Shown piece after piece: positions 1 to 64,000 of a stretch of DNA of 64,000 nt. Position 1 is the first letter of the stretch. Each line of letters starts with the position of its first letter. The notes beneath the pieces are model-generated. The model saw nothing but the letters and a program-made list of their open reading frames with translations. It was not told the DNA's origin and ran no database searches. This DNA is from Tremella fuciformis (taxonomy: Eukaryota > Basidiomycota > Tremellomycetes > Tremellales > Tremellaceae), in assembly GCA_032768795.1 (NCBI GenBank), contig CP136496.1:248001-312000 (forward strand), read 5' to 3'. A program made the position numbers and the translations under genes.

Positions 1-417
1 ATCTCCGCTCTCGTCTCAAATAAGCACGAGACACTGTTTGGACCGGACCGTGAAAGTCGAGGCGCATACTTGCAGCAAATCCTGTTGAAGACATGGATTT
101 CCAGAGGGTGCGGTTCGACAGACGTTGCCACCTTCCAGGAGAAAGTACGCGGAACTCGCGTGCGATTGCAAGAGTTCGCACAAGATCCCAGTAACTTGCC
201 AGCAGAGCGATCGTGGGCTAGGTCGAGTGCCGAGGCCTGGTCTGAACTCGAGAGCCTCGTGTGCGTCTGTGCCCTTACTGCGGCCGCTCACCTGCTGACG
301 ATGACCAGCCACAAGGCTTTCGACGACCCGACGCTTCCGCCCGTGGTGGCTGAGGAGCCGCCGCCTTCTCTCACAGGCTGGCTCAGTAGCTGGGGTAGCT
401 GGTTGAACTCAGCATAG
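1..417 (+). CDS. 3' end of an unidentified protein-coding gene (partial)
   Basis: An open frame runs from the first base of the window to a TAG at 415-417, about 138 codons with no in-window start, so this is the C-terminal part of a gene entering from the left. The sequence is mixed in composition, with a helical-looking middle (about residues 40-110) and a Pro/Glu-rich then Trp/Ser-rich end (SLTGWLSSWGSWLNSA). I do not recognise the family. It is convergent with HD1. In Cryptococcus-type MAT regions the HD genes have conserved neighbours, but I cannot assign this fragment to any of them. An intron upstream of the fragment cannot be excluded. Confidence 0.5.
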   Translation: MSALVSNKHETLFGPDRESRGAYLQQILLKTWISRGCGSTDVATFQEKVRGTRVRLQEFAQDPSNLPAERSWARSSAEAWSELESLVCVCALTAAAHLLTMTSHKAFDDPTLPPVVAEEPPPSLTGWLSSWGSWLNSA

Positions 418-746
418 CCGACAACAGGTCTCCCATGTAAGTATAGTCATTTTGACGACTTTGCACATACACTTGTCTATATCACCGACGACACCAAAGC
501 ACATAGTAGTCCCCGGCTGAACCTCCCACCCCACTTGCACGCCTTACCTGGGCTGTCTTCGAACACAGATAACTCACTGTCTATGCATTCCGCTACTCAA
601 ATGGCAGGCATGATATGGGCAGAATTGATTACAACAAGCATGAACCCTCGACCGGCATCGATGAAGGAATGGGTCCGCGCAGTCCGCCCGGCTCTTTTCT
701 ACAACTGCGGGGAAAGCACATCGCCAGGATGATCGTTGCTTCGCCC
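418..746. other. convergent intergenic region
   Basis: Lies between the stop of the partial left gene and the stop of HD1. It must hold both 3' UTRs. I see no further gene or repeat. Confidence 0.5.
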
Positions 747-2453
747 CTATCCCCTCTCCACCCAACGACCGATCTCTGGTCGGAACTGGGACAGCGTGGG
801 GATCCTCCAGCTCGACGTCGACCCACTGTGCATGTGAGGAAGGCTGGGCAGCTCCAACTCCGTGGACCAGATACTCGAGCACTCGCCACTCATGATGCTG
901 TCGGCCACAGTGAGGATATTGCTGACGGCAGTAGCGGATCCTACGACCATTTCGGTGTCACCAGTGTGCTGACCGTCATCACTCTCACTGCTGGGTAAGG
1001 ATGATTCGGAGGAGGCGGTAAAGGATGAGAGGCTGTTGGAGGCTGCATCGAGGGAGACGGAGGAACCGGAGAAGCCGGAAGTGTTGCTGGAAGCATACTC
1101 GGTCGGCGAGTTGAGCCAGGTAGGCTCAGCTTGCATAGGTGTATGAGAGGTCTTGGCCTTGTTGGTCACCTGTTCGATATCCTCGGTGAACGACATGGAT
1201 CGCTTGGGTCCTTGGGAAGGGACGAGGATGGACGCGTCCGACAACGTGGATGACCCGGACACGGAACGCGTCGATGGTGAGTCGCGTGTGTGTGCATCTG
1301 ATGGCTGCGTGTCCATCGTGGCAGAGATGTCGGACAGCGATGATGACGAAGAGACGAACGAGAACGAGCGGTGACTACCATGATGAGGAGTGGTGTCGGT
1401 GGGGTCGAGCTTGGGCCTCTTCTCGGGTCGAGCGAAGGATGCAAGCTGTCCATCAGCCTTTTGTTCGCCACGCGATTTCAAATCTGTCAGAGACCAATCG
1501 CCACTCCCCTCAGAAATCTGTCAGAGGCCAATTACCCTGCTCGCGGCTAAGGGAAGAAAGAAATCGAGCCCGCGCGAGGGCGACACGCACTCTCGAGCTC
1601 CGCAGAGAGGGGTTGTAAGACGTGTTGAGGGTGATAGGCGGCCTTGTGATAATGGAAACGAAGCGAGCGATGACGAGAGACTCACCTCATGCACCCAGTC
1701 GCCCACCTTGTCACACTCCTTGTCCATGTATCTCCTGATGCCCTCGACTCTGTCCAGCAGGTCAGGCCGAGTCTCCTCTCCCCGCTGTACCCGTAGCATC
1801 AACGTCCTCATCCTGTCCTTGGACTTCCTCGCGTAGACCTCGCAGATTATGCCCCATCCCGACCGTCGCCGCCAATTCGTCAGGTCTGAGTCGATTTTCG
1901 ACATTGGAATGCCGGCTTGGTGGGCGAGATTGCGCTTCTCCGAATAGGTTGGGTACGGGTTCGGGAGGTGCGAGAGGAACCAGTGACGCAATACACCCCC
2001 ACCTTCCCCTTCCTGCTGCAAAGAGCTGCAGGGACGGTGTGGATACCATTCCTCTTCAGTAGCTCTACCCACGTCTCTCGTGTCCTGCACCCCGCAGCCT
2101 TCTGCGCAAGCATCATAGGCTGTCGTGATTCAGCAAGCCTTTCCAGGCCAAAGAAACAGCTGACCAGTGGTATTGAGGGAGTCCCGCATTCTCCGTATCT
2201 CCATGTCCGTCTCTTCCTGTATCGAGAGCACCGCTGAGAGCAGGCTTTTGGCATTTGTAGCAACTCCAATAGCTGTGGCCTTGAGAGCTGGGTCCAACAG
2301 CCCTTCTGACGAGAGCTTGGACACTTCAGCTTCAAGCTTTCGCCACCTCACGGCAGCGGACGCTAGATTCCCCGGAGCGGACGCGCTGGCGAGAGTGGCG
2401 CATAGATCCTCATAAGACGCCAGGAGTTGATGGGTTAGGTCTTGCGAGCGCAT
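747..2453 (-). CDS. HD1: HD1 homeodomain transcription factor, mating-type locus (SXI1/bE-like)
   Basis: Three exons read on the minus strand: 2453-2165, 2101-1686 and 1517-747, giving 491 aa. Introns are 2102-2164 (63 nt) and 1518-1685 (168 nt), and phases agree at both junctions. The start is ATG 2451-2453, at the head of a helical N-terminal region typical of the dimerisation half of HD proteins. A TALE-type homeodomain covers about residues 128-182, with NPYPT after helix 1 and the recognition helix IDSDLTNWRRRSGW. The Asn and Arg residues are kept, but the usual Trp-Phe before them reads Asp-Leu. The C-terminal 257 residues are Ser/Thr-rich and disordered. In basidiomycetes HD1 pairs with an HD2 protein from a different allele to start sexual development. 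Divergent pairing with HD2 across 171 bp supports the call. The long second intron is the least certain part. Confidence 0.93.
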
Positions 2454-2624
2454 AGCGGATGAGAAAAGTAAATGAACCACAAAACGACTGTACAAACTGC
2501 AATATATTTAGCTTTTACCGGCAAACAAAAAGCCTGTTGAGTACGCATCACCGCACTTCTTTGACGTAGCTTCCCCGCTTGTTGCACATTTGCACTCATC
2601 ACCTTCAGGTTACGTCCACTCGTC
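2454..2624. promoter_or_regulatory. shared divergent HD1/HD2 promoter
   Basis: 171 bp separate the HD1 ATG (minus) from the HD2 ATG (plus), so both promoters and both 5' UTRs must lie here. Bidirectional promoters are usual between paired HD genes. I do not see a convincing TATA box on either strand. Confidence 0.7.
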
Positions 2625-5018
2625 ATGTCACCCCCTCTGGAGAGAATCGCTCAACTGGCGGCCAGCGTCAAGGACATCTGCAGCATGGCGACTTCGACAG
2701 CAAAGCCCCTACAGCTACGAGGCTTGGAGCTGGAGCTGCGAGATAGCCATATACTGCAGGACCTCTTCTCCTGTGAGGGATATCTGATCCTTCACAGGGA
2801 TGTGCAGGCTCGAACGCGTTTGGCCGTGGAAAATCACCTTGAACAGCTTCGTCAGCTCACGGAGACGGCCTACAAGAACACCCTGGTCCAATTGCGATCC
2901 GTGCAGTGGCTGGGTGGAGCAACCGATAGCTCTGTAGAGCTCTCGGTCTGTCGCGTCTATGAGAAGGACTACGAAAGCCGGGTCCTCGACCTTCGAGAGC
3001 GTCTTATGCAACTCATGGAGGCTCAGCCCTTCCGCGGAAAGCAGGCCAAAGAGGTTCTCCCCTCGCACGTGCCTTCGACCTTCTCCCAGGTGAGTGCGGT
3101 ATCTTTCTGTCTCTTGAACATGACGCATGCTTACCCCAGGCCACTATCGACGTGCTGGAAGCAGCTTTTCAGCGATCGCATAATCTCACTGCACGCGAAG
3201 TAGCCCTCGTTTCCGAGCTGAGCGGCCTTTCACAAGCACAAGTGCGTCTCTCATAGCCAGATCGCAGAGCCGACGCTGACATCGTAGGTCCGGGTATGGG
3301 TGAGCTCTCCTCCATGCTGCCCGACGCATATCCCCGCGTGCCGTTCATCAAAAACTGCCTATTGTTTTCTTTAGTGCACGGTGCCACTCTCCCGTTCCTG
3401 AAAAGAGCCACAGTCTATTGTTCGGACTTGTTCGCTCCCCCCACTTCCGAGTGTGGCACTTCTGATCCCGCTCCTCCCTTCGGGTGGTAAAGAAGCATCA
3501 GCTGACCATGTCTAGTTCCAGAACCGACGTGCTCGAGCGAGGAAGATAGCAGAGAAGGAGAAGAGACAGCAGGAGGAAGGAGCACGGCAGGATGCGGACT
3601 CCTCATCGCCTACTCTTGAGCGTCGACCGGTCGCTGCTTTACCCAAACGCGGTGGCAAGAAGGGGGCCAGACAGCCCAAAGCCTCGACGTCTGCCCCTTT
3701 GCATGACTCCGCGGAACCGCCAGCTGCCGACAAGCCTCGAGCGGTGAAGGGTCTTCCCAAGCGCGGCAAGAAGGATGCGCAAACCAAGGCGGCTGTCACC
3801 GTACCTTCGCAGGTCCCACGTCAGGTGGAGACCCCGCGACGGTCACTCGTCCCGGCTCGCTCGTACTCTGCTTCGTCCGACTGGTCTGCCACCTCTTTCT
3901 CGTCGCTCGATTGCGGTCTGCACCCGGCATCCAGCACCGCTGTATCCGACATGATCCCATCTGTCGCGTCGTCGGAGACTGCTGTGTCGAGCAATGAAGC
4001 CCAGGCTATGATGGGCCCAGGGTGGAACGGTCCGATGATCTCTCTTCCTATGCCGAGTGGCGAACCGCCCTCGTTCAACTTTGTTCCGCCCACCCCTGCC
4101 AAGGCGGGCTTTACACCTTGGACTCTGCCTGAAGACTTCGCCTCGGCCTACGGCACGGGTGTCGACCTCTCCTCGTTCGGCATGCCCGGCTTTGATGGCT
4201 CGCACGTTGGACAGATGGTGCAAGATGCCGCTTGGCAAGAGACGAGCCTCGAAGACATGTTTGCCATGCTCAACGAGTACACCCCGCAGGACATCTCTGC
4301 CTTTGAGGCTGCCCTCACTCTTTGCGACTCGCCTTTCTACTCGAACGTTACGTCAAGCCTTTCGCCTGAGGGACACTCTCAAGCTGCTGCGTCTCCTGCG
4401 AGCACGACCTTCGAAAACCAAGCCGAAGACGCTCTCGTTCACCAGCTCATCGCCAAATGGGCTAGCGAGCCATACCACCTCGATGCGCCATCCGGCCCAG
4501 AGTCCATCTCCGGCCCGTCCTCCACCGGCGGGTCCACGACAAACAGCCGGCCGGCAAGCTTTATCGAGAACGCCTTCCTGCCTCTAAACTTTTCCTCCTT
4601 CGTTGTTCCATCAACAGACATTGGGGAGATCTCTAACGAGTGGTCCGTCGAGATCCCTCCGCCTAACGCAGAAGGCGATGCTCTCCTGCGGGAAGCAGAC
4701 GAATGGCTCCGCTTCTCTCCCTCGCCTTCTCCCCAGCCTCAGCAGCTACCCGACTCGTCGCACTCCGGCTCGCCAGCTTCGTCTATGCCGCACACACCTA
4801 ACTCGCGACACGCGGGTCTGATGGATCTCAACATGCCCGGCTTGCTTATTGAGGACGGGATGGGCGTTGTGGACCCACGATACATACCCTTGCCGGCCAG
4901 TCCCAAGATGGGCCCGAAGGAAGTGGTGGGAGAGTGGGTCGCAGGTGTTCTGCCGTTTGACATCGATGAGAAGAGTGGGTGGAGCTTGGAGCCGGTGGCG
5001 TGGACGCCGCTACAGTAG
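2625..5018 (+). CDS. HD2: HD2 homeodomain transcription factor, mating-type locus (SXI2/bW-like)
   Basis: Four exons: 2625-3089, 3140-3241, 3288-3299 and 3516-5018, giving 693 aa, all phase 0. The typical homeodomain spans about residues 150-203: ATIDVLEAAFQ in exon 2, VRVW in a 12-nt microexon, then FQNRRARARK in exon 4. Intron 2 must be removed because it has an in-frame stop (QAQVRLS then TAG), and skipping the microexon would delete the WF core, so the microexon is needed. Residues 1-150 are helical and would serve allele-specific dimerisation. The long C-terminal part is basic just after the homeodomain, then Ser/Pro-rich, as in transcriptional activation regions. HD2 proteins act in the nucleus as heterodimers with HD1. 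Start chosen as the first ATG after the shared promoter. Confidence 0.95.
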
Positions 5019-5368
5019 CACATGCAAGTCGACGCACGATTGAAGAAAAGCATCATGAGTATGGAAGAGGAGCAAGCTGGACTTGCATATATGGAGGAGG
5101 CATTGCATATACGCGCAATTACGCACCTGCATATACCAGTAGTCACGACTGTAACGACCTGCATGTATCAATGACGACTTGCCTCTTCACTGGAGAAGCC
5201 CTGGTCGCTTTCAGATACAAGAATGACTGTGACTGGCAACGTGCAGATAAGGGCAGAATTGAAAGTATGGACATGCAAATGCACCGGGAACATGCCTACA
5301 GCCTATGTCGCCATGCTACCACCCCAGCACTCCCTGCCATCCTGCACTCGACTCTCCCCAGACGACGC
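5019..5368. other. convergent intergenic region HD2/RPL22
   Basis: 350 bp between two stop codons. I see only 3' UTR-like sequence and no additional gene. Confidence 0.5.
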
Positions 5369-5934
5369 CTACTCCTCCTCCTCGGCCTCGTCCTGGTCCA
5401 CCTTGAAGTACCTGAGCGAGTAGGTGTCCTTGGAGGTGGCGACGACGCGCAAGAAGTTCTCGAACGAGTTCTTCTTGAGGTGCTTCTTGGTGAGGTACTT
5501 GATGTATCGCTTGGAGAAGGGGATGTACGAGGTGAGGACGAGCTTGTTGTCTGGTGGTCAGCACGAGGCGAGGCGAAGCCGACGCCCGTCACTGGGCCCG
5601 GTCGAAGCAGCAGCTCCAAGAAGGATGTGATAGGAAGGCGGAGGGAGGAGTATAACGGATGTGGAGAGATGCAATGGGAAGAGGGGTCTCGCTGCGCTCG
5701 ACCGTCGACGCTCGACTCACTCTCGCGCTTCAGCTCGACAATCTCGCCAAGCTGGCCGGTCTTGCCGTCCACCTTGATACGGTCATGCAAGAACTTCTCG
5801 AACGCGGCGGGGTCGAACACCTGGTCGGCGGCCGGGACCGAATAGTCGACGTAGAACTTGTGCAGGGGCTTGCCGGAGGCGGTGGTGGGTTTGACGGCGG
5901 CTTTGGGCTGCTTGATAAATCCGACATCGGGCAT
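5369..5934 (-). CDS. RPL22: 60S ribosomal protein eL22
   Basis: Two exons on the minus strand, 5934-5721 and 5550-5369, joined over a 170-nt intron, give 131 aa, the usual size for eL22. Hallmarks are [52 protein letters not shown], and [18 protein letters not shown] followed by an acidic tail. It is a structural protein of the large ribosomal subunit. The start [10 protein letters not shown] fits the short basic N-terminus of fungal eL22. RPL22 lies within the MAT locus of Cryptococcus, so its position 350 bp from HD2 fits a tremellomycete MAT context. The intron is longer than most here, and I see no snoRNA in it. Confidence 0.97.
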
Positions 5935-6443
5935 CGAGCGCAGCGAGATGGGAGATGGGTGATCAGAGGGGATGCGAGGGCAGTGTTGTAGGTGGGGGGA
6001 TGAGAAACAGATTAGAGGATAGCGTCAGCACATCTCTTTCTTTCGACACGACTGCATCTCGCGAGACGCCAGACAACCACGCACCATGTTGTCTACAGGG
6101 TTCTCGGCGATGAGAGGTCTGCAAAACGGTGCTTTTGGTTTGTCGGGAAATGTGATTTGCAAGCATGAAGACTTCCAATGCTGAGCGGAGTTTCGGCCAC
6201 GTGGATATATCGCCGCCCAGCAAGGATGACTGAATGTGGCGGACGGGTTTATGTGGCAGTGTGGCAAAAAGTGCTACTGCGCGCGCGGGGATGCGTACGA
6301 GTCTCATCCCTGAAAGGAGAATTTGACTTTCTTGAACGCCGCTCAATACTTTCGTATTTTTGCAATACGTTCACTACAACACGGATAACTTAGTACCGCA
6401 CCCTCCCGTCTGAACAGAAATTTGCGGTTCACCGTCCGTCGTC
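5935..6443. other. RPL22 upstream / F1 upstream intergenic region
   Basis: 509 bp between two divergent genes, which should contain the promoters of RPL22 (minus) and F1 (plus). No TATA box or repeat stands out. Confidence 0.5.
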
Positions 6444-9400
6444 ATGATGCATTTCGACCCCGTCAAGGATGCGACAGCAACGGTGAGTGCCAAGAGATAC
6501 TCGTGATCCGACACGTGTCGTCCACCCACGCCTTTCGTCCACCGTCAACATCGTTGTTCTCATAGCTACATCTCTCTCTATCTCCACCATGCATAACGCT
6601 ATGCAGCAGGCAGTCCGCGAGTGCACCAACAGCCCCGAGAAGAGCATACGGCAAGTTGCCCGCGAACACGGCGTCCCCCGCATGACGCTCAACGATCAAG
6701 TGATGCAGCGACACGTCTCTGACAACAAGGCCCCGAATCGGATCCTCTCAGTCCTGCAGGAGAACGTCCTGATCGATAAGATCAACGACTTTGCGTCCCG
6801 CGGCACCCTCCTGACACCTCGCCATGTCCGCAGCCTTGCAGAAAGGCTTGCGGATCGCCACGTCGACAAAGACTGGGTCGGGCGGTTTGTGCGGCGACAT
6901 TCCGACCGTCTCTGCAGCCGCTATCACACCTATCACGAGCTCTCACGACGGCAAGCGGACACCCCAGAGAGAAGACGCGCGTGGTACAACCTTGTGAGCA
7001 GCCCTGAGAGCATTTGAGAGCATTGGACGCCCCGCTGACGCTTGCAGGTCAAAGAGCTGTATGACTCTGACCTCTACACGCCCGCGGGGATCTTCAACAT
7101 GGATGAGACGTACTTCACGCTGTCAGACACGCGCAAAGTTCGTCGTATCGGCCCCTCAGACCTCCCCCGCAACGCCCAGACTGCTCCAGGCCGCTCTGGG
7201 ACTGGAGGGGAGCACATCACCGTCGTCGCGGCCGTGGGAATCGACGCCGCCTGCATCCCGCCGCTCGTGATCTACAAAGGCAAGTCTCTGCAGGAGCAGT
7301 GGTTCCCAGAGGCTGCGGATCGACGCCACGCGACAGTCACGGACTCGGGCTGGAGCAACAGCTACATCACCAAGCAGTGGGTGGAGAACTGCTTCGACCC
7401 GGCCACCCGCGATCGCGTTGCCCCGGGCCGCCGCCGTCTGCTCTTCCTCGATGGGGCCGACATCCACGACAAGGTTGACATTCTTGAGGCCTGCTGGGAC
7501 CGCAACATTGTCATCGTCATCATGCCAGCCTCTCTGACCGACCGCTTTCAGCCTCTTGACGTCGATCTCTTCAACCACGTCAAAGCTGCCTACTTTCGGC
7601 GGCTTGAGGACTATCGGGTTGCAACGACCAATGAGAGCGCGCCCAAGGGTCGCTTCTGGGGCTGGTTCCACGAGGCTTGGAAGGAGGCGGCAACATCCAG
7701 GCAGATCCGCAGCGCCTGGAGAAAGGCTGGTCTCTGGCCGCTCGATCCTGCGATCATTGGAGCTATCGAGCCCGAGCAACCCGTCACCCCACCGCCGCAA
7801 CCAGCCCAAATCCAGCTGCAGACACCGCAGACGATCCGCACCCTTCGGTCCTACACGCGGCAGCTGCGTCGCAGCGAGGTGGATCCCAAGGCGGTCGCAG
7901 AGAAGGCGCTCAAGGGACTTGAGCTCAAGATCGCCGAGCACAGTCTCACGCAACGCCAGCTGGCAGGCCTGCAAGAGACTCAAAGGCTGGACAAGGTGGC
8001 TAGGGGGAAGAGGAGGAAGGTCACGCACCCCCAGGGACAGCTGTATGACCTGGAGCATCGAGAGACTCACGCTCAGGAACTGGCGGACCGGAAGGCAAGG
8101 GAAGCAGAGGCTAGGGGAAGGAGAAGAGCTGCTGCTCAAGCTACAGGCAACAGGGGGGCTCAAGAACCGCACCAGGCATGCACACCGGGCCCTTCTACGG
8201 CTGTGTAAAGTCTCATGGCCTCAGCATGCATACATCATGAGTTCTGCTCATCGACGTCGACGGCGGCGGTGTCATGGACGGTGGACGAACCGCGTGGGTG
8301 GACGACACGTGTCGGATCACGAGTAACACATCGTTATAGAGACGGGATATTGACTGCCGAGCAAGCGAAAGCTTCCCAAGCGCCACCAAAGCGCTCAGAT
8401 CCCGCTCACGTCGAGTCCGCAGACAGCCACCGTTCCGCTCCAACGATCACACCGCTTACTGATTATCCCGCCGCCCAGTCGTACACGTACCAGTTCGGTC
8501 TGCAGCGCGGGCAATCTCTATCCCTCGACGCTCCCCAATACGGACCATGCGAGGCGGTGATAGCACCAGGGCTCGTTTGTGGCCTGCCATCAGAGCGCGA
8601 CTTTAGTGGTCTGACGGCTCTGGTCAGTCTCTGTGCGGAACACGTGCGTCTTCTTCGTCCGGACATGTCAAGTCGGCTAAAACGCCCAGACCCGCCAGAG
8701 TGCCCCATATGACCAACTCCTGGCTGGGCATGATCCGTATCGACGAGGACTGGGCCACAAGGAGCAGTTGCGCCATGCAAGAGACTCTCTCGCTACGGAC
8801 AAGTCGAGCATGGGGCATCGCCCGCGGACTGGGAAGAATCCTCGGACGGACTGCAAGGAGAAGCTCGACCAAGGAGACTCCGCAGGCAAATGGACCTTCG
8901 TCAACGAGACGTTCCCGGGCATAGCTCCAGACAACCCTGACGGGGGAAGGTCTGAGACAGCAGTAGTGAGTTCTGATCTATTGAGATAGGCGTAGATAGA
9001 CAGGTGAGCTGATGCGTCTACCAATAGTACGGCGGCCAAGATACTTCCCGCCCGACAGCAACTACTCAAGGAAGAGAATTTGTATGGCACGAATTCGTCT
9101 ACCCGACGGTGGCTTCAGCGGATGCCACCGTGTTCAAACACGTCACAGCCTCCCAGTTCAACCACGCGCAGAACACTACTGTGACTGAAAGGCGTGGCTT
9201 CGAAGCACCTTCCCCAGCTCCCCAACCCAGTCTTACCAATTTCGGGGCAGGGGAAGTGGCGGAGCTTCCCTATGCGCAATACAGCCCTCATCCTACTGAG
9301 ATAACAAGCTCGCGGCCGTCCAGCTGTGCATACACAACCCAGATGAGGAAGCGGTGCACACAGCCCAAAATGACCGGCAGTGAGTGGTGTCGTTTCCATG

Positions 9401-9677
9401 TGAGTCAGGACATTGGGAAACGTCGCTGGCTGACGGTTCCAAGACCGGCAGTCCCAACGTAGCTGAGCAGGTCATTCATGGGCGAGATCCCGACCGACTG
9501 TGGGACCTCTTGCCGCCGAGTACGCAAGCAACTCTGCAGGCGATCTATGAGCCCGAACGTCAGAGACGGTCTCGGATCGGTACGCGGGCCACAGACATTA
9601 CCGGAAGGACAGTGCCGGACGACTGCATCTCCACAAGGGACATTCGACAGAGCTATCAGTACCCATCGTGTCGATGA
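6444..9677 (+). CDS. F1, finger/QL array gene with a DNA transposon in intron 1
   Basis: Five phase-0 exons: 6444-6482, 8362-8643, 8699-8965, 9028-9399 and 9444-9677, giving 397 aa. The leader exon reads MMHFDPVKDATAT, closely matching the leaders of F4 and F11. Finger 1 (residues about 75-107) is C-x9-C-x17-C-x2-H and finger 2 (about 298-320) is C-x9-C-x10-C-x2-H; each ends an exon on its His codon. The exons after them carry the QL motif in degenerate form: PYDQLLAGHDPYRRG and EQVIHGRDPDRLWDL. Intron 1 is 1,879 nt because the transposon at 6500-8323 sits in it; without it the intron would be about 53 nt. Function unknown; metal binding by the Cys/His set is inferred. The first module could instead end at a stop at 8989 if intron 3 (8966-9027) is not spliced, making 9028-9677 a separate gene. 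Confidence 0.7.
6500..6546 (+). repeat. left terminal inverted repeat
   Basis: Begins CTCGTGATCCGACACGTGTC. It matches the reverse complement of 8277-8323 over 47 bp: 32 identical bases, two mismatches, then 13 identical bases. The outer part contains the palindrome CGACACGTGTCG. Confidence 0.95.
6589..8208 (+). CDS. pogo/Fot1-type DDE transposase
   Basis: Two exons, 6589-6993 and 7048-8208, joined over a 54-nt phase-0 intron, give 521 aa. The N-terminus has a psq-type helix-turn-helix (SIRQVAREHGVPRMTLND, about residues 23-40), then a CENP-B/Tc5-like DNA-binding region (about 55-115). The DDE catalytic core follows: NMDET (Asp154), LFLDGADIH (Asp270) and FQPLDVDLFN (Asp306). The 35 residues between the second and third Asp fit the DD35D spacing of fungal Fot1-like elements. 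The C-terminal 150 residues are charged and helical. The enzyme would bind the terminal repeats and cut and paste the element into TA sites. All three acidic residues are present, so it may be active. Confidence 0.93.
8277..8323 (-). repeat. right terminal inverted repeat
   Basis: Inverted copy of 6500-6546, ending at the TA target duplication 8324-8325. Confidence 0.95.
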
Positions 9678-10443
9678 TTTTCGAAGCTTGTCCATCCGAG
9701 GTCTGAGCGATATCTCTGGCGGTCCTACGACAGCACAAGCTGCTTGATCCTCGTATGTTGACATGCATTCGCTTGCATTACCCAAGATCTACACGCGCGG
9801 CTGCATATGAGCAGGCGCACTGCACATACCTCATGACTGGCGGATGTTCTGCTGCACACCGAAATGCTGGTTGGAAGCTCGTCGTGAGAACAAGTTGACT
9901 TGCTGCTTCCGTGACTCCCGAACGTCATTTGACCCATTTTTGCTCAAGCGCGAGGGTACCCCCCATGGAACGACTTCCACAGGGATCAGGACTCATCGAC
10001 TGAAGACATAAATCGCTGCAGCGCTACGGCAAACAGTAAGCCCAGTCACGAAAGTGACCTCCGATGGGCCACGCCCAAGGAGACGTGCCGTTACTGACAG
10101 TCGCGAGTGGCAAATCAGGCTGAAGATTGCAAATCTGAGAGTGCGACAAGCGAGCGATTGTTAGATACGCAATCCGTAAAGGGCCAATCAAAGGGCTCTT
10201 CTCTAGCGAGACGGGGCGCGAAGTCGCCCGTAAAGGAGGAGGGAAGAAGTTTCGAGGGGTTTGCAAATCGCACATTCTGGAAGGTAACGGATCAATGGGA
10301 AGCGCTACGAGCGAGTTCCACCCAACAGACTTAAAGAGAGCCACACCCTACCGTCTCCTACGGTACCTCTGTCGTCTGCCCATCAACTCTCTTGAGTCGC
10401 ATACACGACTGCCTGTGATACTCCCTAAACAAGCGAAAAGAGA
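9678..10443. other. F1-F2 intergenic region
   Basis: 766 bp without a supportable gene. It should contain the F2 promoter. Confidence 0.45.
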
Positions 10444-11198
10444 ATGTCGCAACCATACCGTCCCATCATGCCTGCTCCGTCAAGTCAGGTGCGTTCGGAT
10501 GGGTTAGATATCAGATGTCCACTGACTGACCTTCCTTGCAGGACCCTACCGAGACGGGAGCCGGCTCGCAAGATTTCTCTCACACGATTGGCTCGTCTCA
10601 CAAACAGTTTCAGAAGCCGAAACCCCCAATGTGCTCATTCAGGACCAAGCATTCGCGGTGCAGAAGCGCTGCTAAATCAGGGAGTTATTGGTGTTCTCGT
10701 CATGTGAGCGAGACTACATAGACCGTGAACATGATCCAGCCTGACCACCCACAGGACAAGGATTTCAAGGGACTACAGCAAGCCGAAAACGGCAATGACG
10801 CGTCGGATTTGAAGAAGACTTTAGGGCAGAAAGAATGGGAAAGTTTCAAAAAGGAATATACGGCCAATCGGTCCTCTCAGCAGGTTACAGCACGGCTTTC
10901 AGCACAGCAAGCGTACGAGGCTGCCGCTGAGGCCAGACAACAAGCCCTCACAGATGCGTGGAATGCTTCGGTAGGCGGCAAGATTTATGCTCGACGTGCG
11001 TCGGAGCCGCAAAACCCGGCATCTGCCTGGGACCCGCAGTGGAGTAGCGACTCATATCCTGCCCAGCAGTGGTATCCTCCACAACAGTCGGACTATCCAT
11101 ACCAGCAGTCGTACTACCAAGCCCAGCAGTCGGGCTCTCAAGTCCAGCAGTCGGGTTATCAAGCCCAGCAGTCGGATTCTCAGAATCCGACGTCCTGA
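10444..11198 (+). CDS. F2, single-finger array gene with Gln-rich tail
   Basis: Exons 10444-10488, 10542-10703 and 10755-11198 (introns 53 and 51 nt, phase 0) give 216 aa. The 15-codon leader MSQPYRPIMPAPSSQ is followed by a finger at about residues 46-69, C-x8-C-x10-C-x2-H (starting CSFRTKHSRC), ending on the last codon of exon 2. Exon 3 is helical and Gln/Ala-rich (residues 70-150), with FKGLQQAENGNDAS where relatives have the QL motif. It ends in a low-complexity tail repeating Y/S-x-x-Q-Q-S. This is the compact finger type, resembling the C3H half-motif of KANSL2-like proteins. Function unknown; nucleic-acid or protein binding is inference only. Confidence 0.75.
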
Positions 11199-11880
11199 AC
11201 GGCCTGCCTAATCTTGGCAGACTAGACGGAACTGATCTGACCAATCATTTCTCCCTTATTTTCTGTTTTTACTACCATGACTGCATTAGTCGATCAGAGG
11301 AATCACTGCAGCATTCGGGATGTTAGTCCCGCCGATGCATTTACGACTTTTGCTTTCACCCGTCCATCATACAGCATGTACATATAACCCGCTCGCGATT
11401 CTCGAATATGGAGAACGGCTCATCACGTTGGCATTTGAGGGACTTCACTACGCCGAATGAGCACATGCGGCTGACCAGAAGTACAGGAGTGGCCCAGACA
11501 CCCATCTCCCGGGCCGTCTCCGCCCCGCTCCCCCCCCCCCCCCCCCCCCCTCCCCCAAAACCTTGTCAAACCGATCTGATCCATTGCTACAGCATATTCA
11601 CGCAGCTTTTGCAAATGAAATGAAACAAACGATCAATATCAACTTGAATGTTCTCACATTCAGGCGTACAAGCCCAGGACATACAAGAGTAAGCAGGTGA
11701 AAGGACTTGAAGCTGCATTTCAAGACGAAGCTGCTTTACTTCGCGTAACACAGATACTTTAAGCCCACTCAAAGTCCAGTACCCTGCGATACAGCATAGA
11801 GTAGTCCTCGGAGGCTGCAAACCGAAGAGTCCAAGTCCAGAAGCCACTCAACCCCTGCCAAGGATTTCCGTGTAGCAGAA
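11199..11880. other. F2-F3 intergenic region, paralogous to the upstream region of F10
   Basis: 682 bp containing the poly-C run at 11530-11550, a block starting GCTTTTGCAAATGAAATGAA near 11605 and a block GCAGGTGAAAGGACTTGAAG near 11695. Similar blocks occur upstream of F10 and partly F8, so the duplication that made these three genes included upstream DNA. No gene is supported here. Confidence 0.5.
11530..11550 (+). repeat. poly-C tract
   Basis: 21 consecutive C residues, followed by T and five more C. Similar long runs occur at 20494-20512 (G) and 25427-25447 (C). Length may be unreliable in an assembly. Confidence 0.9.
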
Positions 11881-13022
11881 ATGTACCCTTACGAGACTGG
11901 CAAGAACGAGCCAGGACGGGTGGGTGGGGGTCTCAATTGCAAACGAAGTGCTGATGTCAGGATTACTCCAGTCCGCACGGTGACTGGGAGGAGGAGGGCC
12001 CCTCGGCGCCCACTCGCACACGCAGTCATGGACCGTCTCTCCCTGGAACCCGAACGCTGTTCTCCGACTATTTCCCCCCTTCGGAGCCAGAAGGCCCAGA
12101 GCAGTCGACTTCTCTCGGAGCTTACACCCATGGTCCCAGTCCTTCTACACACTCCGTAAACCTCCCTTCAATAGCGTCTCTTGTTCCGATAACTCCAACG
12201 GTCCGCATCTTACCACCAATCACACAGGCACCCTACGGTAGGTCCTTGGCTCCTCAAGTGCCGCCTGAACCCATCGGCCTAAGCGAGAACCAACCTCCAT
12301 ATCCTGGATTTGGAGGGCAAGTAGCGCCTCAACCGCCCAGTGAACAAGACAGTACACCATTCGGAGGCCTCTACCCACCACCGCAGACGCATCAGGTCCC
12401 AGAAGCGTCGAACTCATCTGCTTCTTACTCCCAAGGTCCCTATGCTTCCTTTGCTTCGCAAGGTCCCGTGGCAGGGGATCCAACACTATGCAACGCGAGT
12501 GCGCTTGACAGCTCCAGCTCCGACCCTGCCCAGACTAATCACATGGAGATCGTATGGGCAGAGCAGAGCGTTCCCATGGGTTCCCTCTTTCTGGGAAAAG
12601 GCAAGGAAAGAGGTGTCAATATCTATTTCCATCGAGCCGTGGCCGGTGTCAGACCTCTGTGAAGTTCGATGAAGAAGAGCAATGGTATTCGCCTTCGTCC
12701 AATGTCATTTTATGCATGACACACGTGAGTGCAATTCACCATCACGAGCCCAGCTAAGCCGCGTTAGCGCGAACATTCTGAGGCCTTCAGACAGGCGATC
12801 TGTAGGGCAGAGGAGAACCGCAATACAGACCGGCTGACTGCGGACGAGTTGGAAGCCATGCGCGTCCGGTACAATCTTCTGAGCGAAAAGGAGTCAAGCA
12901 GACAGGCTGCCAAGGCAAGAGCAGCCAATGCAGCCGCGGTGGCAAGAGCGCGGAGAGCAGACAAGTCGACGGTACTGAACCCAGGTCCTTTTCCCCTTAG
13001 TTCTCACCCACGGTCGGAATGA
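11881..13022 (+). pseudogene. F3, MYPY-type finger gene with a frameshift
   Basis: Exons 11881-11919 (leader MYPYETGKNEPGR), 11961-12724 and 12768-13022. The leader, the start of exon 2 (DYSS) and exon 3 match F8 and F10. Exon 2 is 764 nt, one short of a multiple of three: the Pro/Ser-rich part is in one frame until about 12600, while the finger C-x10-C-x21-C-x2-H (starting RCQYLFPSSRGRC) is in another, reached after the purine-rich stretch 12590-12615. Uncorrected, the frame stops at 12660-12662. Exon 3 encodes FRQAICRAEENRN and ESSRQAAKARA, aligned with F10. This is either a recent pseudogene or a one-base sequence error. The order of parts is otherwise intact. Confidence 0.75.
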
Positions 13023-13893
13023 ACTTTGCGTTCCTACATATTTCAGCCGTCTTCACCGGCATGCAGCAATTGCCGTGGCAGATTCGAAGTACGCGCTACC
13101 TTAATGCTCGTGTACCACCTCAAACGGAGACTTATCCGCATGGGCTTGATGAGGAACCATTCTCTCACCCGCTGATTGACGCCGCTAGAGGGTAGTTTCA
13201 TTTCTCCTCGTTGTGTCGATGTCATATTCAAGTCTGATTCCGGGTGCCATTGGGTCGCATCAGTCCCCGAGCAGTGGCGTTGTAATGCTTCATCGGCGTC
13301 TAGCAGCAGAGCGAAAAGGCGAGGCTAACCCTTCCAGTGACGTGCCCCTGCGGCTATAGACTCCCTCCAGCAGAGAACAGCCCCGCGACCTGTTTGCGGA
13401 AAAAGGCATTGACGTACTGGGAGGGCCTCCAGCTCACCCTTCCATTACCGACTCACCTTCAGCTTCAGTACACTCCAAAGTTCCGTCAGAACCCTCGCAC
13501 ATCACTCACCAGTCGCAGGGGTTCACTGATCCTCAGGCGGATGCCTGAGGATCAGCTGCTCCAGCCCTCATTTCCAATCCTCGCTCACTACCTGCGTTGC
13601 GCCGGAGCACGGCCAGTCCAGCTGCACATCCGCGATGCTGTCCACCGGTCATTGCACCAAACACCCACCGTTTACCGCCGCCGACCTACATTTCTGTCGA
13701 ACGTGGATGAAATGATAGGACCGAAAAGAAGCGAGAAGCTGCATTGACGTATGAATGGAGGGCATGTGGCTTCTCCCGCTCGACGCAAGCGACGTCTATT
13801 GATAGGTCTGCGGCGAACCGCGAAGCAGCTGGTTTTCACCCATGATCCCAAGCGTTCTGGGGGTAGCTTCACACTGACACTGTGTCGTTCCTC
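13023..13893. other. F3-F4 intergenic region with a perfect hairpin
   Basis: 871 bp. An open frame at 13337-13747 shows no domain and no resemblance to the array family, so I do not call it. A 12-bp perfect inverted repeat lies at 13527-13554. Confidence 0.4.
13527..13554. repeat. 12-bp perfect inverted repeat (hairpin)
   Basis: TGATCCTCAGGC, loop GGAT, then the exact reverse complement. No T-run follows it. Role unknown. Confidence 0.8.
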
Positions 13894-14252
13894 ATGTACT
13901 TCTTCGACCCTGTAAGGGATGCCGTGGCATCGGTAAGTCAACAAGACTCACACCAAGCTGGTGTGCCTCCTGACGGTCCAGGGGACCCAGCAGTCTGAGA
14001 CGCTCCGAAAGTCTGCTGCCGATGGGCTGTCCATCGCCAGCGACTCATCCGACCAGCAAGCGACGTCCAAACAGATTCATACTTAGCTCCCTGCGAGTGT
14101 GCCCGCCACATCATCCAGGGATCTCTCTGCGCCGACTCTGACCAGCAGTGTCGCCAGTCAAGCCTCAGTTTTGATCGCACCGTCGACCAGTGCTTCGAGA
14201 AAGGCTCGCAGGCCCTTCCTGCAAAGTGCTTCGCCGCGACTTACAGTCAGTC

Positions 14253-14381
14253 TGTCATGATCCAGTATGTAGTTCAGATTAGGTACGCTTATAGGGGGAT
14301 CAAGCCGGTTCCTACCGAGCTTGATATTGAGCCTTTTACAGGACGTTGTGACTGCATGCCCCCTAATGTATGTTCGTGATA
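14253..14381 (+). repeat. left LTR of the TRIM element
   Basis: Starts TGTCATGATCC and ends GTTCGTGATA, a partial inverted match at the tips. It differs from the right copy only in GTTGTGACTG versus GTTATGACTG. Confidence 0.92.
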
Positions 14382-14673
14382 GTATATCAAGCTCAACGGG
14401 TCAGACGTTCGATTACGACTGAATGCTTCAGTCGTATTCAGAGGTACCTGGCTTGGAAACTCTTGGCTAAAGCCAAGCAAGGTTTCGGTTCAGAAGCATA
14501 CCATTATGTAGTTGTTAGTTACGAGAAAATACTAGTCTACCACAAGGCGTCCGAGCCATATATTCAGGGCCAAAGAGCCAATCATCCACGGCCAAAGAGC
14601 CAATCATTCAGGGCCAAAGAGCCAATTCAGGCCATAGAGCCGACGAGGACGTCGCCTATAACCGGGGGGCGAC

Positions 14674-14802
14674 TGTCATGATCCAGTATGTAGTTCAGAT
14701 TAGGTACGCTTATAGGGGGATCAAGCCGGTTCCTACCGAGCTTGATATTGAGCCTTTTACAGGACGTTATGACTGCATGCCCCCTAATGTATGTTCGTGA
14801 TA
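14674..14802 (+). repeat. right LTR of the TRIM element
   Basis: Same length as the left LTR with one substitution. Followed directly by the target duplication CAGTC. Confidence 0.92.
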
Positions 14803-15381
14803 CAGTCGGACATTCTCGCCGTCCCAATACAGGTATCAGTCCGGTCCGCACCAGGGGTAATCACTGCCGGACACGGCGCCCATGATCGGCGGGTGCCAGA
14901 CCATTACTGCACCACAGCTTCTCGTCTGCGGCAAGCCCTGCGATTTCAACGTGGGCGACCTCTCAACACTGGTTTATCTCTCCACCGAGCACGTGAGTCC
15001 TGTCTTTCTCTATGGGATAACTAACCCTGTCAGAGCCGCCAGCCGTGGCCATATGAGCAGCTTCTGTGCGGCGAAGACCCGTATCGACGCGGACGTGGCA
15101 TAGAGATTCGAGTGCTTCGTGCGAGAGACACGGTACGAGACGCACTCGCGGCGATGGCCAGCCACAAGTACACTAGGCCCCGGGGACGACACGACATCCT
15201 GGCTACTTCTCCCACAAAGACCACGACTGCGCCTCAGAAAAGCACTCTGCGTTTTATTGAGTGTCGACCTGAAGCAGGACCTGGACACAGGCCAAGAAGA
15301 ACCGCTCGAAGCTGGCGGCGCTTGCATGATAGAGTACGGAGTCGTGATGAGGATAATGCGCCGAGCACCCAGTACAAGTGA

Positions 15382-16862
15382 CGTTGCCGCCAAGTGCGTC
15401 CTGATAACAGGATGAAGACTGACCATCGCTCACTTCAAAAGTTCCTTCAGCGCAGCCGAGCGGGGCATAGCCGGGTACGACTCCGATCGGATGCAAGATG
15501 CTCGTGTAAAAGGGCTATGACTTGATGCGCAGATACCAAAGTCAGCTCCCAGACGTAGCGATGGCGACAACTAAAGCATCAGGCACTCCGAGGGGATCTG
15601 AGACCTTGCAAACTTGTCGGCGACCGATCATTTTAACCGCCCACAGGACAGACTGGAGTAGTTAGATAGCTGTATGAGCAATGGTCGTTATGGCTGCTTG
15701 ACCATGAGTAAGGATCATTCTCGCCTGGAGCTCCTATGGTTTGTGTAGACCCGGCGACGAAACAAGGGGTGGCTCCCTTGTGCTAGCTGTGTGTGCCGCA
15801 TGGCTACATACTTCTGGCCTCGACGCATCGCAGCTTTGCCTTGATGTTTCCTTGACCTCAAATACCTTTCAACGTTTCTAGAGCTTGGACAGGCGGAGGC
15901 TGGAGGATCGCTGCGACTGTCGTAGGTGTCGGTGCACGCTAGGCTTCTTGGGAGTTTGCTAGTAGTAGCAGCTGCAGGACTGGGGAGCACAGGCCTATCC
16001 TTCACATTGATTCGCATTATATCTTGGTCGCGAAGTCGAACTGACTGTCAACAAGCATCGGTCTGCCGGCAAACATCGGACGAAAAGGTGCTGGACCCAT
16101 CCTGACTCTTAATTTCCGTCAAGTGCAAAGTGTAGACGGTGGCCCGATCTAGCGCAAGCCCACCTCGAATCATTCAAGTGCGCCGCAATAGCACAGAGGA
16201 GTCCGGCAGCCGTTGTTCCGGAAAGGGCAAAGAAGACCACATAGCCCCACTCATGCACCAGAAAAGCATGGAAATCATTTTTTGCCGGATGGACACACTC
16301 GCCACTGAGTGAAAGCGCTGGGATGCAGTGTCTAATCGATGGCCGAGAGTACTTGGATCTTGCAGTGTTCACCTACGTCAATGAATCAATAAGCGCCTTC
16401 CCACACGCCATGCTGGGATGGTCACGGCTGCATCATCAAGGGGTCTCGCCTGGATCATGGACCTCTAGCAGACGGAGATGAGGTGTGCCCCAACACAGCC
16501 GAACATCTCCGCCCAAAGATACGTAAATACTTTGGCGAGAAGAATGGATGAAGACAGACATCCACGCTGATTTGCAAAGGGTATATCATATCGGCCAGAA
16601 TCGGATATGACCTTGGAGGGAGGTCGAGCGCATCGAGCGACAATTTGCTAATTTTCTTTGACATCTTGTGAACGTCACAGCCTTTGAAAGCATGCTCATG
16701 CATCGGGAGCGGACAATCTTGGCTATAAAAGCAGCCCAGCTTATGGACCACGGCCCCATCACTCAATAACTTTCCCTACTCTTCATCGTCCAATCGATAA
16801 ACGCGTCAATTGCCTTCCAGATACCCCGCGGCACTCCACCAGCGTTCGCAGTAAGTACAGAA
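15382..16862. other. F4-F5 intergenic region
   Basis: 1,481 bp. Short minus-strand open frames exist (for example 16109-16372, with one hydrophobic stretch), but nothing supports them as genes. The last 140 bp hold the F5 promoter. Confidence 0.4.
16724..16731 (+). promoter_or_regulatory. TATA box of F5
   Basis: TATAAAAG, 139 bp before the F5 start codon. F12 has the same box at the same distance. Confidence 0.65.
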
Positions 16863-17698
16863 ATGGACGCTCAGCAGGATCCTCGGACGACCGAGGTATG
16901 TGCATCGAAAGAAACCTGATGGCAGAAATGAGAAGTGCAGCTAAAATACAGGAACATCAAGACACCGGGTCACAGTACACCCTTCCACCGCTGATCAGTG
17001 GGGACGCCCCGGAAAACACAGCCGACCAGGCCTATCAAATGGGGATATATGCTGGGCAACAAGATCAACCACATGCTGCGGGATCATCCGCACCTGTTGC
17101 CTCTCGGAGCCGTAACCCTCCTCCGCACTCATCGAGGGCGTACCGTGCAGTTTGGGCCCTTCGGAAGAAAATGATGAAAGACAAAAAGACAAACGCCATT
17201 CCGCTCCCTACCCCCGAAAATTTTGACAGCGTCTTCCAAGCTTTTGACCCTTCCAGCAACCTTTCTGACCTGGATCGGGTTCAGCAAGACGACCGCACAC
17301 CGTTCGACTTCCATACTGCTGTATCGTCGGCATGGCAGAGAGCCAATCTTATCTACGTTCCGAGTCAGAGCTGCTCATTCCTAACCCAAATTGAAGGGAC
17401 GTACAGACAGTGCAGGAATCCGAGCACTTCCCATCAGGATGATGTGTGGCCCTCACACGTCATTAAATGGTGCAACGATCATGTAAGGCTAGCGACGAAA
17501 TGAGACCCAGCTGACAATATGCAGCATAAGTGGCCCGAAGCGATATCCCAAGTCCTTGAGGGTCGGGACTTCCACAACGTATGGCAAGTGTTGACGAACG
17601 GCGAGAAACAGTCTGTGATTACCTGGGATCACGAGCAGCGAGTCGCTGCGGCCGCGCAGCTGGAGCAGCTTCAATCATGGGTGGATGAGTGGCATTGA
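16863..17698 (+). CDS. F5, single-finger array gene
   Basis: Exons 16863-16895, 16952-17482 and 17525-17698 give 245 aa, all junctions phase 0, with a second intron of only 42 nt. The leader is MDAQQDPRTTE. Exon 2 is mostly polar; residues about 70-140 contain a basic, helical stretch (ALRKKMMKDKKTN) and a segment ending FDPSSNLSDLDRVQQDD. The finger is C-x12-C-x19-C-x2-H, starting CSFLTQIEGTYRQC and ending WCNDH on the last codon of the exon. Exon 3 carries the QL-equivalent PEAISQVLEGRDFHNVWQVL, then a helical end rich in Ala/Gln. A TATA box lies 139 bp upstream. Function unknown. Confidence 0.8.
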
Positions 17699-19622
17699 GC
17701 ACCAGTAGTGCGAATCCCGCCTGTTCGGCCACGCATCTCTCTTATATGTTTTATTGGTCGATTTGTTTCATGTATATATTTGTTGGATGGTCACGTGACA
17801 GCGATGAGTGACTTGAAGGCTCTGTGCGTGGACGAACGATCTCCCCACCGCCTTCTATCGATCATCGACAAGCCAGTCTCTCGCCGGAGACCAAGCCATT
17901 GCGCCCACCCGCCCACCCGCGCAATGACAAGGCTCGGCAGACCAGAGGAAGGAGGGAGGGGACACGGATAGAGGAGAAGAAGGAGAGGAGGAGTGAGGAG
18001 GAATGAGAAGAGAGAGGGTAGATGGACATTCCTAGACGCATGTAGACCCGCCCGCCCGGGAGGCAGCCGACCATGCATCTATGGCCCAACATCCGCGAGG
18101 ACGAGAGAAGGGCCAAGGTAATGGGAGAAAAGAGCATGCCGTCCCCAGTCAGGCGTTGACCCCACATGCGGGACGCGTTCGTGGACCAATCGGTTGTGAA
18201 TGAAGCTGCCAAGATGCGGTCGATGTTGACGCTTATCTCAGAGACTTGCGGCCCTTTGGACGGTCACGCTGAGTGTCATCTCCACCCTGTGTCCTTGCGT
18301 TCGCTCTCGTCGACCCCTTTGCCGGATGGTGGTGGCTCATCAGAGCTGCCTCACATTCCGTGTTGAACAATAAGCACCGCGAACGCTTCATAGGGTCAGA
18401 ATCGCTTCTTTGGGTGATGCGGAGCAGAACTATAAGACGATCCAGCTGCGCGCAGGCAGTCTGACTGCTTAATTTCTGTACAGGTTTGGCCTAAGGAGAG
18501 CAAATGCATGCCACGCCCAGTCTGTGACATTCTGTCCTCTCATTCAGCACGGACCCCTCTGGACTGCTGCACCAAAATGCACGCTGCATCAGCTCAGGAT
18601 TTGATCAACAGCCGCTCCTTCCCGGTGTGTACCACACCGTCCTGCATGTTTACTCGATAAGACACTGAGTTGTGAGGGTGACGTGTCGGGTGCTACAGCA
18701 GCTAGCACAGCATACCGACGCCGACATAACATGACAGCGAGCCTGCTGTTGCATGTCATTACGTCGCAGGAAGCTGGGCAAGCCTATCGTTTGCAACAGC
18801 TGAGACCTCCTCCAGCAAAGCCGCAATATCGTACGACATTTGAGTCAAAAGTCGATCCGTAACATAAATTGCAGCTTTCATGCCTCTCATAGCACTGGAT
18901 CAAACAGACATTCCCATGTACTGAGTGACGGAGCTACTTCTGAGCTACTAGGGGTTTCGAAGCGGAGCTTGGTGCTCTGTATACTTCAGTCAACGCGACA
19001 AGGCCTTGTGATCAGGGATCATGTGATTTACTGCGGATCCACAAAGCCGGCGATCCGTAGCTGACCATCCGCAAAAAGCCATCCGGCCGGACGATATTGT
19101 AGGATTGAGCGATGCACTTGTGAGAGGTCGAGAAACAAGGGGCTGGGCAGACGAATGCCCAACGCAATATCTGACGCCCCAATCGAAGTCCAACTTTTCC
19201 CCTTGTTTGCAGCTATTTGACCGCGTGACCGCCTGCTTTTGAAACCTTCCACTGCTGCGATGTCATGACATGGGCAGCGGGAATGATTTTACTTACAGTC
19301 GGTGTGAGACTGCCACAAGAGACGGCGATGCGTCAAACCATTGATATTTGTGAGTGGTAGCACGGTGAGGCGGCTACCCAGATACTCTTCTCCTCGACAT
19401 GAAATGGACACCGGCAAGTGGCAGTAAGCACAAAGGCAAGGGAACAACAAAAGGACGATTTCCAATTCCTGGCGCAGTTGCGCGAAGCTTCTCTCCCACT
19501 GATAATGGTTCAAAGTGAACAGGTGGAGCGTCTTGCGTGGACATTTCAACAGTTCAAGTCTGCTTCAACGACAAGTCGCAACCATCAGAGCGTGCTACTA
19601 GTCGAACGCAACATAGCGCAGC
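17699..19622. other. F5-F6 intergenic region
   Basis: 1,924 bp, the longest gap in the array. I looked for leader exons and for CAC/CAT followed by GTGAGT after a Cys-rich frame and found no convincing copy. A possible leader at 18576 (MHAASAQDLINSRSFP before GTGTGT) has no credible second exon. A purine-rich stretch lies at about 17940-18020. Confidence 0.4.
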
Positions 19623-20255
19623 ATGAGCCACTCGGTCTCGTCCGACAAGCGTGTAGAGTCGGAGAATGTCGCTGACACACAAAGTTATCCGCCTCGCTCA
19701 CCACAAGAGGTCAACCAAATTCTCCAAGACCTGTCTTAGCCTCGGTATCCAGCCGTGTGGGAACAGCGTCACCCGAAGCCGGATACCACTCAGCACACCG
19801 CGACTGGCCCCGCTCAGCACCTGGCCGGTGTGGCGTCTTCAAGTGCCCAAGCACCTCCGCTGTCTCCAACAATTGCTCCTGGTACCAATCCATCGACATA
19901 CCTTCACGAACGTGATTCGCCATCAGAGCCGCATTGTACTTTTCTCGATGCTAATGGAAAGCGATGCGAAACCAAGAGCTGGACGGATAGCCCTTGGTGT
20001 ATGCGCCACGTGGGTCTAACATATAGAGGGATACATCTGATCAATCAGGGCGTCTACTCAGAAGCGTTGTTACAGGTGTTAAACGGGGAAGACGCTGTCG
20101 GAGCACTGCAGACAATGAGCCTGGCCGAGCGTCGCAAGTTGTATTTGCGCCATGCTCGCTCATTCGTTTCCGAAGATGACACAAGTGAGCTGCTTAATCA
20201 ACCTGCAGGGGAAGATAGGGGGCCGGACCCAGAACCGCAGTGGCCTGACCTATAG
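19623..20255 (+). CDS. F6, single-finger array gene
   Basis: Exon 1 starts at ATG 19623 (MSHSVSSDKRVESEN), exon 2 is 19740-20009 and exon 3 20049-20255. The end of exon 1 is uncertain: splicing at 19667 gives a 72-nt intron and a 173-aa protein. Splicing at 19709 would leave a 30-nt intron, which seems too short. The finger C-x9-C-x10-C-x2-H (CTFLDANGKRC ... WCMRH) ends exon 2 on its His codon. After a 39-nt intron, exon 3 carries the QL-equivalent YSEALLQVLNGEDAVGAL, then a Leu/Arg helix and an acidic Pro-rich end. Function unknown. Confidence 0.7.
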
Positions 20256-21078
20256 CCCTGAACGCGCGTGATCCACAGTGAACATGATAGGGTCGGAAGG
20301 GGAACCACTGAGAAGGCGCTTGGACGGGTGAGCTTAGAAGAGGCTTGTATATGTCGCAATTGTCCATTGACATACGTATGCATTTGATTACTATTGAAAA
20401 CACCTCTGGATCCGCTCCACTTTGCCCCAGAGTGCGTCGGGCAGCCAGCAGAGGGTGCAAAGCTCTGGCGCGCCGGGAGGAGGAGGGAAAAGAGGGGGGG
20501 GGGGGGGGGGGGAAGCGCAGCAGCTCGTGCATGGCTTCGCTTATAATCGCCATCGCAATATGCTCAGTGTCACACTCATATGAAGGGCAGGCTGGCGAGG
20601 AGACCTTCAAAGTAGCTCGCTACACTAAAACGGGGAGACCCGCTTGGCTCAGGATTCTTCACCCATCCAGCTACGAGGGCGACCGAAATGGAAGACCGTG
20701 TGCGCGCAGGCGGTCTTCGATGCGAAATTATTCCAAAAGTGACTGGACGTGCATAGGCCTAGAGCCACCGGTTCTGAATTTGCGAAGGCCAATAAGCGAG
20801 AAGACTGCGCCGTACAAGCGCCCACTACCTGTGACCACCCAGGCGGAAGGTTGTGGCCGGACGAGCCTTCCACCAAATGAATCGTTTGATGATGAGAAAG
20901 GCTAGACTCTCTTGCACCTTCTCGATCACTCCTTTCTCCATCCTCTACTTCTCTACAAGCTGTCCGCACCTTGTGTCCCCTTGCCAGGTTCTCGCTGATC
21001 CATACCTGCGCAGAGGCCTAGCGTTCCACGGTCATACTTTCCTATAGCCTTGGAACGCGCACCTGAGCATCGATTGTG
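20256..21078. other. F6-F7 intergenic region with a poly-G run
   Basis: 823 bp. Contains 19 consecutive G at 20494-20512 within purine-rich DNA. Open frames on both strands here look spurious. Confidence 0.45.
20494..20512 (+). repeat. poly-G tract
   Basis: 19 consecutive G residues after AGA. Opposite strand sense to the poly-C runs at 11530 and 25427. Confidence 0.9.
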
Positions 21079-21893
21079 ATGTGGCGTGCTTATTCAGAGA
21101 CCGAAGGGGTACGTTTCTCTTGGGAGTATCTAGCTGATGCTTGAGACCACGCCAGCCTTGGATACGGTATCCCCTGACACACTCAACTCCCCGCCATCAG
21201 AGACGGAGTCTACCTTGCCGGCCTACGCGCCTGGGCAAACTACCCATGTCAGTCTCCCTTCGATACGTACGGTCATTCCAGAGTTGGCGGGCTCATTTGC
21301 CACCCTCTCACTGGCAAATGACCTGCCTGGGGTTTCGCAAGCGTCTTTCGACTTCACGGGATCCGGAGGTACAGGACCGACCCGCGATTCACCCAACAGT
21401 GCACAAAACGGTTCACCCATATATCAACCTGGCGTGACCCGCAGTCCGCAAATCGGGCAGCCTGACTCCGCACCTCCCGTGCGTCAAATCGGCCCCTTCC
21501 CATTTGCGTAGGACCGATTGACCTAAGACCAGGCACTGACATTCAGTATCAAAACCCCACTAGGTGGCGCACAATGGACGGTACTCCTCTGCCTGACCAG
21601 GCGCCGACAAGGGGAAACTGCGAATTCGTGATTCATGGGGGCGTCGTATGCGGCAAACCAGCTACTGATTTGAATCGACCTATCAGTTCGGATCTGTTTC
21701 TCTGCGATGGACACGTGAGCTATTTGGTCGGCTACGGAAATGGGGCTGACATGAGCGAAAGAAGGTCTTGGAGTCTGCGTATAAACAGCTGCTTCGCGGC
21801 GTGGACCCATACCAGCGTTTGGGCCGTCACACCGAATGGCGAGAGGTTGTTGAATGCAAGTCTGAAGGATCTATACATTATCTCTGTCGTTAG
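21079..21893 (+). CDS. F7, single-finger array gene close to F1
   Basis: Exons 21079-21108 (leader MWRAYSETEG), 21146-21478, 21547-21714 and 21756-21893, all phase 0, give 222 aa. The finger is C-x9-C-x17-C-x2-H (CEFVIHGGVVC ... LCDGH), the same spacing as finger 1 of F1, and ends exon 3. The last exon carries YKQLLRGVDPYQRLGR, a good QL motif, followed by a short tail. Exon 2 is Ser/Pro/Thr-rich and disordered. The donor at 21479 (GTGCGT) was chosen because it restores the frame of the finger exon. The extra intron in the disordered part is not seen in most relatives. Function unknown. Confidence 0.72.
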
Positions 21894-22479
21894 GTTCCAT
21901 GCATGGTTCTGCGCCCGCTGTGAAAAGACCATCTTTCTTCATGCCGCTCATCAAAGATCATCGATCGCCAGAATACTTTTTTGACCCCCAAGACCCCCGC
22001 AGGCGAATCCCGCAGACCTCGGCTCACGAGTGACCGTCTATAGCCATGTCATCACCACGTCCGCAATGGCGGTAAGCTATGGCGTGCGGCGCGACTGTCA
22101 GAGCAGACTATAGCGTTGCTATCATGAACGGCGCAGAAGACCTAAATTTCGAGAACTTTCGCTGAGAGCATTTCCAAATCAACTGAAACAGGAGCCCACA
22201 CAGAGCGCTTCTAAGGTCAGAGCCAGGAGGAGAAAGGACCCGAAGTAGACTTCGAGAAAACGCCCTCATCCCCCTTCCCCCCACTCTTACAGGATTCAGC
22301 ACCTCTTCTCCTCACTCTGTCCGGCTCCCTCCCTCCGCGTCAGGCCTACATTCTGAACTCAATCACAATCTCCAGTACGGTTTTAAGTCCCAGCTAGGTT
22401 TGAGACCCCGCTCAACAACGAGAAGTAACCCTGTTCGATCAGCCACTCAGCATTCCGCAAGAACCATCGTATAGTCGGC
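21894..22479. other. F7-F8 intergenic region, paralogous to the F10 upstream region
   Basis: 586 bp. The block CATTTCCAAATCAACTGAAA near 22170 and the preceding GAACGGCGCAGAAGAC match DNA upstream of F10. No gene is supported. Confidence 0.45.
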
Positions 22480-23454
22480 ATGTATCCTTATCAATCCTCC
22501 AACACCGAGCCAGGAAGAGTGAGTGTCACATTCTTTCTCCATGCGAAAGTCCTGAATTGTCCAGTACTCCAGCACGTACCGAGAGAGGGAAGAACCTGGT
22601 GGGTCGGGCTCCATTCGACCAGGCGGCTCGGGGCCTCTCCCAGGCATCCGGACCCTGCTCGGTGAATACCTCCCCTCCTCAGACCCACGTTGCCCGGAGG
22701 GTGTGACAACTCATGATCCCCACACAAATGCTTTCCCTGACGCTACATATCCTGGATCGAGAGCTTTGACGGGCTATGCCCCCTCACGAACAGGACAAGA
22801 CCCTCAAGTTAGGCCAATGACTCCTCAAACCTCAGCTATACCTGAAATAGGAATGCGTCAAACGGATTATCCTGGGTCGCAGGAGAGAATCCCGCTCACC
22901 GCGCCCCAACAGCCCGGTGAAGGGGGTTTTGCAACAAATTTCAGCCAGTGTCCCCCACCGCGAAGGTATCAGGCCCGATATGTGTCGACCTCACTGACCT
23001 CCCTCCCACAAGGCTGCTATGCTTCGGATATTTCGCAAGATGCCCTGGTGTGGCAGCCCGCTCGCCATAACGTCAGTGTGCTTCGCACGGCAGACTTCTC
23101 CAATGCCAACAGCACGCAGCTTATTTGGGAAGAAGAGCGAGTGGACAAAGGGCGATGTCAATACATTTTCCGGAGTAATGGTGCAAGGTGCAAGAATTCC
23201 TCGCAGATTTGTGAAGAGGACGAATGGCCTTCGACCGTGGTCACCTTATGCAGAGCACATGTGAGCGCTGTCACTTGTTACGGCGCCCAGCTGAGCGACC
23301 TTAGCGCAACTACCCAGATGCGTTCACACAGGCTATTTACAGGGCGGAGGAGGACAATCCTGACGGGCTTAACGAAGACGCGTTGAGAGCGCTCCACGCC
23401 CGGTACGCGCTTTTGATCGATGACGAGTCAACGAGACAGGCTTCCAGGCGATAA
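22480..23454 (+). CDS. F8, MYPY-type finger gene
   Basis: Exons 22480-22518 (leader MYPYQSSNTEPGR), 22565-23260 and 23305-23454, phase 0, give 294 aa. Exon 2 opens with YSSTY, as in F10. It is Pro/Gly/Ser/Gln-rich and ends in the finger C-x10-C-x19-C-x2-H (RCQYIFRSNGARC ... LCRAH). Exon 3 replaces the QL motif with a short helical unit: FTQAIYRAEEDNPDGLNED, then RYALLIDDESTRQASRR. The same unit occurs in F3 and F10, so these three form a subgroup. F8 stops about 30 residues earlier than F10. The leader's EPGR before the donor is shared by all three. Function unknown. Confidence 0.8.
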
Positions 23455-24071
23455 GTCGAGTCAATGGTCGCGGGTCCAGGTCCAGTTCTGCCACGTCCTG
23501 ACCCGCAGCCGGAGTGAGCTGTGCAATTTCTCATGTTCAAAGGACTGCCAAAGTGCCTCTTGCCGTTGCGATATATACTTCTCCATGCAGATCACCTTGT
23601 ACTCGCTTAAATGTATGAGCACATCAGACAGTGCTAGAGAGAGACTCGCCGCACCATAGGATGCATTCCAACTGCAGTGGTCGAAATCAGTCGCAGTCCG
23701 CAAACTCGGGCCGAGAAAGCAGCGGAGTCGAGACATTGGACACGAGTGTGATATGGTGAAGTATCTGACAGAGAGTACATGGTGTCGGAAGGCCAAGACT
23801 CCGCGCTTATTTGCAAAACAGGCGAATCAGGCGAGGATATACTTGGAAAAACATTTGAAGGGCAGGCGCTCGCACTGTCCGACATGTCTCACCGGGTCAA
23901 GGGAGACCCCGAAGCACCGTGGGGGGATGAGACGGCTCTTATAGTATAAGACTTAGCTTCCTCTTGACTCTGTCTCTAGGACAGAGAAAGAGCGTTGACT
24001 ACGGTCCACCCCTGCCCAGGCTCTGAGAATAACAAAGAAGTCGGTGCGCCACCTGTAGGACGCTAGACCAA
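23455..24071. other. F8-F9 intergenic region
   Basis: 617 bp without a supportable gene. A TATAAG sequence at 23945-23950 lies 127 bp before the F9 ATG and may be its TATA box. Confidence 0.45.
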
Positions 24072-25109
24072 ATGCCTGATTTGCATCGTCCAGCTAGTCG
24101 CGCAACTGAGGAGGTGCGTCAGCGACTACAGTGAGCACATATGTGAAGGAAAGACTGACCAGATACAGACAGGAGGCGACACCCCCAGTCTTGATTACGA
24201 CGGGGATACTCAGTACAGAAACCAACAAAGCTCATCCTATGCTCATCCAAACGCCTGCGTCACGCTCCCAAGTCTGAGAGCGGCTTACCCAGATCATTTA
24301 CCTTCCCTCAAAATTCATGATCCCAATATCCCTGCGGCGGAGCGGCGACCAGCGGCTTCGCATTTGCAGCTGTTTCAATCCTCGGCTGCCGAATCACACT
24401 GTGACTACCAGACTGGTCGGAATTCTGCTGGAAACACTACTGCTTCATACGATGCGTCCGATCCATCCTCATCTGACGACCCAAATGCTAGTCCAGTGAC
24501 AAGCTTCCAGGTGCCTGATGTCAGCAACCGGCGTTCTAGCGCTCCCCGTCTTCCACGCCCCAAGCACTTCTGCACATTTCGTCTGGAGCATCGTCAATGC
24601 AGAAGACGACCGCGTGACGGAGAGGACCGGTGCTATCGGCATGTAGGTCTCTGTCGGAAGACACGCTGACCTTGACTGACCGATACAGGCTGGTAAACTT
24701 CAAACTCCATGGGAATCTCTCTGCTCCTATCGTCAATCCAGGAAACGATGTTCAAACCCCAAGTCGGCCGGCTCGGACCGCTGTGGTGAACATGTGAGTC
24801 ATGCGTCAAGCTGTCGCGGCCGCAAATGCTGACTTCTAGCCTCATAGGTTACAGGGCACTCCTCGCCCGTCCGGTCGGTCCAAGGAGTCGGACTTTTCCT
24901 CTCCCTTGCTGCATGGTGAAGATCGCCTCATAGGCGTCGGACTTGCAACGAGTAGATTGCGGAGGAGAGCAACAGAACGAGGACGGCTAACCCGTGCAGA
25001 TCCCCTCTGGCCGAAGCTTCATGCAGATTCGTCCCAGGTCGGAGCCGGATTGTCATTTCTTGCCATGACTCCCGCAGTCCCCGGTCATGTTAGTCATCCT
25101 CTGCTCTGA
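24072..25109 (+). CDS. F9, two-finger array gene
   Basis: Exons 24072-24113 (leader MPDLHRPASRATEE), 24169-24642, 24689-24793 and 24840-25109, phase 0, give 296 aa. Two compact fingers end consecutive exons: CTFRLEHRQC ... RCYRH (C-x8-C-x10-C-x2-H) at residues about 149-172 and CSYRQSRKRC ... RCGEH (same spacing) at about 184-207. The last exon is basic and Ser/Arg-rich, with no QL motif. The doubled C-[ST]-[FY]-R pattern is the closest in the array to the KANSL2/INO80D-type C3H repeats as I know them. Exon 2 is disordered (residues 15-145). Function unknown; a zinc-binding nuclear protein is inference. Confidence 0.78.
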
Positions 25110-25608
25110 CCCCGGGATCCCCCGCGTCCGCAATCGCATAGTATGTAGATGGTAGTATGACTCTTCGCCACGCTATGGAGTGTTGTGCATGTTTCATGAC
25201 GGAGCATGTTTTGCCATCAAGAACGGCGCTGAGGACGAAAGAAGTGTTGCTGGAATGTCCCCTCTAACATTGTCGTCAGCTTTCGCTGCAAGCTTTTGCA
25301 AATCAACTGAAACAGAAGATCATTCAAGAACGCTGTAATGGTCTTTCGTCCATCTCCTGGTCATACGAGAGCTTGGTAGGTGAAAGGACTGAAAGACTGC
25401 ACTCCGGCACGACGCCCTAGCCCCCGCCCCCCCCCCCCCCCCCCCCCGGGAGACGGAACACTCGTCTCCGCCTCTCAACATTCTGGTCTTACTGACGACC
25501 AGATAAAGTTGGTATCTACACCAGTCTCAAGCTACCGTACATCGACGAGAAGCAGTATCCTGCACCATCAGCCACTCTGAACCCCTCAAGAAACACCTTG
25601 TATTCGGC
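25110..25608. other. F9-F10 intergenic region with conserved upstream blocks
   Basis: 499 bp. Contains the GCTTTTGCAAATCAACTGAA block near 25290, GGTAGGTGAAAGGACTGAAA near 25375 and the poly-C run, all echoed upstream of F3. Confidence 0.5.
25427..25447 (+). repeat. poly-C tract
   Basis: 21 consecutive C residues, 162 bp before the F10 start codon. Confidence 0.9.
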
Positions 25609-26734
25609 ATGTGTCCTTATGAACCCCAGAAGACCGAGCCTGGAAGAGTGTGTGGCCTTCTTCTGATCACGAAAGTGCTAAATTCTGCAGTACTCCAGCA
25701 CGTACGGCGTGGGAGAGGAAGCAGGCGATTCGGGGCCCGTTCGCCCAAGTGCCCAATGGCCTGGTCTCCCAAGCATCCGGACGGCGTTGGCTGACTATTT
25801 CCCCCAATCCCCCCAATCGAAGCCGCCGTACTCAGAGCAACCAACAACTGAAGTGGCCCGCACGCATGATCTCCCAAGCACTATACACCCTTCATACATA
25901 CCATTGGGAGCTTCTCTTGCCCGGAATGACATGACGGACTATGCCCTACCTTCGACAGGACAAGCCCCCCATTGTGGGCCCATGAGTTCGCGACTAGCAG
26001 CTACACCCAATGTACACTACAATGTTCACATGCAGCAACCGCACAATTTTGGTCCGAGGGGGCCATTCCAGCCCTTTATTTCTCAGCAAACCAGTGAAAC
26101 GGTCAGTGCATCAGACAGCAGCATGCAACCCCCGCGGTGGTCGCGTGAGGCCCAATATGCGGCAACCTCACCGACCTCCTACCCACAAGGCTTGGATTCT
26201 TCGTCGACTGCTCAAGAACCTATGGCATGGCGACCCACACCCCAAAAAGTCGGTGCCCTTGGCACCTCAGACTCTCCCAGTGCAGACAGCACAGATACTA
26301 AGTCGAAAGAACGGGGGAGCCCTTCCAGGATTTCGGAAAAAACGAGATGTCAGTATATTCGCCCGGATGGCTACGGACAGTGCCGTAATTTCTCGCAGTC
26401 TGGTGAGAAAGAATGGCGTTTGAGTCTTTGCAAAAGACATGTGAGTGCCATCAACGAGTACGAGTACTGTACCTGGCTGATCCCTCAGGGCGAGTATGCG
26501 CCTGCCTTCGAACAAGGAATCTGCAGGGCGGAGAAGGAGGGCAATCCTGACAAAGTCACTGAAGACGAATTGAACTCCATGCGCGCCAGGTATGATCACC
26601 TGATCGATCAGGAGTCCAGCAGACAGGCCTCCAGAGAACGAAAAGACAACGTAAAAGAGAAGCGGATCGAGGATAAATCGTTGGTCTGGAATCCAGGTCC
26701 GACCGTGTTTCCTACTCATCCGCGGTTGGAGTGA
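25609..26734 (+). CDS. F10, MYPY-type finger gene
   Basis: Exons 25609-25647 (leader MCPYEPQKTEPGR), 25691-26440 and 26489-26734, phase 0, give 344 aa. The 48-nt second intron happens to be open in frame, so retention would not truncate the protein. Exon 2 is 250 residues of Pro/Ser/Gln-rich sequence ending in the finger C-x10-C-x15-C-x2-H (RCQYIRPDGYGQC ... LCKRH). Exon 3 encodes the subgroup-specific unit FEQGICRAEKEGNPDKVTED and RYDHLIDQESSRQAS, then a basic linker and a Pro-rich end. F10 is the best intact representative of the F3/F8/F10 subgroup. Function unknown. Confidence 0.82.
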
Positions 26735-27437
26735 GTTGTGCGTTTCTACGCGCATCCTGTCCTGACCGCGAAATCAAGCTTCCTGCGGATGCGGAGTGCT
26801 CGACACATAGTCTCCCACGTGAATCACCATGCACTTGCTTCGTGACTGCCTCACCATACCATTCAATGGCTGAACGTAACTTGCGGGTGCAGCCAGCTTT
26901 ATGACTGGGCGCCAGCCACCCGCGCCGCGATGAGATCAGCAACATCGGGGTGATTGCAGTGACCATCGCGCTACGCTCAGCGGAGTGGCGGGCAATTGGG
27001 CATCCTGGACGACTCTGGGGATTACTCTTATGAATTGTCAAGCGTCTCTGCACGAAGCGCTCCACACTCACGTCCCAAAAGCGGTCGGATCAAAGTGGTC
27101 TGCGAAGCAAGTCGAGTGAGCCATTCGGAGGCCTACCGAAAGGTACCTCCGAATCAGAATCCGGTTGCACAGAGAAATCTTTCCGGATGGGATGCTATGC
27201 ACAGTCTACACCAGAGGGCAGCCGTGGTCTCAAATAAGCGAAGCTGCGACCAGACCTGGACGCCTGCTGAAGGGAGAGCATGGCTTGAATAGCACACTTG
27301 AAAGGTGGGATCCGAGGTCATCTTCCACGGGCCTTTGCCTCTTCTTTAGTCCACAGCAAGCCCATGATAGATGGACCATCGAAACTAGTTTCCCTATCTT
27401 TAGAAGCTCCAAACGTATTTCAATAGCGCACGCAAGA
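26735..27437. other. F10-F11 intergenic region
   Basis: 703 bp. No supportable gene or repeat seen. Confidence 0.4.
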
Positions 27438-28333
27438 ATGTGGAGATTTGACCCCGTTCGAGACGCGATTGCGTCGGTGGGTGCGGTGCATAAGTGACTC
27501 TGCTGATCAACAGCGAGGGGAGGTAGACCGAAGCTTAGTTGCGTCTCCCCTCGAGTTAGAGGTAAGTGTACAGTCGGGAGGACTGCAATATCTACCGCCA
27601 GTCTTCCCCCAGCCTTTTGCTAGCTGGAAAGCCTAGATGGCGCCTGCAAAAGCCTGCTGACGGACAGACAGGTAAACCCTCCCGACGGACCGATGGTCAT
27701 CAAGCCTGGCGCACAAATAATGTACCCGATTGGGAGTCCGTGGACCCACTTATCGACCCCCAGCTCTGTCCGCAGTCAGGGGAGGTTCACTCCGGTGGCG
27801 GCTCGAATGATAACTGGGATGGGGCGGGAGCAATGGAGTCATCGCGGCCATTCATACCAGAAACGAGCCGGGATCAGGAGACAAACGACGCCAATTGTGG
27901 TGGACAGACCTGTGATAGGCCTCCCAGCCCGAGAATCAGAGCTAAGGGGCGGTTAGAGATAGAATCGCCTCCAGATCAACTCTCAGTGGAAGCGGACGAC
28001 AACAACGCTTTGCAGGTGTCACCGTCCTTACCAGCAATTTTGTGGAACACTCCCATCTCCCATTCACCCGCTCAAGTGACCTCTGGGCCCAGTGAAGCTG
28101 AGGAAATTCGCGAGGATCCATCGAACCGTTTCTATCCAGGCCTAGCCCTCCGGGACCTCACAGGGAGACTTCCTCCATACTTGCGAAGGGGCTCCAGATC
28201 TCCGTCTCGGGGTCGAAAGTCGCAAAATGCCGGCACGACTGTCAGTGGCCGCCCAAGACGGCGGCCCCGACAGCCTGTGCAGGAGGGGGTGTCCTCGTAC
28301 GATGTGCAAAACGCATCCGGTCACGGTCATTGA
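27438..28333 (+). CDS. F11, FDPV-leader gene lacking a finger
   Basis: Exons 27438-27476 (leader MWRFDPVRDAIAS), 27514-27561 and 27602-28333, phase 0, give 272 aa. The leader matches those of F1 and F4 (FDPV, basic residue, DA, then A). The rest is polar and disordered, with Pro/Ser/Arg-rich segments near the end (RRGSRSPSRGRKS, GRPRRRPRQP). I find no Cys/Cys/Cys/His set and no QL motif in the following DNA. Either F11 is a family member that kept only the N-terminal part, or a missed exon follows. Assignment to the array rests on leader, strand and position. Function unknown. Confidence 0.6.
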
Positions 28334-29881
28334 TCTCATGTGCTGTGGTTGGTAGGGAGAGAATCTACACCCAAAGCTGTTGAGGCTGACCATCATTCGT
28401 CGCACTTGTAACAGTATCTGCTCTCCTATCTGTGTTATTTCGTTCTATACAGACATTGTCAATTTCATGAGAGTCTGTCTCCGTCCGGCACCTCATCCGA
28501 CCACTCACGCGGTCTCGCAGTCCCCCCTTGACCTCATGCTCAATCGTGGCAGGGTGATCGCACTCAACAAAGAGGTCAAGGGACAGTCTGTGAGACCGAG
28601 CAGTGGACGACATATCTTACACTAGCGTTTCCACCCGTGAAATTCACGGGAGAGGCAAGTGGATCTCGCGTTCTTGCTCCTATGTCAAGTTTTTGTCTTT
28701 CACGTCGGTCTTCCCGATCCAAGGGGAAGGCCTTAATACTTACCTTGCCATTGGGAAGTAGCTGCACGCAGAAACTCTCTTTCAAACAATTTATATGCCT
28801 TCGGGCTGCGCCCTCCGGACCACGTTTATCTCGCATGTATCTGTTATTATAGTAGATATTTTCAAGCCAAATTCTTTGCATGACATCGATGCTCTTTAAG
28901 AGTGCTGGGCGTAGGGCTTAATCGTGTGTTCCCGAACCATCCTTCGCAGTCAGCTGCAAATACTCGCCAAGACCGTCTCATCTCTCCCATCGCACATTCG
29001 CCGTAATCTCCAAAGCTACTTCTGAAGACTTCTCTCGCCTTGTGACAATGCGTTCTACCGAACCACGGAGGGGATCAGCAATATTGTAGTCGCTGCTGCA
29101 TGCCGTCGCTGTCAGGCGACGAGCAGTCATTCTGACGTGTATGAATTTGGTTGAGTTTTTGGAAGATGCTGACCCCTCGCTGGCCGACCTCAAGCCTGAC
29201 TCCGAAACTGATTCCTCGTGCTCCGGCAGCCTACAGTCTCCTTTCCACAGTCCTTTTGGAAAATCAACGTGATGTCCTAGGGAGTCAGAGGGGCTTAGTG
29301 TAGGGCCGGGTTCATTCTCTGCCCGATGATTGTTGCCCGCGGCAATGGAGTCGCGATGTGTCTGCACTGGGACGTCAAACGGGGCGCTAGTGTCCGCCTC
29401 GTGGAGACGGGAGCACCTGGGCGTACTGCAGGTCGTGCTTGACGAGCGGATGCCTGCAATGGTGCCACACGGCTGCCCCAGCGCTCGGTGTCCGCCACTT
29501 ACGCGCATCGCTGTGGTTTGGAGGAGTGACGCTTCTTTCGATGGTCATGGCTGGAAGACAATGGGAGAGCAATGCTAATGATGTGGACAGAAGCCCTATT
29601 CGATGATCAACTGTGCAGAAACACTCAGCTCTCGAGGCGCAGTATGCTCTGTGTCGAAGGGAGGCGTGAGGATGAGGGCAAAGGAAGTGACCTCGCTTCG
29701 AAGCTCTGAAGATATGCGCCTTCAGTGTTACGTGTTTCGCAGTATAAAAGGAGGATGAGACAACCGACACAAGTGCACTATAAGAGGGAAAGTCGCTCAA
29801 GAAGACACTCCCCACAGCATTTGGTTCAATTTCACCCAAATCGCCTGCAACTGTATACCTTTGCCAAGCCAAGCAACACAT
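28334..29881. other. F11-F12 intergenic region
   Basis: 1,548 bp. Contains a 17-bp palindrome (28634-28650, CCCGTGAA-A-TTCACGGG). Minus-strand open frames at 28576-28881 and 28978-29508 show no domain or splice support. The F12 TATA box is at 29743. Confidence 0.4.
29743..29750 (+). promoter_or_regulatory. TATA box of F12
   Basis: TATAAAAG, 139 bp before the F12 ATG, the same spacing as at F5. Confidence 0.65.
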
Positions 29882-30768
29882 ATGTCTTACCAACGCTACT
29901 CGTACCCTGCCGGCTCTGCAGATGAGGAGGTGAGTCCCCAGTGCCGCGTAGCCTTCGACCGAATAGCTTACACTCGAAACAATTAGCCCGCCATCAGGGG
30001 TTTCCCTCGCGCCAACTACCAGTCAAGTGAACCAACGGAATTGCCACCCCCGGGACGACCAGCCCCATCAAGTCTGAGTGTTCAGAGCATGCTAAATGAC
30101 CCCGTTGACGACGTGGTGCTTCGGCCAGTAGCTGCATGGACCCCAGCTCCAGCAAATCCCAGCGATCGCTCGGGAGCCTCACAGCTGCTCCCAGTCTCTT
30201 CGTTCTCGCAGGGCTCGGCTGAGCCTCAAGATAATGCCTCTGGTGCCGCTCCTCCCCCTGACGTATCGTATCATGCCGCTGGTCCCGCCAGTCCCCCAAG
30301 CCTCGGAACCTCACGTACCCACCCAAAAGTCAAGCGGTCGGGCGGTCGTAAAAACGAGCCACGCCCCAATCAGTCGACCGTGACGTTCTTCAATGACCCT
30401 CTGGGCGACTGCACATGTGCTTCATTTTCCTTGACTGCTTGCGTAGTACATGTGAGCCATGGTTGACGTGATCGCTGCAGTGGCAAACTGATGGCAGCGT
30501 CCCATTACTGGGCCTCAGTCAGCGCAATGTTCGTATTTATTCGAAACCCGTCGATGCCGCAATCAGGCCTCTTCGAATGGCCGTTGCCACCGACATGTCA
30601 GTGTCCCCGTTCAGTATCTGGACGACGACTAATAAAGTTTAGATTGACACATCTCAACCTGACTGGGCTAATTGTTGCTCGTATCGATACTACAGGGGTC
30701 GACCATGTACCAACCCGAGGGCGGGCAACACGGAGTTTTGCATCCAGCATGGGAGTCAGCGGGGGTAA
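29882..30768 (+). CDS. F12, three-finger array gene
   Basis: Exons 29882-29929 (leader MSYQRYSYPAGSADEE), 29987-30451, 30498-30596 and 30643-30768, phase 0, give 245 aa. Exon 2 is Pro/Ser-rich and ends in a short degenerate finger, CTCASFSLTACVVH (C-x-C-x7-C-x2-H). Exon 3 is little more than a compact finger (CSYLFETRRC ... RCHRH, C-x8-C-x9-C-x2-H). Exon 4 holds a third (CSYRYYRGRPC ... FCIQH, C-x9-C-x10-C-x2-H), after which the protein ends within six residues. It has no QL motif. Its closest relative is F13, which has the same order of fingers. A TATA box lies 139 bp upstream. Function unknown. Confidence 0.78.
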
Positions 30769-31466
30769 TACATATCTGACCTGGTCGATTCTCAATACTC
30801 ATTCATGTCCGGTAGCCTTCAGTCGCTCAGGCAGCTTAACCTATGATTGCATGGATTGTGCAGGAATGTCTGCTCCTGAACTGCTGTTTAGTATACAATA
30901 GTGCGCTTGCATGCAGCCTTCCTTCTTTGTGTGCATATTTTGTGCCACGTAGAGTTTGTAGCCCGAAGGACTCAAGCTGGGCCACCCGTCCGCGTCCCCT
31001 CCGCTGTACCTGTGCATTTTCAGTCAAAAGATCTCCAGCGAGCCAGAAAGTTATGGATTGCTCTATCCTGGCTGAGAAAAGTAGAGCTCTTGACACTGTA
31101 TTTTGGAGGACTTGGCACGGGGCTGGCTCCTCAGGAAGCGCTCAGAATTGTGTGAAATTCAAATAGCTGGGAGAAGGGCATGCCAATTTTCATCTCGAAC
31201 GACGAATAGAGAAACAAGGTAAATGATTCGAGGGCGACTTGGCTTCGACGTCGTGAATGAAGGCATTTATGTAGCTCTGCTGCGGGGCGTTCCAGCCAGT
31301 CAAGGGAGTGTTGAAGAGCACCGAAGACGCAGAGCCTTCCACGCTATGAACGATCGTCTTACCGAACAACACTCTCCTCTTCCCACTCCATCGACCTCAG
31401 TCCACGATCGATCCAAACGGGCCTGCATCGCCGTTCAGCTCAGTCTACTTGAAGAAGTCAGACTAC
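30769..31466. other. F12-F13 intergenic region
   Basis: 698 bp. No supportable gene. Confidence 0.4.
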
Positions 31467-32545
31467 ATGTCTGAAGAGACTCGTCCTTCCAGTATTGCGG
31501 CTGAGAAGGTGCGTCCTCGCAGCCCCATGGCCTGTGCCTTTGCGACCTACCACTAAATTCGATTAGGGGACGACCACCGGTGCTCATGCCAGTCATGGCC
31601 CACCGCAGGCGTTGCTCACGGAACCGCGACCGGCAGCGGACAAGCTACAATCCCTCCCTCACACTTACGATATGTGGCCGGAATTCTTCAGCGCTTCGAG
31701 GGACTCGAGAGATGATTTTGCCGCTTCTGGCGCTCAGATTTCCGCCCCTCCTGGATCTTACCCTCACCACTGTCGGTCTCCGAGCCAGAGTCTGTCTGTA
31801 GGCCGACACGTTTACACATCGGCTCAACTGTCACAAATCTCCCGATATGACCACTTTTTGACCCAAAAAGCCTATAGGCTTGCCTCGCAATGCGGCCGGG
31901 GCAAGAGGACCTCAGCCACCCAGTCGGTAGCTAGTTTGCGACCGATCGCACCAAAGACCCAGCAGGTACCGCCGGTCACCGTAGAATGGAGACCTACTCG
32001 CCGCCGGCGTCAATGTACCTGTGTCAAATCGGGCCCACGTGCTTGCTGGGTACATGTGAGTCGTATCCGTGCTCAAACCTACTATATCTCATTTGCACAG
32101 AATCCCGGAGCCAAATTCTCGCACGGAAAGACTCGGTGCTCGTATCGACTGGAGAACAGCATTTGTGGCAACTTCGCTCTTCCGAACGAGGATCGCTGCC
32201 ACGTACATGTGAGCCAAATCTGCGCAGAAATTTTCTGAGCCTGACTGACCGAAATAGATTAATTCGAAGGTCATAGACTGGGATACATGCTGTACGTATC
32301 GCAGCGGCAAGCGTTGTACCGAACCCACTTCGGGAGATTCGGACCGTTGTTTTCGTCATGCGGGCACCAGACGGAGGAGTCGCCCCAAAGACTGTTGCGC
32401 AGATGGTTGGGGTGGTCAGAAAAGTGGCAGCTGTCAGCCGCACTCCACGAATGGGCCCGAGTCCGCGGACACTGGCGCGGTGTGGAAGGACTCGGCTGAA
32501 GGCATAGAGAATACAATTATTGTACGGCCGTCGACGTATCTGTAG
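31467..32545 (+). CDS. F13, three-finger array gene with DTIIV-type tail
   Basis: Exons 31467-31508 (leader MSEETRPSSIAAEK), 31567-32055, 32101-32208 and 32258-32545, phase 0, give 308 aa. Three fingers appear in order: CTCVKSGPRACWVH (degenerate, ends exon 2), CSYRLENSIC ... RCHVH (C-x8-C-x10-C-x2-H, ends exon 3) and CTYRSGKRC ... RCFRH (C-x7-C-x10-C-x2-H) in exon 4. In exon 4 the frame runs on past the His because the next bases are GCGGGC rather than a GT donor. The C-terminus is Gly/Ser/Lys-rich, then acidic, ending EGIENTIIVRPSTYL. This resembles the tails of F14 and F15, which links the small finger genes to the large ones. Function unknown. Confidence 0.8.
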
Positions 32546-33775
32546 GTTGAGAAGTCCTGATTCGGTTGACTACAGCGGCCTTGAATCGGTGTGCACTCAT
32601 GGATGTATCAGTGGTGGCTCCGTGTCTCGAAGGTCATTTGAAGAGTGCGGACACCGCCCTTTGGGGCGTTCTGTACTATGTGCTCTCTGTCGACCTGCAG
32701 ACTGCGCTACAACGTCTAGGGGCGCGCATTGGAGATGGTCCAAAGGCCCGAGGAAGAATGGCTAGACGGACCTATTGTACGGACGAGACGAGTACCAAGG
32801 TTGTAAAAATTCCGAATCGATAAACACGATATTGTGGCTTGGCTATCTTGGGCCGACAATATTTGATTCCTTAGCGATTGATGACGACCTGACTGGCTTC
32901 GGCGTCGTTCTGCCAATCTTCTATCTCCTGGAGATGGGCCCTCAGTTACGTCATGCCCATCGTCCGGTAGCTCGCCCGCAATGTGGCCCATGTTCTCCAC
33001 CCCTACCGTCTGCCTGCCACCCCTGCGCGTATGGGGAATCTGACCAAAGGCTGCCCAAGGCGAATGATCCTGACCCAGTATCATCCCGCGCGTCACACCT
33101 GTCTTGGTCACAGGTGTTTTGAGATTTCTAATCGAGTGTGTCTCTTAAGCGTTGCCCTCTAAAGTGCACACATGCCCTATACTGCAAATGGCGCTCGGCG
33201 GGTGCGTCATGGAACATCTCTACCCAGTCTTCCTCCCCCCTCCCCTCTCGGCCCCTCCCACGAGTGCCAGGGAGGGGACTGTTCAGCCGTCATTTGGCTG
33301 TGATCGGCTGCCGAAGGCTAAGCCCGAGGATCGTAGGATTTGTCGCGTCCCTCCATACATTTTGTCACTGTGGATAGGCTGCGCACATCCGGTTTGACCT
33401 TGAGTACAGACTAACGGCGCGTAGTTGTCAGCAGCAAGATCAGGCATGTGCATACGTTCATGCGTATCTCGGCTGCATCGTGGCTATCAAGTGCAGGACT
33501 GTGGCTCGCCATTTGTGTACGCTTGTGGCACGTTGTCAGCGTCCGGAACAGCAAGACCCGCAAACGCCACATGCTGGTGAGGTCTTCCTGTCATAGCGGA
33601 GTGATGTCTGCATGGACGCCGGAGCTGGAGGTGATCGGAAGCTCCATGAAAGGGCGTAAATGCAACTCGTTTCACTGGCTCGCTGGTTCTGCATAGTCCC
33701 CAGCTCTCGCACACTTGAGTTTAATCCTCGATACCGACTCCAATTGCCCAGTTGTTGGTCAGCACCACTTGCGAA
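32546..33775. other. F13-F14 intergenic region
   Basis: 1,230 bp. I see no leader exon, finger or other gene. It separates the small finger genes from the large modular ones. Confidence 0.4.
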
Positions 33776-35489
33776 ATGCGGAGGGCATACAATCCGGCTT
33801 GGTACGGCTATCCTGACGATGAAGAGGCCACGGTCGAATTGCCCAATGACCCGCGTCTCTTGGCGTCCAATCCCACCCCGTTCGGCGGCTGCAACGACCC
33901 ATACACTGTCGCGCTATGCGACACCCATTTGGAAGGCGGCGCTGGAAATGACAATCCTTCTCAGTGCGTCCCCAGCCCGCAATTAGTCAGCACGCAGGTG
34001 ACGGGGACCCACCTATCCTACTGCCCAAACACGGTACAACCTCTCGGGCCCACTCTGCCTCTGGGGATTCGACCCGAATGGCCCCTTGGGGCTGCGCCGA
34101 GTGTGTCGCAGTCATCGCCGATGGTAGGGCTACTGCAGCCAGCAGCTGAGACTGCAACAAGTGAAGGCTCAATCGCCACGAAGCCCCCTTCCGCGCCAGG
34201 AAAGGGACCTGAGGAATCGGGCGACGGACCGCCGTGCGAGGCAAAGTACGACCCTGCCTTTGTGCATGGCGGTAGGGGTGAGCTATGGGACAAGGATGAC
34301 CGCTGCCTCAGAATGAGTTCTGCAAACAGATATCTCCCATCAAGTCTGAATTGGTGCCGCATCCATGTGAGTTGAGCAGAGCAGTCGCCATTACAAAACT
34401 GACTTGCGCTCTAAGAATCGCCGTGCATTTGTTTTCAAGCAGCTTATGAAGGGTGAAGATCCCTATAAGCGTTGGCCCATGCTGAGCACTGCAGAGCGAG
34501 TGACAGTAATGCAGAGGTGTATCACTGTACTGTGGGCAGATGAGAGAAGATATCTGTCACGTACTGGAAAAACAAGCACTGATGACACTCTCAAGAACGC
34601 CAGGGCGGACCTTAAAGCTCTAAACCTCACTGCTAAGGAGAAACCATATCCTGACCTCACCAAACTCTCATGGATTCCTCTATCTTGGACCGCTGAGGCT
34701 GATCACCCACGCCCCCGCAAACCTAAAGCAGATTCTCAAGGGGAATTGGGCGACATACCGCCGTGCGAAGCAAAGTATGACCCCACCTCGGTGCATGGCA
34801 GTAGAGGTAAGATATGGGGGGAGGACAACCGCTGCCTCCAAATGAGTCTTGCAAACAGATTTCTCCCATCAAGTCTGAATTGGTGCCGCACCCATGTGAG
34901 TTGAGTCCTCATGCAGAGCAGACACCGTTACAAAACTGACTTGCGCTCTAAGAAAAGCCGTGCATTTGTTTTCAAGCAGCTTATGAAGGGTGAAGATCCC
35001 TATAAGCGTTGGCGCATGCTGAGCACTGCAGAGCGAGTGACAGTAATGCAGAGGTGTATCACTGTACTGTGGGCAGATGAGAGAAGACGTCTGTCACGTG
35101 CTGGAAAAACAAGCACTGATGACACTCTTGAGCAGGCCAGGGAGGACCTTGAAGCTCTGAACCTTGCTGCAGAGGAGAAACCATATCCCAACCTCACCAA
35201 ACTCTCATGGGTTCCTCCATCTTGGACCGCTGAGGTTTACCGTCCACACCTCCGCGGACGTGCAGCAGATTCTCAAGAAACCAGTCAGAGTGTCACTGAC
35301 AACTCTGACTCTGATTTAGACGATGATGTTGCAAACGATACGGAGGACCTGTCGGACCCCGACGATGATGTTGAGACCGGAGATGAGAGCGATTCATCAG
35401 TGGAAGAGGCCGAAGTGATCCGCGACACGATCATTGTCTGTACGACAGACCCAGAAGAGGAACCTTCGGATGCGCATGACCGCCCCTGA
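33776..35489 (+). CDS. F14, finger+QL gene with a recently duplicated module
   Basis: Exons 33776-34366, 34416-34895 and 34953-35489, phase 0, give 535 aa. There is no short leader exon; the start MRRAYNPAWYGY opens a long polar exon. The extended finger C-x22-C-x16-C-x2-H (CEAKYDPAFV ... LNWCRIH) ends exon 1 and its twin ends exon 2. Both following exons start with the QL domain FKQLMKGEDPYKRW, then STAERVTVMQRC, a Thr-rich linker, PYP[DN]LTKLSW and SW. The two QL+finger units and their introns are almost identical in DNA, so the duplication is recent. The C-terminus is strongly acidic and ends VIRDTIIVCTTDPEEE plus ten residues. Function unknown. Confidence 0.85.
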
Positions 35490-36873
35490 GTAGAACTTTT
35501 GTCGGCGCCTGTACATGTACATATGCAGTCAGCCACCGCACCACGTCTGCCACACCCAGGGGCAGACCGCCGGTTTTCCTCTCCTTCCTCGCCTTCCGAG
35601 CTGTCGGAGCCTATAAGATGCTCGAGGAGGACGAGAGTAAGAATCCTGTCAGATCAGACAACCTTTTGATGAAAATGTGAAGGGGTCAAAGTTGGGCGAC
35701 GCGGTCACCTGGCACACGGACCAGATCAGGCCCCAAATTCATATTGACCGACACTTGCTCTTGTCGGTCACTAAAGAGTGCGGCGCTACGCGTCGATCGC
35801 AATTGGCAGCGCATGGACTCGTAGATGTGTCTACCAGAATGCTATGGTGGTACACGACCCATGACGTCGGTGATCGATACTTATGCAGGGAAGATCCAAG
35901 AGCTTGAGACCGTAGACGCTTGGAGCGTGTCGGCGGAGTGGACAGGGATCATGCACCCTATGCACGGCTATCCACGTGTACGTAGGTTGGGGCGTCCTGG
36001 CCCCGGTGGTCATACCCTTCTGGTCTCGCGCTCATTTGTGTACGATCACTCAGTAGTGGCTGCCCTATGTCTGCCAAGCTACAGAGTACGGTGAGCCCGC
36101 TGATGGTCGTGTGAAACTTTTCACAAGCTGCGGTTTTGGACTTCCAACAGGGACTCTCGTGTAGTTGCGCGCTCTGTACTCTTCGACCAGTACCATGCTC
36201 ATAGGGGTCATCTCTCCCCGTATCCGGTGTCGCTCTCAACCTCGTTGCACTGAAGCTCGCGCCAGCACTCACTGAATTTGTCGCGTACGCGTGCACCGTG
36301 GGTACCGCCTATGACAAAACCCGGAAAAGCGTCTGATTGGGTCGCTGAGTTCGGCAAACGAGTCAGAGGCCGAAGCCTTGTCCGCAGTAACTCCTAACGT
36401 ACACCTACATGTAGGTCTGTTCCCTCAGTGACACAGATTCGTATATACTGTGTATGCTGAGGTGTTCCGTAGTTGGGAATTGGTGAGATGAATCCCTAGC
36501 GCAGATCTCCGGATGATTCAGTACACCAGCGTGCTCCGTGCGTTTAGGCTGGTCGAACGCAGCGCCTCATGTAGCTTGCAGTGGACCTTCCGCTGATCAG
36601 ATGCTACTGAGCCCCTCCGAGAAGCCAAGGAACGGCAAATGCCGGCTGAGATACCCTACGCCTGACTCATGCGTGGCATTGCGCTGAAAGATGGCCGCGC
36701 GAGCTGCAAGCGGGTCGGAGGGCAATCAAAGGGCGAAATCATGAAGCCTTTCGGTCGGCTTCTTACTCTACCCTGGTGCATTTAGTTGCATCGTTGACGC
36801 TCACTTATCCTGTCCACATTCTGAACGGCTGTTAACAGGAGAGGTCCAGCCTTGGGCCGGAGACTGCTGTGAC
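35490..36873. other. F14-F15 intergenic region
   Basis: 1,384 bp. DNA just after the F14 stop (CCTGTACATGTACATATG) resembles that after F15 (CCTGTACGTGTAAATATATG), so the 3' flanks are paralogous. No gene is supported. Confidence 0.4.
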
Positions 36874-39562
36874 ATGTGGCCTGCCTCAAATTCGTCTCAA
36901 CACTACTATGCTGACGATGCGGAGGCTGCAGCCGAGCGGCCCATTGAGGCCATGACGATCAGTCCGCGTCACCTTGCATTGAATGCTCCCCAATTCGACG
37001 ACGCAAATTCCCCATACGCCCACAGCCCGTGGAGCTTTGCCCCTCTCTCCGTCGTTGACACTCAATACCTCGGATTCCCCTCTGTTGAGCGAGCCTCACA
37101 GTGGCCGCGATCAGCTGAAAGTGCCAACGTACAGGGGATGTGGACCCACGACCCGTTCGCCCCGACTCTCAACTCACAGTCGCTGCAGCCGATGTGGACG
37201 CCCATGTTAGACATGCCCGTCATGCCCGTGGCAGAACAGCCCGCTCTCGCGCCTACGGCCTTTCCCTCAGGCCTCTCGCCCGAATGGCGGGCTTCCCCGG
37301 AAGGGGCAACGGTTGAAACGGGATCAAGCGAAGCGGCAAACCTCACGAAGGCGCCGCACGCACCGCGCAGGGCGAGCAGAACACACGTGATCGCTCAGTG
37401 TGAGGTGAAGGTCGAACCCAGCTTCATGTCGGACAGTGGGCGTGTGGGATGGACCGACCGCCTTTGCCGCAGAATGAGTACTGTGTCCAGGTCTCTCCCG
37501 TCAAGTCTTCATTGGTGCCAAAAGCATGTGAGTTGTCCCTCCGCGCAGGAAACATGATTCCCCGACTGAGCGTTTCCAGAAGGCCAGTTTGATCACATTC
37601 TTGCAGCTTATGACGGGCAATGACCCCCGCCAGCGGTGGACCCATCTGAGCACCGAAGAGCGGGTGCAGGTGCTGAAGAGGTGTATCACCGTACTAAGCC
37701 TGTACAGAGGCCAAAGGGCAAGACGCTCCGGTAAGACGAACAGCGATGCTACCCTCGAGAGTGCGAGGGCAGACAACGCCGCTCTCACTCTCGCTGCGCT
37801 AGAGATGCCATACCCGGATCTTGCAAAACTATCTTGGACGCCTTCATCTTGGACAGCTGCGAGCCGCCACCGCTCCCATAGGGGTCCAGCAAAGGACAAG
37901 GGCGCCTCCCAATCGAACGCCAGTCGTCTGCTTACTGACAGCCCAGCCCTGTCTGCCATTGACGAAGATGTTGACCCTGTCGCTCCTTCAGGGGTACCGC
38001 CACCCGTGCAACGTACCCGGTTTCCATCGGGGGCTGAAGAGGATCCCTGCGAAGGCTCGAGTGCGTCGGCTGCGCCGCTGCCAGGGACGGAGAGAGATTG
38101 GCCGTGGACAGACAGGTGCGAGGTGATGCATGACCCCTTCTTTGTGAGGAATCATGAGAGCCAGTGCTGGACCGACGGACGTTGCAACAGAAAGAGTACA
38201 GACTTCCAGGCTCTTCCGTCCCTGGTGCATTGGTGCAAAAATCATGTGGGTCCATTTCCCATACTATACTGAGGAGGCATCATTCGGAAACTGACTGCGG
38301 CTCCCAGAAAGTCTGCACCTTTCCCTTCTTCCAACTCATCACCGGACATGATGCTTTCAGGAGGTGGGGCGGCCTGAACACTGAAGAGCGGGTGTTGGTT
38401 CTGGAGAAGTGTAGCATCGCGCTGCATCAGACCCAGAAGCGGCAGCTAAGATCTCAAGGCAAGACGGACACTAATGGCACGCTTGATGATACGCTTGATC
38501 GAGCGCTGGCGGACCGCAACGCCCTCACCCGGGCTGCTACGGAGGAGCCTTACCCTGATCTCACCAGACTGCCTTGGATTCCCAGTTGTTCGATTACCAG
38601 ACAACGACAGCCTCGCAGAGGGGGAGGTCTAGCAGGTGCTGAGGTATACAGCCAGTGTGTTAATGGCAACCCGGCCCTGTCCAACTTTGGCACAAACTAT
38701 GATGCTGTCGCCCAGTTGAACGTCTCGCCACCACTGCAGACTGCTCCACTCGCAGCAGGGGCCAAATTGGCCGCTAGCAAGGGCTCAAGTGGCACAAGGA
38801 CGTCACTCCGTGCCCGAGGGAGGTATCGCCAAATCACAGTCCCAGACCAGTGCGAGGTGACCTATGACTCCAGGTTTGTGAGGGCCTCAAAAGGTCACAA
38901 CTGGTCTGACAATCGTTGCAACAGAAAGAGTGAATTCTATGAAGCTCTCCCATCCTTGGTAAATTGGTGCAAAGACCATGTGAGTCCAATGCCCACTTTG
39001 AGGAGGCGTGTGTCAAACTGACTGGGACCATTAGAAAACCTGTAGCTTTCCCTACTTCCAACTCATGACAGGGTATGATGCGCATAAGCGGTGGAATGGT
39101 CTGAGTACTGAAGAGCGAGTAACAGTGCTGGAGAGGTGTATAATTGCACTCCAGAAGAACAGGACTATACGACTGAGAAAGAGAGGTAAGAGAAACACTG
39201 ATGACACGCTTGAGCAGGCTCTGGCAGACCGCAACACCCTGACCCAGGTTGCTATGGAGCAGCCCTACCCTGACCTCACAAAGCTTGATTGGATTCCTGT
39301 ATCTTGGAAAAACGTAAAACGCTCCCGCGAACGCCCAGCAGCCCTTGAAGGGGCCGGCCAGTCGGTACGCGCCATTTATCGAGTCACTGACAATCGGTCC
39401 CTGTCAGCGTCTGGCTCTGGCAATGACAATGCTGCTCGTGGCACGGCAGAGAATCCGTCGTCGGATCCCGACGATCGAGCTGAAACCGTAGGTGGTAGCT
39501 GTTCGTTGGTAGAGGAAGAGGCGGAAGTGATCCACGATACGATCATTGTCTGTACGACTTAG
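36874..39562 (+). CDS. F15, largest array gene, three finger+QL modules
   Basis: Exons 36874-37527, 37580-38245, 38308-38979 and 39035-39562, phase 0, give 839 aa. Exon 1 (residues 1-218) is Pro/Ala/Ser-rich and ends in finger 1 (C-x21-C-x16-C-x2-H, CEVKVEPSFM ... WCQKH). Exons 2 and 3 each start with a QL domain (FLQLMTGNDPRQRW; FFQLITGHDAFRRW) and end with a finger (CEVMHDPFFV ... WCKNH; CEVTYDSRFV ... WCKDH). Exon 4 has the third QL domain (YFQLMTGYDAHKRW), then an acidic tail ending AEVIHDTIIVCTT. Each QL domain continues with TEERV.VL..C, a basic linker, a TL..A.AD..AL helix and PYPDL.KL.W. Modules are more diverged than in F14. Function unknown. Confidence 0.88.
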
Positions 39563-40430
39563 CCACGGCAAATCAAGATTCGACCGACCACGCCTGTATC
39601 TGATTGTTGTCCGCACCTGTACGTGTAAATATATGTACATGGATCGGGCCATCGCCCTGCGTTAGGCGACTTTGAATTCCAAGCTTTGAGCGAGGGCTCA
39701 AGATTTGTCCCCACTGAATGTACAGTACGGGGTGTAGGCCAGCGGTTGGCTGCTGACGTGATCGAGGAGGCGGCCATGTCAGATGAAAGTGTGGAACGTC
39801 CCACCGAGAGTCTGAATGGCCAGAGCGGAAGCGGCAAACCACCGCCGCTCGAGAAGAGACTTTGAGTGAGTCTCGGACTTCTCGGTCAATGGCAACTGCG
39901 CGACGGCGACCAGTCACAGCACTGATGTCGCCGCTACGGCGTCGAGACTCTCGCCCTCTAGGAAATCCTCGCAGATTCCGCTGGCTGACCCCTAGCCTCA
40001 AGCAGGGCGAAGAGCCGCTGCCGGCCCTCTTGGCCTGACCAGTGAGCCAGACAGACCGCGCCGATGTCTGCGAAACAGCGGCACCACTGTGCTGCACAAG
40101 CGGCTCGCTCGCGTCGAAGAGGGTATCCATCCCTTCTCCTCAGAGTACGTTTCAGGCAGGTTGTAGGGTTATGGGGGCCACCGAGGAGGGTCGATTGGCA
40201 ATTGCCTGGCATGGCTCGAGGATTTCGCAAGAAAGTAGCGACAAGTCCGCAAGCTGCAACGCCCAAGGTGATCAAGGGATCCAGCAAGAGGAGAATCAAT
40301 GGTTCGTCTTGACTGCCTTCCTGCCGATGCTGTACTTTAGTGGGCTGCCTGCCTGCACTCTTTCTTGAGCATCGACCTCCCAACCTAAGATTACTCTCGG
40401 GCGTACTTGTATTGGCTATAGCGGTATCTG
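39563..40430. other. F15-F16 intergenic region
   Basis: 868 bp. Overlapping minus-strand open frames here look like chance frames in GC-rich DNA. No gene is called. Confidence 0.4.
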
Positions 40431-42380
40431 ATGTCGTCTTCCGCGCACCCTCACCACAGCAACCATAACGAGGATGAGGAGGCAATGCCTGCATGGCCGA
40501 TCGAGTACGAGACCACCAATGAGCGATTTGACGTCGCCTGGGAGGCCGGCCAACCTGCCAACTCCAATTCCGAGTTCGTCGACGACTCATGGGGTGTCCC
40601 CTTCAGCTACGACCAGCCCACCGACTTCGACACTAATGCGCAGCATGAAGATGAGTATGCTGACATGTATATGCAGTGGCCTCCGATGCCTGAAAATGAC
40701 GACGTGCACGGCATCCGGGCTGATGGCCTGTCGCTGCAGCCCTGGGCCTCTTTGCCACTGGATCCCATGCTCGAGGCAAATCAGCACGATCTGGTGCTCG
40801 CCGTCAGCCCGTCGCCGCAGCCCTGGGCCCGTATGGCAATGGATCCCATGCTCGGGGCAGATCAGCCCGACCAGGTGCGTGCCGTCAGCCCACCAGGCAT
40901 CTTGCCGTCATCGCGAACTGAGTTGTCTCCATCAACGGCGGAAGCGACCGCTGGCGAAGATTCGCACGTCACGCAGGAACCGCCCCCGCGTCGTTCAAGT
41001 CGCCTCAGGAAAACAGCAACGTCTCAGTCGCACGTTACGCAGCCATCGGCCCCCCGTCATTCGAGTCGCCTCAGAGAAACAGCAACATCCCAGTCGCACT
41101 TTACGCTGGCATCGCCCCCGCGTCGTTCGAGTCGCCCAAGGAAAGCAGCAACATCACGGTGCGAGGTAATTAGAGATTCGCGATTCGTCAGAGATGGTAC
41201 CGGACAGTGGTCTGACGACCGGTGCACAGGACAGGCCATTGCGCATGAATGCCTTCCGAAGAGTCTGAAGTGGTGCAACAGCCACGTGAGCCATTTGGCG
41301 ACACATTCGTAGATGAGCAGAGCTGATTGGCGCCTTCTAGACCCAAGTTGGCTATCCGTACTTTCACCTCATGACGGGGGAAGACCCGCGAAAACTGTGG
41401 ACCACACTGACCGCGGATGAGAAGGTGGATGTCGTGATCAGCCTTGTCGACTTGGTGGGCCGGCGCCGCAGCGAGGAAGCCAGTTCTATTCTACGCCGCG
41501 CCCAGGCCAATCGACCCGCGATCACCCGCGTGGTTGAGCAGTCCGATTATCCCGACCTATCGCGCCTCCCCTGGGTCCCTCAAAATTGGGGTTTCAAGAT
41601 TGGGGACCGAGAAATTAAGGCGAACCCGGGCAATGCTCGCTTGTCCATCAGAGTGCTTGGATACGATTCCATGGACAGCAATGATCCCTGGGGTTCCGAC
41701 CACGATGATGAGGCGGTCGACTCGTCCGCACCCCCGCCCCCAATTGTGCGAAAGCAGGCTGGCCGCAAAAAGAAGGAAGTCAAAGACCGATGTGAGGTGA
41801 AGGAAGACCCCCTATACGTGAAGCGTGGTCGCGGACATTGGATCAATGGCCAGTGCGCTCGAGACGCTGTGGATCATAGGCGCCTTCCGAGAAGTCTGAG
41901 GTGGTGCCAGGCTCATGTGAGTCAATCGGTCCTGCGGTCCTGAGACGGTCAGAGCTGACTAGCGTCTGCCAGACCCAGGCTCGCTATCCATTCAAGCAAC
42001 TCATGACGGGCGAAGATCCCCATCACAAGTGGCCGCAGCTGACCACGGACGAGCGGGTGAAGGTGTTCAAGGAGCTCATCGATTTAAGCCTGGACTCGAC
42101 CAAGGATCCTACCCTAGAGCGCGTCCGATCGGAGTCCGGCGAGTACTCCGGCGAACTCACCCGCGCAGCTGAGCAGGAATACCCCGACCTCTCCATCCAC
42201 TCCTGGCTCCCGGCGTGCTGGAGAAGCGTAAAGTCGAGTCGGCCCAGAGGGAAGTTGACTGCTGGCCGCTCGTCGAGGAAGACCAGACGGCTCGATTCTG
42301 ATGACACCCCGTCGTCTGACCATGACGGGGCGGTGAACAATGATGAAGATTCTCTGTCCGACTTTGATGATGCGACTTAG
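40431..42380 (+). CDS. F16, two finger+QL modules, stop codon before the conserved tail
   Basis: Exons 40431-41285, 41341-41916 and 41973-42380, phase 0, give 612 aa. Exon 1 is acidic at first, then has two copies of a PWA...DPML unit and three copies of a basic unit centred on RRSSRLRKTATSQS. It ends in a finger, C-x20-C-x16-C-x2-H (CEVIRDSRFV ... WCNSH). Exon 2 opens with QL (YFHLMTGEDPRKLW) and ends with a second finger (CEVKEDPLYV ... WCQAH). Exon 3 has the QL motif FKQLMTGEDPHHKW and PDLSIHSW. TAG at 42378-42380 ends the frame, but 27 further sense codons follow in frame to a TAG ending at 42464, encoding AEIIQDTIVVQ as in F14/F15. So the tail is lost by a nonsense mutation or reached by readthrough. 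Function unknown. Confidence 0.85.
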
Positions 42381-42464
42381 GGCATCGAGGGATCCGCCGG
42401 GTCGACGGACTCGGCTGAGATCATACAAGACACGATCGTCGTGCAAAAGCGCACCGACAGGTAG
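42381..42464 (+). other. in-frame continuation of F16 after its stop codon
   Basis: 28 codons, including the second TAG, directly after the F16 stop and in the same frame. They encode the conserved tail AEIIQDTIVVQKRTDR. The tail is intact in sequence but normally untranslated unless the first TAG is read through. Confidence 0.7.
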
Positions 42465-43214
42465 GCCCGGCACGGCGGGACTTGACTGTCCATACTGTCG
42501 CATGGAGTAGGATCCTTCCTATATGCATGCATATACACATTCACCCAGCTATCTCACTATGTTTGTGGCACTCGGGCTGGTCGGGTTGCTTGGGGTCGAG
42601 GGCTCCTCCTACAAACCTTCCCTCTCAGCTTCAAACTGGGTTCCCGACCTCCTTGACCGAAGCGGAGATGTAAGGCTAAAACGTTTTTGGATACAACGGA
42701 TGTAATCTGTTTGGGAAAGACGACTCTAGTGCTAGATGAGGAACAGGACGACGGCTGATTCTATGACTGGATCTGCATAACATACCCAGCCCACGGACGG
42801 GAGGAGTCCTGAGAGTCAGTAGGACTGGGACATCGCTGTAGTTCCGGATAATATAGCTCGAACCCAAAGCTTTTCTCTCGCCTGCTGCATTGCCCTCATG
42901 AAGGCTACGCTACTCTCCTTCTGCCACTGGCACTGCCACTGGCACTGCCACTGGCACTGCCACTGGCACTGCCACGGAAAAGTCTGGCTTCGTCGAAAGG
43001 ACCGGCATTGCCCGCGCAGCCTGTCACGCTGGCGAGTAAAACCTGCTGTGTGAAATACCTTGATTTGGCCGTGAGTCGCATGAAAGGGAAGAGCGGACTT
43101 TGACTGCACTGTCTTCTTGCTCTAATTCCATGCTCCCATGTATGTTGAGCTCGTTCTAGGACATTGCCTTGTCAGAAGCACCTGACCGAGTCGTCGGCAA
43201 GACGGCACTGTGTT
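42465..43214. other. F16-F17 intergenic region
   Basis: 750 bp including the 12-bp tandem repeat at 42921-42975. No gene is supported. Confidence 0.4.
42921..42975 (+). repeat. 12-bp tandem repeat, about 4.6 units
   Basis: Unit CTGCCACTGGCA repeated without error. Related 6-bp CACTGC repeats occur at about 44596-44616, and the opposite-strand GGCAGT repeat lies in the coding sequence of the surface protein at about 46540. Confidence 0.9.
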
Positions 43215-44365
43215 ATGTCCGCCTCGGATCTTTCTCGAGACAAGTCTGTCGACGATATCAGATCGCCCATCAGCGACTCTACGACTGATGTTACGCTTCG
43301 CGTGCCCGCAACCGCATCCCAGGTCGCCGGCACCACCACAGCAGACACCACCAGCTCTTGGCCGTAACCCCCAGTCCGCATCCCTGACAACCAGCAGACC
43401 ACCTTCCCTCGTCTCAATGAGCCTACTCAGTGGGCTCCTGTGTCTCCTAGTGCTGGGGCGTATGGGCATTGGGCTCCCGCTCCCTCTGTTCCACACCACA
43501 GCACACAGATGCTACCGCCTTTAAGGAGCGCCGTTCCGGTTGGAATACTGCCCGCTTGGCCGCCCACCGCACTGCCACCCCTCTCGCTGGCACATCAGAT
43601 TGCCCCTCAGCCGCTCGCAACCCAACCGGTGAGAAGCCGGGAAGATGCAGGCCGCTCGAAGGCACGCGACCGCGGCAGCGTGTCCGGGCGAAGGCGCAAG
43701 AGCGCACTGTGCGAGGTCAAGTACGACCCCTACTTTGTGAAGAGTCTGGTGAGTACGTATTGGACGGGACCAGACCGCCATTGCAGCAGAAGAAGTGCTA
43801 CATACGACAACCTCCCGGAAAGTCTGAACTGGTGCGGCACCCACGTGAGTCTTTCCCCACCGTTCAATCCACGCTGACGTGCGCCTGCCAGCATGGAAAC
43901 GGCATGGCGTTCTTCCAGCTCATAACGGGACGAGACCCCTACAAGCGATGGGCCGGCCTGACTACCGAAGAGCGCGTAACTGTGCTCCGCAAGTGTATCA
44001 CTGTTGTTTTCCGGGACAAAGAGAGGTATTGGCGCCGCCAACCTAACCAGCCCCATGATCTCGCCTTTGAACAGGAACAAGCCCTGGGAGACACAGCCGC
44101 TCTCACGCACGCAGCGGAGGAGCGACCTTACCCGGACCTCTCGAAGCTTTCATGGGTCCCTGCGTCGTGGATTGCTCGAAGTCTCATGTTCTCGCAATCA
44201 GCGGCTGCGGAGACCTCTGACGGTCTCTTACAGCCTGCCGGCCCCAGCCGGCGGGTGCTTGACGCTGCGCTGCCGACCGGTGTTGATCCTCGTGATAACG
44301 ACAGCGACGCCCTCACCGTCGGTTTTGGGGATTCCCACGAACCCCACTCGAACGTTGAGGCTTAG
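43215..44365 (+). CDS. F17, finger+QL gene, 5' part uncertain
   Basis: The finger exon ends at 43844 and contains CEVKYDPYFV ... LNWCGTH (C-x23-C-x16-C-x2-H). The last exon is 43892-44365, with QL domain FFQLITGRDPYKRWAGL, TEERVTVLRKC and PYPDLSKLSW. The finger frame is open upstream only to a TAA near 43364. A start at ATG 43215 (MSASDLSRDKSVDD) needs an intron spanning that stop, with a weak GTCGCC donor near 43322 and an acceptor near 43390. Alternatively the 5' end is decayed. The frame ends SNVEA at 44365 without the conserved tail, which appears out of frame at 44458-44526. The gene is probably a functional or recently damaged member. Confidence 0.6.
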
Positions 44366-45263
44366 GTAGAGGCATGCAACCTACTTGCTCGTTGTGCATA
44401 TCATAACAACGAGGGGGCCGGTAGGCCCCCAACCACAACAAGCGCACGGACGAGACCAATATCGAGATTGACTCGGACTCGGACATTGCCGTGGTTGAAG
44501 ACAGTATCGTAGCCCAGCCGGCGTAGGCGAGCAGTCACCAAAGCTTTTCTTACCAACCCATGTTGACGCTGCATCGCCCATGAATTGCTGTGCCACACTG
44601 CCACTGCCACTGCCACTTTCGTAGGGTCGCCTGCGGATAAAAGACGGCGACGTACGTGATGCGCCCGGTGCCTTAGTGTGTATCTAAATTCAGGGTCCCA
44701 AAGGAGGGGTCGCCGTGTCTGCCGTCTGGTCTTGGCAACGTGCAAGTCATGTCACTCTTCCGCTGTACGATATCGCAGCGACGCCTCTTCATGGTCTACG
44801 CCACATCGCTGTCCGACGCCGAAGTGAGAGCGGCAGTGTTCGACTGACGAAGACGAAGAGAAGAGTCGTGTGTGGGCGGGAGGGTGTCTTTGTTCGGGAC
44901 GGTAGACGACGACTAGTGGATTGAAATCAGGGTGACGAGGCACCCGACGCCGTGTCTCCCCTCTTTCTTCTTGTCCTCTCTTTGTTGGCTATGCAGTGCA
45001 GCAGTGCAGCAGCAATCAAGACACGAGGCAATGACTGACCGAGTGGCCGGGGAGATGCATCAGATCAGAAGACAGATCAGGGCTCTCCTCCCCTTCTTGC
45101 TTTAGCAATAGCAGAGGTGACTGCTCCGTCGGCCGGGAAGAAGGGCAGAGCAGAGGCAGACTAAGAGTGATCACCGTCCCGCAGACAGACACAGACAGCG
45201 GCAGCCCTCGAATTATTGTCATCATTGCCTCTCTGTCAGTCACTCCCTCACTCGACCAGCACC
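44366..45263. other. F17 downstream region with an out-of-frame tail remnant
   Basis: Marks the right edge of the array. 44458-44526 encodes IEIDSDSDIAVVEDSIVAQP and then one Ala before a stop, resembling the F14-F16 tails but shifted from the F17 frame. A 7-bp hairpin (44413-44430) lies just before it. The rest holds the promoter of the next gene. Confidence 0.5.
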
Positions 45264-47465
45264 ATGCGCGCCCTCCAGCTCGCTCTGGCATCAGCGGCCC
45301 TGCTCCTGCTGCCCCACGTCCTAGCGTCCAACTTTACCTGGACGTGGCCGACGTCGACCGCGCAATGCGACACCATCAGCATGTACATCTACGGCGGCGT
45401 CGCGCCGTGGACGTTGTTCATCATGTGTGTCGGCCACCGCAGGTGGCCCTTCTTCCGGGCAGACGAGAGGCTGACGGTGTAGCCCCGTGGACGGCATGCC
45501 GATACTGTGGAACCTGGGCGCGACGACCGACACGGCCACAGAGAGCGACCCGGCGTCTTTCACCGTAAGTGTGGTAGGCTGGAGGCGAGGAGGGTGGCTG
45601 ACGAGCAGCTGCCGCTGGCGCTGAACGCGAGCACGGATTACGTGGTGTATATCGAGGACTCTGAGACGGGCAACGAGTACAACGTGCAGGGTGGGTGCGA
45701 GCCAGCGCGCGAGCCAGCGGGCGCGGGGAGTGCAGCGGCCCAGCGAAGCAGTGCCAGCAGGGGAGGAAGAGGAGAGGGCTGACGGCAGGCAACCCCAAAG
45801 AGGTCCAGACGGTCCAATCATCAGGCGACGACTCGTGCATGTCCGGTGTCAAAGTCGTCGAGCGCGAATTCTACTTTACAGTAGGGGGCGACTCTGTGCC
45901 GTGCGGGCAGATGGGCATCTACTACGACGACGCGGTGGGGCGGGGGCCGTACTCGCTCACGATCATCCCGCTCGACGGGAGCTTTCACCCGTACGACGTG
46001 GCGATTGGGAATACGAGCAGTTCGACGTTTTACTGGGGGCTGCAGCTGGAGGAGGGGACGAGGTATACGATGATGATGAGGTGAGCGAGACCGAGCCCGA
46101 GCCCGAGCGCAGCGAGGGCGAGGGCGAGGGCGAGCTTCCACCCCTTGCCCTCTACTACAACTCCACCCTATCTCTTACCACTCTACCTCCTGCTCCCCCT
46201 CTACTCTCTCGTGTCTATATATCTCTTTCGGCGTGCAGCCTCCCTGCGGTCGGCTAACGCGCAGCAACTACAACGGCCACGGCGTCGGCGGCATCGCATC
46301 CATCTACTCGGTCGACTCCGCCCCAAGCGGCAGCTCAAACTCATGCATCACCGGACTCGACTTTCAGCCTACCGGCACATGGCCCTCGGCAGTATACACC
46401 ACCGCCGTGGGCGCACTCACCGCATCTGTACCGACGGTCGGGTCGAGCGGGACGTCGGACAGCGCCGCGCAGAGCCAGACGGCAGCTACGACCGTGTCTT
46501 CGCCCGGGGCCTCTACTTCCAGCGGCTCCTCCGCCGGCAGTGGCAGTGGCAGTGGCAGTGGGACTGCCACTGGAGGGAAGAGCAACGCAGGCGTGATAGG
46601 CGGCGCAGTAGGCGGCGCAGTCGGCGGCCTCCTCATCCTATCTCTAGTCGGCTGGCTAGTCTTCCGCCGCCGGAAATATCATCGCGTGTCAGCGGACGGT
46701 CAGCCCCCTCGACCGTCCACGGGGCGAGTGGACTTGGGGGACGATTATCCCCCTGCGGAAGAAGGGGATAAAGTCGTACCGTTCCCGTCGCCCCTCCCGC
46801 AGCAATCGGGCCAGCAGCAGCAGCAGGTGCCGCCGATGGAGCAGAGGGGGTCGTATGGTTATCCCAACACGGGCTACGTCCTTCCCGACAACCACCAACA
46901 ACAGGGACAGCCGTCCCACCTCTACCCGAATGACCAGCACCAAGGACTGGCGACTATACCTCTTGGCTATACCTCGCCTTCTGGCTCGCAATCTCGGAGC
47001 CAGAGCCAGAGCCAGTCTCAGTCGGGGAGCAGCACCGCCTGGGCCCAAAGCCAGAGCCAATCTCAATCACCCACCAGCCCCTCCGGTGGCACAGCGTCCG
47101 ACCCGGCGCACGGCACACGCAACTCGAAAATGATGCAAGAATACCTCCGCCAATCGTCTTACCAGCCCCAGTCTCAGCAATTACCACCCGGGGCAGCACC
47201 GACTGGCCCTGCATTCCAAGCAGGAGGCGCTGGACAAAGTTCGCCACACTCGCCGTCCAGTGCCGGCCCATGGTCCTCCGACAATGGCTTAGGAGGGGTG
47301 GGAGGCGGAGTTGGGGGCATGGGCGGGGGACACGACGACCCCGAAATTATCCTGCACCAAGATGGAGGTGCGGTCCTCCCTCCTCAACAACAACAACAGC
47401 AAGGCGGACAGAGAGAGAGGATCGAGTTGCCCCCTACGTATTTCCAGGCGAGTGGGCAGCAATAA
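45264..47465 (+). CDS. signal-peptide, single-pass membrane protein of the cell surface
   Basis: Five exons, 45264-45424, 45483-45564, 45609-45690, 45789-46080 and 46265-47465, with consistent phases, give 605 aa. A signal peptide covers about residues 1-21 (MRALQLALASAALLLLPHVL). The lumenal/extracellular domain of about 210 residues begins SNFTWTWPTSTAQCD and has several Cys and Asn-glycosylation sites. A Ser/Thr/Gly stalk follows, then one transmembrane helix at about 316-339 (VIGGAVGGAVGGLLILSLVG), a basic stop-transfer RRRK and a long Gln/Ser/Pro/Gly-rich cytoplasmic tail. The layout resembles fungal cell-wall sensors and Mid2-like proteins, but I cannot place the ectodomain. The fourth intron (184 nt) is unusually long. 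It is the first ordinary gene after the array. Confidence 0.85.
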
Positions 47466-47829
47466 GTAATGAGCGAGGCGCAGCCGAGCCGAGTCGAGCT
47501 CTGTAGCTTGACTCTGGACCAGTCGACTACTTGATTAGACTGGTGGCCGGAAATTCATTGGACGGTAGGCAGGTAGGTTGGCAGGCTACGTCGGTTTCGT
47601 AGGTGGTAGACAACGGAGGAGTCAGTGTATATCGATGCCAAACTCATGTATCCCCCTACACTACACCACACCATACCATATGCCTCGACTCTGATTCGCC
47701 CACCAGCAGTGATCGATGCAATTCATTGATGACGTGGGTATATGGTCTACCTCATCTCCCGAGCACGTCCACCTTCCACCTCACTCCTCCCCACTGCCTC
47801 GCCCAGCTCTCCGCGACTCGCGCGCGCGC
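47466..47829. other. convergent intergenic region
   Basis: 364 bp between two stop codons, 3' UTRs only. Confidence 0.5.
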
Positions 47830-49859
47830 CTACAGCATAAACGTCAAGGGCTGCTCCATGTACTCCCTGAACGCCTTCATATACCTCGCCCCCACCGCAC
47901 CATCCACCGTACGGTGGTCGCTGCTCAGCGTAGCCTTCATAACACTGACCACCTTGAAGCCGCGCTCCTCGCTCGCGTCGGGGACGAGCTTCTGTGCCGT
48001 CTGGCCAATGGCGAGGATGCACGACTGGGGCGGGTTGATGATGGCTGTAAAGTTGTCGACGCCAAACATGCCAAGGTTGGAGATGGTAAAGGTACCACCT
48101 TGGTATTCTTCCGGCTTGAGCTTGCCGTCGCGGGCGCGGGCGGCGAGCGATTTGGTCTCTGCCGAGATGGACGCGAGGCCCTTGGCGCCGACGTCTTTGA
48201 TGATGGGGGTGATGAGGCCGGTGGGCGTGGCCACTGCGACGCAAATGTCGGCGCGTTTGTACCTAGCATAAGCACGACCCCTGCCACCAACGAGTGACTC
48301 ACTGCCTGATCACATCGCCCATCCATGCCGAGTTGGCCTCGGGCACTTCGGCCAGTGCGAGCGCCGCAGCCTTGACGACTGCCCGTCAGCTCTTCTCATT
48401 ACCCAAGACTGAAGCAGCTGACTAAAGTCATTGACGCTGAGCTTGGTCTTGCCCTCGCCGGCCTTGTTGAACATCTCGCGCAGCTTGTTGATGCGGTCTA
48501 CCATCAGCTAATCCACCCCACCTGTAAATACAGCAACTCACCCATGTTCACCTCGACCGTGAGGTAATAATGCGGCAAGGTGGTCTTGCTCTCTGTCAGG
48601 CGCTTGCCAATCGTCTTGCGCATATTGCTCGTGGGGATATCCTCGTACTCGGCAGGGGCAGCAGGGGCCGGCTTGCCCGGCGTGGCAGTCACACCCGACG
48701 TCGGCGTCGTGGCCTTGTCGCCGGCGGAGGCGGCACCGCCAGCCTTGTAGGCGTCCACATCAGCCTTGACAATGCGCCCCTCGGGCCCGGTGCCCTTGAT
48801 CTGGCCAAGGGGGATACCGCGCTCCAGGGCGAGTTTGCGCGCCAGGGGGCTCGCAAAGAAGGTGGGCTTGTCGCCCTGGCCCGGCTTCTCGGGTGCTTTT
48901 TGCGCAGTGGCCTGCGGGTCTTTGCTCGCGAGGCTGGATTGGTCGCCGGGGGCGGCGACGGGGGATGTGGTGCCGGTGCCGGCGCCGGCGCCAGAGGATT
49001 TAGGTGTGTCGGATTTCGGTTCTTCGGCGGCGGGCTTGGCGTCCGCCTTGGGTGCGGGTGCAGAGGATTCAGAGGCGAGCGCGTCGGCGCCCGAGAGGTC
49101 GTCGCCTTCTTCGCCGATGATGGCGATGGGCTCGCCGACCGCGACGCCTTTGGAGCCGTCTTGTTGCTGGGCGTCAGCAGCCGAAGCACCGAGCGTGCGA
49201 GGTGCGGAGGCTACAGTCTGCCGACCTGCCGAGCGCAGCGAGGCTCCATCAAGCTGAAGCCGACCGCAGCGAGGCTCAACCCAGCTAGGCAGCAAGGAAG
49301 AGGGGAAGGTAGAGGTAGAGAGAGTGAGGTAGAGGAAAAGTGGGGAGGGGTAGAGGGTGAAGAAGGGGGGAGGGGACCTCGCCTGCGGCTCGGAAGAGTG
49401 GACCCACGATGATCTTGGCCAAGACGCCATCGTCCTGCGCCTCCACATCAATCGTCGCCTTGTCCGTCTCAATCTCCACCAAGACGTCGCCCGCGCTGAA
49501 CGCCTCGCCTTCTGCTTTTTTCCAGCTGGCGATACCGCCTTCTGTCATGGTGGGCGACATGGCGGGCATTGCGAATTTTGATAGGGCCTCTCGGCGTGCC
49601 GAGGCGTGCAGGGCTGTGAGTTAGCGTCGCCCTTCCCCCTCCTTCTCCTCTACCCCCTCCTGTCCCCCCTCCCCTCCCCTCTATTCCACATCCCCCTACC
49701 TCCCCCGCCCCCTACACCACACTACCACACCACCACCACACCACATCAAGCCAGCCGCCCGATTATACTATGCCCGGTTCACCCGTTCAGTGACGACTCA
49801 CCCCGTCTCGCGACCCGTACCCCGCCCACCCTTCTTGCTGCCTGGGCAAACGACATCAT
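47830..49859 (-). CDS. LAT1: dihydrolipoyllysine acetyltransferase, E2 of pyruvate dehydrogenase
   Basis: Six exons on the minus strand, 49859-49802, 49613-49408, 49166-48542, 48497-48423, 48378-48303 and 48262-47830, with phases agreeing throughout, give 490 aa. The presequence [19 protein letters not shown] is a typical mitochondrial signal. The lipoyl domain (about 34-110) has [12 protein letters not shown] and ETDKA, with lipoyl Lys71. An Ala/Pro/Lys-rich linker leads to the peripheral-subunit-binding domain (about 190-228, [20 protein letters not shown]). The acetyltransferase domain ends [12 protein letters not shown], with catalytic His463. E2 transfers the acetyl group from E1 to CoA and forms the core of the matrix complex. 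Length is normal for the family. The second intron (241 nt) is long for this window. Confidence 0.97.
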
Positions 49860-50262
49860 CTTGCCTGTTCTCTTTTTCCACTGACAGACAAGACGGCTAA
49901 CACTGAAAAAGAATCGATGGATGGATTGAGATGTGGGGAGCCGTTTCCCTTCCGACCGCTGCCGACTCATCCGTTCCGCCGGTCAAACCGGTCAATAGGC
50001 GCCCCGCTCCAGACTGAGATATTGCAAGCCTAACCTGATCGTGACAGTGTCCATGGCATGAGTCTACCCATTCTCGTTCTCGTCTCGCAAAACGCCACGA
50101 GTCGTATGCACCAGAGTGCGTCGAAATGCTACACCAGATAGCCGGCCGTGCCAGACTGAGCCCTCCTCGACTCTCCTAACGGTCTCCCGCCCCTACTCCC
50201 TGCTCCGCCTATCTCCCCAGTCGTCCTCGCCTCAAGTAATACTCCAACCTAGCAGGTGTCGA
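49860..50262. other. LAT1 upstream region
   Basis: 403 bp between the LAT1 start and the stop of the next minus-strand gene. It should contain the LAT1 promoter. Confidence 0.5.
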
Positions 50263-52814
50263 TCAACGAGTTTTTCTGCCATCAGCTACCACTTCACCCA
50301 CGCTCCCTCCACTCACAGGCTGCGTGTATCCCGCCTGGGCCCAGGTGGTCAAGTTCGGGTTGGCATACGCGTTCGCGTGATTGGCAATGTAGTCCGCAGT
50401 GGGGTGATCGTCCGGGTCACAGCCCATCTTGCCGTCTGACCGTTGGTACACCCGGACATAATCCACCAGCATGTGCGCGGGCCACGTGAGCTCGGCAAAG
50501 TTGACCGTCTGGAAATTGTTCGACATGCCAAAGTTGATGATCATAGCCATTGGCTCTTCCGAGATCAATCGCTGGCCCATGTCCAAATCGGGTCGCGCAG
50601 GAACAGCAGACGGCGACATTGTCCAGGACTTTTGTCCATCGGCAAACCAGGTGATGTGGCCTCCGCTGCGATCGTTCGGGTTGGAGTACATCTCAAAGCC
50701 GTGGATGCCAAAGTCGCCCGAGGTGAGCTGGTAGTTGCCATTGTCGATGTACGTGAGCATCGAGACGGCTTCTTGATACACGCCACCCTTGTACGAGTTG
50801 AACTGCGTAAGGGATCTGCCTATAAGCCATGCACTTCTTGTCCTTGCTGAGTACTCACGTGTCGTAAGGGTCACACGCAGCAGTCGTATTGACATACTCG
50901 TACGCCGAGTCGAACGGTGCCACCTGGCACGACTGGGACAGCTGTCCACGGGGGATGGACAAATCGGTTTGTGCCTCGAGCGCATCAATTTCAGGGACAC
51001 CACGACCCGTGCTGGTCGTCGGTCCCGCGTGATCTTCCCCACTGCAGGTGCACGCCGACATGCGCTGTCCACCGAGGCTGATCTCAGCGCGGTTCTTCAC
51101 GATCAAAACCCATATAACTCACTAGGACAGAGAACCGCCGTTGTTCGAATCCAGAGCATCATCCGGACCAGTGCCATTGGCATAAGTCTGGTTGGCCAGG
51201 GTGCCAGTGTCGCACGAGTCGTAGGTGTACGGCCATGTCCCATCGGTGGTCGCACCGTATCCGGGACGGCCAAGGTTGCCCATCATCCAGACACCAGGCC
51301 AGAAACCACCAATCTCGGGTGTACCAGGAAGAGATACTCGCGCTTCGATATAGATCGAGTACTGGAAACAGATCTGATTCCACGACTGCAGCATACCAGA
51401 CTTGAAGTTGAGATCGTGGATCGACTCTTGTGTCATGGTGATGACCAGGTTGCCGTCCTTGGTGGTGATGGCCGAAGGGTCGTACCACTCGAAATCACCA
51501 GTAGGCCAGTAGTGCAGGTCACTATGCGTCAGCTTGAGCTCTTCTTGACACGGATGAAGCTGACACTCCGGTCCAGTACGGGTCGTCGCCGTCAAAGAAT
51601 GTCCGCCCGTCCTTGTTGAACTCGTCCGACCACACGAGGGTATATGCCTCGCCATCATATCCCGTCTTGCTGTACGCATCGCTCGGTGTGTCCTCGTCGA
51701 TCAAAGACGGGAAGTTGGATATTTGCGGGACCTGCCCAGTCGAGTTGATCCCACCGAGGTTGTATGCGCCGTTGGTGGAAGAGGAGGACGAGGTGAAATG
51801 GTAGATGATGGGGTAGCCAGCGAAGAGGGTGATGAGGCAGATCAGGAGGAGGAAGAGACATCCAATGTTGACCAGACCACGCGTGGTGAAGATGGACCCG
51901 CCGTGGTCGTTCTAGATCGGTCAGACGAGGGTCAGATGCTGCGGAGTGGAGAACGGACCTTTCGATCCCGCTTGGGGTCTGGATTGTGCAGGTAATCATC
52001 GGCCTCTGTGCCCATGGTGTCCATGCCCTGTCCCCAGCCTGTTGAGTCGGATGCGCCGCCCGAGCTGGGTGTGCTGCCTAGCAAGGCGGCGTTGGCGCCT
52101 ACTGGCGCAGCCGAGGCGGTCGGGCCATAGCGACGCGATGGTCCCTATATGTCAGCGACTGTGCGGGCTGGAGGTAAGACGGACGGTGGGCGCGGGCTGT
52201 TTCTCAGGGAGGAGGGGGAGGGCAGAGGTGGACAGGCGGTTCATCCTCCAGGCAAATGGATGGAGGAAAGTGAGGAAAGATGATAGAGATGTGAGGGTCG
52301 TGAAGAAAGTCAAATCGACGAAGAGGAAAGGGACGTGCGATGCACGGCTCGACGAGGGGGACAAGTAGCGCGATGGTGGGATCTCGGAGGTAGGAGACAC
52401 ATCGATGTAACCGTGCAACGGCCGGAGGAGAGAAAGGAACGACCGAGAGAGTATACTGACCTGGCGATCGCCCAGCAGAGCACTCTGACTATCCCCCCTA
52501 TTCGGCATGCCCCCCCTCGCCGCCGACGGCCCATACCGCGCCGCCGCGCTTCCCGCCTGTGACGGCGGCATACCTATACCTGCGCCTGTTCCTTCGCCCT
52601 CCAACAGGGGTCTCGAGGGACTGGGCGAGCGCGTGCTCGTGCGGTACTGGTCGCCAAAGGGGTTGGTGGCCTGTGGCGGGGGCAGGGGCGAGTAGAAAGT
52701 CTCTTGTTCTTTTTGGCGCTGTTGGGCCGAGGAGGACTGGGCGGTGCTGGGCTGGGAAAAGGCGTACGGCTGGCTCGTGTTGGTGGGTGGCTTGGCGGCG
52801 GATCGCTTGAACAT
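50263..52814 (-). CDS. KRE6: beta-1,6-glucan synthesis protein, KRE6/SKN1 family (GH16)
   Basis: Six exons on the minus strand, 52814-52461, 52144-51959, 51911-51565, 51521-51123, 51077-50859 and 50815-50263, give 685 aa with agreeing phases. Residues 1-180 are a disordered cytosolic part ending DDYLHNPDPKRDRK. One transmembrane helix follows (about 194-215, in VNIGCLFLLLICLITLFAGY), so the protein is type II. The lumenal GH16 domain has LVWSDEFNKDGRTF, DLHYWPTGDFEWYDP, FWPGVWMMGNLGRPGYG, SACTCSGEDHAGP and the catalytic motif EIDALE (Glu458, Asp460, Glu463). KRE6/SKN1 proteins act in the secretory pathway in building cell-wall beta-1,6-glucan. The first intron (316 nt) is long and could hide a small exon. 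Start chosen at MFKRSAAKPP. Confidence 0.95.
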
Positions 52815-53904
52815 GTCACCGGGGGGACATTGAGCGGGCGGGGGTGTCAGCGAGTAGAGAGAGAGAGAGTGAGCAAGTGGTGAGGATGAGAAAGGAGTGG
52901 AACACGACGAATAACCAGGAGGCTCGCTTGTCTTTTGCTTTTCCTTCTCTGGCTCTGTGTTGCTCGGCGTGCACAACGACGTGTTAAAGGGATTAGTAAT
53001 GAGGTGCTAATGGGGATTAGGAGAGTGACTGCGGTGATTAGTGTCCCTTTCCCCTGATGGCTCGAGGGCGTCACAGGGCGGTGCGGGCGATGATGCGGTA
53101 ACGATAAACGCCGTATCTCCGATGAGTGTGGCGCATCAGTCAAGCATCACACAAAGCAGGCGCGTCGATCTCCTGGGCGGGAATGACATCGGTCATGATA
53201 TCGCAGACTTGTGTTGCATGGCTGATATCCGACAGACTTCGACGAGAGTAGAACAGCATACTACTTGTGAGACACAGCAAGGATACTCGACGTTTAATGA
53301 AGGGCTGCTGCGCCGGCATGTCGGGCTGTAGGGGTGGTGGATAGAGTAGGGTGGCGAATGGCCAGACAGGCAGGTACCATCAATGACGTCGCAACACAAC
53401 ATGGTGAGGCGACCACTACTCGTACTCGAGTCGAGTAGTCGTGGTAGATACTCACTCTTCTCTCTACTGATGCTGCTCGACATGCGATGGGATGCGATGC
53501 GATGGATCAGGGAGAGTGGTGTGCATGTGAGTGTGGTGTACACGAGGCAAGAGTGGGTGAGAGGAGAAGGGCCGTGCGTGATGACATGACTGATGGACGA
53601 CCGACTGATGACACCAACACGTCCCTCTTCTCTACCTTCCTTTGCGACGTTTCATCAAGGTCAACAAGCAAAACAACCCTCACTCGCATTCTCTTCTTCT
53701 TCTCCACTCTGACTCTCACTCTGACACGTCGCTTGTACATTGACACCGACCTCTCACTCAGCACTCTTCAACCTCGACGACAGCATCGCTGGTCGACGGG
53801 TGTGGACACAGCGGCGGCGAGAGGAGCCGCCCCTTGGATATCACTCAACGCTTCGCCCGACCATCGAGACGCCCGAGGGCATTCGTCAGTCTTCACCAAC
53901 TGAC
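52815..53904. other. divergent intergenic region KRE6 / C2H2 gene
   Basis: 1,090 bp between divergent starts, expected to hold both promoters and leaders. An imperfect palindrome centred on CTCGAG lies at about 53412-53445. Short open frames here are not supported. Confidence 0.45.
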
Positions 53905-56900
53905 ATGCAAATTTCAGCTCACCAGAAGCAGAGGATGACCCACCACCTGCCGCCCTACCTCGCCTCGTTCGCCCACTTCTACCCTCCCTCATACCACCCC
54001 CACGCTCACCCGCATCACCAAGCGCCCCTCCCGCACTCTGCCCCTCCGACGCAGGGCAACTTTCCCTTCTCACAAGCCCAAGCTGTATTTACCCTTCCCC
54101 CACAACTACCGTACCCCTCTTCTGCCTACCCACCCCCCTCCTTTGCTCAATATCATCACTACCGCCCGAACTTTGCTCCACCACAGCCGGAACGACTGGT
54201 GCCGTTCGAGCCAGACCCGGATGCAGAGGGCGAATCCGAGGTCGAGCCGGACCCGCCGGCCAACCAACCTTCCCACTCTGCGCAGGGGCAGCTCAACGGC
54301 GAGGTCGACCAAAATCCTGTCGAACTGAGCGAAGATGACAGCGACGGCGAGTGGGTGTCCAACAAGAAGAAACGCCCCGCGTCCAAAGCAGCCGCCAAAG
54401 CCAAATCCAAGAAAGCCAAATCGAATGCCTCCAAGGCCAAGGCGAAAAAGCCCAAAGTGCGCGCCCCACCTCGCGGTCGCAACGCCCCCTCGCATCCCGC
54501 CGTCATCCTGCCCGGCGCGCCGGCAGGCTCGTTCGCCCCTCTCCCCATCCCGGCTGGGTCGGCAGAGACCGAGGAAGATTCCTCGATACTATTCTCCCTG
54601 TCGCCTTCACGCCCGCCGGTAACCCTCCGCGGGGTCAGGCGGCCGGTGCTGCCTCCTCCGCCGGGGGCCATGTTGGAGATTGCCGGCCTGCTCATTCTCC
54701 ACCCGCCGAGCTTGGACAAGGACGCCAAGCGGGAACCGATCAACCAGTATAGCGGCACTCACTATTCGAACGATACGGCGAAGCCTCCGTCTGGGCCTGG
54801 CGGACCGACAGAGTGGAAGAGCCAGTTCGAGATGTACACCTGCCGCCTGTGTATGAAGACGTACGACGGGCGGAACGCCCGCAGCGTAGCCAGGCGGCAT
54901 CTGCAAGATAAACATGGGCTGCCGCTGAGCATGCAGGGGAGGCGCAGCCGGTGGGACCAGGGTGGGTTCCCCTTACTTGTCCGAGTTCGTGCTGACGAGA
55001 CGTAGAGAAAGACAGGCCGAAGGACGCTGAAGAAGTACGCGAGCGGGGGTTGCGAAGCAAACGCGACTGGGCGGCCAAACATCGGTCAGCTAAGCACGCT
55101 CCCCATAGCGAAGGAAGCTGACGAGCAGCCAACAAATGCGCCTCGAGCGCGCGCACTCGGACTTCCTCTCCCTCTTCGGCCCGCTCGGCCTCACGCTCGA
55201 CGGCGTGCGCCTCGTGGCGCCCCATCTGAGAGGCACGAAGCATATTCGCGGACGCTGGCTGGACGGCACGACCGCCGCTACGACGGGCACGATCGAGGTG
55301 CCCTCTGATCTCCTCGAGGGCGTCAAGGCCATCCAGTCGGGCCATCTCGCCGTCGGGCCGCAGTCACCGCACGAGGAGCAAGACGCTCAGATACCCCAGT
55401 CGGCCATTGACCAGGCGGCTGCTGAATTTGCCGCTGAGAGTGCTGGCGGCGAGCAGATTGGGGATATTACAGAGCTGGACTATGCGCAGTTGGAACAACT
55501 CTCGTGGGCGTATGGGCCGTACGACCCCGCCCTCCCTATCGACGAGTCCCTTCCGTCCGCCGTGTCCACGTCCACGATCCCTGTCTCGCAGCCGCCCTCT
55601 GCCACGCAGAAGCAGCATAACCTGACCGGCGCTGGTTCGGGCCAATGGGCCATCGACGCCATCCCGCACTTGACGACATTGGACCGCACCCACCGCTCGG
55701 TCGCAAGCACCTCCACCGCCGCTCCGTCGCCCGTGTCAACGATCTCCATCGGCCCGTCGCCAGCTTCAGCAGCGGCGGCAGTCCATCCCGGAGGCCAAGT
55801 ATGGGTCTCTTCCACGGGCTGGACGCCCGCGCCGTCCCGCTGGCAGCCGTCGTCTCTCCTCGCCGTGCCTACACCGGCCAATGCGACGCCGAAGCAGACA
55901 CGAGACGAGCCATGCGAGGCGGTGGCCGCCGAGTCGTTGCTCAATCTCCACTCAACCCCTCTGCGGCCGGACTCGGACTCGGTGCGCAGCACACGGACGA
56001 AGGTATCGACCGTTCGTTCGTCTCTCACTCGGCCTCAGGTCCGACTGGGCCACCTCTCCGCGTCGACAGACACGAGGTCATCCACTACCAAATCGACGAT
56101 GACCGCGCATACCACTCAGTCTTCCGGCACCTTGGTCTCTTCCTCTGGCGGGCAGCACAGAGGTACACTAGGTAAAGATAAACATCTCGACCCACAGCAC
56201 CTGCTCGCCGCGGCGGAAATCACCGCCCGCCCTCGCGCCGAACGCTCCCGCTCTTTCGTTCAGCCTTTTGCGCGCTCTCGGCCAGAGAGCTTGACTCGCA
56301 GTCTGAGCTTCTCCATGACGCCCACCATCGAGGCGGACGACCCATTCATCGACCATCCCCCTCCTACCGCAGGGCAGAGCAGGGGAAGTGCCAAGGCAAA
56401 GATGGACGCGTCCCCAGAAGGAGAAGGGTGCGACTCGCCCTCTACGCATCTGGCCAAGCGGCGCAAGACCATATCCGCGACGACGGCCAGTCTCAGCCTC
56501 GCCGGACAGCGCAGACCCCTCCAGCCGCTCGAGCCGAATGCTGCGCCGTCGGCAAGTACCTCCACAGTGCTGGGAAAAGACAAAAGCGGCTTCTCGTTCG
56601 GGGCAAGCGCGTTCGGCCTTACGCCGCTCAGTAAAACCGGCACGCCCAAGACTGTAATTGGATCAGCGATGAGAGAAACGCTCAGGGATTTCGCAACGCC
56701 CCTCAGGCAGATGGTCAAGGAGGACCAGAAGCATCCCCCGTCTAGCGATCCCGTGGCAAAGTGGTTAGTCTCCAGTCCGGCGCGCGACAGTCCGGACAAG
56801 TTGGGCGAGCGGACGGCGGTAAGGTTGGGCTTGGGCGTGGGTGTGGTGCAGGATGATATGCGTAGGGTGATGGGCACTCCGCTGGAGAGGATGGGCGGCA

Positions 56901-56917
56901 CGCCCAGAGTGGGTTGA
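53905..56917 (+). CDS. large nuclear protein with one C2H2-type zinc finger
   Basis: Exons 53905-54961, 55006-55084 and 55129-56917 with agreeing phases give 974 aa. ATG 53905 and ATG 53935 are both possible starts; the frame is open further upstream but without an ATG, so a 5' exon cannot be excluded. The N-terminus is His/Pro-rich (HHLPPYLASF). A Lys/Ala-rich basic stretch (about residues 150-195) looks like a nuclear localisation signal. A C2H2 finger has Cys313, Cys316, His332 and His337 (CRLCMKTYDGRN ... RRHLQDKHG). A charged segment and a conserved-looking helical stretch (AHSDFLSLFGPLGLTLDGVR) follow, then about 550 residues of Ser/Thr/Pro-rich sequence. Likely a DNA-binding or chromatin protein; I cannot name the orthologue. 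Confidence 0.8.
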
Positions 56918-57413
56918 GAGCGTGTGGATGAAGAGGGAAAGGGGAAACGAAGGGCCGAGGTGTGTGTATATGGAACTGGGGTAGAGAGTGACGATTTCCA
57001 TTCTATCACGTTGGGTCATGCAGCAATATCGCGCTTTACAGATCTGCTTCTCGAAAACAGGGCAGACAACTCGCTTTCCGTCAGGTGGGGTCATGTAACG
57101 ATAGATCGAGTTCTACAGAGTTCCTTCTCCGGACCAAAACAGACAACATGCTTTCTGTCCTATCAAAGCAAGTCATGCAGCGATATCGCGCTTCACACTG
57201 TTCCTCCATACCGAGAACCACGCTGCCCTGCGCAAACAAGTTCGGGTCCGTGCGTCGTGTAGTGCGAAAATTGATGCATAATGGTAAAGTGGCAGAAGGG
57301 TTCCAGACAAAGAAATAAGGCGTGCTGTGCTCAAGTAAGGAAACTAGTAGAATAAAATGGAGGAGGCATGTTGTCGTGGACCGCAAGCATGAGGCATGTT
57401 GCAGTACGGCGGC
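56918..57413. other. convergent intergenic region with diverged tandem repeats
   Basis: 496 bp between two stop codons. Its centre is occupied by the repeat at about 57017-57240. Confidence 0.5.
57017..57240 (+). repeat. three diverged tandem units of about 75-82 bp
   Basis: Units begin at CATG 57017, 57092 and 57174. Shared parts are CATGCAGCAATATCGCGCTT-like starts, then TTCTC, AAACAG and GACAAC, then CTTTC[CT]GTC. The third unit keeps mainly the start. No coding potential is seen. Confidence 0.6.
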
Positions 57414-58421
57414 CTAGTCGGCCCGGTCAGAAGGAGCTGGAGCCGTGTTTGCGGCCGTGTCTGAGCCCGTAGCCGAGGCAGCATTGGAGGTCCTCCTGCT
57501 GCTCGGCTGCTTGGGGCTGGGGGAGTCACGGAGTGAGCTTTGCCTCCTGCTGAGCGGCCTACTACTGGTGGGAGAGCCAGATCCGTCCTGCTGGGGCTGT
57601 AGACTCAACCTTTCAAGAGCCCGCCGAACAGCAGGCGACTCGGTTCGTAGACTTAAGCCTCGTGCACCCGTGGCTCGGGCAAAATCCGCCTTGGAGACTT
57701 CGAGGCTCCCCCTCCTGGAAAGCGTGGGCGAGCCAGGACTGGAATCGCTCCTGTGACTGTCGCGGCGCGACAATGTGCCTCCGCCCGTGGGGATGGACAG
57801 AGGACCACTGGGGCCGAGGGAAGTGGGTGAGGGGGTCATCGGGATGGCGTTCTCCTGGTCGAGGTCCGGGAACTTGGTGAGCCCCTGGTCGTCACTGGCA
57901 TCACCGGCGGCGCCGGCCGAGGTGGTCGCAGGAGCTGCGCTGGATGCCGCGGTGCCCGCCGTGATGGTCAGGGCGGGTTTGCGGGGGTACCTCGATTTCA
58001 TGCCTTCCGCCCAGACAGCCAGAGGGTCCGGAGCATCGGAAGTGGGTGACTCTGTCCGCTGGGGGCAGCCCTCACTATCCTCAGCAGTGACGGTTGCAGC
58101 AGGCGCCGTGCCTGCGCTGGGATCGGCGGTGCCAGGCGCCGCAGCCAGTCCGGGTATACGGTGCTTCTTCAAGATGGCCTGGTGCATGACAAACATGGCC
58201 TTCGCATGCGTGGAAGCGAGTGACTCTGCTGGCAGGGGTGGGGAAGCCTCAGCACTGGGAGATGAAGAGCGGCTGTCCTCCCTCGTGACGGGCGCGTGGC
58301 CTTCGCTTGGTTCGGGTGGCGCGGTCGGAGTGGCGGTTTCGGGCGCGATGGTCGAGGCGGTGGCAGTCGCCGTGGGATGGGCGACGGTATCGGCTTCGCT
58401 GTCCTGAGTGGGGTCAGACAT
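57414..58421 (-). CDS. disordered Ala/Ser/Pro/Thr-rich protein, unknown function
   Basis: A single exon of 335 codons starting MSDPTQDSEADTVAH. The protein is low-complexity: acidic and Thr/Ala-rich at the N-terminus, with KAMFVMHQAILKKHRIPGL (about residues 74-92) as the only segment likely to fold. A Ser/Pro-rich second half has repeated SRRxS/SRRGS-type motifs that could be kinase sites. A TATA sequence lies about 80 bp upstream (58501-58510). No intron is evident, unlike most genes to the left. I do not recognise it. Two similar-style genes follow upstream on the same strand (58993-59478 and 60867-61505). Confidence 0.7.
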   Translation of the reverse strand: MSDPTQDSEADTVAHPTATATASTIAPETATPTAPPEPSEGHAPVTREDSRSSSPSAEASPPLPAESLASTHAKAMFVMHQAILKKHRIPGLAAAPGTADPSAGTAPAATVTAEDSEGCPQRTESPTSDAPDPLAVWAEGMKSRYPRKPALTITAGTAASSAAPATTSAGAAGDASDDQGLTKFPDLDQENAIPMTPSPTSLGPSGPLSIPTGGGTLSRRDSHRSDSSPGSPTLSRRGSLEVSKADFARATGARGLSLRTESPAVRRALERLSLQPQQDGSGSPTSSRPLSRRQSSLRDSPSPKQPSSRRTSNAASATGSDTAANTAPAPSDRAD

Positions 58422-58992
58422 GGCTGGATAAGTGGGTACGCTCTTGGTAGAACGAGTGATGTAACGAGGAGATCACAGAGGGCGAGGGCGACTGGCACAA
58501 TTTATATATATCTACGAGGGATCGTTTGCCTCGCCGTGAGAATATAAGAAGCCTGTCCTCTTTTGTGCGAGTAAGACTTAGAAGACAAGGGTCCTCAAGA
58601 ACGAACGCATTGGCAACGCGAGGAGGGGAATCGCCAAAGCACCAAGGTGGTCAATTCGAAAACTCTGTTCTTCCTTTACACTGGGCGCTCCAACAGTGTT
58701 ATCAGAGCTGGGAGTGAAACATCGACCAACATCAGCGTTCGCAGGCCAGGAGCTTAGCATGCGCGCGCTGAGTGGGCTTGGATTCCCAAAAGTAACAAAG
58801 GGGAGACATTGGGAAGCAACGCAGCACTGTCTTTGCTCACAATTGTGTGCATTGAAAAGCATGTGAAGAATCGAAATACGAGGCTGAAAAATGGCAATAA
58901 TAAATTCAATGGGCATGAAAGGGAATAAGTGGGGGCAGTGAGGATGATGCTAAGATCTCTTGGCCAAGTTAGGATCCGGCGCGCGATACAGA
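58422..58992. other. intergenic region with the 57414-58421 gene's promoter
   Basis: 571 bp. Includes the TATA box at 58501-58510; nothing else recognised. Confidence 0.45.
58501..58510 (-). promoter_or_regulatory. TATA box of the 57414-58421 gene
   Basis: TATATATAAA on the minus strand, about 80 bp upstream of the ATG at 58421. Confidence 0.6.
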
Positions 58993-59478
58993 CTATGCCG
59001 TGTCCGAAGGGCCCGCCTCGTCTGTTCGAGTATCGTCCTGAACGGTGTCTCTGAGCCACTCGGGATTGAATGGTTTGGGTGCGGCGAAGTTGCGTATATG
59101 TCCGTCCCAGGATCGTTTCGAAGCGGGCGACGGTGGCGTATTGCCAGTCGCCGTGGCCCTGGTGGCAGCAGGTGGTTCATCCTGCCGTGTTGTGCTGGCG
59201 GCGGTAGTGTGACTCCCACTATCAGCACCCGATGAGCTGGGCACCGCGGATGCGCTTCCAGTCCCGAAAGACTGACCCGTGGACGCGTCAGTGACAGCCG
59301 TCAAAGTCTGAGTGACTTTACTCATGGCGGCTGCGCGGGCGTCTGTCTGGGCTTTCTGCTGCGCAACGATTTGAGCCTGAGATGGTCCAGCAATCTTGAG
59401 TCCCGAGAGGGCATCCGCTAGTGTATCCGGGTTGTCATGCCCCGTCGAGCGATCGTTCCTATCGGAGGAGCTTGACAT
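58993..59478 (-). CDS. small disordered protein, unknown function
   Basis: A single exon, 161 aa, starting MSSSSDRNDRSTGHDN. Residues about 18-55 may form a helix (LADALSGLKIAG, QAQIVAQQKAQTDARAAAM). The middle is Ser/Thr/Ala-rich, and the end has a more conserved look (SWDGHIRNFAAPKPFNPEWL). A TATA sequence lies about 90 bp upstream. No homologue is recognised. The style (MS start, intronless, polar) matches its neighbours. Confidence 0.65.
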   Translation of the reverse strand: MSSSSDRNDRSTGHDNPDTLADALSGLKIAGPSQAQIVAQQKAQTDARAAAMSKVTQTLTAVTDASTGQSFGTGSASAVPSSSGADSGSHTTAASTTRQDEPPAATRATATGNTPPSPASKRSWDGHIRNFAAPKPFNPEWLRDTVQDDTRTDEAGPSDTA

Positions 59479-60866
59479 TTCGGGAGGTTGCTTGTGACTG
59501 GTTGTGTGGTTCAGCGCTGTCGTTAGTGTAACAGAGGTGAGCGGCGGTGGGCAATCGTCCAGCCTTTATAGTGGTCTTGTTCGCTTCCTCTAAATGTGCA
59601 ATGAACCGCAAGATCCCTTGTGAGACTCGTCAGACTCGTCATGCAGGAGCTTTCGTACGCAGTAGGGTTGAGGCGATCTGTCATTTCTATTCAGTTTGGG
59701 GCCATTCTCTCACAGCGGAGTCTCGCGCATGACCAACCGAGGCCGTCAAGCCAGAGCTGAGCCACAGACGTCACGACATACGTCATGGAGGTCATTGGTG
59801 GTTGCTCTAGAGAGCTCAGTGAGACCCCGACGGCATGAACAACGGGGTCGTGGGAACAGTGATTGGGCACAAATGTCAATAACGAGACAGCTCGAATGTA
59901 CAGTAGAAATGGCAGCACAGAGAACCCGAGTCCCGTGCTCTCAATCAGGAGGCTGAAGCGAGTAGCGATCATCGGGAAACAGTCCAACGCCTGTGTCTCC
60001 GAACTCCCATGCGCCTTGTGAACAGATCTCAGGCTCAGACACATAGCAGTGTGCCCTAATGTACTGTGAGGGACGTGGGCTTCCGTTAGGTCTCGTCCCC
60101 GGCCCAGTTCACTTGGTGCCAGGAGACTATTTCGTGCGGCTGATTAGTCGATGGTTTACAGTACTCCATCAACCTCGAGAATCCGGGGCGCAGGAGGCCT
60201 CAAACGCTTGGTGCCTGTGCCCATCCGACTGAATGGGGTCGTTCATATCCGGCCGATCGGGAACTCCTGTAACGCTTAACGTTTGTAGTGGAAGTCCGGG
60301 CGCCGGATTGACTCACGTCGCCTTCCCTCGCCGGGGCACCCCCACCCAGGGCACTGTCTGGTTCACGTTTCCGTTTCCCGCTGTTTGTGGGGAAGAATTA
60401 TGTACAGTACTTTGGAGCTTCGTGACGCAGTGAACGCTTACAGCCCACAAACGGATCTGGGGGTTCAGTGGATTATCGAAACGCATTGTAAGGGCGCAGA
60501 GGAGCCTGCGTATGCGCTGTCGAGCAGGGAAGCCCGAAAACCCGGACGGCAACGCCCCTTCGCCAGATTCCCGGCAACGGGTGGAAGGCTCAATATGTGA
60601 GTGCATGATCTGAGGGAGGGACGTTGTGGAAACCAATCACAATGAAATCAAGTGAAATACGGGAACAATACTGTAGCTTTAAGGCTGAGCTTGAAAGGGA
60701 AAACAGTGTGGCAAGAAAGTGAAGGGCAACGGGAGGGCTTGACCGGGATCTCTGCCCCGAACCGCTAATACGCCGGACAGAGCCATACCTGCGGTTTACG
60801 ATGAGTGCGACAAGCCTGAATTGTCGGCTCAAGTGCCGTCTTGGGGCATATTTCGATCTGAGGGGT
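59479..60866. other. intergenic region
   Basis: 1,388 bp. Apart from the TATA box at 59564, I see no feature; short open frames on both strands are unsupported. Confidence 0.4.
59564..59570 (-). promoter_or_regulatory. TATA box of the 58993-59478 gene
   Basis: TATAAAG on the minus strand, about 90 bp upstream of the ATG at 59478. Confidence 0.5.
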
Positions 60867-61505
60867 CTAAGGTCTGGGCCATTCCGACGAACCCCATTGG
60901 TGCGTGTGATTCGTCGCACCGCCGGCGAAGCCACCGCCGGACTGATCGGACCCACTTGCAGGCATGCCGGTCCACTGATTGGTGTCGGCCGTCGGTCCAC
61001 TTCCGCCGCCAATCATCCTGGAGCTGGGTGCTCCCGGCGCGTTTGCGCTCCCGGCAGACTGCCCGCCTACGGGGGTGCTACCGATCGGTCTGACATCGGG
61101 CAAAGTCCCAGGGACTTGGGTGTAGAAGAAACGTTGGGGGTACTGAGTCTGGGTATCGGCGACAGGCTGATATGGGGTCCCTTGAAAGCTCGACGGTTGG
61201 GTCGGGCTTGCATAAGTTGAGCTCGGAGGAATGCTTGCGCCCGCAAGACCACTGGGCTGGTAAGCTGTGTGACTGTTGTAGCTCGCCGGAAGGGCTCCTC
61301 CCTGGGTGGGGCCTTGAGCATTTTGCTGAGCAGATCCAAGGTAGGTCTTGTACGGCGCAGATTGAACCGCGTACGGGCTATTAAGCAAGGATACGCGAGG
61401 TTCTGGATTGGGTTGCTTCAGGGCTTTTCGGGATTTTCTTGGCTTGGTTGTCTTGTCGGAATCCTCGAGATCCTCGGAGTTCTGGTCTGGCGGCAAGTTC
61501 GACAT
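60867..61505 (-). CDS. small disordered Pro/Gln/Gly/Ser-rich protein, unknown function
   Basis: A single exon, 212 aa from ATG 61505 (MSNLPPDQNSEDLEDSD). The frame is open upstream to an ATG at 61601, but that lies only about 20 bp from the TATA sequence at 61622-61630, so it should be at or before the transcription start. The protein has a short basic stretch (KPRKSRKALKQ) and then Tyr/Gln/Pro/Ser-rich low complexity with repeated TPYQP/TQYP-like motifs and a Gly-rich end. No domain is recognised. Confidence 0.65.
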   Translation of the reverse strand: MSNLPPDQNSEDLEDSDKTTKPRKSRKALKQPNPEPRVSLLNSPYAVQSAPYKTYLGSAQQNAQGPTQGGALPASYNSHTAYQPSGLAGASIPPSSTYASPTQPSSFQGTPYQPVADTQTQYPQRFFYTQVPGTLPDVRPIGSTPVGGQSAGSANAPGAPSSRMIGGGSGPTADTNQWTGMPASGSDQSGGGFAGGATNHTHQWGSSEWPRP

Positions 61506-62584
61506 GAGAGTATACGAGTCTTGGTGCGAGTCTCGGTGTGTATTAGAGCCTCGGCTGAGCGGATGTTTGCGTTCGTGGGGTGTAAGAAGAATGCTTAGCA
61601 TGCCCTCCCAGACCCGTTAGACTTTATATAGGCTACAAACAGGTTCAAACTACCGCGGACCCCAGATCTGAGTCTCTCGAGTACAATGCAAGTTGAGCGT
61701 TTTGGATAAAATCGTCTCTTAGCTTTGTTCACAATATCCAATTAGGGCGTCAGCCTCGCTTAATCATTTTCGCATGGGATATGCAACATGTTCGAAATCT
61801 CATGGCGGCGAGCCGGAAGGCGCGCGCACGGAACAAGGGAGCTGACATACCGTGGCCTTACGTACTGAGGTCACTCAAGCCCTGTTACAGAGCCCCAAGC
61901 TAGGAAGACTTCTGCTGTAGACGAGTGTGAATCCTGAAATTATGCTCAAGCTGCCGGCGGTGTCTAGGTCAAAAGCCTGGGGCGCTCACAGTGCCCGACG
62001 GCCCAAGGACTGGCAAAGGCCACAGCGCCCCCGTGCTGCGCGCTTGGGTCTGGGCAACTTCAATGGCACGCGAGCCAAACAATGTCCCCACGATAGGATT
62101 GAACTGAACGCCGTATGTACATGCCGCTGCAACAGGTCCGAAGAGTCATGGGACCCGTGCGGCCCGAGCGATGACTTGTCTGTCTTGTCTCAACATCTGC
62201 GTCTCGTCCCATGTTGTAAAAAGCTGAAGTAGCTCAATCAGCGTGTATCGCAGTTTCATCGCACCAGGTAGTTGTATCTTGTCAGATTGGGTAAGGGAGC
62301 AAACGCCGTGCCTCGTCCTGTCTTTCTGGTCGACGAACGACACAATGGGTGTGAGGGGTGATGAAGACGGTAAGGTAACGAACGAGCAGGGGAGCATGGA
62401 AGGCCTGGAAGTGTCCGAGAGTCCTCTTGATCTGGGCGTGTGTATGCGGACAGCAAAGTAAAACCATCCATGGTGAGCAATGCTGCAATACAAGGCTTTA
62501 GTATAGTATAACCAGGTGGAGGAGGGCCGTCTGAAGCTCTGTTCCGCGCCATGCGTTGCTGAGCCATCAAAGGGAAGGCTGCGC
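61506..62584. other. intergenic region
   Basis: 1,079 bp. Contains the TATA box at 61622. An open frame at 61927-62232 (plus) lacks an ATG and any domain and is not called. Confidence 0.4.
61622..61630 (-). promoter_or_regulatory. TATA box of the 60867-61505 gene
   Basis: TATATAAAG on the minus strand, about 120 bp upstream of the chosen ATG. It argues against the upstream ATG at 61601. Confidence 0.6.
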
Positions 62585-63103
62585 TCACATCGCCAGAGTT
62601 TGCGACTCCGTGTCCTGTGTCAAGAATACTCGGGCTGCTGCAGACCTTCCCGAGTCGCTGCCGTTGAGAGCAGAACGGCCATACGAGCCGCGTACATCGC
62701 AGAGGTCTTGCGAGACGCTCGAAGCCAAGAACGAGCCCTTGAGGGTCGGTCCCAGACAGCCTGGAGTCCGGCGTCTAGGTCTGGGACCGGGGGGTCTAGG
62801 TCGAGTAGGCGGTCTGTTCGGTGGAAATGGACCGCGACCCTCAGTGGAAGGGAGATTTCTGAAGTTATCACTTTTAGCGCCCACAAATTTCTCTTCATAT
62901 CGCACGGAAGTGACAATCGGGTCCGGGGTTGCAGATGAGTCAAGGCTCGACCCTTGCGAATCGCCGTGCGTAAGCGCCTCGCCTGAGATCATTGAGTCGT
63001 CGGCGTGTCTTTCGTCTGCGCGCCGGTCAAAAAGCGATATATATCCCAGAGTGGTAGCGTGTCCTGCCGTAGGACCAAAATTCAGTTGAGTCAGGCTAGA
63101 CAT
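62585..63103 (-). CDS. possible small protein, unknown function
   Basis: A single exon of 172 codons from ATG 63103 (MSSLTQLNFGPTAGH); the frame is open further upstream to 63238. Composition is polar, with a Pro/Arg-rich segment (NRPPTRPRPPGPRPRRRTPG) in the middle. It resembles its neighbours in the MS start, strand and lack of introns, but no TATA box or domain supports it. It could be a chance frame. Confidence 0.35.
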   Translation of the reverse strand: MSSLTQLNFGPTAGHATTLGYISLFDRRADERHADDSMISGEALTHGDSQGSSLDSSATPDPIVTSVRYEEKFVGAKSDNFRNLPSTEGRGPFPPNRPPTRPRPPGPRPRRRTPGCLGPTLKGSFLASSVSQDLCDVRGSYGRSALNGSDSGRSAAARVFLTQDTESQTLAM

Positions 63104-64000
63104 GCTCAAGTCGAATAAACGCAAAGTGGCAAGATACAGATGGCTGACAAGAGGCAGCGGGATCTTCCTGCGATCAATCGATCGCCCGTCGGAGCTCTCA
63201 GCGCAATCTTTTGTGAGAGACAGGTCGGCCAACGTCACAATTACAGATCCTCAGCGGTAATGTACACGCCTCGATCTTTGAAAAGGGTTGGAAATGGGGA
63301 GACCGAGCACGGCAAGCTCAAACTCTGCCACCTGGTGCAACGCGTCCTTCCTTTTGATCCACAGCTCCGAGGACAGGACAAGAGAACGCAGGTGTGCTAC
63401 ACTGCTGGAGAACGCAGAAGTGCAGGAGTAGGCGAATCCACGGGTAAGTGATATGATGCGTATGCATACCGTGGTCTTCAATACTCAGGTGATATTTCAC
63501 GTGTTATCCGGCTGCCGTGCATGTTCCGACAATGTCCTCTGGTATACAGTAAGCAATGAGGTCACTCGGAGGGGCAACGTGACGATTGAGCTCTAGCTCA
63601 TGGCCCCTGAATATGATCCAAGCATGAAGTAGCCCGGATGATTGACTTCGGCTTGTAGGTAGACTTTGGGCTCTGAAGTAGCCCTTACAGGTGAGGATAC
63701 GCACGAGCGGGCAGGCAACATGGGGGTTCGCTCAACGACTGTTGCTGACCACGGAATGGTAGAAACGGGGCGTAGTGTGTCCGTCACAGCGAATACAGTC
63801 CCATGCTTGAGCGATCTCCCAGTGTCGGCGCCGCAGCCACGCTGAGGACCATCAGTTGACCGATCACGGGAGACGCATCTGGAGTCATTCTCTTGCCCGT
63901 CTTCAGGCATTGGGCAAGTGGTCATTATACTTGTCGGGATGCCCACCGAGCGGTCGAGTTGACGCACGAGCCAAGTATCATATCTTATAGACAAGGAGTC
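63104..64000. other. right-end region without a called gene
   Basis: 897 bp. Open frames at 63140-63451 (plus) and 63593-63994 (minus) have no recognisable domain or clear ATG context. A gene could begin beyond the window. Confidence 0.35.

What the first reader, a model, noticed from the sequence alone, without database searches (positions are those of the whole stretch)
6444..44526. A 38-kb same-strand array of 17 members of an apparently undescribed finger/QL gene family
All members read on the plus strand and most share a short leader exon, a disordered exon ending in C-x(7-23)-C-x(9-21)-C-x2-H and a following exon, often with F/Y-x-Q-L-x2-G-x-D-P. They range from 173 to 839 aa and include intact, frameshifted and transposon-hit copies. 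Such size and turnover suggest diversifying selection (self/non-self recognition, mating-type-linked regulation, or defence against mobile elements), but none of these roles is shown. I do not know a named family with this combination.
Basis: partly seen in the sequence, partly recalled or inferred. Interest (0 to 1): 0.92.

Follow-up and report, generated by a model that had tools for sequence, protein, structure and literature searches.

The report
Orphan zinc-finger gene array beside mating locus
A jelly mushroom carries, right next to one of its two mating-type loci, a run of about seventeen related genes for zinc-binding-type proteins that matched no other protein in the searches made here and that have grown by copying a small finger-plus-helix building block within and between genes.

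Summary
On the + strand, 6.44-44.53 kb, I accept 24 C..C..C-x2-H finger exons (one has lost a ligand) in about 17 genes. In 21 of the 23 intact fingers a GT follows the His codon directly (phase-0 donor); in 14 of 24 modules a 'QL' exon follows. Neither the reverse strand, the flanks nor resampled sequence shows this.

The genome matches Tremella fuciformis Tr01 haplotype A. The array starts 1.4 kb beyond the HD1/HD2 mating-type pair, directly after RPL22. Five family probes find nothing above chance elsewhere in the 28 Mb genome. Profiles of two branches find nothing at E<=10 in a protein set that holds many other Tremellales.

Three genes carry two or three finger-QL modules, largely copied inside the gene. 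QL exons look constrained; none of 57 finite pairwise dN/dS values exceeds 1, so diversifying selection is unsupported. At least two mobile elements sit in the array.

Best reading: a clade-restricted, tandemly amplified family of intracellular, probably nuclear zinc-module regulators. DNA or chromatin binding, and SUMO binding through a shared C-terminal motif, are inferred, not shown. Mating or genome-defence roles remain open.

The parts
747..2453 (-). HD1 (TALE homeodomain, SXI1-like) mating-type gene, flank; ends approximate
   Evidence: Homeobox_KN PF05920 E=5e-11 on the ORF 1521-2126; exon pieces
2625..5018 (+). HD2 (SXI2-like) mating-type gene, divergent from HD1, flank; ends approximate
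   Evidence: FQNRRARARK homeodomain-type stretch read in the ORF from 3516; no Pfam call for it, so named by motif (recalled) and position
5372..5934 (-). RPL22 (eL22), flank
   Evidence: PF01776 E=4.5e-14; 72-84% identical to listed Tremellales RPL22
6444..6482 (+). F1 leader exon (MMHFDPVKDATAT), followed by GTGAGT
   Evidence: read
6498..8325 (+). pogo/Tigger-like DDE_1 DNA transposon in intron 1 of F1, 49-bp terminal inverted repeats counted with the TA on each side
   Evidence: copies elsewhere
8548..8643 (+). F1 finger; intron 8644-8689; QL exon from 8690 (YDQLLAGHDP)
9325..9399 (+). F2 short finger; GTGAGT next; exon with (AEQ)VIHGRDPDRLW, acceptor not settled (9444, 9468 or 9471)
   Evidence: weak zf-C3Hc3H match E=0.013, under cut-off
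10632..10703 (+). F3 short finger; GTGAGC next; following exon ambiguous
11881..13019 (+). F4: leader 11881-11919, long second exon, finger 12614-12724, exon 12768-13019; finger in another frame than the second exon (damaged)
14253..14802 (+). TRIM-like element with 130-bp direct terminal repeats, flanked by CAGTC on both sides, upstream of the relic module
14894..15195 (+). relic module related to F1 and F8: finger with third Cys lost, GTGAGT, then YEQLLCGEDPYRR
   Evidence: one TAA inside the match
16688..17695 (+). F5: finger 17372-17482, intron 17483-17524, exon with AISQVLEGRDF; 5' end not settled
19740..20252 (+). F6: finger 19935-20009, intron 20010-20048, exon with ALLQVLNGEDA; 5' end not settled
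21134..21890 (+). F8: LPSIRT segment, finger 21619-21714, then YKQLLRGVDPYQR (acceptor not canonical, short)
22480..23451 (+). F9: leader 22480-22518, LPGIRT exon, finger 23156-23260, helix-type exon from 23305, early stop
24067..24793 (+). F10: two fingers (24571-24642, 24722-24793), each followed by a GT donor, no QL exon found
25609..26731 (+). F11: leader 25609-25647, LPSIRT exon, finger 26348-26440, intron 26441-26488, last exon; open in all exons
30528..30750 (+). double finger (30528-30596, 30676-30750) of the gene at about 30.0-30.8 kb
32137..32359 (+). double finger (32137-32208, 32291-32359) of the gene at about 31.6-32.4 kb
33776..35486 (+). F13: two finger-QL modules (fingers 34235-34366 and 34764-34895; QL exons from 34416 and 34953 with AAG acceptors, or later with CAG), C-terminal EVIRDTIIVCTT
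36874..39559 (+). F14: three finger-QL modules (fingers 37399-37527, 38117-38245, 38851-38979; QL exons from 37580, 38308, 39035), C-terminal EVIHDTIIVCTT
40431..42464 (+). F16: two finger-QL modules (fingers 41160-41285, 41791-41916; QL exons from 41341, 41973), last intron 42333-42380, 624 aa, C-terminal EIIQDTIVVQKR
43215..44526 (+). F17: finger 43710-43844, intron 43845-43891, QL exon from 43892, last exon 44425-44526 with DSDSDIAVVEDSIV; start, 5' splicing and last donor not settled
50266..51700 (-). SKN1/KRE6 gene (part), right flank
   Evidence: PF03935 E=1.1e-59 and 2.2e-60 on two exons

Best explanation
A clade-restricted ('orphan') family of intracellular zinc-module proteins. It sits at one place only, between RPL22 beside the HD mating-type locus and the SKN1 side, and grew by tandem gene duplication and by duplication of a finger+helix module inside genes. 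Each full module is a C..C..C-x2-H finger, expected to hold one zinc, encoded at an exon end and continued, after a phase-0 intron placed directly after the last ligand, by a helical QL domain. Proteins have a long polar, probably disordered N-terminal part and one to three modules. The F13-F17 branch ends in a short acidic/hydrophobic motif. The likely mechanism, which is inferred, is that of multivalent nuclear regulators: modules bind DNA, chromatin or a partner protein, module number tunes valency, and the tail may bind SUMO. Shown by sequence: the family, the module, the intron position, in-gene duplication, constraint on the QL exon. Not shown: expression, zinc binding, nuclear location, any ligand.
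For: Fingers and intron position beyond chance: 20 of 32 array + hits followed by GTR, 0 of 11 elsewhere. In 8 of 8 long fingers E, W, L, P, W are invariant besides C, C, C, H (the four ligands are invariant there and in 15 of 15 short fingers, because fingers were picked by them). 13 invariant columns in 8 of 8 QL exons.

QL fold predicted as helical, mean pLDDT 77.7, pTM 0.70. Four internal exons of F13, F14 and F16 read QL, linker and next finger in one open frame (4 of 4). In the unrooted tree F13a/b (99/99) and F14b/c (96/96) pair, and F16a/b part from the other six with 94/95, just under the starred level; F14a does not join F14b/c.

Matches at E<=10 in the own genome: F17 module 16 of 16, F11 4 of 4 and F1 4 of 4 in the array; F2 module 2 of 3 and a double finger 5 of 6, the two outside at E=0.17 and 0.21, the first without the Cys pattern.

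No homologue at E<=10, while the same database lists Tremellales RPL22. 25 of 27 finite QL dN/dS at 0.11-0.54. No hydrophobic stretch in six modelled N-termini (max KD 0.47 over 12 residues). C-terminal [VI]-[IV]-x-D-[TS]-I-[IV]-[VA] in 4 of 4 genes of the F13-F17 branch; its reading as SUMO-interacting is recalled, not tested. LP[SG]IRT in F8, F9, F11.
Against: No expression, binding or localisation data. No Pfam family recognises the finger above its cut-off. The only call above a cut-off, WHIM1, hits 1 of 8 QL exons over 23 residues. The recent duplicate F13a/b evolves near neutrally (finger+QL dN/dS 0.74, QL alone 0.96) and several members are damaged, so part of the array may be dead. The finger could be purely structural or bind protein or RNA instead of DNA. 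Common descent of all four branches rests on ligand order, intron position and gene order. F3, F5, F6 were not used as genome probes.
Confidence: 0.5

Rival explanations
1. A KRAB-zinc-finger-like defence cluster: modular DNA readers that silence mobile elements, kept changing by an arms race.
For: Tandem cluster, variable module number inside proteins, no homologue found, SUMO-like tails; a genome with many mobile elements (PMC10696834 reports about 19% repeats).
Against: No pairwise dN/dS above 1 in fingers or QL; the array itself carries two elements; no DNA-contact code visible; no expression data.
Confidence: 0.15
2. A mating- or self-recognition-linked regulator set inherited with the HD locus.
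For: First gene starts 1.4 kb from the HD2 end, with only RPL22 seen between; family matches above chance only at this place.
Against: PMC10696834 finds only 1-2 kb of the HD locus polymorphic between the two nuclei, within and between SXI1 and SXI2. Linkage alone needs no function.
Confidence: 0.12
3. A decaying, mostly functionless array of an orphan family.
For: F4, F9 and the 14.9-kb module are damaged; F13a/b ratio 0.74-0.96; unknown expression.
Against: F11, F13, F14, F16 open across the modelled exons with phase-0 introns (F13 with AAG acceptors); 25 of 27 finite QL pairs at 0.11-0.54.
Confidence: 0.15
4. Proteins that act on the fungal partner Annulohypoxylon (effector-like).
For: T. 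fuciformis lives with Annulohypoxylon stygium (PMC13288022, section 17 part 1 of 2 read); fast-turning clade-restricted clusters are typical of effectors (recalled).
Against: No hydrophobic N-terminus in six modelled members; proteins up to 839 aa with polar, charged stretches.
Confidence: 0.05

Closest known systems
zf-C3Hc3H (PF13891; KANSL2/INO80D-type, recalled)
   Same: Ligand order C..C..C-x2-H; the F2 finger matches at E=0.013
   Different: Below cut-off and only in F2; half of the model; the long-finger branch has wider spacings and a QL helix domain
WHIM1 (PF15612, ISWI-partner motif)
   Same: 23 residues of one QL exon (F16 second module) pass the cut-off, 22.1 against 19.1 bits
   Different: 1 of 8 QL exons and half of the model; its seven relatives do not match
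Plant growth-regulating factors (WRC finger plus QLQ domain; recalled)
   Same: A short C..C..C-x2-H finger paired with a Q/L-containing helix
   Different: Reverse order, different QL sequence; neither WRC nor QLQ was called by Pfam
KRAB-zinc-finger gene clusters (PMC11952569, search listing and start of abstract only)
   Same: Clustered, fast-evolving modular finger genes
   Different: Other finger type, no KRAB, one cluster of about 17, no positive selection detected here
HD mating-type locus of Tremellales (PMC12510652 and PMC2873909 passages; PMC13085929 section 20 and passages)
   Same: HD1/HD2 divergent pair linked to RPL22; SKN1 in the same region in Naematelia sinensis
   Different: No finger-gene array is mentioned in the passages read; figures and supplements were not seen

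Membership tests
zf-C3Hc3H PF13891 | Pfam profile above gathering score | tested here: not met
   best 16.3-16.8 bits against 27; not listed for the 15 short fingers at E<=1
zf-C3Hc3H PF13891 | C..C..C-x2-H ligand order | tested here: met
   15 of 15 short and 8 of 8 long fingers, which were chosen by this order
WHIM1 PF15612 | Pfam profile above gathering score across the family | tested here: inconclusive
   1 of 8 QL exons, 22.1 against 19.1 bits, positions 18-40 of 46
WHIM1 PF15612 | fold match to a WHIM/DDT structure | tested here: inconclusive
C2H2 zinc finger PF00096 | profile match | tested here: not met
   23 places at E<=0.001 in the genome, none of them in the window
GRF (WRC/QLQ) | WRC and QLQ Pfam domains | tested here: not met
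   not called in 8 QL exons, 15 short and 8 long fingers at E<=1; HMMER filters apply
KRAB-ZFP-like defence cluster | tandem array at one place | tested here: met
   31 of 33 matches of five probes in the array, the other two at chance level
KRAB-ZFP-like defence cluster | restricted to a clade | tested here: inconclusive
   no homologue at E<=10 but the search needs shared 5-residue words
KRAB-ZFP-like defence cluster | positive selection at the reading residues | tested here: inconclusive
   0 of 57 finite pairwise ratios above 1; site tests not run
KRAB-ZFP-like defence cluster | binding to mobile elements | not testable with these tools
   needs ChIP or similar
HD mating-type locus member | polymorphic between mating types | not tested
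   second haplotype not held; paper reports only 1-2 kb polymorphic
secreted effector | N-terminal signal peptide | tested here: not met
   hydropathy of six modelled N-termini of about 17 genes, max 0.47 over 12 residues; no SignalP

The most novel reading that the evidence does not exclude
A finger-helix module that exists only in a Tremella clade has been built into a modular reader family beside the HD mating-type locus. Its module number and copy number differ between strains and act in the dikaryon, for instance in nucleus-to-nucleus recognition or silencing of mobile elements.
Probability: 0.15. Interest if true: 0.8.

Novelty: new variant of a known kind. Interest (0 to 1): 0.52.

Why it matters
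It is a compact, fully assembled case of an apparently new protein module multiplied within one locus of a sequenced edible mushroom. Gene duplication, in-gene module duplication, decay and transposon insertion can all be seen at once. Its place beside the HD locus makes strain comparisons simple, since phased genomes of both nuclei and monospore isolates of this species are published (PMC10696834). They would show whether array content follows mating type, strain or mobile-element load.

Tried and rejected
Homology: profile of four F13-F17 module proteins, 0 hits at E<=10 among the 7,996 candidates sharing most words; profile of F9+F11, 0 hits among 6,108 candidates. The search needs shared 5-residue words, so a fast-diverging family could be missed. 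The RPL22 control (404 hits, 120 listed) shows that Tremellales proteins are held, not that divergent ones would be found. T. fuciformis is not among the 120 listed names (best match Dioszegia, 82%).

Progenitor elsewhere: the only non-array matches, C1 at E=0.17 and C4 at E=0.21, are at chance level; the first ORF shows no C-x2-H, the second was not looked at. Single weak Pfam hits taken as chance: YlxR (0.0009, one long finger; 0.0057), TRM13 CCCH (0.0031) and DUF5763 (0.042), one short finger each. Rfam: none at gathering score in the window.

Papers: searches listed no paper that describes the array by title or abstract start (20 of 32, 7 of 7, 7 of 7, 10 of 1,704, 10 of 14 and 6 of 6 papers shown). 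Only open-licence PMC papers are held and no supplement or figure was seen. One search (WHIM) gave two listings, not read. Read: PMC10696834 sections 5 and 7 and passages; PMC13288022 section 17 part 1 of 2 and passages; PMC13085929 section 20 and passages; passages of PMC12510652, PMC6730849 and PMC2873909.
Full report
What was checked. The window is G000:C7:248001-312000 of a 28.14-Mb assembly in 11 contigs. Contig lengths C1 8,650,000, C2 3,633,012, C7 2,331,147, C8 1,584,971 and C11 426,448 agree with the chromosome table of Tremella fuciformis Tr01 haplotype A (8.65, 3.63, 2.33, 1.58 and 0.43 Mb; total 28.15 Mb). That paper also writes a Chr08 stretch that ends at 1,584,971 and places the HD locus on Chr07. 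The organism is therefore inferred with high confidence; no sequence of that record was compared.

The neighbourhood. The left flank holds a TALE homeodomain gene (Homeobox_KN, E=5e-11) and a divergent gene with an HD2-type stretch, then RPL22 (PF01776). The right flank holds a dihydrolipoamide acyltransferase (E2-type) gene and SKN1/KRE6. In Naematelia sinensis the HD pair is flanked by RPL22, and SKN1 is among the genes drawn in the same region (figure legend; passage). So the array lies in the RPL22-SKN1 interval next to the HD mating-type locus. The HD2 ORF ends at 5,018 and the first family exon starts at 6,444.

The family. Six-frame scans and inspection left 23 intact C..C..C-x2-H fingers, all on the + strand. 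Directly after the His codon comes GT in 21 of 23, GTGAGT or a close variant in most. The wider count gives 20 GTR-followed hits of 32 in the array (9 of the 32 are not family fingers), 0 of 5 on its reverse strand, 0 of 6 in the flanks, and at most 1 in each of 50 resamples. Introns are 39-84 nt, depending on the acceptor chosen. The two non-GT cases are second fingers of double-finger genes.

Branches. (i) F13, F14, F16, F17: long fingers with invariant C, E, W, C, L, P, W, C, H (8 of 8) and a QL exon of about 90 residues with 13 invariant columns. (ii) F4, F9, F11: CQY[LI]-type finger and an AF-x-Q-x-I-x-RAE exon, with leader M-x-P-Y-x5-EPGR. (iii) F1, F8 and the 14.9-kb relic: Y-x-QLL-x-G-x-DPY. 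(iv) short single or double fingers F2, F3, F5, F6, F10 and the genes at 30 and 32 kb. That all four share one ancestor rests on ligand order, the common intron position and gene order; sequence identity between branches is low.

Growth. Internal exons of F13, F14 and F16 read QL, linker and next finger in one open frame (4 of 4), so modules are joined in one protein. The unrooted tree of 8 modules pairs F13a/b (99/99) and F14b/c (96/96) and parts F16a/b from the rest (94/95, just below the starred level); F14a is not resolved with F14b/c. Module duplication inside genes therefore happened at least twice and probably three times. F13's two modules are 85-92% alike in DNA.

Restriction. Searching the whole genome with five family pieces gave 33 matches at E<=10; 31 lie in the array and the two others have E=0.17 and 0.21. 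Only best candidates are scored there, and F3, F5 and F6 were not used as probes. Two profile searches of about 5.8 billion proteins gave nothing at E<=10, while the RPL22 control listed Dioszegia, Naematelia, Papiliotrema, Kwoniella, Cryptococcus and T. mesenterica. The family is thus absent, or too diverged to share words, in annotated proteins of those genera.

Selection. Of 63 pairwise comparisons, 57 have finite dN/dS, all below 1. QL pairs: 25 of 27 finite values at 0.11-0.54, the others 13a/13b 0.96 and 16a/16b 0.67. Finger pairs: 23 finite values at 0.16-0.81. Second exons of F11/F9/F4: 0.52-0.92. Many dS values exceed 1. This supports coding function of the QL domain and gives no support for diversifying selection.

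Structure. The QL exon of F17, folded with 7 relatives, is a helical domain (helices 5-12, 25-48, 57-66, 68-75, 91-94; mean pLDDT 77.7, pTM 0.70) without a credible PDB match. One QL exon scores above the WHIM1 cut-off; because 7 of 8 do not, I treat it as a lead only. Six modelled N-termini show no signal-like stretch.

C-termini. F13, F14, F16 and F17 end in or near EVIRDTIIVCTT, EVIHDTIIVCTT, EIIQDTIVVQKR and DIAVVEDSIVAQPA, next to acidic runs in F13, F14 and F17. In F16 this needs one more phase-0 intron, 42333-42380, which the sequence offers; in F17 four donors are possible. The likeness to SUMO-interacting motifs is recalled knowledge and untested.

Turnover. A pogo/Tigger-like element (DDE_1 E=8.8e-24) lies in intron 1 of F1, flanked by TA. 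A TRIM-like element with 130-bp direct repeats lies before the 14.9-kb relic. F4 changes frame before its finger, and F9 ends early.

Verdict. Observation confirmed; interpretation partly supported. The most likely nature is an orphan, tandemly amplified family of intracellular zinc-module proteins, probably nuclear regulators. The mating, defence and recognition roles are open, with position the only evidence for the first.

Noticed in passing
6498-8325: pogo/Tigger-like DNA transposon with 49-bp terminal inverted repeats and TA on both sides; 12 other listed copies cover at least 1,700 of the 1,861 query bases at 78-91%.
   Followed up: yes
14253-14802: TRIM-like element (label recalled): 130-bp direct terminal repeats, four other full copies at 98-99% and single repeats elsewhere, CAGTC on both sides.
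   Followed up: yes
18360-18531: About 170-bp repeat with 40 listed matches elsewhere at 72-86%, some only half length (40 of 91 candidates scored); no Rfam match at gathering score.
   Followed up: partly
40962-41160: Three 66-bp tandem repeats in F16 that encode a basic run (..PPRRSSRLRKTATSQ..) before the first finger.
   Followed up: no
53725-56917: Two long + strand ORFs; the first has a BED-finger match just under cut-off (20.2 against 20.6 bits).
   Followed up: no
45600-47465: Serine-rich protein with one membrane-spanning-like stretch followed by a Q-rich tail, resembling a cell-wall sensor by eye (Mucin15 match under cut-off).
   Followed up: no
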